Assembly: GCA_902773135.1 (NCBI GenBank)
Contig: CACYDP010000140.1
Coordinates: 1-49,563 of the forward strand
Length of the DNA stretch: 49,563 nt
Direction: 5' to 3'
Source: an uncultured Ruminococcus sp.
GTDB taxonomy: Bacteria; Bacillota; Clostridia; Oscillospirales; Acutalibacteraceae
The notes below the pieces were generated by a model. That model was not told where the DNA came from and searched no databases. It saw only the letters and a program-made list of their open reading frames with translations. Both the position numbers and the translations under genes were made by a program. The stretch's first letter is position 1, and each line of letters begins with the position of its first letter. Positions 1 to 49,563 of the stretch are shown one piece after another.

Positions 1-84
1 TATTCGCTTGTATTACAAACGATCGTATGCATCATTACGGTAGCACGCTTTATAATTGATATTATAAAGTACTACCATAAATAA
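1..84 (+). CDS. C-terminal end of an unidentified membrane protein (partial)
   Basis: The frame starting at base 1 is open and ends with TAA at 82-84, giving the last 27 residues of a protein that begins outside the window. The residues form a hydrophobic stretch rich in Ile, Val and Leu followed by a short polar tail (KYYHK), as expected for a C-terminal transmembrane helix. A perfect hairpin terminator follows 11 bases later, which supports a real gene end. The family cannot be recognised from so short a piece. Confidence 0.55.
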   Translation, partial: YSLVLQTIVCIITVARFIIDIIKYYHK

Positions 85-95
85 ATCGGTAAATA

Positions 96-140
96 ATCAA
101 AATCACTGCGGAATCATTACTGTTCCGCAGTGATTTTGAT
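96..140. terminator. Bidirectional intrinsic terminator
   Basis: An 18-bp perfect inverted repeat (96-113 with 123-140) encloses a 9-nt loop. The stem has a GC-rich core (CACTGCGGAA) and A/T-rich outer arms, so each strand ends in a T-rich arm. It lies between the converging ends of the partial gene at the left edge and the pullulanase gene, and can serve both. Confidence 0.85.
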
Positions 141-160
141 TTGAAAAGGCATTGCCTGTA

Positions 161-3100
161 TCATACGTCAACAATTCTCTTTTTTCTTTTGCTGTACATA
201 ACTGCTATCACGCCGGCTGCCACAAAGGAACAAAGCCCCAGTACAGCTGTACCTATGATAAACGGCATAACCGGTTTTTCAACGATTTTCTGTTCGTCAT
301 AGCTGTAAATAACATAGATCGGTACATCTGTATAGGTTCCCTTTACATTGGAAGTAGATGCGTCCAGCGACAGTTTTTCGTAAGTTTTCTGACTGGTCTT
401 ATACTCGGTACCAACTTTTCCGGCACTTGTCTGTGTATCAAGTATTTTACCGTTCTTCTGTACATATATGGTATTTACTTTTCCCGAATACGTTACCGCA
501 CCGTCTTTGACCCAACACTCTCCTCTGACAGAAAATCCGCTGCTGTTAGAGCCTGTATCTACACGCTTGTTCATATCGGTAAATTTGACATAAAGATCAC
601 TTAACGCACCCACATCTTTAACTGTAAGCGTATACCAGCCCGGTTCATTATCGACCGTCATTTCCGTACCCGGAATTTTTCCTGTATATTCTTTGCTTTC
701 TTCATTATCACCTTGTGATTTTGCATAAACATAAGCTCCTACTTTTTCATAACCATTGGCATTATAATAATGAAGTACAAGATCACAGGTTTCTTTTGCT
801 TTATAGTAATAGTTGACTGTTACATCACTGTCAGTGATGATTCCTACCGCATTTGTCGGGAACATAGACAAATCTACTTCCATTCCCTCAACATCACGAA
901 TTGAAGCAGTATACTGATCGCCCTCTCGGATTCTTTCCGTAAGAGCAGACTCCACTTCGGTATCACCTGAACCTAACAGTTCACTGCCTTCTTTCAGGAA
1001 ATTGACGGTCAGGTTATAGATATTACCTGTAAATTTTTTATAATAGTAAGTAACCTTTTGATCTTTCCGGGTAAACTTTCCGTTTTCATTGCCGTCAATA
1101 TGATCCAGATCATAATCAACATTCAGTGCTTCTGCGACCTCGCATTGATAAGAGGTTCCCTCTGCACCTGTGATCATTCGGGTATCAATCACTTCATCGG
1201 TATCAATATCTTTATACTCGATTTGCACACAACATCTTTTGGATTCTATTTTCAGCTTATCATAGCTTTCCTTATCGGCAAGTATCAACGCAGACTTGGC
1301 AGGAACCGTGATTTCATCGCCTTTGATAGTTCCGAGATTTCTTAAACCCGCATAAGTCTTATCCGCAACAATCACCCATTCGGACGGAAGTGTTTTTCCG
1401 TCATTGGCAAGAAGTTTAACCTTTGTATCTTTATTGCTTGCATTAAAAAGAACCGCTGTCTGTTTCCATTCTTTATCATTTGTCAGCTGATTTTCTAATG
1501 TATAAGCAATCACACCGCTGTCGGTATCCGAAAATTTCACCAGACTCGCTGACTTTGTTGTTGCATCTCTGAACGGTTTGAAGTTCTTTCGGATTTCTAT
1601 CAAGCCTGCATAATAGGAATTTAAGTCACTGTATTTAACCAGATTATTCCAATCAAGCATATTCACTTTGGTAGAAGAAATATAGCTGTTGCTGTCACCG
1701 TATTTGGTTCTTGCAAACTCTTCGCCTGCCTGCATAAACGAAATACCCTGTGACGTAAGCGTAATGGCTGCCGCAAGTTTATTCATATCCACAAGATTTT
1801 CATCACGCTTGCTGTATGACATATCATTCTTGACGGAGAGTACCAGTTTATCATACAGTGTATAATTATCGTGTGCAGACATATAGGTAACAGTTTGTGA
1901 AGGCTGATTAAAGACAGAACTCTGTACGGTATTGCCCGTAATGCCGCCTACCAAATTTCCCTTGCTGCTACCGTCCTGCACAAATCCTTTTTCAAGAGCA
2001 TTGAATACGTGACCTTTTACTGCATCACGAAATGTATCATTGAAAGCACCTATTCTGTTGTCCAGTTTTTTAACATTATCCTTGACAGCCGTTTCGGCCT
2101 TCGTGGAAAGTGTACCGCCTGTCCACGGTTCGCCGTACATAATAATTTTTTTGCCATTTTCCACTTTGGTGTCCAATGCTTTTCGGATTTCGTTCATCGT
2201 GGTAATGTCATGAACACCCATCAAATCAAAACGGAATCCATCAATATGATATTCATTGGTCCAATAAAGAACAGAGTCTATCATATATTTTCTGTACATA
2301 AGGTGTTCGCTTGCCGTTTCATTTCCGCAGCCCGAACCATCACTGAAACTTCCGTCCGATTTGAGTCGGTAATAGTAGCCGGGAACGGTATTTTCAAACC
2401 AACTGCCCTCGGCAGTATAGGTATGATTATAAACAACGTCCATAATGACACCGATTCCGGCATTATGCAAAGCCTGTATCATCTGTTTGAATTCATTGAT
2501 ACGTGTACTGCCGTTGTAAGGGTTGGTAGAATAGGAACCCTCCGGTACGTTATAGTTTTTCGGGTCGTAACCCCAGTTAAACTGATCTGATTTGCTGTCT
2601 GTTTCATCCACGGTCGCATAGTCATAGACGGGCAGGAGCTGAACGTGTGTAACGCCAAGATTTTTCAGGTAATCAATACAGGTAGGAATATCGCCTTTGC
2701 CTCCCAACGTCGTTCCCGACTCAGTAAAGGCAAGATACTTGCCCTTGTACTTTGCCGAAACGCCCGACACCTCACTGCTGGAAAAATCTCTTACATGCAC
2801 TTCCCATACCACCGCATCTGTGGGGTCATCATAGAGAACGTGCTGATCTTTATCCCAGTTTTCAGGGTCGGTAGCATCAAGGTCAACGACCATACTTCTG
2901 TTTCCGTTGACACCGACAGCTTTTGAATAGACATCGGCGGTTTCCTTTGTAACACCATCAATGCTGACAAGATAGGTATAGTATTGATTTTTATGATCTC
3001 CGTCCAGTTGAATGCTCCATACACCGTTGCTGCCCTTTTTCATGGTAGTTGTAGAAATTTCCTGAGCTCCTTCTTCTTTGGAGCTGCCTGTTGTATACAG

Positions 3101-3331
3101 TCTCACAGCAACCCGTGAAGCAGTGGGTGCCCAGACTTTAAAAGTAGTCGCTTTTTTTGTATACGTTGCTCCAAGATCATCACCGCTGTACGCCTGTTTG
3201 TCAAGTTCGTGTGCATATACTGTTTTTGGTTTTTCATTATTTTTATTTTCTTCTGCATTTACCATCAGAGTGCTTCCTCCCATTATTGTTATTGCAAGAA
3301 TACAGCTGAATATTTTTTTCAGTTTCAGCAA
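161..3331 (-). CDS. Secreted, membrane-anchored type I pullulanase with C-terminal binding modules
   Basis: Cleaves alpha-1,6 branch points of pullulan or starch outside the cell. The signal peptide is about residues 1-26. A CBM48-like module follows (about 55-150), then the GH13 catalytic domain. The type I pullulanase signature is present as FNWGYDP (251-257), with predicted nucleophile Asp369 (GFRFD), acid/base Glu401 (MYGEPW) and third carboxylate Asp488 (SAHDN). After residue 700 come two MucBP-like beta segments, a CBM26-like starch-binding segment (about 855-925), another beta module, and a C-terminal transmembrane helix (about 1028-1048) with a KRKKR tail. The tail suggests membrane anchoring rather than dockerin or LPXTG attachment. 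The start is TTG, chosen because GGAGGG lies 6 bases upstream and a signal peptide follows directly. Monocistronic; the terminator at 96-140 follows. Catalytic assignment is strong, the accessory modules less so. Confidence 0.93.
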   Translation of the reverse strand: MLKLKKIFSCILAITIMGGSTLMVNAEENKNNEKPKTVYAHELDKQAYSGDDLGATYTKKATTFKVWAPTASRVAVRLYTTGSSKEEGAQEISTTTMKKGSNGVWSIQLDGDHKNQYYTYLVSIDGVTKETADVYSKAVGVNGNRSMVVDLDATDPENWDKDQHVLYDDPTDAVVWEVHVRDFSSSEVSGVSAKYKGKYLAFTESGTTLGGKGDIPTCIDYLKNLGVTHVQLLPVYDYATVDETDSKSDQFNWGYDPKNYNVPEGSYSTNPYNGSTRINEFKQMIQALHNAGIGVIMDVVYNHTYTAEGSWFENTVPGYYYRLKSDGSFSDGSGCGNETASEHLMYRKYMIDSVLYWTNEYHIDGFRFDLMGVHDITTMNEIRKALDTKVENGKKIIMYGEPWTGGTLSTKAETAVKDNVKKLDNRIGAFNDTFRDAVKGHVFNALEKGFVQDGSSKGNLVGGITGNTVQSSVFNQPSQTVTYMSAHDNYTLYDKLVLSVKNDMSYSKRDENLVDMNKLAAAITLTSQGISFMQAGEEFARTKYGDSNSYISSTKVNMLDWNNLVKYSDLNSYYAGLIEIRKNFKPFRDATTKSASLVKFSDTDSGVIAYTLENQLTNDKEWKQTAVLFNASNKDTKVKLLANDGKTLPSEWVIVADKTYAGLRNLGTIKGDEITVPAKSALILADKESYDKLKIESKRCCVQIEYKDIDTDEVIDTRMITGAEGTSYQCEVAEALNVDYDLDHIDGNENGKFTRKDQKVTYYYKKFTGNIYNLTVNFLKEGSELLGSGDTEVESALTERIREGDQYTASIRDVEGMEVDLSMFPTNAVGIITDSDVTVNYYYKAKETCDLVLHYYNANGYEKVGAYVYAKSQGDNEESKEYTGKIPGTEMTVDNEPGWYTLTVKDVGALSDLYVKFTDMNKRVDTGSNSSGFSVRGECWVKDGAVTYSGKVNTIYVQKNGKILDTQTSAGKVGTEYKTSQKTYEKLSLDASTSNVKGTYTDVPIYVIYSYDEQKIVEKPVMPFIIGTAVLGLCSFVAAGVIAVMYSKRKKRIVDV

Positions 3332-3466
3332 GACTATCCCTCCACCTGTTTTTGAAATTCATACAATAGAATTTTATCATATTCATACATCATATTACAA
3401 GGTTTCAGTCAATTTTTTATCGTGAATTTAAAATCCAATTATCGTTTAATTCCTTGAGTGGTACAT

Positions 3467-4120
3467 TTACAATGAAATAGCAAAGTCCTCATTGTTCTCC
3501 CACATACGTTTCATATGCTCCATTGCTTCCGTATCCGCTTTTCTGTCACGGAAATAATATTCCAGATCTCTGTCAGTAATTTCTCTGATGACTCTGCACG
3601 GATTTCCTGCCGCTACTGTCCACGAAGGTATATCTTTCGTCACAACCGAACCCGCACCTATCACCACATTATCCCCTATATTGACTCCCGGACAAATGAC
3701 GGCATTGCCGCCTATCCAGACATTATTGCCAATGGTAACGGATATACCATATTCATAACCTGTATTGCGGCATTTCGGGTGAATCGGATGTCCTGCGGTA
3801 TAGATTGCCACATTCGGAGCAAAAAGACAATTATCCCCGATTGTCACTTTGGCAACGTCCAAGATGGTACAATTATAATTGGCAAAAAAGTTTTTTCCGA
3901 TTTCAATATGATTTCCGTAATCACAGTAAAACGGCGGATTGATAAAAGCATTCTTTGAGTTTGGTATCAGTTCTTTGACGACTTTCATAATTCCCTCAAA
4001 ATCACTTCTGTCCATCGTATTCATTTTTTGAGTCAGACGACGGGCTGTTTTTTGCTCTTCAAAAACCTCTTTGTCGCATATATACAGCATTTCTTTGTCA
4101 CGTCTGTCTTTATGATTCAT
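3467..4120 (-). CDS. maa: Maltose/galactoside O-acetyltransferase-like hexapeptide enzyme
   Basis: Acetyl-CoA-dependent sugar O-acetyltransferase of the LacA/Maa/NodL family. The N-terminal segment (about 8-60) matches the family's Mac domain, with the spacing of MLYICDKEVFEEQKTAR. It is followed by left-handed beta-helix hexapeptide repeats with the typical NPPFYCDYG, the catalytic-His region TAGHPIHP, and WIGGNAVICPGVNIGDN. Length of 217 residues is slightly longer than the usual 185-205 because of the C-terminal tail. An SD GGGAGG lies just upstream of the ATG. It stands alone between the pullulanase gene and the aromatic block. A role with sugars released by pullulanase is possible but only inferred; the acceptor sugar is unknown. 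The gene symbol is a family-level suggestion. Confidence 0.85.
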   Translation of the reverse strand: MNHKDRRDKEMLYICDKEVFEEQKTARRLTQKMNTMDRSDFEGIMKVVKELIPNSKNAFINPPFYCDYGNHIEIGKNFFANYNCTILDVAKVTIGDNCLFAPNVAIYTAGHPIHPKCRNTGYEYGISVTIGNNVWIGGNAVICPGVNIGDNVVIGAGSVVTKDIPSWTVAAGNPCRVIREITDRDLEYYFRDRKADTEAMEHMKRMWENNEDFAISL

Positions 4121-4218
4121 ATTGATTCCTCCCTATTTAAAGTTGCCGGCAAACAGCCTTTTATCAATTATGACATATTTTTATTATAAAGTCAATTTTT
4201 ATTGTCAAAACAAATAAC

Positions 4219-4248
4219 AAAAACAGCAGACTTTACTCTGCTGTTTTT
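4219..4248. terminator. Bidirectional intrinsic terminator
   Basis: A 12-bp perfect stem (AAAAACAGCAGA paired with TCTGCTGTTTTT) with a 6-nt loop. In both directions the second arm ends in a T-run. It closes the leftward aromatic operon. Confidence 0.85.
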
Positions 4249-4292
4249 ACGCTTACTTACTCATGAAATCTGAGTGAAAACCTTACGGAGTG

Positions 4293-4661
4293 TCACTGCT
4301 GATTTTTTTCTCTTTGATAGATCACAATCAGCACTGCCGATATAATACATACCACAACAACGATACTTCCCGTAACGATAAAGATGACCGTATTCTTTTG
4401 CTGCGATGAATCATAGTCTGCAAAAATACCGCTTTCCTTTGAAATATCGGTTCTGTCTTTCACAGGCTCTTTGTATATATCATGAGGTCTGCTGTCGGGT
4501 TTGCTGTCAGGTTTATATTTTGGGGATTCCTTACTTTTTTCAAAAGCAGAAACAGTACTGTCATTTTCCGACACAACGCTGCTTTCTGCGGCAAAAATGC
4601 TCACTGCCGCAATATGAAACAACAATACAAGAATTGTTACTATCAATGCAATTCTTTTCAT
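4293..4661 (-). CDS. Small exported membrane protein of unknown function
   Basis: The 122-residue product has an N-terminal signal or membrane segment (MKRIALIVTILVLLFHIAA), a charged Ser/Lys/Asp/Pro-rich middle of about 70 residues with the repeat KPDSKPDSRP, and a C-terminal transmembrane helix (IVVVVCIISAVLIVI) with a short basic tail. The frame stays open up to a GTG at 4718 that overlaps the end of aroB. The ATG at 4661 is preferred because GGAGAG lies 6 bases upstream and the signal segment starts there. It is the last gene of the aro operon, probably co-transcribed. No family recognised and no link to aromatic synthesis is visible. Confidence 0.7.
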   Translation of the reverse strand: MKRIALIVTILVLLFHIAAVSIFAAESSVVSENDSTVSAFEKSKESPKYKPDSKPDSRPHDIYKEPVKDRTDISKESGIFADYDSSQQKNTVIFIVTGSIVVVVCIISAVLIVIYQREKNQQ

Positions 4662-4714
4662 AAATTTCTCTCCATCACAACTGCTTCCTAATCGGCATCG
4701 CAGTAGTCTTTTCA

Positions 4715-5767
4715 TCACACTTCAAAAAATGTTCCGAAATCATCTGTATCAATGGAAACAATACAGCAGTCCCCTATTGACTGAAGGAAGATAAAACGAA
4801 TACTTTTACCTGTACTTTTCTTATCTCCCCTTGTCGCCTGTACAATTTCTTTCAGCGAATAACCGTTTGATGCAACCGGCAAATGATATTTTGTCAGGAG
4901 CTTTTCTAAACGTTCCGACGTACCTTTTTCGGTCAGTCCTCTTTGTTCGGAAATACGTGTAATGATCGCCGCACCTGCCGAAACCGCCTCCCCGTGTGTA
5001 AGATGTGCATAATGATTCAACTTTTCCAATGCGTGTCCGAACGTATGCCCAAAATTCAGTATGGCTCTTTCGCCCGTATCACGCTCATCATTCTGGACCA
5101 CGTCACGCTTAATACATACACATTCATAGATCACATCATCAATAAAATCCTCTGCATTTTCTTGTTCCAGACGTTCAAAAAGATGTCTGCTGCGGATACA
5201 GCCGTATTTAACGACTTCACCCAGACCGTCCGTATAAAACTTCTGCGGAAGTGTATGCAGTGTTTCCGGGTCTATCAGCACCAGAATCGGCTGCCAGAAA
5301 GCTCCTACAAGATTTTTGCCTGCGGCAAGGTCAACCCCTGTTTTTCCGCCCACGGACGAATCCACCTGTGCCAGAAGACTGGTAGGTATCTGTACAAAAT
5401 CGATTCCCCTGAGGTAACTCGCAGCCGCAAATCCCGTCATATCGCCTGTTACGCCGCCGCCCAATGCAACCGCTATATCGCTTCTTGTAATGTTATGTTC
5501 AAAAAAGTGCTGATACATTTTTTCGATGGTTGCCAGACGCTTGGAACTTTCCCCCGCTTCAAAGGTGAACAATGATACTTCAAATCCGTTTTCTTTCAAA
5601 GACTGCATCACACTGTCCGCATAAATCGGTGCTACATTGGTATCACTGACAACAACGGCACGCATTGCCTTTGTAAGAGGACGTATATATGCTCCTGCTT
5701 GCTGGAGGATACCGTGTTCTATCAATATGTCGTAGGGTCTGCCTGTTTTGACTTCCACTTTTTTCAT
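4715..5767 (-). CDS. aroB: 3-dehydroquinate synthase
   Basis: Converts DAHP to 3-dehydroquinate, the second step of the shikimate pathway, using NAD and a divalent metal. The sequence has the NAD-binding GGGVTGDMTGFAA segment (about 102-116), the PTSLLAQVDSSVGGKTGVD segment (about 130-150) and the metal-binding FGHTFGHALE and LTHGEAV motifs. The 350-residue length is normal. Its ATG overlaps the stop of the upstream prephenate dehydrogenase by 4 bases (ATGA), indicating translational coupling in the aro operon. Confidence 0.97.
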   Translation of the reverse strand: MKKVEVKTGRPYDILIEHGILQQAGAYIRPLTKAMRAVVVSDTNVAPIYADSVMQSLKENGFEVSLFTFEAGESSKRLATIEKMYQHFFEHNITRSDIAVALGGGVTGDMTGFAAASYLRGIDFVQIPTSLLAQVDSSVGGKTGVDLAAGKNLVGAFWQPILVLIDPETLHTLPQKFYTDGLGEVVKYGCIRSRHLFERLEQENAEDFIDDVIYECVCIKRDVVQNDERDTGERAILNFGHTFGHALEKLNHYAHLTHGEAVSAGAAIITRISEQRGLTEKGTSERLEKLLTKYHLPVASNGYSLKEIVQATRGDKKSTGKSIRFIFLQSIGDCCIVSIDTDDFGTFFEV

Positions 5768-6594
5768 TCTCCGAGTGCCTCCTTGATCAATTTTCCCTTA
5801 TGCAATATGCTGGCAAGTTGTTCTCTGTCACCACTTTCAATTCCCTCTTTAATCATACCAAGATTGGCTATGAGAGTATCAATTTCATCGATCAGCGGCT
5901 GTTTGTTTTCTATAAAAAGTTCTGACCACAGTTCCGCATTGATATTGGCAACACGGGAAACGTCACGATAACTGCCGCCCGAAAAGCCTTTATGTTTCGG
6001 ACACAAAGGGCTGAAAACATACGAACAGGCTATGACATGAGGCAGCTGTGACGTAAAGGCTATCATTCTGTCGTGTTCCTCAGCCGATGCATAGGTAATT
6101 CTGCCAAAACCGAGTTTTTTGGCAAGTGCCGCTATCTTATCAACCGCCGTATGAGGTGCATCACAGGGAACAATAATCGCATTGGCTCCCAAAAACAGAT
6201 CAGCTTCCGATACATCAAAACCGTTTTTTTCTTTGCCTGCCATCGGGTGAAATCCCACAAAGCTGAATCCGTATTCTGCGGCTATTTCGTTCATCTGAGG
6301 ACAAATTTTTGATTTGATGCCCGACGTATCTGTCACAATACAATTGGGGTTGATTTTATCCGCATTCTTTCTTACAAATTCGACAGCGGCTTCCGGAAAT
6401 GTTCCCATCACAATAATGTCAGCCTTACCGAGTGTTTCGACTGTTCCTATTTCATCTATCGCACCGCATTCCAATGCTTTTTTCAGAGGGAGCGGACTTC
6501 TGTTAATGCCGTATACACGGCTGTCGGTATATTTTTTGACAGCTTTTGCCATAGAGCCGCCTATAATTCCCAATCCTACAACCACTATATTCAT
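5764..6594 (-). CDS. tyrA: Prephenate dehydrogenase
   Basis: Oxidatively decarboxylates prephenate to 4-hydroxyphenylpyruvate in tyrosine synthesis. The N-terminal Rossmann fold begins immediately (NIVVVGLGIIGGS), followed by the NRS segment for the adenosine ribose and the conserved FVGFHPMAGKEKNGF region with the catalytic His. A FTSQLPHVIA segment and an all-helical C-terminal domain follow. About 276 residues, with no ACT or chorismate mutase domain. The frame is also open to a GTG at 6606, but SD spacing there is too short; the ATG at 6594 matches family starts. It overlaps aroB by 4 bases. Confidence 0.93.
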   Translation of the reverse strand: MNIVVVGLGIIGGSMAKAVKKYTDSRVYGINRSPLPLKKALECGAIDEIGTVETLGKADIIVMGTFPEAAVEFVRKNADKINPNCIVTDTSGIKSKICPQMNEIAAEYGFSFVGFHPMAGKEKNGFDVSEADLFLGANAIIVPCDAPHTAVDKIAALAKKLGFGRITYASAEEHDRMIAFTSQLPHVIACSYVFSPLCPKHKGFSGGSYRDVSRVANINAELWSELFIENKQPLIDEIDTLIANLGMIKEGIESGDREQLASILHKGKLIKEALGE

Positions 6595-6648
6595 AACGCA
6601 AAGCACACTTCCTTTTGTTACTTACCTTTTGTGTCGTACCTTTGACAT

Positions 6649-6723
6649 CTTAAATGGGGGGCATTCTCTGCGGAGAGCGAGCAGAAGCTCCGCCACTGCA
6701 CCCCGCCGCCTTTGAAAAGGTAG
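6649..6723. repeat. GC-rich structured intergenic element, possibly a dispersed repeat
   Basis: The gap between the DAHP synthase and tyrA genes holds about 75 bases much richer in G and C than the flanks, with a run of six G and the segment CACCCCGCCGCC. It can fold: GCGGAG (6670-6675) pairs with CTCCGC (6688-6693), and CCTTT pairs with AAAGG near 6710-6720. No reading frame with a start is evident. Its composition suggests an inserted intergenic repeat. Whether it recurs elsewhere in the genome cannot be told here. Confidence 0.4.
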
Positions 6724-6732
6724 ACGAAACTT

Positions 6733-7755
6733 TTATTTGTTCATAATGTCATCGTATGCTTTTTTCAGGGCAAATACTTTTCCTGCCACATTGTCAAACT
6801 GTTCAGGGGTGAGTGACTGAGCTCCGTCAGAAAGTGCGTGTTTGGGGTCATTATGAACCTCTATCATCAAACCGTCCGCACCTGCCGCAACAGCCGCAAG
6901 CGACATTTGTTCCACTAGCGAAGACTTGCCTGTTGCGTGACTCGGGTCAACAATCACCGGCAAATGAGAAAGTTTTTTGACAACAGGTACTGCTGAAAGA
7001 TCAAGTGTATTTCTTGTTGCCGTTTCATAGGTTCTGATACCCCTTTCACAGAGTATTACCTTATTATTGCCGCCTGCCATAATATATTCCGCACTCATCA
7101 GCCATTCTTCAATGGTATTGGCAAGACCTCTTTTCAGCAGAATCGGCTTATCGATTTTTCCGAGTTCTTTCAGAAGCTCAAAGTTCTGCATATTTCTGGC
7201 ACCGACCTGAATGATGTCAACACTCTCGAACATATCTATATGGGAAGCTCTCATAATTTCGGTCACAATCGGAAGTCCCGTAACTTTTCTTGCCCCTTTG
7301 AGAAGATCCAATCCCTCCGCTTTCAATCCTTGGAAAGAATACGGTGATGTTCTCGGTTTAAATGCACCGCCTCTCAGGAAAGTCGCTCCTGCTGCCTTGA
7401 CCCTCTGAGCCACATAATTGATTTGCTCTTCTGTTTCCACCGAACACGGTCCTGCCATAATGCAAAGACTGCCGTCACCAATTTTCTGTCCCGAAGGAAG
7501 TTCAATCACAGTATTGTCGGGGTGAAATTTACGATTGGCTTTTTTATACGGTTCCTGAACACGCTTTACGCTGTCCACAACCTCCTGTGCATTAACCCAG
7601 TCTTCATCAAGCTGTGTGGTATCACCGATCAGACCGAGTACCGTAGATTCAACACCGACCCAGGTATTCACGGTCAGACCGAAATCATCTTCGAGAGCGG
7701 TTTTAAAAAGTGTAATCTGTTCCTTTGTTGCTTTTGGATTCAATACAATAATCAA
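6733..7755 (-). CDS. aroF: 3-deoxy-7-phosphoheptulonate (DAHP) synthase, type I-beta (AroF-like)
   Basis: Condenses phosphoenolpyruvate with erythrose 4-phosphate, the first committed step of the shikimate pathway. A ferredoxin-like N-terminal regulatory domain (about 1-75, IIVLNPKATKEQ) precedes the KDPG-like barrel. Barrel motifs include MAGPCSVE, GGAFKPRTSPYSFQG, QVGARNMQNFELL, LLKRG and VDPSHATGK. At 340 residues it matches the Thermotoga/Bacillus-type enzyme. The start chosen is TTG at 7755, because GGAGG lies 8 bases upstream; the frame remains open to an in-frame upstream codon at 7788 without an SD. Part of the aro operon; feedback control by Tyr or Phe is known for the family but not visible here. 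Confidence 0.94.
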   Translation of the reverse strand: MIIVLNPKATKEQITLFKTALEDDFGLTVNTWVGVESTVLGLIGDTTQLDEDWVNAQEVVDSVKRVQEPYKKANRKFHPDNTVIELPSGQKIGDGSLCIMAGPCSVETEEQINYVAQRVKAAGATFLRGGAFKPRTSPYSFQGLKAEGLDLLKGARKVTGLPIVTEIMRASHIDMFESVDIIQVGARNMQNFELLKELGKIDKPILLKRGLANTIEEWLMSAEYIMAGGNNKVILCERGIRTYETATRNTLDLSAVPVVKKLSHLPVIVDPSHATGKSSLVEQMSLAAVAAGADGLMIEVHNDPKHALSDGAQSLTPEQFDNVAGKVFALKKAYDDIMNK

Positions 7756-7797
7756 TTCAATAACCTCCGATAAAAAACTTGCTGTCAAAAAACAGCT

Positions 7798-8259
7798 TTA
7801 TTGAACCGTAAAAATAAACGGCAGTATGATCAACGCTGCGGCCATCAAGCCTGCTCCAATCGCCGTAAAAACGGTCGCTAATATTTTCTGGGGATGATAA
7901 CCGACAATGTAATAATGCTGATAATTCATCGGATTATAACAAACCTTAATGGCTTCCCCTACGGAAAACTTCGGTCTTGTCGTACCGAAATGAGAAACCA
8001 GCTGTACGGGCTTTTCTCCCGGGTAAAACTCGATAACAGGAAAATTGCTTGCATAAGTGGTGCGGTTAGTGTAGGAAATATAATTACCGGAATCAGGATG
8101 ACGTCTGTAACCGACGATTCTTCCCTGTGATACGGCTGTACAGCATTTTTGTTTTTTTCTTAAATTGGCAGCAATCCCTAATCCGACACACAAAAAGATA
8201 ATTCCCAACAAACCGAAGATACCGGAAAATAGAATCAACATTAACAAAATCTCGTTCAT
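7798..8259 (-). CDS. DUF3592-like two-helix membrane protein
   Basis: The 153-residue product has a transmembrane helix at about residues 4-30, a soluble beta-rich domain (about 40-115, with PVIEFYPGEKPVQLVS and VGEAIKVCYNP), and a second helix at about 125-150. The pattern of a 'YxPxxP/CYNP' beta domain between two helices fits DUF3592, whose function is unknown. It sits inside the aro block with its own promoter just upstream (8291-8319), so it and the aroF-tyrA-aroB genes may be transcribed separately from aroE-aroK. SD GGAGG is present. Confidence 0.75.
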   Translation of the reverse strand: MNEILLMLILFSGIFGLLGIIFLCVGLGIAANLRKKQKCCTAVSQGRIVGYRRHPDSGNYISYTNRTTYASNFPVIEFYPGEKPVQLVSHFGTTRPKFSVGEAIKVCYNPMNYQHYYIVGYHPQKILATVFTAIGAGLMAAALIILPFIFTVQ

Positions 8260-8290
8260 ATTTCAATTTTCCTCCCAAACCGATATTTAT

Positions 8291-8319
8291 AATATAAACC
8301 TTAGCGGTATATTTGTCAA
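8291..8319 (-). promoter_or_regulatory. Sigma-70-type promoter within the aro block
   Basis: On the minus strand TTGACA (8314-8319) is followed after 17 bases by TATATT (8291-8296), about 30 bases upstream of the DUF3592-like gene start. It gives the downstream aroF-tyrA-aroB genes a possible independent start. Confidence 0.65.
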
Positions 8320-8331
8320 GACTTTAAACCG

Positions 8332-8357
8332 CAAAACTTTAAAGTATTAAAGTTTTG
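8332..8357. repeat. Inverted repeat between aroK and the DUF3592-like gene
   Basis: CAAAACTTTAA and TTAAAGTTTTG flank a 4-base loop (11-bp perfect arms). On the minus strand no T-run follows, so it is a poor terminator for aroK. It lies just upstream of the -35 box of the internal promoter and could be an operator. Confidence 0.45.
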
Positions 8358-8427
8358 GTATTTTTTGTCAAACAATCTTTGTTCAATTTTTTTAATGGAG
8401 CGATCCAACAGATTTGACAGGCTTTTC

Positions 8428-8934
8428 TTATGATATTGATGCTATGATTTCTGTACATACCTGCATAGGCGACTGATCCGCATTCACCTTTATATCGGCG
8501 GCACGTTCATACAACGGCAGTCTTTTTTCGTATAATTCTTGAATTGCTTTATCTTTATCAGGTCTGTTCAGCAACGGACGTGTCGTATCATTTTTCAAAC
8601 GCTCCGACACCACCGCAACGGGAATATCCAACAATACAACCCTGCCGGTTGACCGAAATGCCTCTGCATTTTCCGGATAGGTAAGCGTTCCACCGCCTGC
8701 AGCTATCACAAGTCCGTTCTTTTTAGAAAGTTCTTTAGCGGCTTCACGCTCCAACTGTCTGAAATATGCTTCGCCGCTGTCCTGAAAAATTTCAGAAATG
8801 GTTTTTCCCTCTTTTTTCTCAATATAATTATCAAGGTCAATAAATGACATTCCTGTTTTGCGTGAAAGCAGTGTTCCCACCGTACTTTTTCCGCAGCCCA
8901 TAAATCCGCATAAAATAATATTTTTTCTGTTCAT
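8428..8934 (-). CDS. aroK: Shikimate kinase
   Basis: Phosphorylates shikimate at O3 using ATP. The P-loop is GFMGCGKST (about 9-17), followed by the shikimate-binding FIDLDNYIE segment, GGGTL, and the lid region with DTTRPLLNRP. The 168-residue length is typical. It starts 20 bases after the aroE stop and is co-transcribed with it. Confidence 0.96.
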   Translation of the reverse strand: MNRKNIILCGFMGCGKSTVGTLLSRKTGMSFIDLDNYIEKKEGKTISEIFQDSGEAYFRQLEREAAKELSKKNGLVIAAGGGTLTYPENAEAFRSTGRVVLLDIPVAVVSERLKNDTTRPLLNRPDKDKAIQELYEKRLPLYERAADIKVNADQSPMQVCTEIIASIS

Positions 8935-8954
8935 ATTGCAAATCCCACCTGTTA

Positions 8955-9794
8955 TCAGAAATTCTTTTGAAGTTCTTTTGCACTGTCTTCCACCAGCTGA
9001 TTAATGTCATCCGTATGATACACCGTACCGTCCCATATTTCATGCGATACGGCTGCCTGCCATACCAGCATTGACATACCGCCCACAGCGGTGGAACCGT
9101 TTGCCTTTGCACATTGTATGAGCTTTGTTTCGAGCGGATTATAAACCGCATCAAAAACATTTGCACAGTGCGAAATAACATTTTTATCAACGACCATTGC
9201 GTCCACTTTCGGGTACATTCCGATTGGTGTTGCGTTGACAAGCAAATGATGTTCTCCGCTGATTTCAGAAAGAAGACAAGTCTGTATCTTAGCACCATCG
9301 ATTTTTTGAGAAAGCTCTTTTGCCAGTTCCTGCTGTACAGGCACATCTTCGGGACGCACTGCCAGAGTAATATGACAGCCCGCCAAAGCCGCTTCATACA
9401 CAAATGTCCTCGCTACACCGCCGCAGCCCAGTATCAGCACATCGCCCGCAAAATCAATTCCTCCGAATTGAAGTGCTTTTAAAAAGCCATCAGGATCTGT
9501 TGTAAAGCCCTCACGTATTTCTCCGTTCTTTACGGTATTGACCGAGCCGTACAATTCCGCCTTTTGATCGAGTTTGTCAAGAAACGGTATAATATTCTGC
9601 TTATTGGGAATTGTAATGTTATATCCCGCAAGCTGATTGAGTTCTTTGATTCTGAACGGCAGCTCTTCGGGTGCCACATCAAGTGTCATATATTCTCCAT
9701 CTGTTTTGGCAAGTTCAAAAAGTCTGGTATGTATAAACGGTGACATCGTATGTCCTATGGGATGACCAATAACCGCAAATTTTCTTTTTGACAT
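8955..9794 (-). CDS. aroE: Shikimate dehydrogenase
   Basis: Reduces 3-dehydroshikimate to shikimate with NADPH. N-terminal substrate domain motifs are GHPIGHTMSPFIHTRLF, GYNITIPNKQ (with the catalytic Lys) and GSVNTV. The Rossmann motif is ILGCGGVARTF, and VGGMSMLVWQAA lies near the C-terminus. The 279-residue length is usual. First gene of the leftward aro block, with SD AGGAGG 8 bases before the ATG. Divergent from acpP across 270 bases. Confidence 0.96.
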   Translation of the reverse strand: MSKRKFAVIGHPIGHTMSPFIHTRLFELAKTDGEYMTLDVAPEELPFRIKELNQLAGYNITIPNKQNIIPFLDKLDQKAELYGSVNTVKNGEIREGFTTDPDGFLKALQFGGIDFAGDVLILGCGGVARTFVYEAALAGCHITLAVRPEDVPVQQELAKELSQKIDGAKIQTCLLSEISGEHHLLVNATPIGMYPKVDAMVVDKNVISHCANVFDAVYNPLETKLIQCAKANGSTAVGGMSMLVWQAAVSHEIWDGTVYHTDDINQLVEDSAKELQKNF

Positions 9795-9887
9795 AATTTT
9801 AACCTCCTGGTGATTTGTATATTGATGCTAAATTTTTTAAAATAAAAAAAAATTTTATAAAAATTGGGTAAATTTGCAATTTTGATA

Positions 9888-9916
9888 TTGACAAAGTGCG
9901 GAATAACTTATAAGAT
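9888..9916 (+). promoter_or_regulatory. Promoter for the acyl carrier protein gene
   Basis: TTGACA at 9888-9893, a 17-base spacer and TAAGAT at 9911-9916, in the strongly A/T-rich divergent region between aroE and acpP. The predicted transcript has a leader of about 140 bases in which no clear structure was recognised. Confidence 0.55.
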
Positions 9917-10064
9917 TTGATTATGGAAAAATTGTAGTCTTGCTTTTGGTTTTTACCCTTTGATTATTGTAGCACAAAACATATGTTTTTGTCCATAATA
10001 ACAAAAAGCATTCAAAACAATTTTTTATTGATATTCTATTTTTATTTTTTAGGAGGACGTATTT

Positions 10065-10292
10065 ATGATACTCGAAAAAGTAAAGGCAATCCTTGCAGAA
10101 CAGTTTGACGTTGAGGAAGATAACATCAACCCGGAAACATCAATCATCAATGATCTCGGTGCAGACTCTCTTGACGTTGTTGACCTTTTGATGTCTATCG
10201 AGGACGAATTTGAAGTAGAAGTTCCCGATGAAGAAATCGAAAACATCAAAACTGTTGAGGATCTTGTAAAGTATATCGAAAATCATCAGTGA
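10065..10292 (+). CDS. acpP: Acyl carrier protein (fatty acid synthesis type)
   Basis: The 75-residue acidic four-helix protein carries growing acyl chains on 4'-phosphopantetheine at Ser35 in the motif GADSLDVVDL. The surrounding sequence (VEEDNINPETSIINDLGADSL, EVEVPDEEIENIKTVEDLVKYI) is the classic type II FAS ACP. SD AGGAGG is present and a terminator follows. It is distinct from the carrier protein gene at 40581, which belongs to the natural-product operon. Confidence 0.93.
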   Translation: MILEKVKAILAEQFDVEEDNINPETSIINDLGADSLDVVDLLMSIEDEFEVEVPDEEIENIKTVEDLVKYIENHQ

Positions 10293-10321
10293 TTTGTGAT
10301 TTCGTTAAGAGCCTATATCTT

Positions 10322-10357
10322 GCACCTGTTTCGTCATCTGCGTAACAGGTGCTTTTT
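10322..10357 (+). terminator. Intrinsic terminator after acpP
   Basis: GCACCTGTT (10322-10330) pairs with AACAGGTGC (10344-10352) and is followed by five T. Confidence 0.85.
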
Positions 10358-10489
10358 ATTTATACCTTCATTGCTTTTCGGGCAGAAATCGCATTAGGGT
10401 ATTGAAAAATCATTTTGCAGATTATATAATAGAATTATCGCTTTTTGATTCAGAATATATGATAAGGAAAATGGAAAGGATTGAATTTT

Positions 10490-11932
10490 ATGGCACAGCA
10501 GAAAAAAATGGTTGAGGCAATCACTTCAAGAGATACCGACTTTGCCAAATGGTATACCGATATTGTCAAAAAAGCGGAACTTGCCGATTATTCGGGTATT
10601 AAGGGCTGTATGGTAATAAGACCTCACGGTTACGCAATATGGGAACATATACAGAATGATCTTGACAAACGCTTTAAAAAAACAGGACACGAAAATGTAT
10701 ATATGCCGATGTTTATCCCCGAAAGCCTTCTTCAAAAAGAAAAAGATCACGTAGAAGGCTTTGCTCCCGAATGTGCGTGGGTAACAGTGGGCGGCAGCGA
10801 AAAACTCCAGGAACGCCTTGCCGTTCGTCCGACTTCGGAAACACTTTTCTGTGAACATTTTGCAAAAGTCATCAATTCTTATCGTGACCTTCCTAAACTC
10901 TATAACCAATGGTGTTCGGTAGTCCGCTGGGAAAAAACAACCCGTCCGTTTCTCCGCACCTCTGAATTTCTCTGGCAAGAGGGTCACACAATGCACGAAA
11001 CGGAAGAAGAAGCCCGTGAAGAAACGCTGAAAATGCTCCAGGTATACATAGACTTCTACAAAGAAACCCTTGCTATTCCCGCCGTAACAGGCAGAAAAAC
11101 CGAAAAGGAAAAATTCGCCGGTGCAGAAGATACTTATACCATCGAACCGATGATGCACAACGGTGTGGCATTGCAGGGCGGTACTTCCCATTTCTTTGGT
11201 GACGGTTTCGCAAGAAGTTTCAACATCACCTTTACCGGTCGTGACAACAAACTGCAATATCCGTTCCAGACCTCGTGGGGTGTTTCAACACGAATGATCG
11301 GTGCTTTGATTATGGTCCACAGTGATGACGACGGTCTTGTTCTGCCGCCGAAAGTAGCTCCGATTCAGGTTGCGGTGATTCCGATTGCCCAGAAAAAAGA
11401 AGGCGTACTCGAAAAAGCCAACGAACTGAAAAACAGACTGCTTGACAAAGAATATCGTGTCAAACTGGACGACAGCGACAAAGCTCCCGGTTGGAAATTC
11501 AGTCAGTATGAAATGCTCGGTGTGCCGATCAGAGTGGAAATCGGTCCTAAGGATATTGAAAACGGTCAATGTGTTCTGGTACGCCGTGATACCCGTGAAA
11601 AGACCATTATCTCACTCGATAAGCTGGAAGAAACCGTTGAACAGCTCCTGAAAGACATTCACAAAAATATGTATAACAGAGCACTCGAAAACTTACAGTC
11701 AAAGACATTTGAAGCACGCACACACGAGGAATTTCTTGATATTGCTGCCAACAAACCCGGCTTTATCAAAGCAATGTGGTGCGGCGATTCAGAATGTGAA
11801 GACAAACTGAAAGATGAAACAGGCGGTGTAAAATCCCGCTGTATTCCTTTTACCGAAGACCATCTCAGTGATGTATGCGTATGCTGCGGAAAACCCGCAA
11901 AACATATGGTATACTGGGGCAGACAGTACTAA
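10490..11932 (+). CDS. proS: Prolyl-tRNA synthetase (short, eukaryote/archaeal-like type)
   Basis: Charges tRNA-Pro. The class II core contains [12 protein letters not shown], the motif 2 region [24 protein letters not shown], and [16 protein letters not shown] as motif 3, followed by an anticodon-binding domain and the C-terminal extension typical of this type. At 480 residues with no editing insertion it belongs to the ProS type 3 group found in many Clostridia. ATG at 10490 is chosen because AAAGGA lies about 9 bases upstream; an in-frame TTG lies 9 bases earlier. Confidence 0.96.
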
Positions 11933-11953
11933 TCACAGCATCATTATAACAAT

Positions 11954-11995
11954 AAAGTCCGAAAACCGTTTTGCCAGCGGTTTCCGGACTTTTTA
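11954..11995 (+). terminator. Intrinsic terminator after proS
   Basis: AAGTCCG-AAAACCG pairs (one mismatch) with CGGTTTCCGGACTT and is followed by a T-run. Confidence 0.8.
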
Positions 11996-12002
11996 TGTTT
12001 GA

Positions 12003-12045
12003 TGAAAAAATTTTCCGCTTACGCTTTCATACGTAAGCGGAAAAT
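12003..12045 (-). terminator. Terminator of the 12083-13990 surface protein gene
   Basis: ATTTTCCGCTTACG (12010-12023) pairs with CGTAAGCGGAAAAT (12032-12045). Read on the minus strand the hairpin ends in a run of six T. Confidence 0.8.
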
Positions 12046-12082
12046 ATAAAGTCAGTTATATAGATAATATAATCAGATTATA

Positions 12083-13990
12083 TTATTCTTCAACTCTCTT
12101 TTTCTTTGTAGCGATCACTGCAACACCGAGAGCTGCAACTGCAACTGTTACGAATACAACAGCCATTGAAGAATCGCCTGTTGTTACAGTTGAATCACCC
12201 TTATCTGTTGATGATGCAGTAGAAGTTGTAGTAGTTGTGGTAGTAGTTGTAGTGGTTGACTTGCTTGCTGTCGAAGCTGTGCTTGCTGTTGAAGCTGTGC
12301 TTGTTGTTGAAGCTGTGCTTGCTGTTGAAGCTGTGCTTGCTGTCGAAGCTGTGCTTACTACTGAAACTGTGCCTACTTCTGAAACTGTGCTTACTGAAGG
12401 TTCTGATGCTGTTGAAGGTTCTACCGAAGAAGGCTCTACTGAGGGTTCTTCAGAAGGAGCTTCAGACGGATCTGTTGAAGGCTCTACTGAGGGCTCTTCA
12501 GAAGGTTCTACTGAAGGCTCTACTGAAGGCTCTTCAGAAGTTTCACCAAACTTTTCAACTACATAATCACCTGTGTAGCCGTCCCATGCACCTGCTGTGT
12601 ATCTGAACTTAGTCTTTTCTACGCCTCTGCCGGGAGTAGGATCAACTGTTGTATCAATTACATAAACCTGACCTGCATTTACTTCTTCGTCAATATCAAG
12701 GTCAGCTGTCTGATAAGCGGTAACACCGGTCTTTACTTCTGCATCACTTACACCGCTGTTGAAGATAATCTTTGTTGCTCCAACCGGTACTCTTACCTGC
12801 CATGTATCTGTGCCGGGAATCTGTGTCATTTCAACACCGGGATACATATTTGCGAAATCCTGATACTGATTGCCTTCTTCATCCGGCTCTGTCAGAGGTT
12901 CTGCGGGCCAGAGTTCGCCTGTAATCTTGTCATATACTGCATCGTAATCAGGATTCCACCAGTAAGCCTTTACGGTATCCCATTTTGTATTGGAGTTATC
13001 GAAGAATATGTAGTCTGTGAGAACAGATTCATAATATTCTGAAGGCTTGTCGGGGTCTTCTGACGGCTCAGATGATTCTTCAGAAGGTTCTTCTGATTCT
13101 GTTGAGGGTTCTTCAGAAGGATCTTCTGATTCTGTTGACGGCTCTTCTGAGGGTTCTTCTGAAGGTTCATCAGGTGTTTCTGCTGTTGCACCTGTGTCAA
13201 CATATACGAACTGACCTTCTGCATCTGTGTAGAAGAAAGATACAGGCCAAAGATCATATTCATCGCCTGTTGTGTTGAGGAGAACTGTTACATTTTCAGC
13301 ATCTTCTTCAACTTTGCAGTTGATCTGGCTGTTCTGTGTACGGTCATACTCTTCTTCGTATGCACCCCAGCTATAATCCCAAGCACCATCAGCACGTACT
13401 TTAAATTCTGTGCCTGCTGCGAGGTCGCCGATGTTTGCTGCATAAACGCCGTCAGCAATTTCAGTCATAGCAGCATCTCCGCTCCAGCTGTTGAATCCAC
13501 CGATTACAGCAAGTGTATGTTCAGAAACATCAAAAGGATCTGTATCTCCTGCACCCTTATCAACCGTGAAGAAACTTACAGGCCATGTGTTGCCGTCTTC
13601 TGTATTGGTATTGAGAAGAACAACGAGATCTGTGGTATCTGTTGTGCTGATCTTGCAGTTGGTCTGGCTGTTGAATGTACGGTCATACTCTTCTTCGTAT
13701 GTACCCCAGCTGTAATCCCAAGCTTCGTCAAGACGAATCTTGAATTCTGTTTCACCTGCTGCAACATCTTCAACAACACCTACATAGATGCCGTCGCCGT
13801 CTTCATCTGTCATTGTTGCAGCATCGCTTGCCCAACCGTTAAATCCGCCAATGATGCCTACTGTATGTTCTGAAAGATCAGGATTTTCAGTAAGTACGTC
13901 AACAGCTGATGCTGTTGTGGCAGCAACTGCAGCCATTGAGCCTACAAGAGCGGCAGCAAGTGCAATACCGATAATTTTCTTAGTTTGCAT
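12083..13990 (-). CDS. Exported surface protein with two X25-like modules and a CBM25/26-like module (starch-binding-like)
   Basis: The 635-residue product has a signal peptide (about 1-29). Two tandem modules follow (about 40-145 and 155-265), each starting with GGFNxW and containing DGAWDYSWGxYEEEYDRT, like the X25 and glycogen-binding folds of starch enzymes. An acidic linker of PSEEPSEE/PSTESE repeats (about 270-325) leads to a module beginning SEYYESVLTDYIFFDNSN (about 326-480) with aromatic residues spaced as in CBM25/26. A second linker of PSVEPS, (STA)n and a Thr run ends in TTGDSS, a transmembrane helix and a KKKR tail. No catalytic domain is present, so it is probably a starch-binding scaffold on the cell surface. 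That role is inferred from modules and from resemblance to amylosome-associated starch-binding proteins of ruminococci. Strong promoter at 14053-14081. Confidence 0.85.
   Translation of the reverse strand: MQTKKIIGIALAAALVGSMAAVAATTASAVDVLTENPDLSEHTVGIIGGFNGWASDAATMTDEDGDGIYVGVVEDVAAGETEFKIRLDEAWDYSWGTYEEEYDRTFNSQTNCKISTTDTTDLVVLLNTNTEDGNTWPVSFFTVDKGAGDTDPFDVSEHTLAVIGGFNSWSGDAAMTEIADGVYAANIGDLAAGTEFKVRADGAWDYSWGAYEEEYDRTQNSQINCKVEEDAENVTVLLNTTGDEYDLWPVSFFYTDAEGQFVYVDTGATAETPDEPSEEPSEEPSTESEDPSEEPSTESEEPSEESSEPSEDPDKPSEYYESVLTDYIFFDNSNTKWDTVKAYWWNPDYDAVYDKITGELWPAEPLTEPDEEGNQYQDFANMYPGVEMTQIPGTDTWQVRVPVGATKIIFNSGVSDAEVKTGVTAYQTADLDIDEEVNAGQVYVIDTTVDPTPGRGVEKTKFRYTAGAWDGYTGDYVVEKFGETSEEPSVEPSVEPSEEPSVEPSTDPSEAPSEEPSVEPSSVEPSTASEPSVSTVSEVGTVSVVSTASTASTASTASTASTTSTASTASTASTASKSTTTTTTTTTTTSTASSTDKGDSTVTTGDSSMAVVFVTVAVAALGVAVIATKKKRVEE
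12268..12385 (-). repeat. Tandem 18-base-type repeats encoding a Ser/Thr/Ala linker
   Basis: Copies of the plus-strand unit GCTGTTGAAGCTGTGCTT, some varied as GCTGTCGAAGCTGTGCTT, run through this stretch and encode STASTA repeats in the linker before the anchor. DNA repeats this uniform can expand or contract by slippage. Confidence 0.7.
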
Positions 13991-14052
13991 TATAATCGTC
14001 CTCCTAAAAAATGAAATATTAAAGCCCGTTTTATACGGCTTTATACCCTATT

Positions 14053-14081
14053 ATTATACAACGTCAAAAATCAAATTTCAA
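14053..14081 (-). promoter_or_regulatory. Promoter of the 12083-13990 gene
   Basis: On the minus strand TTGAAA (14076-14081), a 17-base spacer and a perfect TATAAT (14053-14058). An AGGAGG ribosome-binding site stands directly before the ATG. Confidence 0.8.
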
Positions 14082-14175
14082 GTATAAAAACAACATTTTT
14101 TATTGAATACTACAAATATTTTTTGGGAATTAACACATCATTTGTCACATATTAACTTTAAAGAATAATACAGTC

Positions 14176-14216
14176 AAAAAATCCCCTGCCCGATTTTGAC
14201 GGACAAGGGATTTTTT
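14176..14216 (-). terminator. Terminator of the 14252-15754 gene
   Basis: On the minus strand a 17-bp stem (with two G-U pairs) beginning AAAAAATCCC and ending in a six-T run. On the plus strand the same positions are C-A mismatches, so it acts leftward. Confidence 0.8.
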
Positions 14217-14251
14217 GATTCAGATATGTAGAGAATTAATTCACAAAAGAA

Positions 14252-15754
14252 TTATTCTTCAACTCTCTTTTTCTTTGTAGCGATTACAGCTGCACCGAGA
14301 GCTGCTACTGCTACTGCTGCGAATACAACAGCCATTGAGGAATCACCTGTTGTTACAGTTGTTGAATCACCCTTAGCAGTTGATGTTGCATTAGAAGTTG
14401 TCTTTGTAGTTGTAGTGGTAGTAGTTGACTTGCTTGCGGTTGAAGCAGTAGAAACAGTGCTTGTTGTGCCTGTGCTTCCGCCAGCCTTGTTGCTTACTTC
14501 AGCAGCAGCCTTAGAAGCTTCTTCTCTTTCTTTTGTACCGAATGTTTCCTTAATGTAGTCACCGCTGTAAGCAGACCATGAACCTGCATTGTACTTATAC
14601 TTTGTCTTTTCAATGCCTCTGCCGGGAACTGCTTCAACAGATGTATCAATGGTATAAACCTGACCTGCATTTGCAGTATCGCTGAAGTTCAGGTCGCCTG
14701 TCTGATAAGCTGTAACGCCTGTCTTAACCTGGTCATCAGATATACCCATATTGAAGATTATCTTTGTAGCACCAACGGGAACAGCTGTCTGCCATACGTC
14801 TGTGCCGGGGATCTGTGACATCTTCTGACCGGGATACCATTTATCAAAAGCCTGACCCTGAACGCCGTTTTCATCGGGTTCTGAGAGAGGTTCTGACGGA
14901 TAAAGAGCACCAGTGAGCTTGTTTACTACTGTTGAGAAATCATCATTCCACCAGTAAGCATAAACATTTTCCCACTTTGTGTTAGAGTTATCGAAGAATA
15001 CATAGTCTGTAATAACAGATTCATAATATTCAGATGTAGAAACTTCTGAAGCAGTAGAAGTTACAGATTCTTCTTTAGATGTTTCAGGTGTAGAAGCAGT
15101 AGAAGTTACAGATTCTTCTTTAGATGTTTCAGGTGTAGAAGCAGTAGAAGTTACAGATTCTTCTTTAGATGTTTCAGAAGGTTCTTCTGAAACATCAGAT
15201 ACTTCTTCACCGTCAACAGTTGTAGTAAATGTTACTTCGAGCAGATGGAAATCAAGAGGTTCATCTGCAGTAATATCACCGTTAGCGATAGCAGCAGCTG
15301 AGTTTTTGGTAGTATCAAACTTAACGTTGATTACTACATTCTTGTCACCTGCTTTTACAGGAGCACAGAGGTTTGTCTGGCTGTTCCATGTACGAACATA
15401 AGCCCATTCATATTCGCCCCAGCTGTCGTCCCAAGCACCGTCAAGACGAACCTTGAAGCAAACACCTGACTTACCGGTTTCAACAGCACCATCACCTTCG
15501 TCTGTTGTCTGAGGGAGAATCATATCTTCAGTTACCTCAGCAATTTCGATGGCACCTTCGTAAACACCGTCACCGTCAGCATCTGTAAGGGCTACGTCTC
15601 CTTCAGCACCCCAGGCGTTGAAAGAACCAACAGCACCTACGGTATGATCTTTGATGGCATCAATACTTCCAATGCTTTCAGCATTTGCAGTTACAGCCAT
15701 TGATGCAGCAAGAGCAGCAGCAAGAGCGACTGCCAAAATCTTTGACTTCTTCAT
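14252..15754 (-). CDS. Exported surface protein with one X25-like and one CBM25/26-like module
   Basis: A 500-residue paralogue of the neighbouring 635-residue protein. It has a signal peptide (about 1-25, cut near ANA-ES). One X25-like module follows (about 38-185) with GSFNAWG, ADGDGVYEG and DGAWDDSWGEYEWAYVRT. A linker contains three copies of TSKEESVTSTASTPE. The next module (about 245-410) starts SEYYESVITDYVFFDNSN and is nearly identical in pattern to that of the neighbour. A Thr-rich linker then ends in TTGDSSMAVVF, a transmembrane helix and KKKRVEE. No catalytic residues recognised; starch binding at the surface is the likely role. It is not an operon partner of its neighbour, since each has its own promoter and terminator. 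Confidence 0.84.
   Translation of the reverse strand: MKKSKILAVALAAALAASMAVTANAESIGSIDAIKDHTVGAVGSFNAWGAEGDVALTDADGDGVYEGAIEIAEVTEDMILPQTTDEGDGAVETGKSGVCFKVRLDGAWDDSWGEYEWAYVRTWNSQTNLCAPVKAGDKNVVINVKFDTTKNSAAAIANGDITADEPLDFHLLEVTFTTTVDGEEVSDVSEEPSETSKEESVTSTASTPETSKEESVTSTASTPETSKEESVTSTASEVSTSEYYESVITDYVFFDNSNTKWENVYAYWWNDDFSTVVNKLTGALYPSEPLSEPDENGVQGQAFDKWYPGQKMSQIPGTDVWQTAVPVGATKIIFNMGISDDQVKTGVTAYQTGDLNFSDTANAGQVYTIDTSVEAVPGRGIEKTKYKYNAGSWSAYSGDYIKETFGTKEREEASKAAAEVSNKAGGSTGTTSTVSTASTASKSTTTTTTTKTTSNATSTAKGDSTTVTTGDSSMAVVFAAVAVAALGAAVIATKKKRVEE
15048..15182 (-). repeat. Three tandem copies of a 45-base unit in the linker
   Basis: Copies begin at 15048, 15093 and 15138 and are almost identical at the DNA level. 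Each encodes 15 residues (TSKEESVTSTASTPE type), so copy-number changes stay in frame. Confidence 0.8.
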
Positions 15755-15814
15755 TGGATTTTTCCTCCTAAAAAATTATTTGAAACTTTCTGTAATAAAG
15801 TCTCTTTGTAACAG

Positions 15815-15843
15815 ATTATACTATTTCCATTTTAAAAAATCAA
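15815..15843 (-). promoter_or_regulatory. Promoter of the 14252-15754 gene
   Basis: On the minus strand TTGATT (15838-15843), 17-base spacer, perfect TATAAT (15815-15820). The spacer ends in ATAG, as in the promoter of the third paralogue at 17183. Confidence 0.8.
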
Positions 15844-16104
15844 GTACAATCGTATTTTTTTAATTTAAAATTTTAACCAATATCAATATTTCGTCATTTT
15901 GCAGTTTATAATTCTTTTAAAATATTTAATTTTATTAATACGGTTTGAAATACAAAAAATTATTTCTAATTTTATCCGGCAAGAACAGCAATCACATCTG
16001 CTTTCCTTACGGTCACTCTGTTAATATGTTGACAAGCATCAAAAATTTTATATAATGTAGATAATGTTTCGATTTTCATTTTTAATTAAAGAAAGGACTT
16101 CCCT
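15844..16104. other. A/T-rich intergenic region, nothing further recognised
   Basis: Between the divergent promoters of the starch-surface gene and the zinc-ribbon gene. The bases are strongly A/T-rich, with no clear hairpin, RNA gene or small ORF with an SD. An SD (GAAAGGA) for the gene at 16105 lies at the right end. Confidence 0.4.
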
Positions 16105-16623
16105 ATGAAATATTGTTCCAAATGCAAACAACTGTATTTCGGTCATACAGAAGAACGCTGTCAAAAGTGTGGAAAAAAGCTGATCGAGAATCCCGGCACA
16201 TTTTCTCCCGTAGGAATTGTAACTGCCAACGGTTTTGAACTGGAACGGATCAAAGCTGCTCTCGATGATGCTGAAATTGCCTACTCCGTTCAGCAGACAA
16301 AACAGGATACGGGTATACAAATACTCAACTCCGCTCCTCCGGAAAACTGTACTATATATGTACCGCTGTGTGATTACGATACAGCTGTTTCTACTCTTGT
16401 GGGAATTTCTGCAATTAATGACAATCCGACAGAAAAAATGAATGATGATGATATAGACAAAATCAACAAAGCAAAAAAGAATGCCGTTTCCGAAGAAATG
16501 TCCCCTCAAAAACGTTTTTGGGTCAAGCTGCTGTCTTTTCTCGGATTCCTGCTGATTCTGGCTGCTGCGGTCTATCTCACAGATTTTATCACAGCTTCCA
16601 TAAAAACTTTTTTCGGTATGTAA
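16105..16623 (+). CDS. Zinc-ribbon membrane protein of unknown function
   Basis: The 172-residue product starts with a four-Cys zinc ribbon (YCSKC at 3-7 and RCQKCGKK at about 18-25). A soluble alpha/beta segment (about 38-110) resembles a small ferredoxin-like or DUF2007-type fold. A charged linker and a single C-terminal transmembrane helix (about 138-160) follow. It looks tail-anchored with the zinc ribbon inside the cell. SD AAAGGA is present. No function can be assigned, and no neighbouring gene reads the same way close enough to form an operon. Confidence 0.75.
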   Translation: MKYCSKCKQLYFGHTEERCQKCGKKLIENPGTFSPVGIVTANGFELERIKAALDDAEIAYSVQQTKQDTGIQILNSAPPENCTIYVPLCDYDTAVSTLVGISAINDNPTEKMNDDDIDKINKAKKNAVSEEMSPQKRFWVKLLSFLGFLLILAAAVYLTDFITASIKTFFGM

Positions 16624-16627
16624 TAAT

Positions 16628-16721
16628 GCGGCAGATAAAAAACTGACAAGCTCTTATCTGCCGCTGCAATCATCAGGTCTGTATCATGCCGTCTGACAAA
16701 AATGTCCGGTCCATACGGCAT
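16628..16721. other. Two consecutive stem-loops after the zinc-ribbon gene
   Basis: GCGGCAGATAA (16628-16638) pairs with TTATCTGCCGC (16654-16664), and ATGCCGT (16686-16692) with ACGGCAT (16715-16721). Neither is followed by a T-run, so they are not clear terminators. They lie between converging genes and may be a 3' structure shared by both transcripts. Confidence 0.45.
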
Positions 16722-16739
16722 TGTAGGTTACTAATCACG

Positions 16740-16901
16740 TCATTTCATATTAAATGAAAGACAGTCTGTACATTTATCTGTATGAGGATCTGTTTCGTGC
16801 TTGCCGATCATCACGGTGTCAAGTGAGCAATAATTGCAGTCGCCGCAATGATGCGTACAATTGTCAACGGTACACTGTATGCTTCTGTTAGGCTTTTCCA
16901 T
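16740..16901 (-). CDS. Small Cys-rich DUF1540-type protein
   Basis: A 53-residue product, start ATG at 16901 with AAAGGGG upstream, stop at 16740-16742. It contains seven Cys and several His in the pattern CTVDNCTHHCGDCNYCSL followed by CTDC, which matches the DUF1540 Cys-rich motif common in Clostridia and probably binds metal. Function unknown. The coding quality (dense Cys motif, good SD) makes it credible despite its size. Confidence 0.8.
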   Translation of the reverse strand: MEKPNRSIQCTVDNCTHHCGDCNYCSLDTVMIGKHETDPHTDKCTDCLSFNMK

Positions 16902-17182
16902 AATTCATTTCCCCTTTCATTGCCTTTGTAAAGGCAATATTAGTATTTTCCTTTTTTCTATATTTTATACAGCAATCAAATTCTTTTTATTTTTACAAAT
17001 ATATACAAATTCGGCGTTTATTTGGTGCATTTATACCTTAAATATCTTATAAAGATTTACACTTTGTTGATTATATACATAAACACCTCTCGATTTTTGT
17101 GTTTTTTGTGCGATTATTTCAGCTCTTTTTTGGCATTGAAAAAATTTCCATTAAATCGCCGCCCAAAAATGAAAAATAGTCC
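16902..17182. other. A/T-rich intergenic region between divergent genes
   Basis: Between the DUF1540 gene and the promoter of the third starch-surface paralogue. T-rich runs, no supported gene, RNA or strong hairpin seen. Confidence 0.4.
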
Positions 17183-17211
17183 TTGATTTTTTTGTCCCGG
17201 CATAGTATAAT
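17183..17211 (+). promoter_or_regulatory. Promoter of the 17267-18082 gene
   Basis: TTGATT (17183-17188), 17-base spacer, perfect TATAAT (17206-17211). It is followed by a 55-base leader with GGGAGGA before the ATG. Confidence 0.8.
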
Positions 17212-17266
17212 CATTTAAAAGGACCTTGATTAGAAGGTTTAATAATTTTAGGGAGGATTTATTACT

Positions 17267-18082
17267 ATGAATAAGTCAAAAATTCTTGCAGTTGCTCTTT
17301 CAGCTGCTCTCGTAGGTTCTATCGCTGCTGTTGCTGCTACAAGCGTAAGTGCAGCAGGTATCGGCAGCCTTGATGACATCAAAAGCCACAGTGTAGGTGT
17401 TACAGGTTCTTTCAACAACTGGGGCAATGACGGCGATGCTGATATAGCTCTTACTGACGATGACGGTGACGGCGTATTTGAAGGCGTTATCTCCATCGAC
17501 AATGTAACAGAAGATATGATCGTTGAAGCTACAAGCGACGACGGTACAGGCAACCAGGTTACAACAGGTAAAAAGGGTATCACATTCAAAGTTCGTCTTG
17601 ACGGTTCTTGGGATGACAGCTGGGGCGAATATGAACCCCTCTATGTTCGTACATGGAACAGCCAGACAAACTGCTGTGCTGAAGCCGAAGTAGGTCAGTC
17701 AGTTAAAATCACTGTAAAACTCGACACTACTCAGAACTCACCTGATGCTCTTAACGATTCCGAATCCGGTTTCACCGCTGACAGTGATGTTGACTACACA
17801 ATGATTCCTGTATTCTATTCAGTAGAGGCTTCAGCAGCTGCAACTGAATCAAGTGCTGAAGAATCTAAGGAAGAATCCAAGGAAGAATCTAAAGCTGAGT
17901 CAAAGACAGAATCAAAGGCAGAATCAAAGACAGAAACTTCTACTGCTGCACCTGCTTCAACCGCTGATACATCAACACCTGCAACAGGCGACACAACTTC
18001 TGCCGTTGCTCTCGTAGCTGTTGTTCTTGCTTCACTCGGTGCTTCTGTTGTTATGACTAAGAAGGCTTCTGCTAAGGACTAA
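17267..18082 (+). CDS. Exported single-module X25-like surface protein
   Basis: A 271-residue third paralogue of the starch-surface family. The signal peptide is about 1-29 (ends VSA-AG). A single X25-like module (about 38-185) carries GSFNNWG, DDDGDGVFEG and DGSWDDSWGEYEPLYVRT, close to the module of the 14252-15754 protein. A short Glu/Lys/Ser linker with ESKEESKEESK and ESKTESKAESK repeats leads to TPATGDTTSAVAL, a transmembrane helix and a short basic tail. It lacks the CBM25/26-like module. Probably binds starch at the cell surface; this is inferred from the module only. Confidence 0.83.
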   Translation: MNKSKILAVALSAALVGSIAAVAATSVSAAGIGSLDDIKSHSVGVTGSFNNWGNDGDADIALTDDDGDGVFEGVISIDNVTEDMIVEATSDDGTGNQVTTGKKGITFKVRLDGSWDDSWGEYEPLYVRTWNSQTNCCAEAEVGQSVKITVKLDTTQNSPDALNDSESGFTADSDVDYTMIPVFYSVEASAAATESSAEESKEESKEESKAESKTESKAESKTETSTAAPASTADTSTPATGDTTSAVALVAVVLASLGASVVMTKKASAKD

Positions 18083-18141
18083 TTTCCAACAGAACTTATG
18101 ACCGATTTTTAATTTACATAAGTCGGTAAAAACGCAAATTT

Positions 18142-18180
18142 AGCCGATTGACTGTTTGATGCAGTCAATCGGCTTTTTTG
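18142..18180 (+). terminator. Terminator between converging genes
   Basis: AGCCGATTGACTG (18142-18154) pairs perfectly with CAGTCAATCGGCT (18162-18174) and is followed by a T-run on the plus strand. On the minus strand the hairpin is not followed by T, so termination of the large leftward operon here would be weaker. Confidence 0.85.
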
Positions 18181-18215
18181 ATGGATTTATTCATAAAATA
18201 CAAAAACAAACGGAT

Positions 18216-18965
18216 TCAAGTTTCATTCAGTTTTTTAAAAAGATTGATGCAATGCGGATCCCAGCTGACATTTTCCTTTATCTTTTTTGCCGGTACTCCT
18301 GCTATGAGTATCCTTTCCTCATCGAAAGCCCTGGTGACTATACTTCCCCAACCAACAATACTTCCTGAACATATCCGTGTATTTTTTCCTATCTTTACAT
18401 CTTTTCCTACCCATACCCTGTCACCTATCTCAATGTATTTTCCTTCATTGAGTATAGTTCCGTCAGATTCATAGATAGTATGTGCATCTGTACACCATAT
18501 ATCAATTCCCCATGAAAACATCGAATTTTTTCCTATCTCAACATAAGAACCATTGTCCTGCAAATATATCATAGTTCCGTTGAACTGGGTATTCTCCCCG
18601 ATACTTACACGGCACTCATCAGCAGTGCGAAAAACTTCTTTTTCAAGCCAGTCATCAGGACCGCCTCCGATATTGATCTTCAAGCCTTCCATATTTTTTT
18701 CAGGATAATAATTCACTTTCAGCTTGTCAAGCTCAACTGTATTATTGTTTCCGATAACCGAAACGGATATTCCTTTATTCAAAAGTGCATCATCTGCATA
18801 TTCATCGTCCCTGAGCTTTCTTATTACCTGATTTCCTGCACCTTTTATCATTATCTTTGACTGAGACAGAAGCTTTAGCATTTCCTTGTCTGTTGTCGGA
18901 AATACCTGTATTTTTTCTCCGTCAGGATACTCAAAAATGATAGTATTATTCTGTTCAATAAACAT
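18216..18965 (-). CDS. Hexapeptide-repeat acyltransferase, last gene of the NRPS-PKS operon
   Basis: A 249-residue protein whose C-terminal half is a left-handed beta-helix: VSIGENTQFNG, YVEIGKNSMFSWGIDIWCTDAHTIY, KYIEIGDRVWVGKDVKIGKNTRI, GAGSIV-like GWGSIVTRAF and AGVPAKKI. The His of CTDAHTI is the likely catalytic base by comparison with serine and maltose acetyltransferases. The N-terminal 90 residues are unusual and not recognised. Its ATG directly follows the TAA of the upstream NRPS gene. A tailoring or chain-capping acetylation of the product is the likely role. Acceptor and donor are unknown. Confidence 0.8.
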   Translation of the reverse strand: MFIEQNNTIIFEYPDGEKIQVFPTTDKEMLKLLSQSKIMIKGAGNQVIRKLRDDEYADDALLNKGISVSVIGNNNTVELDKLKVNYYPEKNMEGLKINIGGGPDDWLEKEVFRTADECRVSIGENTQFNGTMIYLQDNGSYVEIGKNSMFSWGIDIWCTDAHTIYESDGTILNEGKYIEIGDRVWVGKDVKIGKNTRICSGSIVGWGSIVTRAFDEERILIAGVPAKKIKENVSWDPHCINLFKKLNET

Positions 18966-21900
18966 TTATACCTCCATTGTACCAATGTCATCGAGAATTT
19001 TCTGCCACGTTTCAGTGATGAACGTCATTTCCGCATCGCTGAAAAATTCCTTATCATAGTAGAATCTGTAAACCCGTGCATTTTCATTTATATCTACCAT
19101 CAGCTGCAACTTGGTTGAATTGCTTTCTGCTTTGTTTCTGATATACTCAAATGCACCATATCCGGTAGTATCTCCTGAATCTATAAGATTCAGCACCATA
19201 TCACTGTACACTGTATTAAGTTTCTGCACTATATGATTCTTACGTGCATAATCTTTAAAAGATGTTTTGGTTTGTGAAGAAGCATTCAGCAACGCTTTTT
19301 GAGCAGTATGGAGAGAACTTCTGAAATTCTCTGTATCAGAAGGCATTTTAATGATTATCTTCTTGACAAACATTCCTATCGTATTCTCATAGGCACCACT
19401 TGCACGGTCAGAAGCCGGAGCAGATATCCATATATATTCCTGTTCAGTAAATTCATTGATCAGTCTCGAAAAAAGAACAAGCAACCCTGAGAATAAAGAT
19501 ACATTTTCTGATACACAAAGCTTTTTAAGCTTACTGAACGTATCTTCATGAAATTCATAGTCTTTTTCAAGGCAATTACGGTCAACCGTGAGTTTTTCCG
19601 GCATATATATATCATCTGCCGGTTCAGCATTTTTCAGTTCTTCCCATTCAGGAGCATATTCGTCCCGGATTTCCCAACTTTCACGGATATAGCTGAAATA
19701 ATCACTGCTCTTGTCCTCGGACTGCGGTTTTCCGTAATATCGGTCAAGAATACGCCTGAACAGTATTTCAAACGACTGTTCATCAGATATGATATGATGC
19801 AGGGTTATCATAAAAATACTGCGTCCGTCTGCACACTTGAAAAGTATGAAACGGTAAAGAGGTCCTTTCTCAAGCTTCATAGGCATATCCGCAAGAGAGC
19901 TTATGATATACCCCTCCATACAATTATCAGCAATACGGAATACATTAAGACAATTCTCAGGAATATCATTTTGTATTATCTGTTTCAGCATCTTGCTTTT
20001 GTCAATTCTGAATACTGCACGAAGCAATGGCTCGTCAGCCAATACTGCTCTGATAGCACTGTTCAGCTTTTCATCATCTATATCATTATCAAGTTCAAGC
20101 CTTGCAGAAATAACATATCTTGTATTTTTGTGAAGATCATCGTATATCCACATATCCTGCTGTTCAGGAGAAAGCGGATAGGAATCCTGTATATCCTGTT
20201 TATTGCTGTCTGCTTTTCCGTCAGATACAGTATGATTGATAAGCTTTACCCACTCAGAAAAATATGGAACTTTCAGTATATCTGCAACGCCTGCCTTAAC
20301 TCCGAATTCAGCTCTTATCCTGTTAACAAGCTTTATTACACTTATTGAATTTCCGCCGTTCTGGTAAAGACTTCTGCTTATGTCGTAATTTTCGCTTATC
20401 AGTTCACAGCATATGTGCTCCAGTTTTTTCTCCTCGTCGGTAACTGCAATAACAGAGTGTGACATTTCACACTTGTATTCTCTTAGTTTTTTAATGTCTG
20501 TTTTTCCGTTTGGAGTTATTGGGAACTCATCAAGATGTATGTATCGAGCCGGTCTCATATACTGAGGAAGATTTTCGTTTACATATTTTTCAAGCTCGGA
20601 TTCGGATATATCTCTTTTTGCACTATAAAATGCTGTAATAAGATCATTTTTTCCGGCTGTTACCACAACACAGCGTTCTATCGCTTCAATGTCCATAAGG
20701 ATATTCGCTATGCCTTCAAGCTCAACACGTTTTCCGTTTATCTCAATCTGCCAATCTTTTCTGCCGCCGAAAGCTATTTCACCGTCAGGCATATACCATC
20801 CAAGGTCACCTGTTTTATACCAACGCTCACCGTCTATCATAACGAATTTCTCATTAGTCATTTCCTGCATATTATGATAGCCCACAGCAAGACTGATACC
20901 GCTTGCATACATCTCTCCGACTTTTCCGCATGGACAATTCTGATAGAATTCGTCAAATATCCTGTACTTTACACCTTTTAACGGGTGTCCGTAAGGAATG
21001 ATAGTACTGTTAATATCACTGTCAGTGACTCGATGCCATATACTCCATACTGTGGTTTCAGCCGGACCGCCAAGACTGTAAATATACTCAGGAGCAAGGA
21101 TATTCTTTATTCTTCCTGCAAGATTAGGTGAAAAGACCTCTCCTCCAAGCATTACCACCTTGAATTGTCCTTTTATCACATCAAGGTCAGTTCCTTGTGT
21201 CATCAGCATTTCCATAACAGAGGGACTTCCATTCCATATATTGACATTATGCTCCTTTATCAGCTTCAGCCACACAGACGGGTCTTTTTCCTCGTCTTTT
21301 CCCTCAGGGATAACTACCGTTCCGCCTGCTGAAATAATACCAACATTATCATATACGGACATATCATGACAAAGATTTGTCACAGCGATACATCTGTCAT
21401 TTTCGTTGATATCAAATTCTGCCTTAGTCTGCAAAATACAATTGACAAGACCTTCTTCATTGAGCATTATTGCTTTCGGAGTGCCTGTCGTTCCCGAACT
21501 GTGTATACAATAGCACTCCGGACAGCGTCCGTCAACTATAAAAATATCGTCGCCGTATTCTTTTCCGCAGGATATTTCAGATGCGTCTATAACTGGAATA
21601 TCTGTCATATTCCGCCATTTTTCAGTCAGAGCGTGTTCTGTTACAATGCATGATATATGAATATTCCTGAACATTTTCAGGAGCTGTTTATCACTGTTTT
21701 CTTTCTCAACAGGAACAAACGTCATATTGTTGATCAGACAAGCCACTTCGACAGCAGGCTGTTTCCAGCCTTTTTCAAGAAGTATGCCTACTCTTGTATG
21801 TTTATCACTGCCGCATCTGCTTATTATCTCGTCACGCAAAGCACCTGCATAGTTTTGAAGCTGTTTGTATGTCAGAGTCTTATGACTGCTTATGACAGCC

Positions 21901-22490
21901 GGATCCTCTCTGCGTTTCTGAAAAGTTTCTTTCATGAGCGAGCCAAAATGATCAGTTATCTCAACCTCGTAAAAAGGCTGCTCTGATACAGCTTTCTCGT
22001 CATCATCAAGCGGAACATGGTATATATCGTTCCAGCTGTCAGGATCAGCCGCAAACTGCTTAATAAGTCCGATAAATGTGTCCGCGATCTTATTGATCGT
22101 ATCGGTGCTGATTTTCTCCTCGATATAGTCCATTGTAAGGAGTACAGAATCCTGTGTATACATTAGTATCGAATCAAGCCAAACCTGACTTGTATGAGTT
22201 TTGCTGTATACCTTTTCAAGTTTCTGCGAACTTTTATATGGTATATCAAGAGTACTTGTAAGCACTATCGGAGCTATAAGTGCTCCCTCACGCAGTTTCT
22301 GCAATTCCTGAACGACCTCTATACCGGTAAAAGTACGATTTTCAATAAGCTCAAAAAGTCTGTCCTGAACTTCATACGCACAATCCATAAAGCTTTCATT
22401 TTTTCTTTCAGTCCAGTCATATATCAGAAAATCAGAGTATTCTCCTATGGTATACATCATATCCGGCACTTTCGGATCTCGTGCTGCCAT
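18966..22490 (-). CDS. NRPS Cy(C-terminal part)-A-PCP-C, downstream part of a frameshifted gene
   Basis: Non-ribosomal peptide synthetase of 1174 residues in this frame. Residues 1-165 are the rest of a heterocyclization (Cy) domain (SQVWLDS matches the Cy hallmark). The A domain (about 180-675) has SSGTTGTPKA, YKTGDLGW, GRKDWQIEINGKRVE and Lys663 in PNGKTD. Pocket residues read D-M-Y-N-M-G-L-V-W, partly like the cysteine code. The PCP serine is in GGNSIS (about 712-716). A full condensation domain ends the protein (about 770-1174), with LHHIISDEQS, so the usual HHxxxDG has Glu for Gly. The frame has no SD before its first ATG. It continues the upstream fragment at 22457-23308 after a one-base shift near 22586-22600. 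No thioesterase follows in-line. Confidence 0.88.
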   Translation of the reverse strand: MAARDPKVPDMMYTIGEYSDFLIYDWTERKNESFMDCAYEVQDRLFELIENRTFTGIEVVQELQKLREGALIAPIVLTSTLDIPYKSSQKLEKVYSKTHTSQVWLDSILMYTQDSVLLTMDYIEEKISTDTINKIADTFIGLIKQFAADPDSWNDIYHVPLDDDEKAVSEQPFYEVEITDHFGSLMKETFQKRREDPAVISSHKTLTYKQLQNYAGALRDEIISRCGSDKHTRVGILLEKGWKQPAVEVACLINNMTFVPVEKENSDKQLLKMFRNIHISCIVTEHALTEKWRNMTDIPVIDASEISCGKEYGDDIFIVDGRCPECYCIHSSGTTGTPKAIMLNEEGLVNCILQTKAEFDINENDRCIAVTNLCHDMSVYDNVGIISAGGTVVIPEGKDEEKDPSVWLKLIKEHNVNIWNGSPSVMEMLMTQGTDLDVIKGQFKVVMLGGEVFSPNLAGRIKNILAPEYIYSLGGPAETTVWSIWHRVTDSDINSTIIPYGHPLKGVKYRIFDEFYQNCPCGKVGEMYASGISLAVGYHNMQEMTNEKFVMIDGERWYKTGDLGWYMPDGEIAFGGRKDWQIEINGKRVELEGIANILMDIEAIERCVVVTAGKNDLITAFYSAKRDISESELEKYVNENLPQYMRPARYIHLDEFPITPNGKTDIKKLREYKCEMSHSVIAVTDEEKKLEHICCELISENYDISRSLYQNGGNSISVIKLVNRIRAEFGVKAGVADILKVPYFSEWVKLINHTVSDGKADSNKQDIQDSYPLSPEQQDMWIYDDLHKNTRYVISARLELDNDIDDEKLNSAIRAVLADEPLLRAVFRIDKSKMLKQIIQNDIPENCLNVFRIADNCMEGYIISSLADMPMKLEKGPLYRFILFKCADGRSIFMITLHHIISDEQSFEILFRRILDRYYGKPQSEDKSSDYFSYIRESWEIRDEYAPEWEELKNAEPADDIYMPEKLTVDRNCLEKDYEFHEDTFSKLKKLCVSENVSLFSGLLVLFSRLINEFTEQEYIWISAPASDRASGAYENTIGMFVKKIIIKMPSDTENFRSSLHTAQKALLNASSQTKTSFKDYARKNHIVQKLNTVYSDMVLNLIDSGDTTGYGAFEYIRNKAESNSTKLQLMVDINENARVYRFYYDKEFFSDAEMTFITETWQKILDDIGTMEV

Positions 22491-23308
22491 AGGTATATTA
22501 AGCAGAAATGGATTTTCACTGCTGTATTTTGATATAGCTTTGCCGTATGCTGTAAGAAAAACTGCAAATGATGACAGATGTCTTGAAAAACCATTTTTTT
22601 CAGAGATTCATACTCATCCTTTGAGAATGATCTTGTTATCTGTCTGCTCGTTTCCGTGAGCTTTTCGGGAGTGTTCCTCGACCTCAGATCAGGAGCTTCC
22701 GGAAAAGTTTTTATCTGATCGAGCCAGAATTTTTTACATTCAGCATATTTTTCGGAGTTTTTACGCTTATTGATGTCTTCAACGTAATTTCTATACGAAT
22801 AGCTGAGTTTTATAGGTTCATTTCTGTTGCCGCAGTAAAACTCATCAAGCTCACATATCAGCATTTCGTGACTCCAGCCGTCTGCAATGATACCGTCATG
22901 GTACATATGTATGATGGCTGTATTGTCCGAAAACAATGTAACCTCAAAATATATCAGCGGAGGCTTTTCAAGATCAAAGCTTACAGAAAAAATCTCACAA
23001 CGTTTTTTTTCGATGTAGTCCTTAGCTTCTTTTTCTGTGATATTCAGTTTATTCAGCTTTATTTCTTCAATACCGCAGTCGATAATCTCCTGTGTACCGT
23101 CCTGATATATTGCACACCTTAACATCTCATTACTTTCAACAAGCATATCAACTGCTTTTTTGAATTTTTCGTGGTCGTAGTCACTGCACCTCAGTTCAGA
23201 ATAGGCTCTGATAGGATCTCCGCCCATTTCCATACCGTCAAGTCTTCCTATCAGATAAGTCATCTGCATATCTCCGACCGGAAAACGATCATTATTATCT
23301 GTCCGCAT
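22457..23308 (-). pseudogene. NRPS N-terminal part of a Cy domain, truncated by frameshift (or sequencing error)
   Basis: Starts at ATG 23308 (GGGCGG upstream), overlapping the thioesterase end by 14 bases; a GTG at 23341 is a less likely start. The product begins with a Cy domain: a start like FPVGDMQMTYLIGR, and the intact DxxxxDxxS motif at Asp138, Asp143 and Ser146 (HDGIIADGWS). After residue 240 (SLKKMVF) the frame loses homology and stops. The next frame continues with SSFAVFLTAYGKAI and NPFLLNIP, matching MVLLTAYSQTL and SFLINLP in the partner Cy domain at 24790-28158. Adding one base in the A7/T5 tract region (22586-22600) restores one protein of about 1446 residues. Error, mutation or recoding cannot be told apart here. 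Confidence 0.8.
22586..22600 (-). other. Frameshift site in homopolymers
   Basis: On the minus strand the sequence is CTG-AAA-AAA-ATG-GTT-TTT-CAA. One base is missing for the two NRPS frames to join. The seven A and five T are the natural places for an indel or for -1 ribosomal slippage. Confidence 0.75.
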
Positions 23309-24074
23309 TTTTACCGCCCTTCTGCTTGTTGATTTCTGCACGTATTATGTCAACTATTTCTTTAGTATGGTCCTGAGGAAAAAAGTGTCCACCGACAAAT
23401 TTTTCGATCCTACAATCAGAAGAAGTATATTTTTTCCATGTCTTGCAATCTTCTTCCGAAACCTTTGTGTCAAAACTGCCACGTAATACAAGTATACTGC
23501 AATCAACCTCAATCTCAGGCTTTTTGCAGTATGTTTCGCATACATGAAAATCGCTCCTTACTATCGGAAAGTAGTAATCGCAGAAATCCTGCGAGTCAAG
23601 CAATTCATCATCTATCTGCCCATAATCGTTCAATATATACTTTATATCATCGTCTGATATGTTAAGAACGCTTTGTCCGGTGAATTGTATCTCAGGATAC
23701 ATAGGAGCTCCGCAGGCTGAAACCACAAGCAATTCCGGACTAAGACCGTATTTTTCTTTGAGCTGGAATACTGTTTCATAAGCTATCATAGCTCCCATAC
23801 TGTGTCCGAATATGATAAAGGGCATATCAAACAGCTCGGTATTCTCACTGATGAAACTTTCGGCAAGTTCTTCTATCGTGTCGGGCATATCCTCGTTTCT
23901 GCGTCGGTTTCTCTGTGGAAGCTGAACTGCACAAAGCTCCATACCCTCATCACAATACTGTTCCCACGAAGAAAACCAGGACGCATTTCCAGCAGCATAG
24001 TGAAAACATATAAGTCTTACAGTTGCATCAGGCTTCTCATGATGCTGAAACAGCCATTTATTCGTTGCGACCAT
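23295..24074 (-). CDS. Type II thioesterase (GrsT/YbtT-like)
   Basis: An alpha/beta hydrolase of 259 residues that removes wrong or stalled acyl groups from carrier proteins. It has the family's CFHYAAGNASWFSSW start, LPQRNRR for the usual LPGR, the nucleophile Ser92 in FGHSMGAM, an RGSFD segment near the acid, and GGHFF with the C-terminal His. Its ATG lies inside the end of the SagB-type oxidase gene (17-base overlap) with GGAGG before it. It is the only thioesterase in the cluster, so it may also take part in product release. Confidence 0.92.
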   Translation of the reverse strand: MVATNKWLFQHHEKPDATVRLICFHYAAGNASWFSSWEQYCDEGMELCAVQLPQRNRRRNEDMPDTIEELAESFISENTELFDMPFIIFGHSMGAMIAYETVFQLKEKYGLSPELLVVSACGAPMYPEIQFTGQSVLNISDDDIKYILNDYGQIDDELLDSQDFCDYYFPIVRSDFHVCETYCKKPEIEVDCSILVLRGSFDTKVSEEDCKTWKKYTSSDCRIEKFVGGHFFPQDHTKEIVDIIRAEINKQKGGKNADR

Positions 24075-24786
24075 TGAAATTTCCTGCCTCCATACAGCTC
24101 AGATATATCATATTATCAGATAATCCGAAATAATTTCTTATTGAGGTAAAATTCATATCCCCTATTATGCACGTACCTATGCCATTTTCTTCGCAGGCTG
24201 CCGTAAGATACCCCAGCATTATTCCCGAGTCAACTATCCCATAGTACAAGCCCATACCGTTATATTTCGGCATTGAACGTTCAGCATCATAAACAAGATA
24301 AACAGAAAATGCCGATGAGGAAAAAATATCCCTGTTTCCGAAATAATGGGCTTTTGCCGGTAATTTTTCTGCTGATACAGACATAAGCTCATTTTGCAAC
24401 GGAAGATAAAGGTATATACCACTCCCGATACCTTCCACCATACCCTCTTTGACATAGATATATACATCTACCGGATATAGTCCTCCTGCACTTGGGTATG
24501 AAAAACGTATATTGCCGTCTTTTTCATAAGCTCTGAGGCACGACAGCACTGCTGATAGTTTTTCAAAGCTTACAGGCTGTTCAGAAAACTTTCGTACAGT
24601 CCGTCTGTTTGACATTTTAGCTGTATCTTTAAGCGGAAATCCGTTTTTATCTGAATGTCGTCTTACAGAAGCATTTACAAATCTGTTTGCTGCTTCGACA
24701 TCATACATCATATCCTCCTGCCAATCAGGGAGTTTTTTCGCTGTCTCGTCAAACTTATCGAAAACATCGTTTATTCTGTCTATCAT
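24058..24786 (-). CDS. SagB-type nitroreductase-fold oxidase (thiazoline dehydrogenase candidate)
   Basis: An FMN enzyme of 242 residues. The FMN-binding RRTVRKFSEQP segment (about 61-71), YPSAGGLYPVDVYIYV (about 98-113), GLYYGIVDSGIMLGYL (about 180-195) and GIGTCIIGD (about 203-211) are characteristic of the SagB-type dehydrogenases. These oxidise thiazolines or oxazolines to thiazoles or oxazoles in azoline peptides and, as Ox domains, in NRPS lines such as epothilone and bleomycin. Placed between two Cy-containing synthetases, it probably oxidises one or both thiazoline rings. It is stand-alone rather than in-line, and the N-terminal 55 residues are not recognised. Confidence 0.87.
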   Translation of the reverse strand: MIDRINDVFDKFDETAKKLPDWQEDMMYDVEAANRFVNASVRRHSDKNGFPLKDTAKMSNRRTVRKFSEQPVSFEKLSAVLSCLRAYEKDGNIRFSYPSAGGLYPVDVYIYVKEGMVEGIGSGIYLYLPLQNELMSVSAEKLPAKAHYFGNRDIFSSSAFSVYLVYDAERSMPKYNGMGLYYGIVDSGIMLGYLTAACEENGIGTCIIGDMNFTSIRNYFGLSDNMIYLSCMEAGNFNGRNE

Positions 24787-24789
24787 CTA

Positions 24790-27700
24790 TCAATTCTCCT
24801 TTCTGAGTTTATCTATCTGAGCTGCCATATCGTGAAGACTTGAATATCTGAATATCATTCCTATCTTGAACTTTATCAAAAAAACTTCTTCTATATCGTA
24901 CAGCATATTCGTTGCCTTGAGTGAGTTTCCGCCAAGCTCAAAATAATCATCAGAGCTGCTGCCGACTTTCACATCAAGATTGCTTTCCCATATCTTACTC
25001 AGCTTTCTCTCAGTATCCGTAAATTCAGCAGATACTGAAGAAGTATTTTCGTCCTCCTCCGGAACTATAAGTGCTTTTCTGTCAAGCTTTCCGTTAGTTG
25101 TAACTGAAAAATCGTCAATGCGTATGAACTTCTTCGGCAGCATATAATTCGGCAGATATTTTTTCATCTGCTCCAGCAGTTCCTGCTCAGATATAACTTC
25201 GTTGGCAGTGTAAAATAGAGCTATTCTCTTAGAACCGCTTGCTTCGTATATCTGTGCAGCGGCTCTGCTCACACCGCAGCACTGTCCGGCAGCAGACTCT
25301 ATCTCACCAAGCTCGATACGATGTCCGCTTACTTTTATCTGATGGTCTTTTCTTCCAAGAAACTCAATCGTTCCATCCTGCCAGAATCTTCCGTTGTCGC
25401 CGGTATGGTACCATACTACGCCGTTTTCAGTGGTAAACTTCTTATTTGTAAGCTCCGTATCATTATAGTAGCTTTTTGCCACTCCTGTACCGCCGATAAG
25501 GAGTTCTCCCTCGGCCCAATCCGGTCTGTCTCTGCCTGATTTGTCAACAATACGATACATCTGTGAACTCAATGCATATCCATACGGTATACTTTTCCAG
25601 TCCTCCGGTATATCTTTCGGTACAATAAAAAGATTAGACCATATTGACGCTTCCGTAGCTCCGCCCATTGCAAACATAACACTTTCCGGCAGCATTTTAT
25701 GATAACGTTTGACAAGAGGTATGCCTATCCAGTCGCCTGAAAGCATTACTGTTTTTATCGGCAATAATGCTCCACGCTTTTCGGCTGCTGTAAGAAGCAT
25801 ATCAAACAATATCGGTACACTGTTCCATAAAGTTATGTTATTCTCAAGTATGATGTCTACCCACACATCAGCGTCCTTTGAATTCTGCTCAGAAAGCAGG
25901 TACATTGTTCTTCCTGCGGACGACATTCCAAAAATATCATACACAGAAAGATCAAAATCTGTGGCTGATACGCCGATGATACTGAAGTCTGAGGACATAC
26001 CTATACGGTTATTGATGTCATATATCGTATTATAAGCACTTCCGTGCTGTATCTCTACACCCTTTGGCGTTCCTGTTGAACCGGAAGTCATAATGATGTA
26101 TGCACTGTCCTCAGGTGTAACATTGGTCGGACGGTATTCAAAACTGCTGTTGACAGCCTCGTCGTAAACTGCACACACTATACCGGAGCATTTCACTTTT
26201 TCCTTGCTGTCAGCAATTACAAATCCAATATTCATTGATGATATTATCTTCTCGATTCTTATATCAGGCTGACCATAGCTTACAGGAACATAACATCCGC
26301 CTGCAAGTAAAACACCATAAATAGCTGCTATCTGACGAATACCACGCTCAAGTATTATCGCAGCAAGATCACCTTTTTTAAAGCCTTGTTCCTGAAGTGC
26401 AGCAGCTATCTTTATACTCATACTGTAAAGTTCGGAATATGTCACCTTTTTTCCGTTTTCGCATAAATAAAGTGCTGTCTTATCAGGAGTTTCAGCTGCA
26501 TATCTTACAAGTCCGTCTGTAAGCAGTTCACGGTGCGGCACTTCTGCTCTCAGGTCATCGAGTGTTTTTCTGATATATTTTGAAGGTATCTCAGGTGAAC
26601 AAAAGCTGTCCCAGTCTGTTTTTTCATCAGAGAGTACATTAAGATAACGCATGAATGTATCGAACATATCATCTGTCATATGTTCAGGGAAAAGCTCATC
26701 CGCTGTATCCCACACAAGAACAAGTTCTCCGCTTCTTTCAAAAAGCTGACAATCTATCCATACCTGCGGAGTCTGTGATACCATATACCTTATATTGCCT
26801 ATACACTCTGCAAAATCATCATTTATAAGCTCCATACCGATGTTGCAGGCAAATACCACAGGTGCAAAGTCCCGCTGTCCCGGATAAAGAGCTTGTAGAT
26901 CTCTTTGTACCTGTACGCCGTTATAAGCTGCATAACGCATATCACGAATAAAGTTATCGCTCACTTTACTGATATTTTCAGAAAAAGTCCTCTTACAGCT
27001 ATGATCTTGTTCAGCAAGAAGCAGCGTCGTAAAATCAGCAACAACATCACTTACTGAACCAAAATCATCACATCTGTCAAACAATGGAAGATTGATAAGA
27101 AAACTATCATTTGCCGTCCAGCAGTGCAGAGTCTGAGAATACGCTGTAAGCAGTACCATTGCAGGAGTCACATTTTTATCAGCTGCCTGCTTTTTAAGGT
27201 ATGTCCACTTTTTTTCAGATATTGAAGCTGTATGATGCGTGTATTTAGGTGATGTGATACTTTCGGGATTCTTCTTTACAGGCAGCTCCGGACGAAGCGG
27301 CATGTCTTTTTCACGCTTTTTCCAATATTCGGAAGCTTCTTTCTCCTCGTCTGCACGTTCATCACGCATTTTTTCTATGTACTGACCAAAATGCCAGTCA
27401 GGCTCAACGTCAGGTCTTGTTCCGTTTTTACAGTATGCGGCAAGGTCACGGAGTACTATCTTAATGCTCTGTACATCACACACGATAAGTGCAAAATCTA
27501 TAAGTGTAACGCTTTTTCCGCCGCTTAAAATACAGTGCTTCATTCCTGCTGTTTCGCCGGCTTCAAGTTCAAAGCGTCTGTGAGACATCTCGCTGCGAAG
27601 CTGAAGAAGCTGTTTTTCCTGCTCCGTTTCATCAAGAGTTGAAAGGTCTGTAACATTAAACGAATTAGGATAAGGCTTATCCATCGTTATCTGTTTACCG

Positions 27701-28158
27701 TCACTGGTAAAACGTGTACGGAGCATAGGATGAGATGATATGACAATTTTCCACGCTTCTTCAAGCTTTACTGCGTCAACGTTTTTGCCCTCAAATTCGT
27801 AGTAAGCATGACAGTCAACTCCCCCCATAGGCTGGTCATTTCCTCTGCCTACCCAATATGAATACTGCACATCTGTAAGAGGATATGCTTCTTTCTCAGT
27901 ACGGCTGACAACATCAGTTGATTTTTTGACATTTCCTGTTATTTTGCTTTCCGCAAGCGATACCCACTCTCCGAAAGTCTTGTTCTCCATGAGATCGGCA
28001 AATGTCAGCTTTATCCCGTTCTTTCGGAGCAGTCCTGCTATCTTCATGACTTGAAGCGAGCTTACACCGTGTCTTATCATATTGGACTGCTCTGAAATTC
28101 CCTCACAGCTTCCTATCACTTTTTTAACAGAATCAGTCACCAATTCTCTTGCGTTCAT
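24790..28158 (-). CDS. NRPS: aryl carrier protein - heterocyclization - A(Cys) - PCP
   Basis: A 1122-residue HMWP2/PchE-like synthetase. The aryl carrier domain is residues 1-75 with phosphopantetheine Ser34 in HGVSSLQ (the usual DSL is SSL). The Cy domain is about 88-510, with YPLTDVQYSYWVGR at its start and PQVWIDCQ; its DxxxxDxxS motif reads A-LIVC-D-VQS (residues 223-231), so the first Asp is Ala. The A domain (about 545-1035) has TSGSTGTPKG, YHTGDNG, GRKDHQIKVSGHRIE and Lys1024. Its pocket residues D-L-Y-N-M-S-M-I-W equal the cysteine code recalled for HMWP2. The PCP carries Ser1079 in ELGGNSL. It should condense the aryl starter with Cys and close a thiazoline. Next to the aryl-AMP ligase (2 bases apart). 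Confidence 0.93.
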   Translation of the reverse strand: MNARELVTDSVKKVIGSCEGISEQSNMIRHGVSSLQVMKIAGLLRKNGIKLTFADLMENKTFGEWVSLAESKITGNVKKSTDVVSRTEKEAYPLTDVQYSYWVGRGNDQPMGGVDCHAYYEFEGKNVDAVKLEEAWKIVISSHPMLRTRFTSDGKQITMDKPYPNSFNVTDLSTLDETEQEKQLLQLRSEMSHRRFELEAGETAGMKHCILSGGKSVTLIDFALIVCDVQSIKIVLRDLAAYCKNGTRPDVEPDWHFGQYIEKMRDERADEEKEASEYWKKREKDMPLRPELPVKKNPESITSPKYTHHTASISEKKWTYLKKQAADKNVTPAMVLLTAYSQTLHCWTANDSFLINLPLFDRCDDFGSVSDVVADFTTLLLAEQDHSCKRTFSENISKVSDNFIRDMRYAAYNGVQVQRDLQALYPGQRDFAPVVFACNIGMELINDDFAECIGNIRYMVSQTPQVWIDCQLFERSGELVLVWDTADELFPEHMTDDMFDTFMRYLNVLSDEKTDWDSFCSPEIPSKYIRKTLDDLRAEVPHRELLTDGLVRYAAETPDKTALYLCENGKKVTYSELYSMSIKIAAALQEQGFKKGDLAAIILERGIRQIAAIYGVLLAGGCYVPVSYGQPDIRIEKIISSMNIGFVIADSKEKVKCSGIVCAVYDEAVNSSFEYRPTNVTPEDSAYIIMTSGSTGTPKGVEIQHGSAYNTIYDINNRIGMSSDFSIIGVSATDFDLSVYDIFGMSSAGRTMYLLSEQNSKDADVWVDIILENNITLWNSVPILFDMLLTAAEKRGALLPIKTVMLSGDWIGIPLVKRYHKMLPESVMFAMGGATEASIWSNLFIVPKDIPEDWKSIPYGYALSSQMYRIVDKSGRDRPDWAEGELLIGGTGVAKSYYNDTELTNKKFTTENGVVWYHTGDNGRFWQDGTIEFLGRKDHQIKVSGHRIELGEIESAAGQCCGVSRAAAQIYEASGSKRIALFYTANEVISEQELLEQMKKYLPNYMLPKKFIRIDDFSVTTNGKLDRKALIVPEEDENTSSVSAEFTDTERKLSKIWESNLDVKVGSSSDDYFELGGNSLKATNMLYDIEEVFLIKFKIGMIFRYSSLHDMAAQIDKLRKEN

Positions 28159-28160
28159 AC

Positions 28161-29750
28161 TTATATCCTTTCCATTTTTTCATTTGCTATCATATCAACT
28201 ATCAGCTTTTTATCAGGCTTGCCAACAGCAGTCAATGGTATCTGAAGAATTTTTACCGCCATATCCGGCAGCTTAAAGGCTGCTACACCTTTACTTTCAA
28301 GGTATCCACGAAGATATGCAAGATCAATAGAATCATTATCTGTTACAACAACTGCACATATCTTATTGATCATAAGTTCATCAGGCACACCTACTACTGC
28401 CGATCTCTCAATATCCTCATTTTCATCAAGTATACGTTCCAGCTCAGACGGCATTATTTTTTCGCCTGCACGGTTTATTTGTTCCTTGACTCTGCCGGTA
28501 ATGTGGAGATTTCCTTCCGTATCTATAAAAGCTCTGTCACCGGTTCTGTAAAATCCGTCATCACGAAACGATTCAGCATCAGCTGCCGGATTATTATAGT
28601 AATTCTGTATCGTGTACGGACCTCTTAAAAGCAGTTCGCCCTCTATACCGGCAGGTGCAAAATCTCCGTCATCGGTTTCTATCATCATTTCATCTCCGGA
28701 CGATATTTTTTTTCCCTGACAATTAGCAGTAAGCTCTGCACTCATATCAATATCTGTTATAGTATTCAGCCCCTCGGCAGTACCGTAAACCTGTCTGACC
28801 TTACAGTCAAGATTCTCCTCAGCCTTCGAGAGTACCGGATACGTAAGCAGTGAACCTCCTACCAGTATCGTTTTAATAGAGCTAAGGTCACATTCTTCCC
28901 ATTCTGCCATTTCACTGCATATTGAAAGCAACGACGGCACCATTGCTGTTATATTTACCTTTTCACTCTCAATCAGTTCAAATATCTCATCAGGACTTCC
29001 GTTTTTTGCCATAACTATTTTGCCGCCGCATATCATTGTACCGATAATCCCCGGATTGGCAAAACAGAAATTATGCGAAGCAGGTATTGCGGCAAGAAAC
29101 ACTGTATCCTCGTTCATACCGCAAACTTCAGCAAAAGTTCTCGCATCATAAAGATAATCTGCGTTTGTACGTGGTATCAGCTTGGGGACATCTGTCGTAC
29201 CTCCTGATACCTGCAATACGGCAATATCAGAAAACTTACGGTCATTTTCAGAAATATTAAATGTCATATCAGCTTTATCGCAACGAATATCGTCAGCAAA
29301 AAAATGTCTGCAACCTGTGCCGGTTACACATTCATTCACTATCTCCGCATAGTCGTACCCTAAATGCGATCTTACAGTTATGTAAGCAACAGCACCAGAA
29401 ACTTCTATAAATGAGGATATTTCTTTTTTTCGGTGGGTAGGAAGTGCCAGAACAGGTACTACGCCAAGTCTGAAAAGTGAAAAGAGTATAACTCCGAATT
29501 CATTAGAATTAGGAATCTGTATAATCACTCTGTCACCGCTCTTGATCCCTTCAGACTTTAAGTATGCCGCATATTTATCAGCTAAGCTATTCCATTCAGA
29601 GTAAGTCAGTGAATTATTTCCGTCACATATTGCAGTTTTCTCTCCATACTTTCCGGCACATTCTCTGAGAAGATCAGAAAATGTTTCCTCTCTCCAGAAT
29701 CCCTCTTTGATATATTTTTCCTGTAAAACTTTTTTAAGAGAATCTTTCAT
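28161..29750 (-). CDS. Aryl-acid AMP ligase (EntE/DhbE/YbtE-like) with an atypical pocket
   Basis: Stand-alone adenylation enzyme of 529 residues that would load an aromatic acid onto the aryl carrier domain encoded just downstream. Motifs include VSGGTTDVPKLIPRT (about 182-196), YGTAEG (322-327), YRTGDRAF, GRVKEQINRAGEKI and the C-terminal catalytic Lys in AVGKPDKK. The aryl acid pocket aligns to DhbE with a constant offset of 8. Asn235 is kept (Asn227), Tyr236 is Phe228, Ser240 is Asn232, Ala308 is Ser300, Val329 is kept, and Val337 is Asn329. Salicylate enzymes have Cys and Leu at 240 and 337, so the substrate is probably neither plain salicylate nor 2,3-dihydroxybenzoate. No salicylate or DHB synthesis gene is in the window. 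Confidence 0.92.
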   Translation of the reverse strand: MKDSLKKVLQEKYIKEGFWREETFSDLLRECAGKYGEKTAICDGNNSLTYSEWNSLADKYAAYLKSEGIKSGDRVIIQIPNSNEFGVILFSLFRLGVVPVLALPTHRKKEISSFIEVSGAVAYITVRSHLGYDYAEIVNECVTGTGCRHFFADDIRCDKADMTFNISENDRKFSDIAVLQVSGGTTDVPKLIPRTNADYLYDARTFAEVCGMNEDTVFLAAIPASHNFCFANPGIIGTMICGGKIVMAKNGSPDEIFELIESEKVNITAMVPSLLSICSEMAEWEECDLSSIKTILVGGSLLTYPVLSKAEENLDCKVRQVYGTAEGLNTITDIDMSAELTANCQGKKISSGDEMMIETDDGDFAPAGIEGELLLRGPYTIQNYYNNPAADAESFRDDGFYRTGDRAFIDTEGNLHITGRVKEQINRAGEKIMPSELERILDENEDIERSAVVGVPDELMINKICAVVVTDNDSIDLAYLRGYLESKGVAAFKLPDMAVKILQIPLTAVGKPDKKLIVDMIANEKMERI

Positions 29751-29765
29751 TTTACCAACGCCTTT

Positions 29766-30425
29766 CTAAAATGATAGTCTTTCGCAAATACATGATATAT
29801 CCTGCCATGATACATCGCAGAACGAAAGCTGATGAACCGAACATACAGAATATGCATATTCGCTCTGACATTCGGAATATATCTGCATACCGCCAATATC
29901 CTGCCATATACCGCTTGATACATCTGAAAATGATACTTTATCAAGTTCGTACAGTATACCTTTTCCGATATATTTTCCATACGCTTCTTTCATAGTCCAG
30001 AAGCGTATCATCTCTTTCTCAGGAAAATCTGTATTTTTGATCTTTTCTTTTTCACTGCAATGGAATATCATATCCGCACAGTCTCCGATAACATCATGAT
30101 AGTCCTGAATATCAACACCTGTCTCGTTGTCAGATACAGCACACATTACTGCTCCTGAACAATGGGATATATTAAAAAAAACACCTTCGTACCCGTCAAG
30201 ATACGGCTTGTTATGATCGCTGAATACAAAATTCACTTTATCCTTTATGGCATACTCCTTATACAATGCCGCTCTCAGCAAAATATATGCCATTGCTGAA
30301 ATAATACCGTCATTCGGATGATAGAAACTTGTCATCTTTTCCAGTCTTTGTGCACTGAGCAGTTTTTTAATTCTGTCTTGTGAAAAAAGACCGTTTACTT
30401 TATCAGTTTTCATTATGTATATCAT
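29766..30425 (-). CDS. Sfp-type 4'-phosphopantetheinyl transferase
   Basis: Activates the carrier domains of the cluster by adding phosphopantetheine from CoA. It has the conserved NISHCSG (His in the CoA site), TGVDIQ (metal-binding Asp) and WTMKEAYGKYIGKG (Glu/Lys). The size of about 219 residues fits the Sfp/Gsp class. The frame opens at a GTG (30437); ATG 30425 (MIYIMKT) is preferred by family pattern though no strong SD is seen, and it overlaps the upstream gene end by 4 bases. Confidence 0.92.
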   Translation of the reverse strand: MIYIMKTDKVNGLFSQDRIKKLLSAQRLEKMTSFYHPNDGIISAMAYILLRAALYKEYAIKDKVNFVFSDHNKPYLDGYEGVFFNISHCSGAVMCAVSDNETGVDIQDYHDVIGDCADMIFHCSEKEKIKNTDFPEKEMIRFWTMKEAYGKYIGKGILYELDKVSFSDVSSGIWQDIGGMQIYSECQSEYAYSVCSVHQLSFCDVSWQDISCICERLSF

Positions 30426-32434
30426 TTTTCCAGACACTCCACAATGCTATTCCGTATCTTTGAAGCCAGAACGGAACGTTCCGTTTTTATCATATTCAAA
30501 GCTGCCCTTATATCACATTTATCCAGATCGGGTATACACGTATCATTCAGTATTCTTCCAGACAAGCCATATCTCATCAGAAGTTCCACTAATCTGACCG
30601 GTGCATTTTCACTTACAAAAAAGCTTTTCTCTGATAAGATACACAGTACTGCTGCAAAATATGAATTTGTCACAACCGTTTCTGCACTGAAAATATCTTC
30701 CATACCTTTTCTGTAATCAGCTCTGAAATTTTCCTCGTTGATACGCAGTATTCCGGTATTTACCACCGGTTTATTGCTAACAAAAGAATAATAAAAATCA
30801 ATATCTCTGAAAAAAAGCAGTTCCGGAAGAAACTCTATTTTCATCTCAAGAATATCTGACAATTCCTCTATCATTGAATCATCTGAAACAAAAATTTCGT
30901 CAAATAAATACAAGCAGTCATAAAATTCTTCTTTCAGATCCTCACTGCAATTTTCCAGTCTTTCTGAAAAGTTTGCTCCCAATGCGATGCGAGGGATATT
31001 GTCTCCTGCAAAGCTGAATAAGTGCCATTTGTCAGTATCATCATAATCCCACAAAGGCTCATCAACAAGCAAAAACATTCTTGCCGACTGAGTAAGTCTG
31101 ATACTGTATCTCATATCATTCAGCGGCGGTAATACCGGACAGTACTGGTATATCAGCCTCTGCACATCATTCTTTTGATAATGTATTCCGCTGTCATCGC
31201 TTCTCATTTCAAGTGGAAGCTCTGTCAGTACCGCAGTTATTCCCCAATCTGTCAGCAGGGAATATACAGCCAGCGTCCGGAAAACATTCTCAGGACTACC
31301 GCTGTAAAAAGGTGAAAAAAGCAACACATCATACTTGGAACCAATATTCCTTTTCACAGCTTTTTCAAATGTCATATTATTAATGTCATTACGGAACCCA
31401 AAAGCTCCAGCCGGCTCAGGCGTAGGTTTGTAAAGGCTGTGATTCATTACAATACCTTCACGCTGACTTATCTTCCTGACCGTCATTCTTTCATCAGAAA
31501 TTCTGACTTTCTCAAACAAACGTCTGCCCTTATTGCTGTTGACTATAACAAGTGAATTGCCCTTAGGATTCAATTGCTGATATTCTCTTTCCGGAATGTA
31601 GTCGCCAAGAGTTATATCGCCTGTTCTGTCAGATGAAGCATATTTACACCTCGTACAGATACTGCTCATGCTTATACCGGAAAAATATGCCATATAATAA
31701 AGACATTTTTCTGTCGGAATTTCTGTTGCACTGCCGTCCTTGTATTCAATGGACAATCGATAACCTTCCATAGCATTTGCTTGATTTTCTTTGGCCCTGA
31801 AACATACTTTACTGATATTCTCTGTATATCCAAGCTCATAAAGGTACTTTTTCCAGTATGAAGCCGGTGAAACTCCGTGACATATTATATCTGCTGTATA
31901 GAGCTGTTCATACTCTTTTCCAAGATAATTCAAAAGTCCTGCAATATGACAGGGAGTACCGGAATATAATACTTTTCTGCCGCTGTCAAGCTCCTTTTTA
32001 ACAGAAATATAAATATCAGCCTCTATAAAACTCTGCATATACTTACTGCCGCATACAGCTTCAAGTTCATTCATATTCTCAGCAGACCTATGCTTTACAT
32101 TATGGGAAACAAGGTCGTATACAGCTCCGTACACTATTCCGCCGCTTTTAATGATATACTCGGCTATGCTCCTGAAAGCTCCGCCTGACGCACTTTTCAT
32201 GCATATTTCTTCAGACGAGTACACACTGTAATATTCCTGCTCCTCTGTTCTGTCATGCATTATACAATGGTCATTATACGGACAGACTTCAGTACATTTG
32301 CCGCAGTACATACATTTTTCAGCATCAACAAATGGACGGTATGCTCCGGATACATCATTTCCCAACGATATTGCTTCTACCGGACAAACTGCACAGCAAG
32401 CTCCGCAGCCATAACACATATCACTGCCTATCAT
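30422..32434 (-). CDS. Fe-S/FrhB-like reductase fused to a polysaccharide pyruvyltransferase-like domain
   Basis: A 670-residue fusion. Residues 1-60 hold two [4Fe-4S] ferredoxin motifs: Cys7, Cys10, Cys13, Cys17-Pro, and CMYCGKCTEVCP. Residues about 70-345 match the F420-hydrogenase beta-subunit family (FrhB), with SASGGAFRSIAEYII, SGTPCHIAGL and ICHGVSP, plus an added cluster ligand region SICTRCKYASSDRTGDITLGD. Residues about 365-640 look like a degenerate polysaccharide pyruvyltransferase: DEPLW, RIALGANFSE, FDEIFVSDDS, LPELLFF. Such fusions occur in polysaccharide clusters; one in an NRPS operon is unexpected. It may reduce the intermediate or move electrons for it, but the substrate is unknown. 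Overlaps the genes on both sides. Confidence 0.8.
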   Translation of the reverse strand: MIGSDMCYGCGACCAVCPVEAISLGNDVSGAYRPFVDAEKCMYCGKCTEVCPYNDHCIMHDRTEEQEYYSVYSSEEICMKSASGGAFRSIAEYIIKSGGIVYGAVYDLVSHNVKHRSAENMNELEAVCGSKYMQSFIEADIYISVKKELDSGRKVLYSGTPCHIAGLLNYLGKEYEQLYTADIICHGVSPASYWKKYLYELGYTENISKVCFRAKENQANAMEGYRLSIEYKDGSATEIPTEKCLYYMAYFSGISMSSICTRCKYASSDRTGDITLGDYIPEREYQQLNPKGNSLVIVNSNKGRRLFEKVRISDERMTVRKISQREGIVMNHSLYKPTPEPAGAFGFRNDINNMTFEKAVKRNIGSKYDVLLFSPFYSGSPENVFRTLAVYSLLTDWGITAVLTELPLEMRSDDSGIHYQKNDVQRLIYQYCPVLPPLNDMRYSIRLTQSARMFLLVDEPLWDYDDTDKWHLFSFAGDNIPRIALGANFSERLENCSEDLKEEFYDCLYLFDEIFVSDDSMIEELSDILEMKIEFLPELLFFRDIDFYYSFVSNKPVVNTGILRINEENFRADYRKGMEDIFSAETVVTNSYFAAVLCILSEKSFFVSENAPVRLVELLMRYGLSGRILNDTCIPDLDKCDIRAALNMIKTERSVLASKIRNSIVECLEK

Positions 32435-33443
32435 TTTTATTTACCGTTTTTCTGAGCCTTATACACATCAGCTTTTCCATAACATACGCTATAACAAGCA
32501 TTACAGCTGTAATTATTACAAGAACAAGTAGTATATTCGTATGTTCTTTGTTAATACTGCTCTCCTGTAAATAAAGCTTCTGAACGTCACCAGAATCAAG
32601 CTTTCCATTAAATTTGTTTTTCAGTTCCACGTCCGTATAGACTGTTTCACCATAAATATTTACCGTACTGCCTGCGGCTGTATCCCATGATTTTATCAGA
32701 GTATCAGGGGCATTTGAATCGTAAAGTTCAACTCTTACTGTTTCAGCAGGTTCGGTATATTGCTTATACGTAAGGTCAGATGGTACAGGAGCTTCTTTAA
32801 CATTAAATTCAGCTGTCCACTTGCTGAGCTTTTTTCCGTTTTCATCAAAGTATGTGAACTCCCTGCAAGTCAGGTCAACAGGATCAAGGAGATACACATC
32901 TTTTCCGTTCAGCCAGTCGATTCCGGAATAATCTATAACCCACAATACACCGTCCGGGGAATTTTCTATCTGAAAATTAGCTTTATTCTCAAAAAACTCG
33001 TTATATTCATCATTATCTACATTTTTTATGTAAGAACTAAGGAGTGCTCTTGGTCTTGGCTCCGGAGCAACTGACATACGGTACATCAATTCATCGCTCG
33101 ACCTCCGGAAAAGATAATACTCCGCATTTCCGTCTGCACCATTGCTGCTTACTGCATAATCCGAGGTCACTACTTCATAGTCGCCTTTTTCATCGTATTT
33201 TATATAGAACGAACTTCCGCTCTCATCTGTATAGAATGCTTTACACGAATCCTTTTCCGACTCGTAATCCATATAGATATTATCGTACAGATCACAGTAA
33301 GCTATGAAATTATTAGCTTCGACTATCTCACGCAGATCAGGAAGTTTCCTGCTGTCTGCTTTAGCGTCAAGCGTATACATCTGCATAGATAAAAATGCCG
33401 CACACACTGCGGTCAGAGCACAGGCTTTCTTAATATGTATCAT
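32421..33443 (-). CDS. Exported membrane-anchored protein of unknown function
   Basis: The 340-residue product has a signal peptide (about 1-29, ends DAKA-DS), a large outside domain rich in Tyr, Asp and Glu with beta-type sequence (about 35-300), and a transmembrane helix (about 303-322) followed by a basic tail. A WVIDYSGIDW and YLLDPVDLTCREF segment recalls LolA-like or DUF beta folds that bind lipids, but the match is weak. It follows an ABC permease by 14 bases and overlaps the Fe-S fusion gene by 14 bases. A surface accessory subunit for the transporter is plausible but unproven. Confidence 0.7.
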   Translation of the reverse strand: MIHIKKACALTAVCAAFLSMQMYTLDAKADSRKLPDLREIVEANNFIAYCDLYDNIYMDYESEKDSCKAFYTDESGSSFYIKYDEKGDYEVVTSDYAVSSNGADGNAEYYLFRRSSDELMYRMSVAPEPRPRALLSSYIKNVDNDEYNEFFENKANFQIENSPDGVLWVIDYSGIDWLNGKDVYLLDPVDLTCREFTYFDENGKKLSKWTAEFNVKEAPVPSDLTYKQYTEPAETVRVELYDSNAPDTLIKSWDTAAGSTVNIYGETVYTDVELKNKFNGKLDSGDVQKLYLQESSINKEHTNILLVLVIITAVMLVIAYVMEKLMCIRLRKTVNKNDRQ

Positions 33444-33457
33444 TCTGCCCCTCCTCC

Positions 33458-35800
33458 TTACAGCATATTCTTACTTTTCGGAACAATATACTTTATTCTG
33501 TCTGTTATTATAAAAGTCAGCAAGAACGTTACTGTCATCAGCATTACAAGAATAGCCGCTACCATAGGATATGAAATTATAAAATCCGCCTGCATGATTC
33601 CCATTGTTCCGAACAGCGTATTCGAGAACTTGTTTGCAAGCAGGAATATCAGCAGTCCTCCGATTACAGCACCGACTGCTCCGACCGGTACAAACGATAG
33701 AAATACCTCAAGACGTATCTGCCATGATGTAAATCCTATTGCTTTTTGTATTCTGAAATTTCTGTCGTTTCTCCTCAGCTGTACCTTGATAAGAAGATAC
33801 AGAAGTATCCATATTATCACCACTGATATAAATGAAAATGATATTAGCAGTCCGTCAACAAGTGATACATAGCTTCCCATTGACTGCTCAATAGTAAGCT
33901 TTGTATTTACAGCTCCGCTTATCTGACTCTGATGCTTCTGAATGATAGTGTCAAGAAAAGCGTCAGTATCTACATTTTCTTTGAGGTATATCAATACCGT
34001 ATTAGGCTTAAATCCGGGATTTATTCTTTTATACCCGTCTGTTGTAAGTTCGCAGTCAAATCCGTTATCCATTGACGTCTGTATCAATCCTGTTATGGTA
34101 TATTCACACTTGTTTCCGGAGCTGTCAAGAGATATGGTATCTCCAATGCTTTTATTAAAGTACACAGCACTTTTTCCGCCTATTGCTATCTCGTTTTCAG
34201 CTGACGGGTGACAGCCTTCGTAAACTATGCTGTCATTTCTTGTTCTGCCGTAGTCATTTGTAACATACGCATACATATTTACATTGCCTGTCTGTACCTG
34301 CAACGTCTCAAAAAATATGGCATCATCCGCCCCCTCTTCAGAACCAAGTATCGCATCAAGGTCATCATAATAATTGGTCGGATTTGCATACGCTGTTATG
34401 TCTGCATATTCATACATCAACACATCAACAAATTTTTTTGTGTCTACCGATATATTGTAATTCAGAACCGCTACATAACCAAGAACAAATGATATGATTG
34501 CCAATACTGCTATCATCATCAGATTCTGCTTAAAACTGCCAAAAAACATTTTTACTGCCATTGAAACATGAAACGGAAGCCTGCTTTTGTAAACAGGCAT
34601 TACGTCTTTTTTGAAAGTATTTACCTGCTCCTGTGCACTGTTAAACGCCTTGCACGGAGAAACTTTCCTTAGCTTCAAAGCTGTGATATAGGACACCATA
34701 AAGAAAATGCTCATGATCACAAGCATCACATACACCGGCATTACCGGAGTGATTGCTGTTTTTATGGCTATCCATGTAAGTGACTGCATAGAACCTGCTA
34801 TTTTTGAATAGACAACAAAAGAAAGTATACCTCCTATAACTGCACCGATAAGTGTAAGTATCGTATACTGCAATGCAAATGAAAGCGTTATGGAATTACT
34901 GGAATAGCCGATAGACTTTAATATGCTTATATTCTTTATCTCTCTTACAAGATTGCCTCTTATGATGTAAACAGTCACGGACAGTGCTATGATCAAAAGC
35001 AAAACCGCAAATGACAGCAGGAGTATTGCCATTATAGAAGGTTCCATCGTTGCATAATTGCGGCATACATCGTATGTCATGGAACAATATTTTGAAGTAC
35101 CGGTTTCTGCCTTGTTGAGAAAATCACTCATAACTGCCTGAGCCTGTTCTTTGTCTTTGATATATATATCTGCAACTTTTCCGTTTTCGTTTGATGAAAA
35201 TCTGTTTGCAAAATTTACATAATCATCTTCCGGAAGCACTACTCCTGTCTGAGTATCTGAATGTACACAACCAAGATAAATATCCTCGGTAAATCCGGCA
35301 ATGACAAAATGATATACTATCTTATCGTACCTTATATCAAAGCGTTCACCGAGCTCGTAATCGCCTGATTCTTTGAAATACCTTGACACATATATAGCAT
35401 TTTCAGGAATATCGTCCATTTCTTCTACTATCTCATAGCTCTTATATTCCTGTTTATCCAAAGGCATCGCAATGAGTGCAACACTTTTTTTAGTTCCTGC
35501 GAACGTTATCTGAGCACTGTCGAGATAAAGCACATCACTGTATACAGTTCTCTCAACTCTGCTGTCAGTATCAAGTATATTTTTGTTGTCGGCATCAAAC
35601 AATTCGTTCTGTCCGGCTACAAATATCTCAGGAGCATCAGCTTTTTCAGCCGCCTTATCAAAGCAGCTCATAAATCCCAGCATTACGGTCAGGCTGAGTA
35701 CACAAAACAACGTGATAAGTGTGATAAGGAAAGTCAGAAAAGCGTTTTGACCTCCTGATCTGCGAAGATTTGCAAAAGTCAAAAGGAGTATGCGTTTCAT
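33458..35800 (-). CDS. FtsX/MacB-type ABC transporter permease
   Basis: About 780 residues, with an N-terminal helix, a large outside domain (about 45-250), three helices near 260-385, a second helix and outside domain (430-640), and three C-terminal helices (about 650-770). This duplicated FtsX arrangement is typical of peptide or lipid exporters and of peptide-resistance systems. ATG at 35800 is chosen because GAGG lies 9 bases upstream; the open frame begins at 35821. It immediately follows its ATPase. Export of, or immunity to, the cluster product is likely. Confidence 0.85.
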   Translation of the reverse strand: MKRILLLTFANLRRSGGQNAFLTFLITLITLFCVLSLTVMLGFMSCFDKAAEKADAPEIFVAGQNELFDADNKNILDTDSRVERTVYSDVLYLDSAQITFAGTKKSVALIAMPLDKQEYKSYEIVEEMDDIPENAIYVSRYFKESGDYELGERFDIRYDKIVYHFVIAGFTEDIYLGCVHSDTQTGVVLPEDDYVNFANRFSSNENGKVADIYIKDKEQAQAVMSDFLNKAETGTSKYCSMTYDVCRNYATMEPSIMAILLLSFAVLLLIIALSVTVYIIRGNLVREIKNISILKSIGYSSNSITLSFALQYTILTLIGAVIGGILSFVVYSKIAGSMQSLTWIAIKTAITPVMPVYVMLVIMSIFFMVSYITALKLRKVSPCKAFNSAQEQVNTFKKDVMPVYKSRLPFHVSMAVKMFFGSFKQNLMMIAVLAIISFVLGYVAVLNYNISVDTKKFVDVLMYEYADITAYANPTNYYDDLDAILGSEEGADDAIFFETLQVQTGNVNMYAYVTNDYGRTRNDSIVYEGCHPSAENEIAIGGKSAVYFNKSIGDTISLDSSGNKCEYTITGLIQTSMDNGFDCELTTDGYKRINPGFKPNTVLIYLKENVDTDAFLDTIIQKHQSQISGAVNTKLTIEQSMGSYVSLVDGLLISFSFISVVIIWILLYLLIKVQLRRNDRNFRIQKAIGFTSWQIRLEVFLSFVPVGAVGAVIGGLLIFLLANKFSNTLFGTMGIMQADFIISYPMVAAILVMLMTVTFLLTFIITDRIKYIVPKSKNML

Positions 35801-35801
35801 C

Positions 35802-36557
35802 TTACCATCCTCTTTCTTCAAGAAAACATCTCAGCTTTTCTTTTCTTTCGTCATCTTTTTCGTCATATTCGCCAAGTTCACATATTCCCCCAACCATACC
35901 GTCTCTGACAAATATCACTTTGTTTCCTCTGAACGCTGAACGTATATCGTGTGTGACCATTATGATAGTTTGTCCGCTTTTATGTATGTCTGTAAGCAGG
36001 TCAAGCACTACCTGACCGTTGGAGTAATCAAGCGAACCAGTAGGTTCATCTGCAAATACTACATCCGGTTCGTTGATTATCGCACGCACTATACCTGCTC
36101 TCTGTGCTTCTCCGCCGGATATCTGTGAGGGAAATTTCCTCTGTATCTCTTTTGATATGTTCACTTTTTCAAATAACTTTTCAGCCTTTGCAAGTATCTC
36201 TTTTCTGGAATTTGTACACAACATACCGGATACAATAACATTGTCAATGAGACTCATATTATCAAGAAGATTATTCTGCTGAAAAACAAATCCGCAGTGC
36301 TTACGCCTGAAAACTGACATTTTATCAGCCGAATACCCCTCTATATTGCAATTGCTGAACACTATTTTTCCGGAATCTATATTGTCCATTCCGGAAAGAG
36401 CGTAAAGAAGTGTAGATTTTCCGGCTCCTGATGATCCCATGATAACAGCAAAATCTCCTTTTTCTATCTGAAGATCAACACCTTTCAGAACCTCCTGTTT
36501 TCTGCTGTCAACAGCATAAGATTTTTTTACATTGATAGCCTTTAAGATCGTACTCAT
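35802..36557 (-). CDS. ABC transporter ATP-binding protein (MacB/LolD type)
   Basis: A 251-residue ATPase with Walker A GSSGAGKST, Q-loop FQQNN, signature ISGGEAQR, Walker B VVFADEPTGSLD and switch VTHD. The C-terminal 25 residues are unusually acidic and basic in alternation. ATG at 36557 with GGAGAG upstream is preferred over the open-frame start at 36587, which would overlap the previous gene. It pairs with the permease encoded immediately downstream. Confidence 0.92.
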   Translation of the reverse strand: MSTILKAINVKKSYAVDSRKQEVLKGVDLQIEKGDFAVIMGSSGAGKSTLLYALSGMDNIDSGKIVFSNCNIEGYSADKMSVFRRKHCGFVFQQNNLLDNMSLIDNVIVSGMLCTNSRKEILAKAEKLFEKVNISKEIQRKFPSQISGGEAQRAGIVRAIINEPDVVFADEPTGSLDYSNGQVVLDLLTDIHKSGQTIIMVTHDIRSAFRGNKVIFVRDGMVGGICELGEYDEKDDERKEKLRCFLEERGW

Positions 36558-36579
36558 CTTTACTCTCCTCATCAAAAGA

Positions 36580-37761
36580 TCATACAAGACCGTATACTAA
36601 ACGGAATATATTTGTCTTATTATCTCCCATGCAATACTTTTCAAAAAGATAATCAACTGCAAGTCTTACAGTTTTATGTGCCATAGGTTTATTGAATACC
36701 TCGCCGTCCTTATGGGAACGTCTGAAAAACCACTCAAGTCTTGAGGTCATTGCACCCCCAAACGTAAGAAGCTGTCCGGGTACTATCTTAATATCCTTTT
36801 CTGCAAGCAATTTGTCAATGGCAGAAAGAGATTCTTCATTGACAGTTATGACCTCATTATGTGCCATAAGCATAGTTGTACCGTCCTTAATAACTGATAG
36901 GTCGGAATTAAGTAATTCTCCGCCGACTGTCACTGCAATGAACAAACCACCTCTCTCAAGGCATTCAGCTGTAAATTTTCCGTATTCCGCCGGAAGTATC
37001 TTTACGCCCAGTGCATTGAGTCTTTCAACTTCGTCCTTTCGTTCAGCGGTATCGTATGAAATATCGCAAACAGCAATATTTTCATACTTCTCATTGATAA
37101 GGTATTCAAGTACTGCACAAGCTACTGCACCGTCTGAACCTACCAACGTTACCGGTATACTTTTATCCTTGCCGAATCCAAGATATTTTATAGCCTCAAT
37201 GATGCCCGTAGATGTATATGAAGCTTTTCCTCCGCAGCCTCCGTCGTCGCACTTTACTCCAAGTACGTTCTCGGTATATTTATGAAGCATATCAGCAAGT
37301 CCGACAAATCTGCCGAAATCAGGTGTAAGCTTTATTTCGCCGTTCTTGGCGTTCAGAAACTCACCGAGATTTTTAAACATACTGTCAACTATCTCACAAT
37401 GTTTAGGATGTGAAGTATCCATAATAATATCATATGTTTCCTTCGATTTAGGTCTGATAATGCAGCGTCCTCCGCCGACCTTGCTTCCAAGATAGCCGTC
37501 CGGAAGGTCATTTCTGACACTTTCAAGTATGCCGGAAGCAATCACTTCATTGATAAACACATTTTTTAAACCACTTTCATAGTTTTTCAGATAAGAAATA
37601 CGATCTACACACTCCTTATCAGTGCTGTTATACGGAACAGTTCTTGTTCCGCCGTAATAGTAATCGGCGTTTTCGACCTGTCCTCTTTCAGCAACCCATA
37701 ACTGTGCATATTCTGAATTAACTACATAAATATCATCAGTATACTCTTTTACACTTATCAT
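36580..37761 (-). CDS. Glu/Leu/Phe/Val dehydrogenase-like protein
   Basis: A 393-residue protein of the amino-acid dehydrogenase superfamily. It has the substrate-domain segment VGGGRCIIRP (Gly96-Arg99), LTPDFGRFVGLADM aligned to the conserved Asp-Val/Phe-Gly segment, STGIIEAIKYLG, and a Rossmann segment VTLVGSDGAVACAVLEYL. In leucine and phenylalanine dehydrogenases the triglycine is followed by the catalytic Lys; here it is Arg99. The nucleotide loop also departs from GxGxxG (GSDGAVA). It could supply or oxidise an unusual amino acid for the pathway, possibly the one used by the neighbouring A-PCP protein. It may instead have a changed chemistry. Placed 22 bases after the A-PCP gene. Confidence 0.75.
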   Translation of the reverse strand: MISVKEYTDDIYVVNSEYAQLWVAERGQVENADYYYGGTRTVPYNSTDKECVDRISYLKNYESGLKNVFINEVIASGILESVRNDLPDGYLGSKVGGGRCIIRPKSKETYDIIMDTSHPKHCEIVDSMFKNLGEFLNAKNGEIKLTPDFGRFVGLADMLHKYTENVLGVKCDDGGCGGKASYTSTGIIEAIKYLGFGKDKSIPVTLVGSDGAVACAVLEYLINEKYENIAVCDISYDTAERKDEVERLNALGVKILPAEYGKFTAECLERGGLFIAVTVGGELLNSDLSVIKDGTTMLMAHNEVITVNEESLSAIDKLLAEKDIKIVPGQLLTFGGAMTSRLEWFFRRSHKDGEVFNKPMAHKTVRLAVDYLFEKYCMGDNKTNIFRLVYGLV

Positions 37762-37783
37762 TTTTGACCTCCCGTAGTAATTA

Positions 37784-39643
37784 TTATCTGCGTGTTCTTC
37801 TTATGCGTCTTCTGCCCGTAGTTTCCTGTGAACCTGTATCTTCCCCTCTCAGAAATGCTGACATATTCCTTACAGTCGGATGTGCGAGTATCTCCATAGG
37901 AGTTATGTCCTTTCCGAGAATCTCTTTTATCTCGCTCTGAAGATGATAAAGCAGCATCGAATATCCGCCAAGTTCAAAGAATCCCGAATCAAGCGGTACT
38001 TCGTCTATTTCAAGTGTATTTTTCCACGCCTGAACAAGTTTCTGCGTGAACTCATCAGTATCCTCAGATTTTACCTCACTATTTGCAGGAATAAGTCCTT
38101 CAAGTGCATTTCTGTCCAGTTTACCGTTTATCGAAACGGGAAGTTTTTCAAGATAAACAAATCTGTTTGGTATAACGCTCTTTAAAAGACTTTTCTCCAT
38201 AAATCCTGAAAGTTCATCATAAGTCATTTCTTTTTTGTCTGCTGATGAATAAAACATTATCGTCTTTACTGGCTGTTCATCACTTTTAACAAGAAGTCCG
38301 CATGAAGTAATATTATCATGTCTCATAAGGACTTGTTCGATCTCCTCGATCTCTATTCTCTGACCGCTGATCTTGATCTGATTGTCCTTTCTTCCGCAGT
38401 AGAGTACTTCGCCGTTATCAAGTCTTTTTCCTCTGTCACCGCTCATATACATAAGCGATCCATTATCCATTATGTCAGCACGAAGCCCTGAGGATTCCGG
38501 ACTCATTCCAATATAACCGCCGAATGTTCCGAATCCAGCTATCCATATATCGCCTTCTGTACCGGCAGCACATGGTTCAAGTCTTTCATCAAGTATATAC
38601 ATACGCTTATTATATATCGGCTTTCCTATCGGAATAATATCTTTTTCAAGGTCTGCCTCTGTAACGTCATGGTACGATACACAGCAGCTGCATTCAGCAG
38701 GTCCATAAAGATTTATGAATTCAGCATTGCAATTGCCGTATCTCAGCCATTTGAGCACATCACCACTTCTGAATTTTTCGCCTGCACTTATAAAATATCT
38801 TACGCTTTCAAGTTCCTTGTAACCATTTGCCTGGCAGTATTCAAGAATACCCTGCATAAGACTCGGAACACAGGCAAGATGTGTTACATTGTACTCTTTT
38901 ATGATCTCCGCATCAGCCTTGACATCAAAAAGTGAATCCGTCGCAAGAACTATGGAAGAACCATACAGCAGAGGTGTGAATATCGTTTTGAGCGAACCGT
39001 CAAAACCAAAATTGTTCAGAAGTATCAGTCTTGAATCACTGTCAAGCTTAAATCTTTCTCCGTACCATTCGCACATATTCAACAGATATTCCTGACGAAT
39101 AAGCACTCCCTTAGGTTCGCCTGTCGTACCCGATGTAAACATACAGTATGCATATTGTCCGGTGCTTTCACAGGGAACAGGCAATTCACTGTCCGATGGT
39201 GTCATATCACTTAAACATATAACATCACAGCCAATATCGCTTTCAGGCTTTTCGGCACTGACTACTGCCTTAACACTGCTTTTTTCAACAATATACTTTA
39301 TTCTGTCCGGAGGACAATCTGCACCTATTGGAACATAAACTGCACCTATATACAGTACAGCATATATCAGTATTATTGTACCGGCAGTATGTCTGCAATA
39401 AACACCTACTTTATCGTCCTGCTGTATGCCGTTTTCAATGAGAATTGCTGCATTCTTTCTTACACCATCAAGAAATTCTGCATAAGTAAGTTTTTTGTCA
39501 CTATAAATTGCTGTATCATCAGAATGTTTCTCAGCCGAACTTATCAAATTCATTATGAGATTTCTTGAACGGTCAAGTGATTTTCCGGTAACAACAGCTC
39601 CCTGATTATCAACATTTGTTTCTATATTATCGTTTAATATCAT
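37784..39643 (-). CDS. Stand-alone NRPS adenylation-PCP protein
   Basis: A 619-residue two-domain loader. A domain (about 30-530): FTSGTTGEPKG, YGPAEC, MSGDRGKRL, GRKDNQIKISGQRIE, SINGKLDRN. The PCP (about 540-600) carries the Ser of ELGGYSM. Pocket residues read D-G-K-A-I-A-L-C-C, which match no code I can name, so the amino acid is unassigned. The C-terminus is an Arg-rich tail (GRRRIRRTRR), uncommon for a carrier protein. With no condensation domain of its own it must hand its residue to another protein, most likely the terminal condensation domain of the frameshifted synthetase. Confidence 0.88.
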   Translation of the reverse strand: MILNDNIETNVDNQGAVVTGKSLDRSRNLIMNLISSAEKHSDDTAIYSDKKLTYAEFLDGVRKNAAILIENGIQQDDKVGVYCRHTAGTIILIYAVLYIGAVYVPIGADCPPDRIKYIVEKSSVKAVVSAEKPESDIGCDVICLSDMTPSDSELPVPCESTGQYAYCMFTSGTTGEPKGVLIRQEYLLNMCEWYGERFKLDSDSRLILLNNFGFDGSLKTIFTPLLYGSSIVLATDSLFDVKADAEIIKEYNVTHLACVPSLMQGILEYCQANGYKELESVRYFISAGEKFRSGDVLKWLRYGNCNAEFINLYGPAECSCCVSYHDVTEADLEKDIIPIGKPIYNKRMYILDERLEPCAAGTEGDIWIAGFGTFGGYIGMSPESSGLRADIMDNGSLMYMSGDRGKRLDNGEVLYCGRKDNQIKISGQRIEIEEIEQVLMRHDNITSCGLLVKSDEQPVKTIMFYSSADKKEMTYDELSGFMEKSLLKSVIPNRFVYLEKLPVSINGKLDRNALEGLIPANSEVKSEDTDEFTQKLVQAWKNTLEIDEVPLDSGFFELGGYSMLLYHLQSEIKEILGKDITPMEILAHPTVRNMSAFLRGEDTGSQETTGRRRIRRTRR

Positions 39644-39661
39644 TATCCTTTCCTTTCTCTA

Positions 39662-40588
39662 TCAACAAAAGTTTGTATCTTTCCATACATCATCGCCGTA
39701 CACTGCATCAGTTTCTACCGGAGACAAGCTCTCTAAAACTTCACAGCCGCAGAATGCTCTGTTTCCAATCATTCTTACTCCCTCAGGAAAATGCACCGAT
39801 TCAAGGGAATGACAACCGTTAAAAGCATCCGCTCTGATCTCTTTGAGTCCGTGTGATACCCTCAAACTTTCAAGTTCACGGCAGTTGTGGAACATTGCTT
39901 CTGAAATGAATGATGTACTGGGTATTGTAACGTCTATAAGCCCACTTTCCGCAAATGCTCCGTTACCGAATACAATATCATTATCCGGCAGTTTTATCCG
40001 TTTCAGCGAGCTGCATCCGCAAAATGCTCTCATTTCAATACTGCTTACACTGTCGGGCAATACGACATTTTCAAGAGCCTTGCAATTCTCAAATGCTATA
40101 AATCCTATGGTTTCAACATTTCCTGTTATTATCGCTTCTTTAAGAGAATCGCAGTTTCTGAACATACTCCTGTTCAGAATACTGATACCCGACGGCAGTC
40201 TGATAATCTCCAGTTTTCTGCAAAACGCAAATGCTGAACTTCCTATCTCAGCAACGCTTTCCGGTATAATTATACTTTTTATGTTCTCACATCCGTAAAG
40301 AGCACAGTAGCTTATATATTTAAGCTCTGCCGGCAGCATTATCTCCTGCGGAGTCATTTTACCGTTTTTTGCAATATCTGCCTTGAATTTTCCTTCTCCC
40401 GCATCGTCCGTGTCTACAAAGACATAAGCTCCTAATGATACGACTTTTTCGCCGTTTATTTCATCAGGTATTTTCACCTTGTCCGCACTGCCGATATATT
40501 TCAGTATTCTCATACCATTGTTTTCATTATCAGGTGCATATACAAAGTCTTTATACACGGCTGAGACCGTTCTGTTATTATCAGGCAT
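39662..40588 (-). CDS. BspA-type leucine-rich-repeat protein without signal peptide
   Basis: A 308-residue protein made of about eight repeats of roughly 23 residues (LKxIxLPxSVxxIGxxAFxxCxxLE type) from about residue 75 to 290, the LRR_5 pattern. Most BspA-like proteins are exported; this one starts MPDNNRTVSA with no signal peptide or membrane helix, so it should be cytoplasmic. Its start overlaps the end of the free ACP gene by 8 bases and it precedes the A-PCP gene by 18, so it is embedded in the biosynthetic operon. A docking or scaffold role between carrier proteins and enzymes is a guess. Confidence 0.85.
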   Translation of the reverse strand: MPDNNRTVSAVYKDFVYAPDNENNGMRILKYIGSADKVKIPDEINGEKVVSLGAYVFVDTDDAGEGKFKADIAKNGKMTPQEIMLPAELKYISYCALYGCENIKSIIIPESVAEIGSSAFAFCRKLEIIRLPSGISILNRSMFRNCDSLKEAIITGNVETIGFIAFENCKALENVVLPDSVSSIEMRAFCGCSSLKRIKLPDNDIVFGNGAFAESGLIDVTIPSTSFISEAMFHNCRELESLRVSHGLKEIRADAFNGCHSLESVHFPEGVRMIGNRAFCGCEVLESLSPVETDAVYGDDVWKDTNFC

Positions 40589-40814
40589 ACTGCTTTATGA
40601 CATCAACAATATCGTTGACAGTTACAAGATTTGTATAATTCAGCTCTTCGTTGATATTGTATTCATCTTCAAGTGCCGAAATAAGACCCATCGTATCAAG
40701 AGAATCCATTTCAAGCTCCTGACGGAGTTTTGTATCTCCGTTTATTTCGACATCATCATCAACGCAAAGTTCTTCACGTATAATTTCTATCACTCTTTCA
40801 ATATTGACGTTCAT
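40581..40814 (-). CDS. Free-standing acyl carrier protein of the NRPS-PKS cluster
   Basis: A 77-residue ACP with phosphopantetheine Ser38 in LEMDSLDTM, and acidic helix 2 (ALEDEYNINEEL). The frame is open to 40964, but the first 50 codons overlap the PKS end and are not ACP-like. ATG 40814 with GGAGG just upstream is the clear start. It lies 23 bases after the PKS gene. Possible roles are a relay between PKS and NRPS parts or a carrier for the extender made with the carboxylase/reductase. Confidence 0.9.
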   Translation of the reverse strand: MNVNIERVIEIIREELCVDDDVEINGDTKLRQELEMDSLDTMGLISALEDEYNINEELNYTNLVTVNDIVDVIKQYA

Positions 40815-40837
40815 TTTTTCCTCCTTATGGTATATGG

Positions 40838-43800
40838 TTACTTGCCTGTTCTTTGGTCGATAACGTCTGCAATTTCCTTTACAGTTGTACAGCCAAGCAG
40901 GTCTTTTACTGAAAAATCTATACTGAATCCGTTTTTTATTTGCGAACATATCATAAGTCCGCAAAGGGAATCAATATCATACGAATAAATCGACGAATTT
41001 ATATCATCGACTTTAATACTGGTTATTCCTTCGATTATTTTGCAAAGTCTTTTTTCTGTTTCGCTCTGATAGCTTACCGCTAAATCTTCATTTTGATTCT
41101 TTATATTGTACCTTTTCTTCCAACTTTCCGGCACTGCAAGTTCATAGCTTCCGTTTTCTTCGATATATCCCATGATATATCTTTTTTCGTATCCGGAAAC
41201 TGCCTTTGCTCTGCTTACATCAGACACATCATTTTCAGTATTTCTTTGTGCGAATATAAGCGCTGTATCTGTAAGTTTTTCATTATTTCCCTCAAAGAAG
41301 CGTACATTATCAAAACCTGTCTCCTCAAGTGTACGGTAAAAATGTTCTTTTTTCATTATCGGACTGTACCTTCTGAGAGGGTCATTGCAGTAATTCCACC
41401 ACTCCGGCGTAAGACCATAAAGCATCTCACTTATATGGTGTCCGTCCATAGTCTGAAGCAGAACAAGGTATCCGCCTTTTCTCAGTACCTTGAAGCAATT
41501 TTGCAATGATGCTTTCATATCCGCTGTTGCCTGTATCACATTGCACGATACTACCACATCAAAATAATTGTCCGGAAGTCCCTGTTCTCTGAAATCTCTT
41601 GTAACGTCCACCTTGCAGAATTCAAGCGAATCATACCCGTTTTCCCTTGCAAATACCTTAGCTTTTTCAATGAAAGAAGCTCCTATATCTGTAAACCAGT
41701 AATCACCGCCAAATTTTTCAGTTACTTTTACAGAATTCCATGTCACAAGTCCCGTACCTGCTCCTATTTCCAGTATTTTGAGCGGTCGTGAGCTTTCATC
41801 AGCAAGCTTTTCGAGCATTTCTGAAAAAATCGACGAATATAATCGCACCTTATTCATTTCCGGTATCTTCTTATACATATCAAAAAGCTTATTGTAAGAA
41901 CCGTTAGGATAGAGAAGTTCTTTTCCGAGTACCTTTCCTTCAAAGACCTCCGGATAATGTACGGCTATGTCAGCATAAAGCTCAAAAAACGGTATATAAT
42001 CCGGTTCAAGTTTCCTGACTTTTTCAAGTACAGTTTCAAGAGTATCTGTTTCAGATATACTCTTAATACATCTCACCTTGTTGCTGTCTTTTATATCCTG
42101 TGCGTACTCAACATTTTCAATGATTATGTAACCATTTTCTCTCAGAAACGAGAGCATAAGCATTACAAACGGACAGTATTCCTGAACAAGTCGGAGTTTG
42201 TTCTTTATTTCCGACCAGCTTAAAACACTGCCGGACTGAGCAAACAAACCGTAATGCCTGAAATATCCGGCAGAAGCTGATAGACAAAGCATATCAAGTG
42301 AAGTTTCAAGATCTTTGTTTTCCTTAACACACTTTATGTCAGAAGATTTAAGTCTTTTGATTTCTATGTCCGCAAAATCGGCATATACACTTTCGGCTTC
42401 TTTCCAGCCGGTTTCCTCTGGCTTATACTGGAGTATTTCGGTCTCGCATTTTCCATTAAGAAACGAAACAAGCTCTGACATTTCTTTCGAGCATCCGTCC
42501 AGTATCAGCTGTTTTTTCTGAATAAACGATACTGTATCATGCTTGTTCTCAAATTCATTGTAGACTTTTTCGTTAAATGATGAAGGCGGAAGATATATAT
42601 GTCTGCCCTCAGAAACAGTATGCTTGCTCAATCCGTAAGAAGTTAGTACAGACAAACCATATAACAACGCTTCACCACGATCCGATATATCATCGCTTAT
42701 CATATTGATGAACGCTTTTCCAGCACGTTTTTTTACTGTCTTTTTGACAAAATACGAAAGCTGTCCCCCGACTCCGATCTCAATTGATGTCATACTCTCA
42801 AACGTATCAAGCACTTTTGCCGCATTATAGAAATCTACTTTGCTTCTCAGCTGTTCTGCCCAATAATCAGCAGTTAAAAGCTCCTTATCAGCAATGCGTC
42901 CGGTAAATGAGGATATGTATGTCACTTCCGGCATTTTAAACTCAATTGTATCAAGAAGTGCTCGGAATTCCGGTATGATACCGTCAACTATGCCGCAATG
43001 TCCGGCTCGGTTTAAAGGAAGTTCTGTACAGAGTATGTTTTTTTCTTCCAGTATTTTTACATAATTATCAATATCTTCGGTAAGACCTGTTATCATAAAT
43101 CTGTTAGGAGTATTACGGGCTGAGATGTATACGCCGTCCGGCAATTCAAACTCGTCGGGATCACCTAAAACAGTAACTATCTTTCCTTCCGGAAGTCCGG
43201 CAATCAGCTTATTTCTGAGATAATAAAGCCTTATCAGCTCTTTTCTTGTTATTACTCCTGAAAAATATGCGGCTATATATTCTCCTGCACTGTAACCAAT
43301 GACCGCATCACAAGCTACACCAATTTCTTTCAGCATATCTCCGACTGCACACTGAACACAAAGCGGAAGCAGTGCTGATTCAAGCTGAGTATCAAAATCA
43401 GCTTTTTCTGCCAGCTTTTGTTTGAAGTCGATTCCACTTTCAGATTTTACATCATCGAAAACAGCATCAAAGCAGCTTCTTACCTCAGCCGAAATATTAT
43501 ATATAGCTCTTACTTCGTCAGCACTTAAAAAATTGCTGCCTGCAAAAAGCCATATGACCTTTTGTGCATTTTTTTCAGCCGGTCTTTCATAAGTCATGAA
43601 CGGCTGTCTGAGCATTCGTATCAGACTTTCTGTACTCCCTGCACCAAACGGAACACGATATTTTTTTAGCGGTGCTCTCGAAGAAATTGTGAACGCAATA
43701 TCTCTGAGCCGGGTTTCCGGCTCATGTTCAAGATAATCAGCAAGCTCCATACAATCTTTTTTCAAGCTCTGCTTATTTTCTGATGAAAGTATAACGCCGT

Positions 43801-45085
43801 AACCTCTTTTATCATCTGCAATACCGCTGTTTTCAGCATTATACGCTGACAGTACAATATGGCAGTTATTTCCGCCTACTCCAAATGCACTTACTCCCGC
43901 ATATCTGAGAGCCTCTGACTTTTCACAGCAGTTTGCTATCTTATAGCCGAATTTGTCCAGCGAAAGCTCCGGATTTATTTTTTCGCTGTATAATGACGGA
44001 ACTATGGTATGATGTTCAAGCATAAGGACTGTTTTTATCAGTCCTGCAATTCCAGCCGCAAAATTAAGGTGTCCTATATTTGACTTGACCGAACCTATGT
44101 ACAAAGGTTTGTTCTTTCTGTCTCCGAAAACCTGATTGATTGACGTTATCTCTATTGCATCGCCAAGCTTTGTACCAGTACCGTGAGCTTCTATATAGTC
44201 GATGTCGTCAGCTTCGATTTCCGCAAGATAAAGTGCATCGGACATGGCTCGGCACTCGCCTTTAACGCTCGGAGCAGCATAACTTGCCTTTTCACTTCCG
44301 TCATTATTTATTGCCGAACCCTTTATTACGGCATGGATAAAGTCATTGTCCTCAATGCTGTCACTGAGCATTTTAAGAAGTACCGCACCGCCTCCACAGC
44401 CGGGTACAAATCCGTCAGCTTCGGCACTGAAAGGCTTTGTATAGCCCTTTTTAGACAGTGTATTTTCTGCGTTGATGTAATAATCCTGATTTTCAAGAAT
44501 ATTTACTCCGCCGGCAATAGCTATATCACATTCTCCGTTTATGAGAGCATTGACAGCCTCGTGAACTGCATAAAGCGAACTTGCACACGATGCCTTTATC
44601 GGTACGCACGGTCCTGTAAAGTCCATATGATAGCCTATTCTTGAAGCAGATGAACCGTCAAGAAATGTTTTTCTCAAAGTCTGTTCTTCAGCATTTTCTT
44701 CAGATGTTGTGAAATATCCTTTCCAGACATACACAAACTCATAAAGCGAACAAAAAAGTCCGACACGCACTTTTTTTCTGTTGGTTGAGTATCCGCTTGT
44801 TTCAAGTACCTCCGCACAAAGCTTGAACATCATTCTTTGCTGTGGGTCCATAAGCTTTGCTGACATTTCATTGAGTCCGAACGCATCAGGATCAAAACTG
44901 TACACATCATTGATTTGTCCGAAAGCGTATGTTCTGCACAGGTCGGATTTGTCCTGTCTTGTGATACAGTCCTTTCCGTTTTTGAGATTCTGCCAGAACC
45001 TGTCAGGAGAACTGCTTTCCGGAAAACGGCACGAATATCCTATGATAGCTGCGTCTGTATCTTTGAACTCAAAATCATTATGCAT
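40838..45085 (-). CDS. Type I polyketide synthase KS-AT-cMT-ACP
   Basis: One module of 1415 residues. KS (about 8-425): active Cys167 (KASCASSL), His301 (EAHGTGT), His339 (SNIGHL). AT (about 510-800): nucleophile Ser599 in GYSAGEY, where most ATs have GHSxG; the selectivity motif is RAGH rather than the malonyl HAFH or methylmalonyl YASH. A linker region (about 870-1060) precedes a C-methyltransferase (about 1065-1290) with SAM loop LEIGAGTG. An ACP ends the protein (Ser in YDIDSLCG, about 1372). No KR, DH or ER is present, so the beta-keto group should remain. The order resembles the PKS part of yersiniabactin HMWP1 without its KR. A carboxylase/reductase lies 3 bases upstream and may supply the extender. 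Confidence 0.93.
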   Translation of the reverse strand: MHNDFEFKDTDAAIIGYSCRFPESSSPDRFWQNLKNGKDCITRQDKSDLCRTYAFGQINDVYSFDPDAFGLNEMSAKLMDPQQRMMFKLCAEVLETSGYSTNRKKVRVGLFCSLYEFVYVWKGYFTTSEENAEEQTLRKTFLDGSSASRIGYHMDFTGPCVPIKASCASSLYAVHEAVNALINGECDIAIAGGVNILENQDYYINAENTLSKKGYTKPFSAEADGFVPGCGGGAVLLKMLSDSIEDNDFIHAVIKGSAINNDGSEKASYAAPSVKGECRAMSDALYLAEIEADDIDYIEAHGTGTKLGDAIEITSINQVFGDRKNKPLYIGSVKSNIGHLNFAAGIAGLIKTVLMLEHHTIVPSLYSEKINPELSLDKFGYKIANCCEKSEALRYAGVSAFGVGGNNCHIVLSAYNAENSGIADDKRGYGVILSSENKQSLKKDCMELADYLEHEPETRLRDIAFTISSRAPLKKYRVPFGAGSTESLIRMLRQPFMTYERPAEKNAQKVIWLFAGSNFLSADEVRAIYNISAEVRSCFDAVFDDVKSESGIDFKQKLAEKADFDTQLESALLPLCVQCAVGDMLKEIGVACDAVIGYSAGEYIAAYFSGVITRKELIRLYYLRNKLIAGLPEGKIVTVLGDPDEFELPDGVYISARNTPNRFMITGLTEDIDNYVKILEEKNILCTELPLNRAGHCGIVDGIIPEFRALLDTIEFKMPEVTYISSFTGRIADKELLTADYWAEQLRSKVDFYNAAKVLDTFESMTSIEIGVGGQLSYFVKKTVKKRAGKAFINMISDDISDRGEALLYGLSVLTSYGLSKHTVSEGRHIYLPPSSFNEKVYNEFENKHDTVSFIQKKQLILDGCSKEMSELVSFLNGKCETEILQYKPEETGWKEAESVYADFADIEIKRLKSSDIKCVKENKDLETSLDMLCLSASAGYFRHYGLFAQSGSVLSWSEIKNKLRLVQEYCPFVMLMLSFLRENGYIIIENVEYAQDIKDSNKVRCIKSISETDTLETVLEKVRKLEPDYIPFFELYADIAVHYPEVFEGKVLGKELLYPNGSYNKLFDMYKKIPEMNKVRLYSSIFSEMLEKLADESSRPLKILEIGAGTGLVTWNSVKVTEKFGGDYWFTDIGASFIEKAKVFARENGYDSLEFCKVDVTRDFREQGLPDNYFDVVVSCNVIQATADMKASLQNCFKVLRKGGYLVLLQTMDGHHISEMLYGLTPEWWNYCNDPLRRYSPIMKKEHFYRTLEETGFDNVRFFEGNNEKLTDTALIFAQRNTENDVSDVSRAKAVSGYEKRYIMGYIEENGSYELAVPESWKKRYNIKNQNEDLAVSYQSETEKRLCKIIEGITSIKVDDINSSIYSYDIDSLCGLMICSQIKNGFSIDFSVKDLLGCTTVKEIADVIDQRTGK

Positions 45086-45088
45086 ATA

Positions 45089-46315
45089 TTATTCTTCCGC
45101 TCCAATCCTTATCACTAATTTGCCTTTGTAAACTTTATTTGCAAAGTCCATATGAGCCTTCGGCAATTCGCTCCAATCGTATATTTTTCCGATATACGGG
45201 TGGATGTCATACTTTTCTACAAGCTTGATATACTCTGCTGCATCTTTCTGAGTACCTGCATGCGACCCCTGTATCCTTCTCTGATTCAGCCATAAAAAAC
45301 GCAGGTCTATATCTGCCTTGTACGATGATGTCGCACCGCAAAGAACTACCATTCCGCCGTTTTCACATACAAATAATGATGTCGGAAGTGTATCTCTGCC
45401 AGGGTGTTCCAGTATGATAGCAGGCGATTTTTTTTCGCCGACTATTTTCCATATTTTACGCTTGAATTTTGTTGCCTGAGCTATCCAGCTTCGGTACTCC
45501 TTATCCGAAAGAGAGTTTACATTTCCCCAATGGTCAAACATCGAACGGTTTATATAACCGGCTGCACCAAGCTGTTTGCAGAATTCTCCTTTTTCTTCGG
45601 ACGATACCACTACAACAGGTATTCCTCCTAAAGCTTTTGTGATCTGTACAGCTGATATTCCAAGACCGCCTGCTCCTCCCCATATAAGGACAACATCGCC
45701 TTGTTTCAGAGTATTGCCTTCCCAACATTTAAGCATACGGTATGCAGTAACTCCTGTTGCATAAACACAGGCACCTTCATCACAATTCAGATTATCTGCC
45801 TTCTTTACACACTGACACTCCTGTACCCTCGAAAACTGAGCAAACGCACCGTAGTTTCCCTCATATCCCCATATATGATATGACGAACTGAAACACGGAT
45901 CCATTCCGGCAAGTATGTCTTTATCGTCAGGAGAATATTTTGAACCTCCGACACATATTGTATCTCCGACTTTATAATTCTTCACGTTTTTTCCGACTGC
46001 ATAAACGATTCCGCATGATTCTGAGCCGCATATATGAAAATCCTGCTTTTCGTCAAAATAGTCACCATTACTGTCTATTACATTTTTAGGCTTTGCATTT
46101 GCCGCCCATATTCCATTGTAATTTATTCCGGCACTGATATTATAAACAAGAAGTTCATCATCACGTATCTCTGGTATGTCAACAATTTCGACTTTGAATG
46201 CAGTTTCAGGCGAACCAAGTCTTTCATTTCTTATAGTCCACGCATACATTTTTCGAGGTATGACTCCTAAAGGCGGACGTTCTCCAACTTCGTATATTTT
46301 ATCTTCAAGTATCAT
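45089..46315 (-). CDS. Crotonyl-CoA carboxylase/reductase-like enzyme (MDR superfamily)
   Basis: A 408-residue medium-chain reductase that resembles CCR enzymes along its length: the N-terminal YAWTIRNERLG extension, GINYNGIWA, IWGYEGNYGAFAQ, LIWGGAGGLG (NADPH site), EHPGRDTLP, CGATSSY, LRFLWLNQRRIQGSH. CCRs reduce and carboxylate enoyl-CoA to alkylmalonyl-CoA extender units. Of the CO2-binding residues known in the Kitasatospora enzyme, the Asn in INYN, Glu in GYEG and His in GSH are present, and the Phe is Tyr151. Carboxylation is therefore plausible, giving the PKS an ethylmalonyl-like or other substituted extender. A simple enoyl reductase acting in trans is the alternative. Confidence 0.86.
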   Translation of the reverse strand: MILEDKIYEVGERPPLGVIPRKMYAWTIRNERLGSPETAFKVEIVDIPEIRDDELLVYNISAGINYNGIWAANAKPKNVIDSNGDYFDEKQDFHICGSESCGIVYAVGKNVKNYKVGDTICVGGSKYSPDDKDILAGMDPCFSSSYHIWGYEGNYGAFAQFSRVQECQCVKKADNLNCDEGACVYATGVTAYRMLKCWEGNTLKQGDVVLIWGGAGGLGISAVQITKALGGIPVVVVSSEEKGEFCKQLGAAGYINRSMFDHWGNVNSLSDKEYRSWIAQATKFKRKIWKIVGEKKSPAIILEHPGRDTLPTSLFVCENGGMVVLCGATSSYKADIDLRFLWLNQRRIQGSHAGTQKDAAEYIKLVEKYDIHPYIGKIYDWSELPKAHMDFANKVYKGKLVIRIGAEE

Positions 46316-46335
46316 TTATACCACCCATACTATAC

Positions 46336-48567
46336 TTAATCCTGATTATACTTCAGACTTTCACTGACATCTACCTTGTCAACTTTGCGGCGAAGCAGAA
46401 GCATCGACAAACAGTAGCTGATAAAAATACAGCAAAAATATATTGCTATGCTGGCAGGTGATATCCACGCATCTATATAACACTGGAAACTTTCAACATT
46501 TCCCTTGAAGTAAAAATCAGAGAAAAGATACCCCAAGTACAATCCAAGTATAGAAGAAATCACAAGTATCACAAAGTATACATTAAGTACCATTCTGTTT
46601 ATTTCACGATTTTTCATGCCAAGTATTTTCAGCATTGATATCATTCCTGAATTCTCCTGTACAAGCATATTTACCATCAGATAAATAACTATGATACAAA
46701 TTATGCATCCGATAACAACTGTACTTGTCATTGAAGGTATGATACCGTCAATGACGCTCTGTATCTGGTCTTTAAGAGATTTTTTTGTAACTGTGGATGT
46801 AACTTCATCGTTATCGTAATCCATCTTTTCGGAACTCATTACAACGTTATACAGTCCATCAGGAATATCGAACATTTCACAGATATTTTCCTTTGAAGAA
46901 TAAAGTACACACTGTACATCATTATCAATTACCTTATCTATTTTTATCTCGTACTCCTTCATTGAAGCCGGCTGGAAGAATTTCAGAGTTTCCCCTTCTG
47001 CGACTCCGTACTGCATTGATGCCATTTTGCTAAGATAATACTTGCCGTCATCAAGGTCAGCATCGTTTCCGGAAGTGTCCTTGAATTTAAGGTAACGGTC
47101 ATCACTGACACCTATAATATTAAAAGCACCTGTACTTCCTTCCACCTCAAAAGAAAGTCCCACAGAACCAACTGCATTTTCCGGAAGTTCATCATCTTTG
47201 AACCCGTCAAGGAAATACTCGTATTCAAAATCTCCGACTATATCAACAGCATGGTCACGATAATGCTCGCATGAATCGATGACATAAAGAGCATATACCA
47301 TCACAATACCACTTATAATAACACCTGCCGCAAATGCAAGTGTACGTGAAAAATGTCTGAATATAGTTCTGAATATGAATTTTCGCCTTACAGGACCTAC
47401 GGAAGACACAGCCTTTCTTCTCTTTTTTCCTGAGCCGGGTCTGTTTCTGAGAAGCTCGGTAACGTTTTTTCCTGTTATTCCGATAGTCTGCAAAAGTGCT
47501 GAACCACAGTACAAAACAGCCGGAAGCAGAATTGATACGATTATATCAGATAAGTTAAAGCTGTACTCTACCGGAAGCTTTTCTATCTTGAAAAAACACA
47601 TTGATGCTACACTGTCCTTAGCAAGCAATGCGATCATTATACCTAATATGCTGCCTAATGCCGCAGGTACGAGTGCAAACAGCATATAATGACGGTATAT
47701 CTGAGACTTTTTTATACCAAGTGCTAAAAGTACGCCTATTTGCTTTGCATCATTGAGAAGATGTCTCTTTAAAACTACGGCGGTAAGTATAATAACGATG
47801 AGCATGATAACAGGAAGTATCATATTTGCATACATACCAAGCTGCTGACAAAGGTTAAGCGGCATTGTAACTCTTCTGTTCATGTCAGCAGGCATATATG
47901 TAAGTGTGCCGTATTGGTCATAAAGGTATCTTCTGACAGAATTTATGTCTTCGTCCTGAGCATAAACTATCGAGTAATACTCCGATACCTGTTCGTCAAG
48001 GGAATCAAGTGCTTCATCGGACATTACTGCTATACCAAATTCTGCATCGGTGTGGTAGCTGTCTGAAAGATTCTCAAGCATGAACAGATAATCCGGACGC
48101 TCAACAAATCCTTTTACAACAAATTTTTTGCCAAATATAATGATACTGTCAGAAATATTGATAGAATTAGCCTCTGCAAAATTTCTGCTGATAAGAAGTT
48201 CGTTATCATTCTGAACGTCACTGCCATCTATTATACAGTATTTGTTTACCTTTTCAGTCTTTGTGAAACAGCGGATAGTATATTGGTCATTCTCAAAATT
48301 GACAAATCTGTTTTTCTCAACAGTAACGTTTTTTGCATTTTCAAGCTCTTTTATCTCGTCATCGTCAAGTGAAATCGGAAGTGTGAATTCACCGTTTTCA
48401 ACACAAGTTTCCTCTCTGATATTGTCTATGTATGCTTTTTCGCCGTTAACTCCTGCATGAAAACATAAAAAAAGGCATATAGCCACTGCTGTAAGAAGTG
48501 CAGAAAAAAAGTAGAATGAAAAATTTTTCTTAATGCTTCTTAAATATCTTTTGTTTAATGTAAGCAT
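46336..48567 (-). CDS. FtsX/MacB-type ABC transporter permease (first pair)
   Basis: About 743 residues. N-terminal helix (NFSFYFFSALLTAVAICLFL), outside domain (40-240), three helices (about 245-365), a second helix and outside domain (about 405-600), and three C-terminal helices (about 610-720) with MLKILGMKNREINRMV, the FtsX signature. ATG 48567 with GAGGG upstream is preferred over TTG 48573. It follows its ATPase by 17 bases and is only distantly similar to the second permease of the operon. Likely exports the product or a precursor. Confidence 0.87.
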   Translation of the reverse strand: MLTLNKRYLRSIKKNFSFYFFSALLTAVAICLFLCFHAGVNGEKAYIDNIREETCVENGEFTLPISLDDDEIKELENAKNVTVEKNRFVNFENDQYTIRCFTKTEKVNKYCIIDGSDVQNDNELLISRNFAEANSINISDSIIIFGKKFVVKGFVERPDYLFMLENLSDSYHTDAEFGIAVMSDEALDSLDEQVSEYYSIVYAQDEDINSVRRYLYDQYGTLTYMPADMNRRVTMPLNLCQQLGMYANMILPVIMLIVIILTAVVLKRHLLNDAKQIGVLLALGIKKSQIYRHYMLFALVPAALGSILGIMIALLAKDSVASMCFFKIEKLPVEYSFNLSDIIVSILLPAVLYCGSALLQTIGITGKNVTELLRNRPGSGKKRRKAVSSVGPVRRKFIFRTIFRHFSRTLAFAAGVIISGIVMVYALYVIDSCEHYRDHAVDIVGDFEYEYFLDGFKDDELPENAVGSVGLSFEVEGSTGAFNIIGVSDDRYLKFKDTSGNDADLDDGKYYLSKMASMQYGVAEGETLKFFQPASMKEYEIKIDKVIDNDVQCVLYSSKENICEMFDIPDGLYNVVMSSEKMDYDNDEVTSTVTKKSLKDQIQSVIDGIIPSMTSTVVIGCIICIIVIYLMVNMLVQENSGMISMLKILGMKNREINRMVLNVYFVILVISSILGLYLGYLFSDFYFKGNVESFQCYIDAWISPASIAIYFCCIFISYCLSMLLLRRKVDKVDVSESLKYNQD

Positions 48568-48584
48568 TTTCAACCCTCGTTATA

Positions 48585-49286
48585 TCAAAGTTCAAGTTCA
48601 CTTGCACTGACCTTTGCTGTGTTTATATCATTGGATATGATTTTACCGTCGTGTATTTTGATTATTCTGTCACCCATTTTAGCTATTTCATTATTATGAG
48701 TGATTATGATGATCGTTGTATTGTATTCAGCATTTATCTTTTCGATAAATTTTAATACATCTCCTGAGCTTTTAGAATCAAGTGCACCTGTAAGCTCGTC
48801 ACAAAGAAGGAGTTTTGGATTCTTTATTACCGCTCTCGCAATCGCAACACGCTGCTGCTGTCCTCCTGAGAGCTGATTGGGAAAACGTTCGGCAAGGTCG
48901 GCTATTCCCAACGTTGTCATAACGTCGTCAATGTCCAGAGGAGATTCGCAGTATTCTGCAACAACTTTGATATTCTCCCTTACAGTTAGTTCAGCAATAA
49001 GATTATAAAACTGAAATACAAATCCGATATTCTCACGCCTGTACATGAGGAGGTCTTTACTTTTTTTGCTCTTCATCTCCTTATTCATAAAAACAAATTT
49101 TCCGCTTGACATTACATCAATACCGCCAAGAATATTGAGAAGTGTACTCTTACCTGAACCGGACGAACCTAAAATTATTACGATCTCCTTTGGTTCGATT
49201 TCAAGAGAAACGCCGTCAAGAGCATAAACAGCATTATTGTCATCTCCGTATCGTCTTACAACATTTTCTAATTTCAAAAGTGACAT
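48585..49286 (-). CDS. ABC transporter ATP-binding protein, first gene of the operon
   Basis: A 233-residue MacB/LolD-type ATPase: Walker A GSSGSGKST, Q-loop FQFYN, signature LSGGQQQR, Walker B LLLCDELTGALD and switch ITHN. ATG preceded by GGGAGG. It opens the leftward operon, about 210 bases downstream of the promoter at 49506-49534, so transport is the first function expressed. Confidence 0.93.
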   Translation of the reverse strand: MSLLKLENVVRRYGDDNNAVYALDGVSLEIEPKEIVIILGSSGSGKSTLLNILGGIDVMSSGKFVFMNKEMKSKKSKDLLMYRRENIGFVFQFYNLIAELTVRENIKVVAEYCESPLDIDDVMTTLGIADLAERFPNQLSGGQQQRVAIARAVIKNPKLLLCDELTGALDSKSSGDVLKFIEKINAEYNTTIIIITHNNEIAKMGDRIIKIHDGKIISNDINTAKVSASELEL

Positions 49287-49306
49287 AAAAACCTCCCGAT
49301 CTTACA

Positions 49307-49330
49307 TTCAGCATAATAATTTATGCTGAA
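49307..49330. other. Leader hairpin just upstream of the first SD
   Basis: TTCAGCATAA and TTATGCTGAA form a 10-bp stem with a 4-base loop. In the leftward transcript it ends about 12 bases before GGGAGG, where it could affect translation start or protect the RNA 5' end. Confidence 0.55.
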
Positions 49331-49372
49331 AAAATAAAGTTCAATAGAACTTGTTAGTGCGGCAAAATATAA

Positions 49373-49386
49373 TTAGACTAATCTAA
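49373..49386. promoter_or_regulatory. Operator-like palindrome, second copy of TTAGA-N4-TCTAA
   Basis: TTAGA-CTAA-TCTAA, a 5-bp-arm palindrome with the same arms and spacing as the one at the start site (49482-49499). It lies just after a TTGACC (49392-49397, minus strand), so it may cover a second promoter. Confidence 0.55.
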
Positions 49387-49404
49387 CCCAAGGGTCAAAT
49401 TTTA

Positions 49405-49432
49405 CGTTATTACATTATAAATTGTAATAACG
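49405..49432. repeat. Perfect 10-bp inverted repeat in the operon leader
   Basis: CGTTATTACA and TGTAATAACG separated by 8 bases. No T-run follows in the direction of transcription, so it is more likely an operator or RNA structure than a terminator. Confidence 0.6.
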
Positions 49433-49481
49433 CCCTTTTGCTATTGATTAACTTTTTTACTATATAATTGCCCTCTCTACG

Positions 49482-49499
49482 TGTTAGAAGCATCTAACA
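49482..49499. promoter_or_regulatory. Operator-like palindrome at the predicted transcription start
   Basis: TGTTAGA-AGCA-TCTAACA, a perfect 7-bp-arm palindrome beginning 6 bases downstream of the -10 box on the minus strand, where a bound repressor would block initiation. The regulator is not encoded in the window. Confidence 0.65.
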
Positions 49500-49505
49500 G
49501 CTAAC

Positions 49506-49534
49506 ATTGTAGCATATCCGAAAAAGATTGTCAA
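49506..49534 (-). promoter_or_regulatory. Strong promoter of the NRPS-PKS operon
   Basis: On the minus strand a perfect TTGACA (49529-49534), 17-base spacer and TACAAT (49506-49511). The next gene leftward is the ABC ATPase at 49286. No other promoter of this quality was seen within the operon. Confidence 0.8.
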
Positions 49535-49563
49535 TTCTTTTTTTAATTACAACTTAGCTTACA

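Follow-up and report, generated by a model that had tools for sequence, protein, structure and literature searches.

The stretch of DNA that was analysed (the window) is the whole of contig C140 (49,563 bases), from a 140-contig draft assembly of a host genome that is 93.75% complete. Profile and structure searches, with Pfam run on all 19 genes and NCBIfam on 10 of the cluster proteins, identified a hybrid NRPS-PKS locus at positions 18,216-49,286, with all genes on the minus strand and with 20 open reading frames (ORFs) for 19 genes, the Cy-A-PCP-C gene being broken into two. All enzyme types named in an initial annotation of this DNA were found where it had placed them on that strand, and its cluster edges were accurate, since DNA homology with the same block in Ruminococcus flavefaciens SAb67 begins at 18,232 and stops at 49,304. 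Its count of 17 genes had to be raised to 19: it had overlooked a putative membrane protein (32,421-33,443), and its two exporters are each a pair made of an ABC ATPase and an FtsX permease. Its Cy-A-PCP-C gene does hold these domains, not in a single frame (22,457-23,341 plus 18,966-22,490), and starch-type domains in the cluster's flank agree with the starch-degrading host that it had proposed. About 0.26 kb of the contig remains past the upstream edge of the cluster, and a consensus scan picked out a promoter-like candidate site at 49534-49506 (11/12 matches). From the first to the last gene, the features are:

48585..49286, minus: ABC transporter ATPase 1, first gene of the operon (PF00005, 7.5e-34)
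46336..48573, minus: FtsX-type permease 1, partner of ATPase 1 (PF02687, 1.7e-27, two stretches)
45089..46315, minus: crotonyl-CoA carboxylase/reductase (CCR)-like enzyme, putative extender-unit supply (TIGR01751, AntE)
40838..45085, minus: PKS module KS-AT-cMT-ACP (Pfam domains; KS, AT Ser, AT RAGH, cMT and ACP motifs)
40581..40964, minus: free acyl carrier protein (PF00550, 2.3e-8)
39662..40588, minus: BspA-type leucine-rich-repeat protein (PF13306, 2.8e-53)
37784..39643, minus: A-PCP protein, predicted to pair with the terminal C domain (PF00501, PF00550)
36580..37761, minus: leucine-dehydrogenase-like cassette protein (PDB 3vpx, 2.5e-6)
35802..36587, minus: ABC transporter ATPase 2 (PF00005, 1e-29)
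33458..35821, minus: FtsX-type permease 2, partner of ATPase 2 (PF02687, 7.3e-23, two stretches)
32421..33443, minus: putative extracytoplasmic protein anchored in the membrane (by eye, a signal peptide and a TM segment at the C terminus)
30422..32434, minus: ferredoxin-like plus FrhB/FdhB reductase-like protein (PF04432, 2.4e-20; PF12838, 4.1e-9)
29766..30437, minus: Sfp-type phosphopantetheinyl transferase (PF01648, 5.9e-10; GVD and WTMKEA motifs)
28161..29750, minus: aryl-AMP ligase with an unusual pocket, putative starter activation (TIGR02275; PDB DhbE, 6.5e-120)
24790..28158, minus: ArCP-Cy-A(Cys)-PCP (Pfam; PDB PchE, 3.4e-189; Cys-type code)
24058..24786, minus: SagB/BmdC-type FMN thiazoline oxidase (TIGR03605; PDB BmdC, 5.7e-41)
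23295..24074, minus: type II thioesterase (PF00975, 3.9e-35; GHSMG)
22457..23341, minus: 5' part of the Cy-A-PCP-C gene, encoding the Cy2 N-terminal half (PF00668, 2.2e-19)
18966..22490, minus: 3' part of the Cy-A-PCP-C gene, with A, PCP, terminal C and the remainder of Cy2 (PF00501, PF00550, PF00668)
18216..18965, minus: hexapeptide-repeat acyltransferase, last gene (PF00132, 1.8e-5, below cut-off)

The listed start of the free acyl carrier protein overlaps the PKS ORF, and its true start is probably further inside its own ORF. No signal peptide was seen by eye in the leucine-rich-repeat protein, and the membrane protein, which is 82% identical to its SAb67 homologue, gave no significant match in Pfam or NCBIfam. 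What had been annotated as an Fe-S fusion is a ferredoxin-like plus FrhB/FdhB-like protein whose C-terminal half has no Pfam match, while the acyltransferase matched several hexapeptide acetyltransferase models of NCBIfam, every one below its cut-off.

Full clusters were found in two genomes only, this host and SAb67, a distantly related rumen bacterium that carries the same block on 80-82% identical DNA between unrelated flanks. The initial annotation had suggested a comparison of gene order with related genomes, and the order is indeed kept in SAb67. The homology has a single gap (29,789-30,407) at the Sfp gene, most of which is lost in SAb67, leaving a remnant, so that priming of the carriers there would need another transferase. 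The dN/dS values between the two copies were 0.039-0.143 in 18/18 ORFs compared (a table that leaves out the free ACP and Sfp), indicating purifying selection. Cluster proteins are 71-91% identical between the two hosts, whereas the five matched host markers used for comparison are only 64% (ProRS) and 49, 46, 43 and 36% identical (four shikimate enzymes; the 36% is shikimate kinase, in a match with stop codons and with a second match at 38%); a comparison of DAHP synthase between these hosts gave no match. Between the host and the same-genus genome G002, the same markers are 89% (ProRS) and 71-92% (shikimate enzymes) identical. Since the cluster identity lies so far above that of the host markers, the sequences indicate that the block probably moved horizontally between lineages. 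Considering that gene order is kept in two distant hosts and under purifying selection, a useful exported product crossing lineages is implied.

The aryl-AMP ligase scored 484.2 bits against TIGR02275, under the 723.55 cut-off, and its pocket at GrsA positions 235-330 aligned as N-F-N-A-L-G-V-N. The available part of one source (PMC3672683) gives the published aryl codes as N-Y/F-S-A-Q-G-V-V for dihydroxybenzoate (DHB), N-F-C-A-Q-G-V-I/L for salicylate and N-F-C-S-Q-G-V-L for 3-hydroxypicolinate. At 239, 299 and 330 the ligase departs from both the salicylate and the DHB code; the predicted pocket thus fits neither acid, in line with the initial view that it is unlike known salicylate/DHB ligases. 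No salicylate or isochorismate synthase was found in the cluster or in the host genome (93.75% complete), where the sole chorismate-binding enzyme found is TrpE-like (516.3 bits for a 517.7 cut-off; the search control matched in 14/14 genomes). Because this enzyme looks like TrpE, anthranilate is our first guess for the starter.

The best solved relative of the ArCP-Cy-A-PCP protein is PchE, in a match that spans the ArCP too, and the second best is BmdB; the protein is also 36% identical to Irp2 across 98% of its length and 38% identical to a Vibrio lentus NRPS adjoining a salicylate synthase and iron-uptake genes. The yersiniabactin/pyochelin-like opening that had been proposed is thus borne out by PchE, and the Cys-type A domain by its code. 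In Cy1, Ala replaces the first Asp of DxxxxD in this host and in SAb67 and also stands in place of the catalytic Thr; PchE has the same Thr change, but not the Asp one. These changes count against the reading of the locus given below. The oxidase scored 88.7 bits against TIGR03605 (cut-off 78.4). Its being a free enzyme, initially listed as a departure from known pathways, is not novel, since BmdC of the bacillamide pathway is already a free thiazoline oxidase according to the available part of PMC8795117.

No KR was found in the PKS module, and its AT motif, RAGH, is non-canonical. The CCR-like gene had been correctly recognized: the enzyme exceeds the TIGR01751 cut-off (453.2 versus 378.55 bits), has AntE as its best PDB relative (1e-121) and retains GINYN, WGYE and GSH, at what we take to be the carboxylase motifs of CCRs, in both the host and SAb67. 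Together, the CCR and the AT motif suggest an alkylmalonyl extender, such as ethylmalonyl. Since no 3-hydroxyacyl-CoA dehydrogenase (PF00725) was detected in the host genome (93.75% complete; the control matched in only 7/14 genomes), the source of crotonyl-CoA for the CCR is unexplained; SAb67 has one PF00725 match, on the contig bearing its large PKS locus. In a KS tree, the KS of the window falls on a long branch without placement, so the position given below to the PKS step is tentative.

The A-PCP protein had been described as free; homologues in G002 place it instead in a cassette, where it makes up a split module together with the terminal C domain and the leucine-dehydrogenase-like protein. 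This cassette occurs without the rest of the cluster beside it in 1/63 other same-genus genomes (G002), with C and A fused. The terminal C domain scored 234 bits to the G002 C domain versus 72 for the next unrelated locus, the A domain 417 bits to the G002 C-A protein versus 187, and the PCP 59 bits to the G002 PCP versus 38, while a 52% identical homologue of the dehydrogenase-like protein adjoins that PCP, in the only one of the 63 genomes where such a homologue was found. Unlike here, the PCP of G002 is an ORF of its own on the other strand; its C domain lacks the N-terminal part and lies opposite to both PCP and dehydrogenase, and this copy may be rearranged. No ArCP, Cy, PKS or CCR was found in the 19.2 of 23.2 kb of this contig that were read (8 ORFs scanned).

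In each of the three loci found, the dehydrogenase-like protein adjoins the A-PCP protein or a homologue of it. Its initial description as amino-acid dehydrogenase-like holds for the match to leucine dehydrogenases and not for Pfam or NCBIfam, where no match was significant (best Pfam E 0.075). The Asp that aligns with position 115 of leucine dehydrogenase is retained and a Rossmann-type motif is visible by eye, whereas all three homologues appear to have Arg at the Lys80 position (by eye, outside the computed alignment); Lys80 and Asp 115 are presumably the catalytic residues of leucine dehydrogenase. A tentative reading, which has a real chance of being right though short of even, is that this protein acts as a releasing or tailoring enzyme on the carrier-bound terminal residue rather than as an amino-acid supplier: it directly follows a PCP in two otherwise different loci, it apparently lacks the catalytic Lys and the cluster has no in-line release domain, but the retained Asp and the Rossmann-type motif are what one would expect of a dehydrogenase that supplies a building block. 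The initial remark on a lack of in-line release is thus right about the domains and needs to be reread given the cassette.

Altogether, we consider it likely that the locus is an operon gained by horizontal transfer, with a complete set of genes for a Cys-derived thiazol(in)e-polyketide-amino acid that is exported and probably carries an aromatic cap. Each chemical step of the following route is drawn from knowledge of the enzyme families, and its substrates, the place of the PKS step, the mode of release and the role of the product are deduced likewise. Sfp would prime the carriers, and the aryl-AMP ligase would load an aryl acid, other than salicylate or 2,3-dihydroxybenzoate, onto the ArCP. 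The first Cy domain would attach cysteine and close a thiazoline, which the BmdC-like oxidase could turn into a thiazole; KS-AT-cMT-ACP may then add one C-methylated unit from an alkylmalonyl extender, for example ethylmalonyl, and Cy-A-PCP a second Cys-like residue. The terminal C domain would couple the chain to an amino acid held on the separate A-PCP protein, with the leucine-dehydrogenase-like protein either making that amino acid or acting on its carrier-held form. Release could be due to the type II thioesterase or to the leucine-dehydrogenase-like protein, and the two ABC-FtsX pairs would export the product. No cluster with this set of genes was found in the literature among the matches listed, in agreement with the initial annotation.

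As for the role of this product, the absence of any visible uptake gene from the cluster leads us to prefer a secreted aryl-thiazol(in)e-polyketide-amino acid other than a textbook siderophore. To our knowledge, thiazoline oxidases and FtsX-type exporters are atypical of the yersiniabactin/pyochelin/equibactin family. The metallophore option kept by the initial annotation lost ground: no siderophore uptake gene, DtxR/Fur-type regulator or thiazolinyl-reductase turned up when the 19 genes were matched to families (Pfam; NCBIfam for 10), salicylate/DHB synthesis genes are not in the cluster, and the single Peripla_BP_2 protein found in the host genome is encoded elsewhere (C20), by an ORF of 544 aa with a further match to a spore cortex-lytic model. 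With a ligase pocket that matches neither the salicylate nor the DHB code, a metallophore akin to yersiniabactin, pyochelin or equibactin, for which the aryl acid would be picked up from outside and the uptake genes would lie away from the cluster, appears somewhat unlikely, even if the nearness of ArCP-Cy-A(Cys)-PCP to PchE, Irp2 and the Vibrio lentus NRPS argues for it. The available parts of two sources add to its case: equibactin, a Gram-positive system borne on a mobile element, likewise has no salicylate synthase and in defined medium depends on added salicylate (PMC3672683), and a metallophore survey reports ten clusters in genomes that hold no chelator pathway at all (PMC12971057).

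The favoured non-siderophore product may not be made by this strain, unless the break in Cy-A-PCP-C is an assembly error. Alignment to the intact SAb67 homologue, a single 1,446-aa ORF to residues 273-1446 of which the 3' part is 80% identical, located a one-base frame change near 22,595, adjoining a short A run. That the cluster is decaying here, with this change killing the product and the other genes newly freed from selection, is unlikely: the loss of most of the Sfp gene in SAb67 would fit, but dN/dS is low in each half of the split gene (0.062 and 0.080), as in the other ORFs compared, which equal their SAb67 homologues in length, and in a draft of 140 contigs a single-base change may stem from the assembly. 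Decay in all relatives, which the initial annotation had named as evidence against its reading, is not what we saw, as SAb67, the sole relative found, has an intact Cy-A-PCP-C gene, despite the loss of most of Sfp, and purifying selection acts on all 18 ORFs compared. A bacillamide-like line, in which the terminal C domain would release the chain onto a free amine while the separate A-PCP serves another step, is very unlikely, since G002 fuses a homologous C domain to a homologue of this "separate" A domain, the C domain pairs with the A-PCP cassette and no decarboxylase for release onto a decarboxylated amine is among the cluster's Pfam matches, despite the shared Cy-A-PCP-C layout and BmdC-type oxidase (available part of PMC8795117) and BmdB as second-best solved relative.

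PKS clusters are seldom reported from rumen genomes, with 75 among 14,814 clusters from 8,160 genomes in the available part of one survey (PMC8241843). The cluster joins the C + A-PCP + dehydrogenase cassette and a CCR to an aryl-thiazoline opening and a BmdC-type oxidase. It raises testable questions about the identity of the aryl starter acid, the extender supplied through the CCR and the function of a leucine-dehydrogenase-like protein next to an amino acid bound to a carrier. A bolder proposal, which we hold as doubtful, is that this mobile 31-kb line makes aryl-thiazole-(alkyl,methyl)polyketide-amino acids of a new class, its last step using a leucine-dehydrogenase fold repurposed to act on a carrier-held amino acid, within a C + A-PCP + dehydrogenase cassette that is portable and also occurs without the rest. 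Since SAb67 is a named strain with an intact Cy-A-PCP-C gene, the product could be sought there, provided that the strain is obtainable and that another transferase replaces the lost Sfp.

Compared with known systems, the cluster shares ArCP-Cy-A(Cys)-PCP and a separate aryl-AMP ligase with the pyochelin and yersiniabactin pathways (PchE, HMWP2/Irp2), whose side of this comparison we give partly from general knowledge. It differs from them in its starter pocket, in a separate oxidase in place of a thiazolinyl reductase, in having no KR, in-line thioesterase or visible uptake genes, and in adding a CCR and the C + A-PCP + dehydrogenase cassette. Equibactin (Streptococcus equi ICESe2, eqbA-N), as described in the available part of PMC3672683, is similarly Gram-positive and borne on a mobile element, with a Cys-type A domain and an aryl ligase without its own aryl-acid synthase; it also names a 55% identical ligase from the anaerobe Clostridium kluyveri. 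However, in equibactin a single A domain serves all cysteines, and the system comes with a DtxR-like regulator, ABC importers and a code predicted to be that for salicylate; none of these features was seen in the 19 genes. Bacillamide (BmdA/BmdB/BmdC) resembles the cluster in its separate FMN oxidase and Cy-A-PCP-C arrangement, but has no aryl starter or PKS, and its C domain takes free tryptamine (available part of PMC8795117). Finally, the CCR resembles AntE-type CCRs of polyketide pathways in its TIGR01751 score, its nearest solved relative and its conserved carboxylase motifs; in contrast to those pathways, the host has no detected 3-hydroxyacyl-CoA dehydrogenase, and the PKS module here also carries a C-methyltransferase.

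Minus-strand ORFs pack positions 18,216-49,286 of the window with nearly no gaps, and the ORF list together with family matches gives 19 genes for this cluster, whose source genome is a 2.22-Mb draft in 140 contigs (93.75% complete); the window, at 49,563 bases, is contig C140 of that draft in full. In transcription order, these genes are:

Genes 1-6, minus strand: ABC ATPase 1, FtsX permease 1, crotonyl-CoA carboxylase/reductase-like enzyme (CCR), KS-AT-cMT-ACP, free ACP, LRR protein.
Genes 7-12, minus strand: A-PCP, leucine-dehydrogenase-like protein (LDHl), ABC ATPase 2, FtsX permease 2, putative membrane-anchored protein, ferredoxin-FrhB protein.
Genes 13-19, minus strand: phosphopantetheinyl transferase (Sfp), aryl-AMP ligase, ArCP-Cy-A-PCP, BmdC-like oxidase, type II thioesterase, Cy-A-PCP-C, hexapeptide acyltransferase.

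A promoter-like site at 49,534-49,506 precedes the first gene (11 of 12 matches, a consensus match only, in a stretch where the scan returned 7 sites versus 2.4 in shuffles). Neither a tRNA nor an Rfam family was matched in the window.

A scan with the ArCP-Cy-A-PCP protein, run on one genome per species and sensitive to close relatives only, returned 15 stretches that fit the pattern and one confirmed locus, a second copy of the cluster on contig NZ_UETD01000008.1 of Ruminococcus flavefaciens SAb67. Some match to the same protein was found in 55 of 60 relatives at E 0.001, which is uninformative for kinship since any NRPS or AMP-ligase matches at this level; the best non-self match (29% identity), a hybrid protein of the same-order genome G044, proved on reading to be a different thiazole line. 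Gene order, which the initial annotation had proposed to compare in related genomes, is unchanged in SAb67. DNA identity with SAb67 (80.3-81.6%) is confined to 18,232-49,304 and is interrupted by a single gap, at 29,789-30,407, which corresponds to the Sfp gene: SAb67 has 108 bases between the Sfp neighbours, in which the first and last Sfp codons are still recognisable by eye. All 18 ORFs compared between the two strains gave dN/dS values of 0.039-0.143, with the halves of the split Cy-A-PCP-C gene counted apart and the free ACP and Sfp left out. That gene is two ORFs in the window assembly and a single ORF of 1,446 aa in SAb67, and alignment to the latter shows the frame shifting by one base near 22,595, beside a short A run. 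Both halves are under strong purifying selection (dN/dS of 0.062 and 0.080), so either the gene broke recently or the assembly is wrong at this point. The LRR protein encoded inside the operon (39662-40588) is of the BspA type, has no apparent signal peptide by eye and is 81% identical in SAb67 (dN/dS 0.067).

Between the two hosts, the proteins of the cluster share 71-91% identity. For ProRS, taken as a host marker, the window host shares 64% identity with SAb67 and 89% with the same-genus genomes G002 and G012, with a 28% partial match only in G017, the fourth genome searched. Four shikimate enzymes of the window host are 49, 46, 43 and 36% identical to SAb67 proteins (the last being a shikimate kinase match with stops, next to a second shikimate kinase match at 38%), and its DAHP synthase had no match in SAb67; all five shikimate-pathway markers are 71-92% identical in G002. 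The cluster is thus far more alike than its hosts, and the block probably moved horizontally between host lineages, in an event that must be old given the high synonymous divergence (dS 0.76-2.44). The flanks also differ. Those of SAb67 hold CRISPR-Cas genes plus a citrate-type transporter at one end and an MFS transporter with ABC transporters at the other; in the window, the left flank encodes starch-binding proteins, ProRS and shikimate enzymes, and the right one is only 0.26 kb long. No repeats above chance were found at either end of the cluster in the two hosts (longest 11 nt versus a shuffle mean of 9.9), no integrase among the part of the flank ORFs scanned in both, and no tRNA at the edges in the window scan, the right edge being close to the contig end.

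In the left flank, genes for DAHP synthase, DHQ synthase, prephenate dehydrogenase, shikimate kinase and shikimate dehydrogenase (4715-9794) sit between a pullulanase-like gene and ProRS and are absent from the fetched SAb67 flanks. Starch-related proteins are encoded at 161-3331, 12083-13990 and 14252-15754: one is pullulanase-like with CBM48, MucBP and CBM26 domains, one has an X25 domain, and weak CBM26 matches, below the cut-off, were found in the other two.

LDHl is weakly akin to leucine dehydrogenases (E 2.5e-6) and is present in two of 64 genus genomes, its own and G002. At E 0.001, own genome included, matches were found in 2/345 order, 27/398 phylum and 39/391 class genomes, the best non-self scores (18, 27 and 26 bits, respectively) being at generic dehydrogenase level. 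In G002, an LDHl homologue (52% identical) directly follows a PCP and lies beside a C-A protein. Compared with 71 loci, the terminal C domain of the window scored 234 bits against the G002 C domain (72 for the next unrelated locus), the A domain of its A-PCP protein 417 bits (next 187) and the PCP 59 bits (next 38). Because all of them match G002 neighbours well above unrelated loci, the terminal C, the A-PCP and LDHl are predicted to be one functional set, so that the A-PCP protein, initially described as free, is not unattached. This cassette has no aryl-thiazoline part beside it in the 19.2 of 23.2 kb of the G002 contig that were read. The A domains of the window and G002 have FDGSLKTIFTPL and GPAECSC in common, which suggests that both take the same or a similar amino acid; LDHl would either make this amino acid or act on it once carrier-bound. 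In G002, the C domain is missing its N-terminal part, and at 19,035-23,175 of contig C17 the C-A protein and the PCP plus LDHl lie on opposite, diverging strands, each truncated at the junction. The G002 copy may have been rearranged, in the way an inversion would do; a search for inverted repeats in G002 gave nothing convincing.

The aryl-AMP ligase is nearest to DhbE in a structure search, and alignment to GrsA positions 235, 236, 239, 278, 299, 301, 322 and 330 gives the pocket N, F, N, A, L, G, V, N, identical in SAb67. Codes tabulated in PMC3672683 are N-Y/F-S-A-Q-G-V-V for DHB, N-F-C-A-Q-G-V-I/L for salicylate and N-F-C-S-Q-G-V-L for 3-hydroxypicolinate. The deviating starter pocket of the initial annotation is thereby borne out, N-F-N-A-L-G-V-N predicting neither salicylate nor DHB. 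Since the only chorismate-binding protein detected in the genome has anthranilate synthase component I as its top-scoring family (516.3, cut-off 517.7), our guess is that the starter could be anthranilate or an external aryl acid.

The first A domain, with code D-L-Y-N-L-S-M-I, is near Cys codes in the PMC3672683 table; the second, D-M-Y-N-L-G-L-V in the window as read by eye from the motifs, appears Cys-like too, with less certainty than the first. Cy2 retains DxxxxD, Thr and Asp. In Cy1 of both strains, Ala replaces the first Asp of DxxxxD, a motif whose aspartates play a structural role according to PMC9547227, and Ala also occupies the Thr position; a Cy1 made inactive by the latter change was rejected as an explanation, PchE having the same change.

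The CCR scored 453 bits (cut-off 378.55), with AntE as its nearest relative. As a source of its substrate, a 3-hydroxyacyl-CoA dehydrogenase was looked for in the window host genome and not found, in a search whose control was positive in 7/14. The AT carries GYSAGE and RAGH motifs in both strains; xAGH motifs are associated with ethylmalonyl ATs, and no use of TAGH was found among the literature matches listed. RAGH is consistent with an unusual extender unit: AT motifs described in PMC6490886 are HAFH for malonyl and YASH for methylmalonyl, with smaller residues, such as SPGH or VASH, for larger alkylmalonyl units. In a tree of 21 KS rows, 19 from outside the cluster and labelled for upstream domains by a crude motif scan and record annotations, the window KS lies on a 2.0-long branch and is not placed. 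The PKS step would either follow the first ring, which is the yersiniabactin order, or come last. Separately, SAb67 carries a very large multi-KS PKS locus (contig C14, ~40,000-126,000) that holds 23 of that genome's 28 matches to the window PKS and also its only 3-hydroxyacyl-CoA dehydrogenase match (102,094-102,384).

The two ABC-FtsX pairs point to an exported product. That it is a metallophore seems rather unlikely to us: neither siderophore uptake genes nor an iron regulator, a salicylate/DHB code or an aryl-acid synthase was found in the cluster, and the genome's only Peripla_BP_2 protein found lies outside it, in an ORF that also matches a spore cortex-lytic model. On the other side, equibactin illustrates that lack of an aryl-acid synthase is not enough to exclude a siderophore (PMC3672683), and a metallophore survey mentions ten clusters whose genomes lack any chelator pathway (PMC12971057). 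The Peripla_BP_2 stretch itself (contig C20 of the same draft, 12,350-13,012) belongs to a 544-aa ORF whose C-terminal part gives a sub-cut-off match to the cortex-lytic enzyme model, making for an unusual fusion.

No description of the cluster's gene set was found among the matches listed in the open-access PMC literature, where three of the papers listed name strain SAb67 on other subjects; automated surveys may already have recorded the locus. In the same order, the 3,924-aa G044 hybrid (contig C1, ~279,700-291,500), which starts with a KS followed by Cy-A-PCP and by a second Cy-A-PCP with an embedded BmdC-like oxidase, near an ABC/FtsX pair, is by its predicted domains another uncharacterised thiazole line. 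The cluster oxidase matches BmdC at 5.7e-41, a free-standing oxidase that forms the thiazole in bacillamide synthesis (PMC8795117); a separate oxidase was thus rejected as a novelty, the bacillamide pathway already having one. Each enzyme class of the cluster is known, and it is their combination, together with the cassette of terminal C, A-PCP and LDHl, that is new as far as tested.
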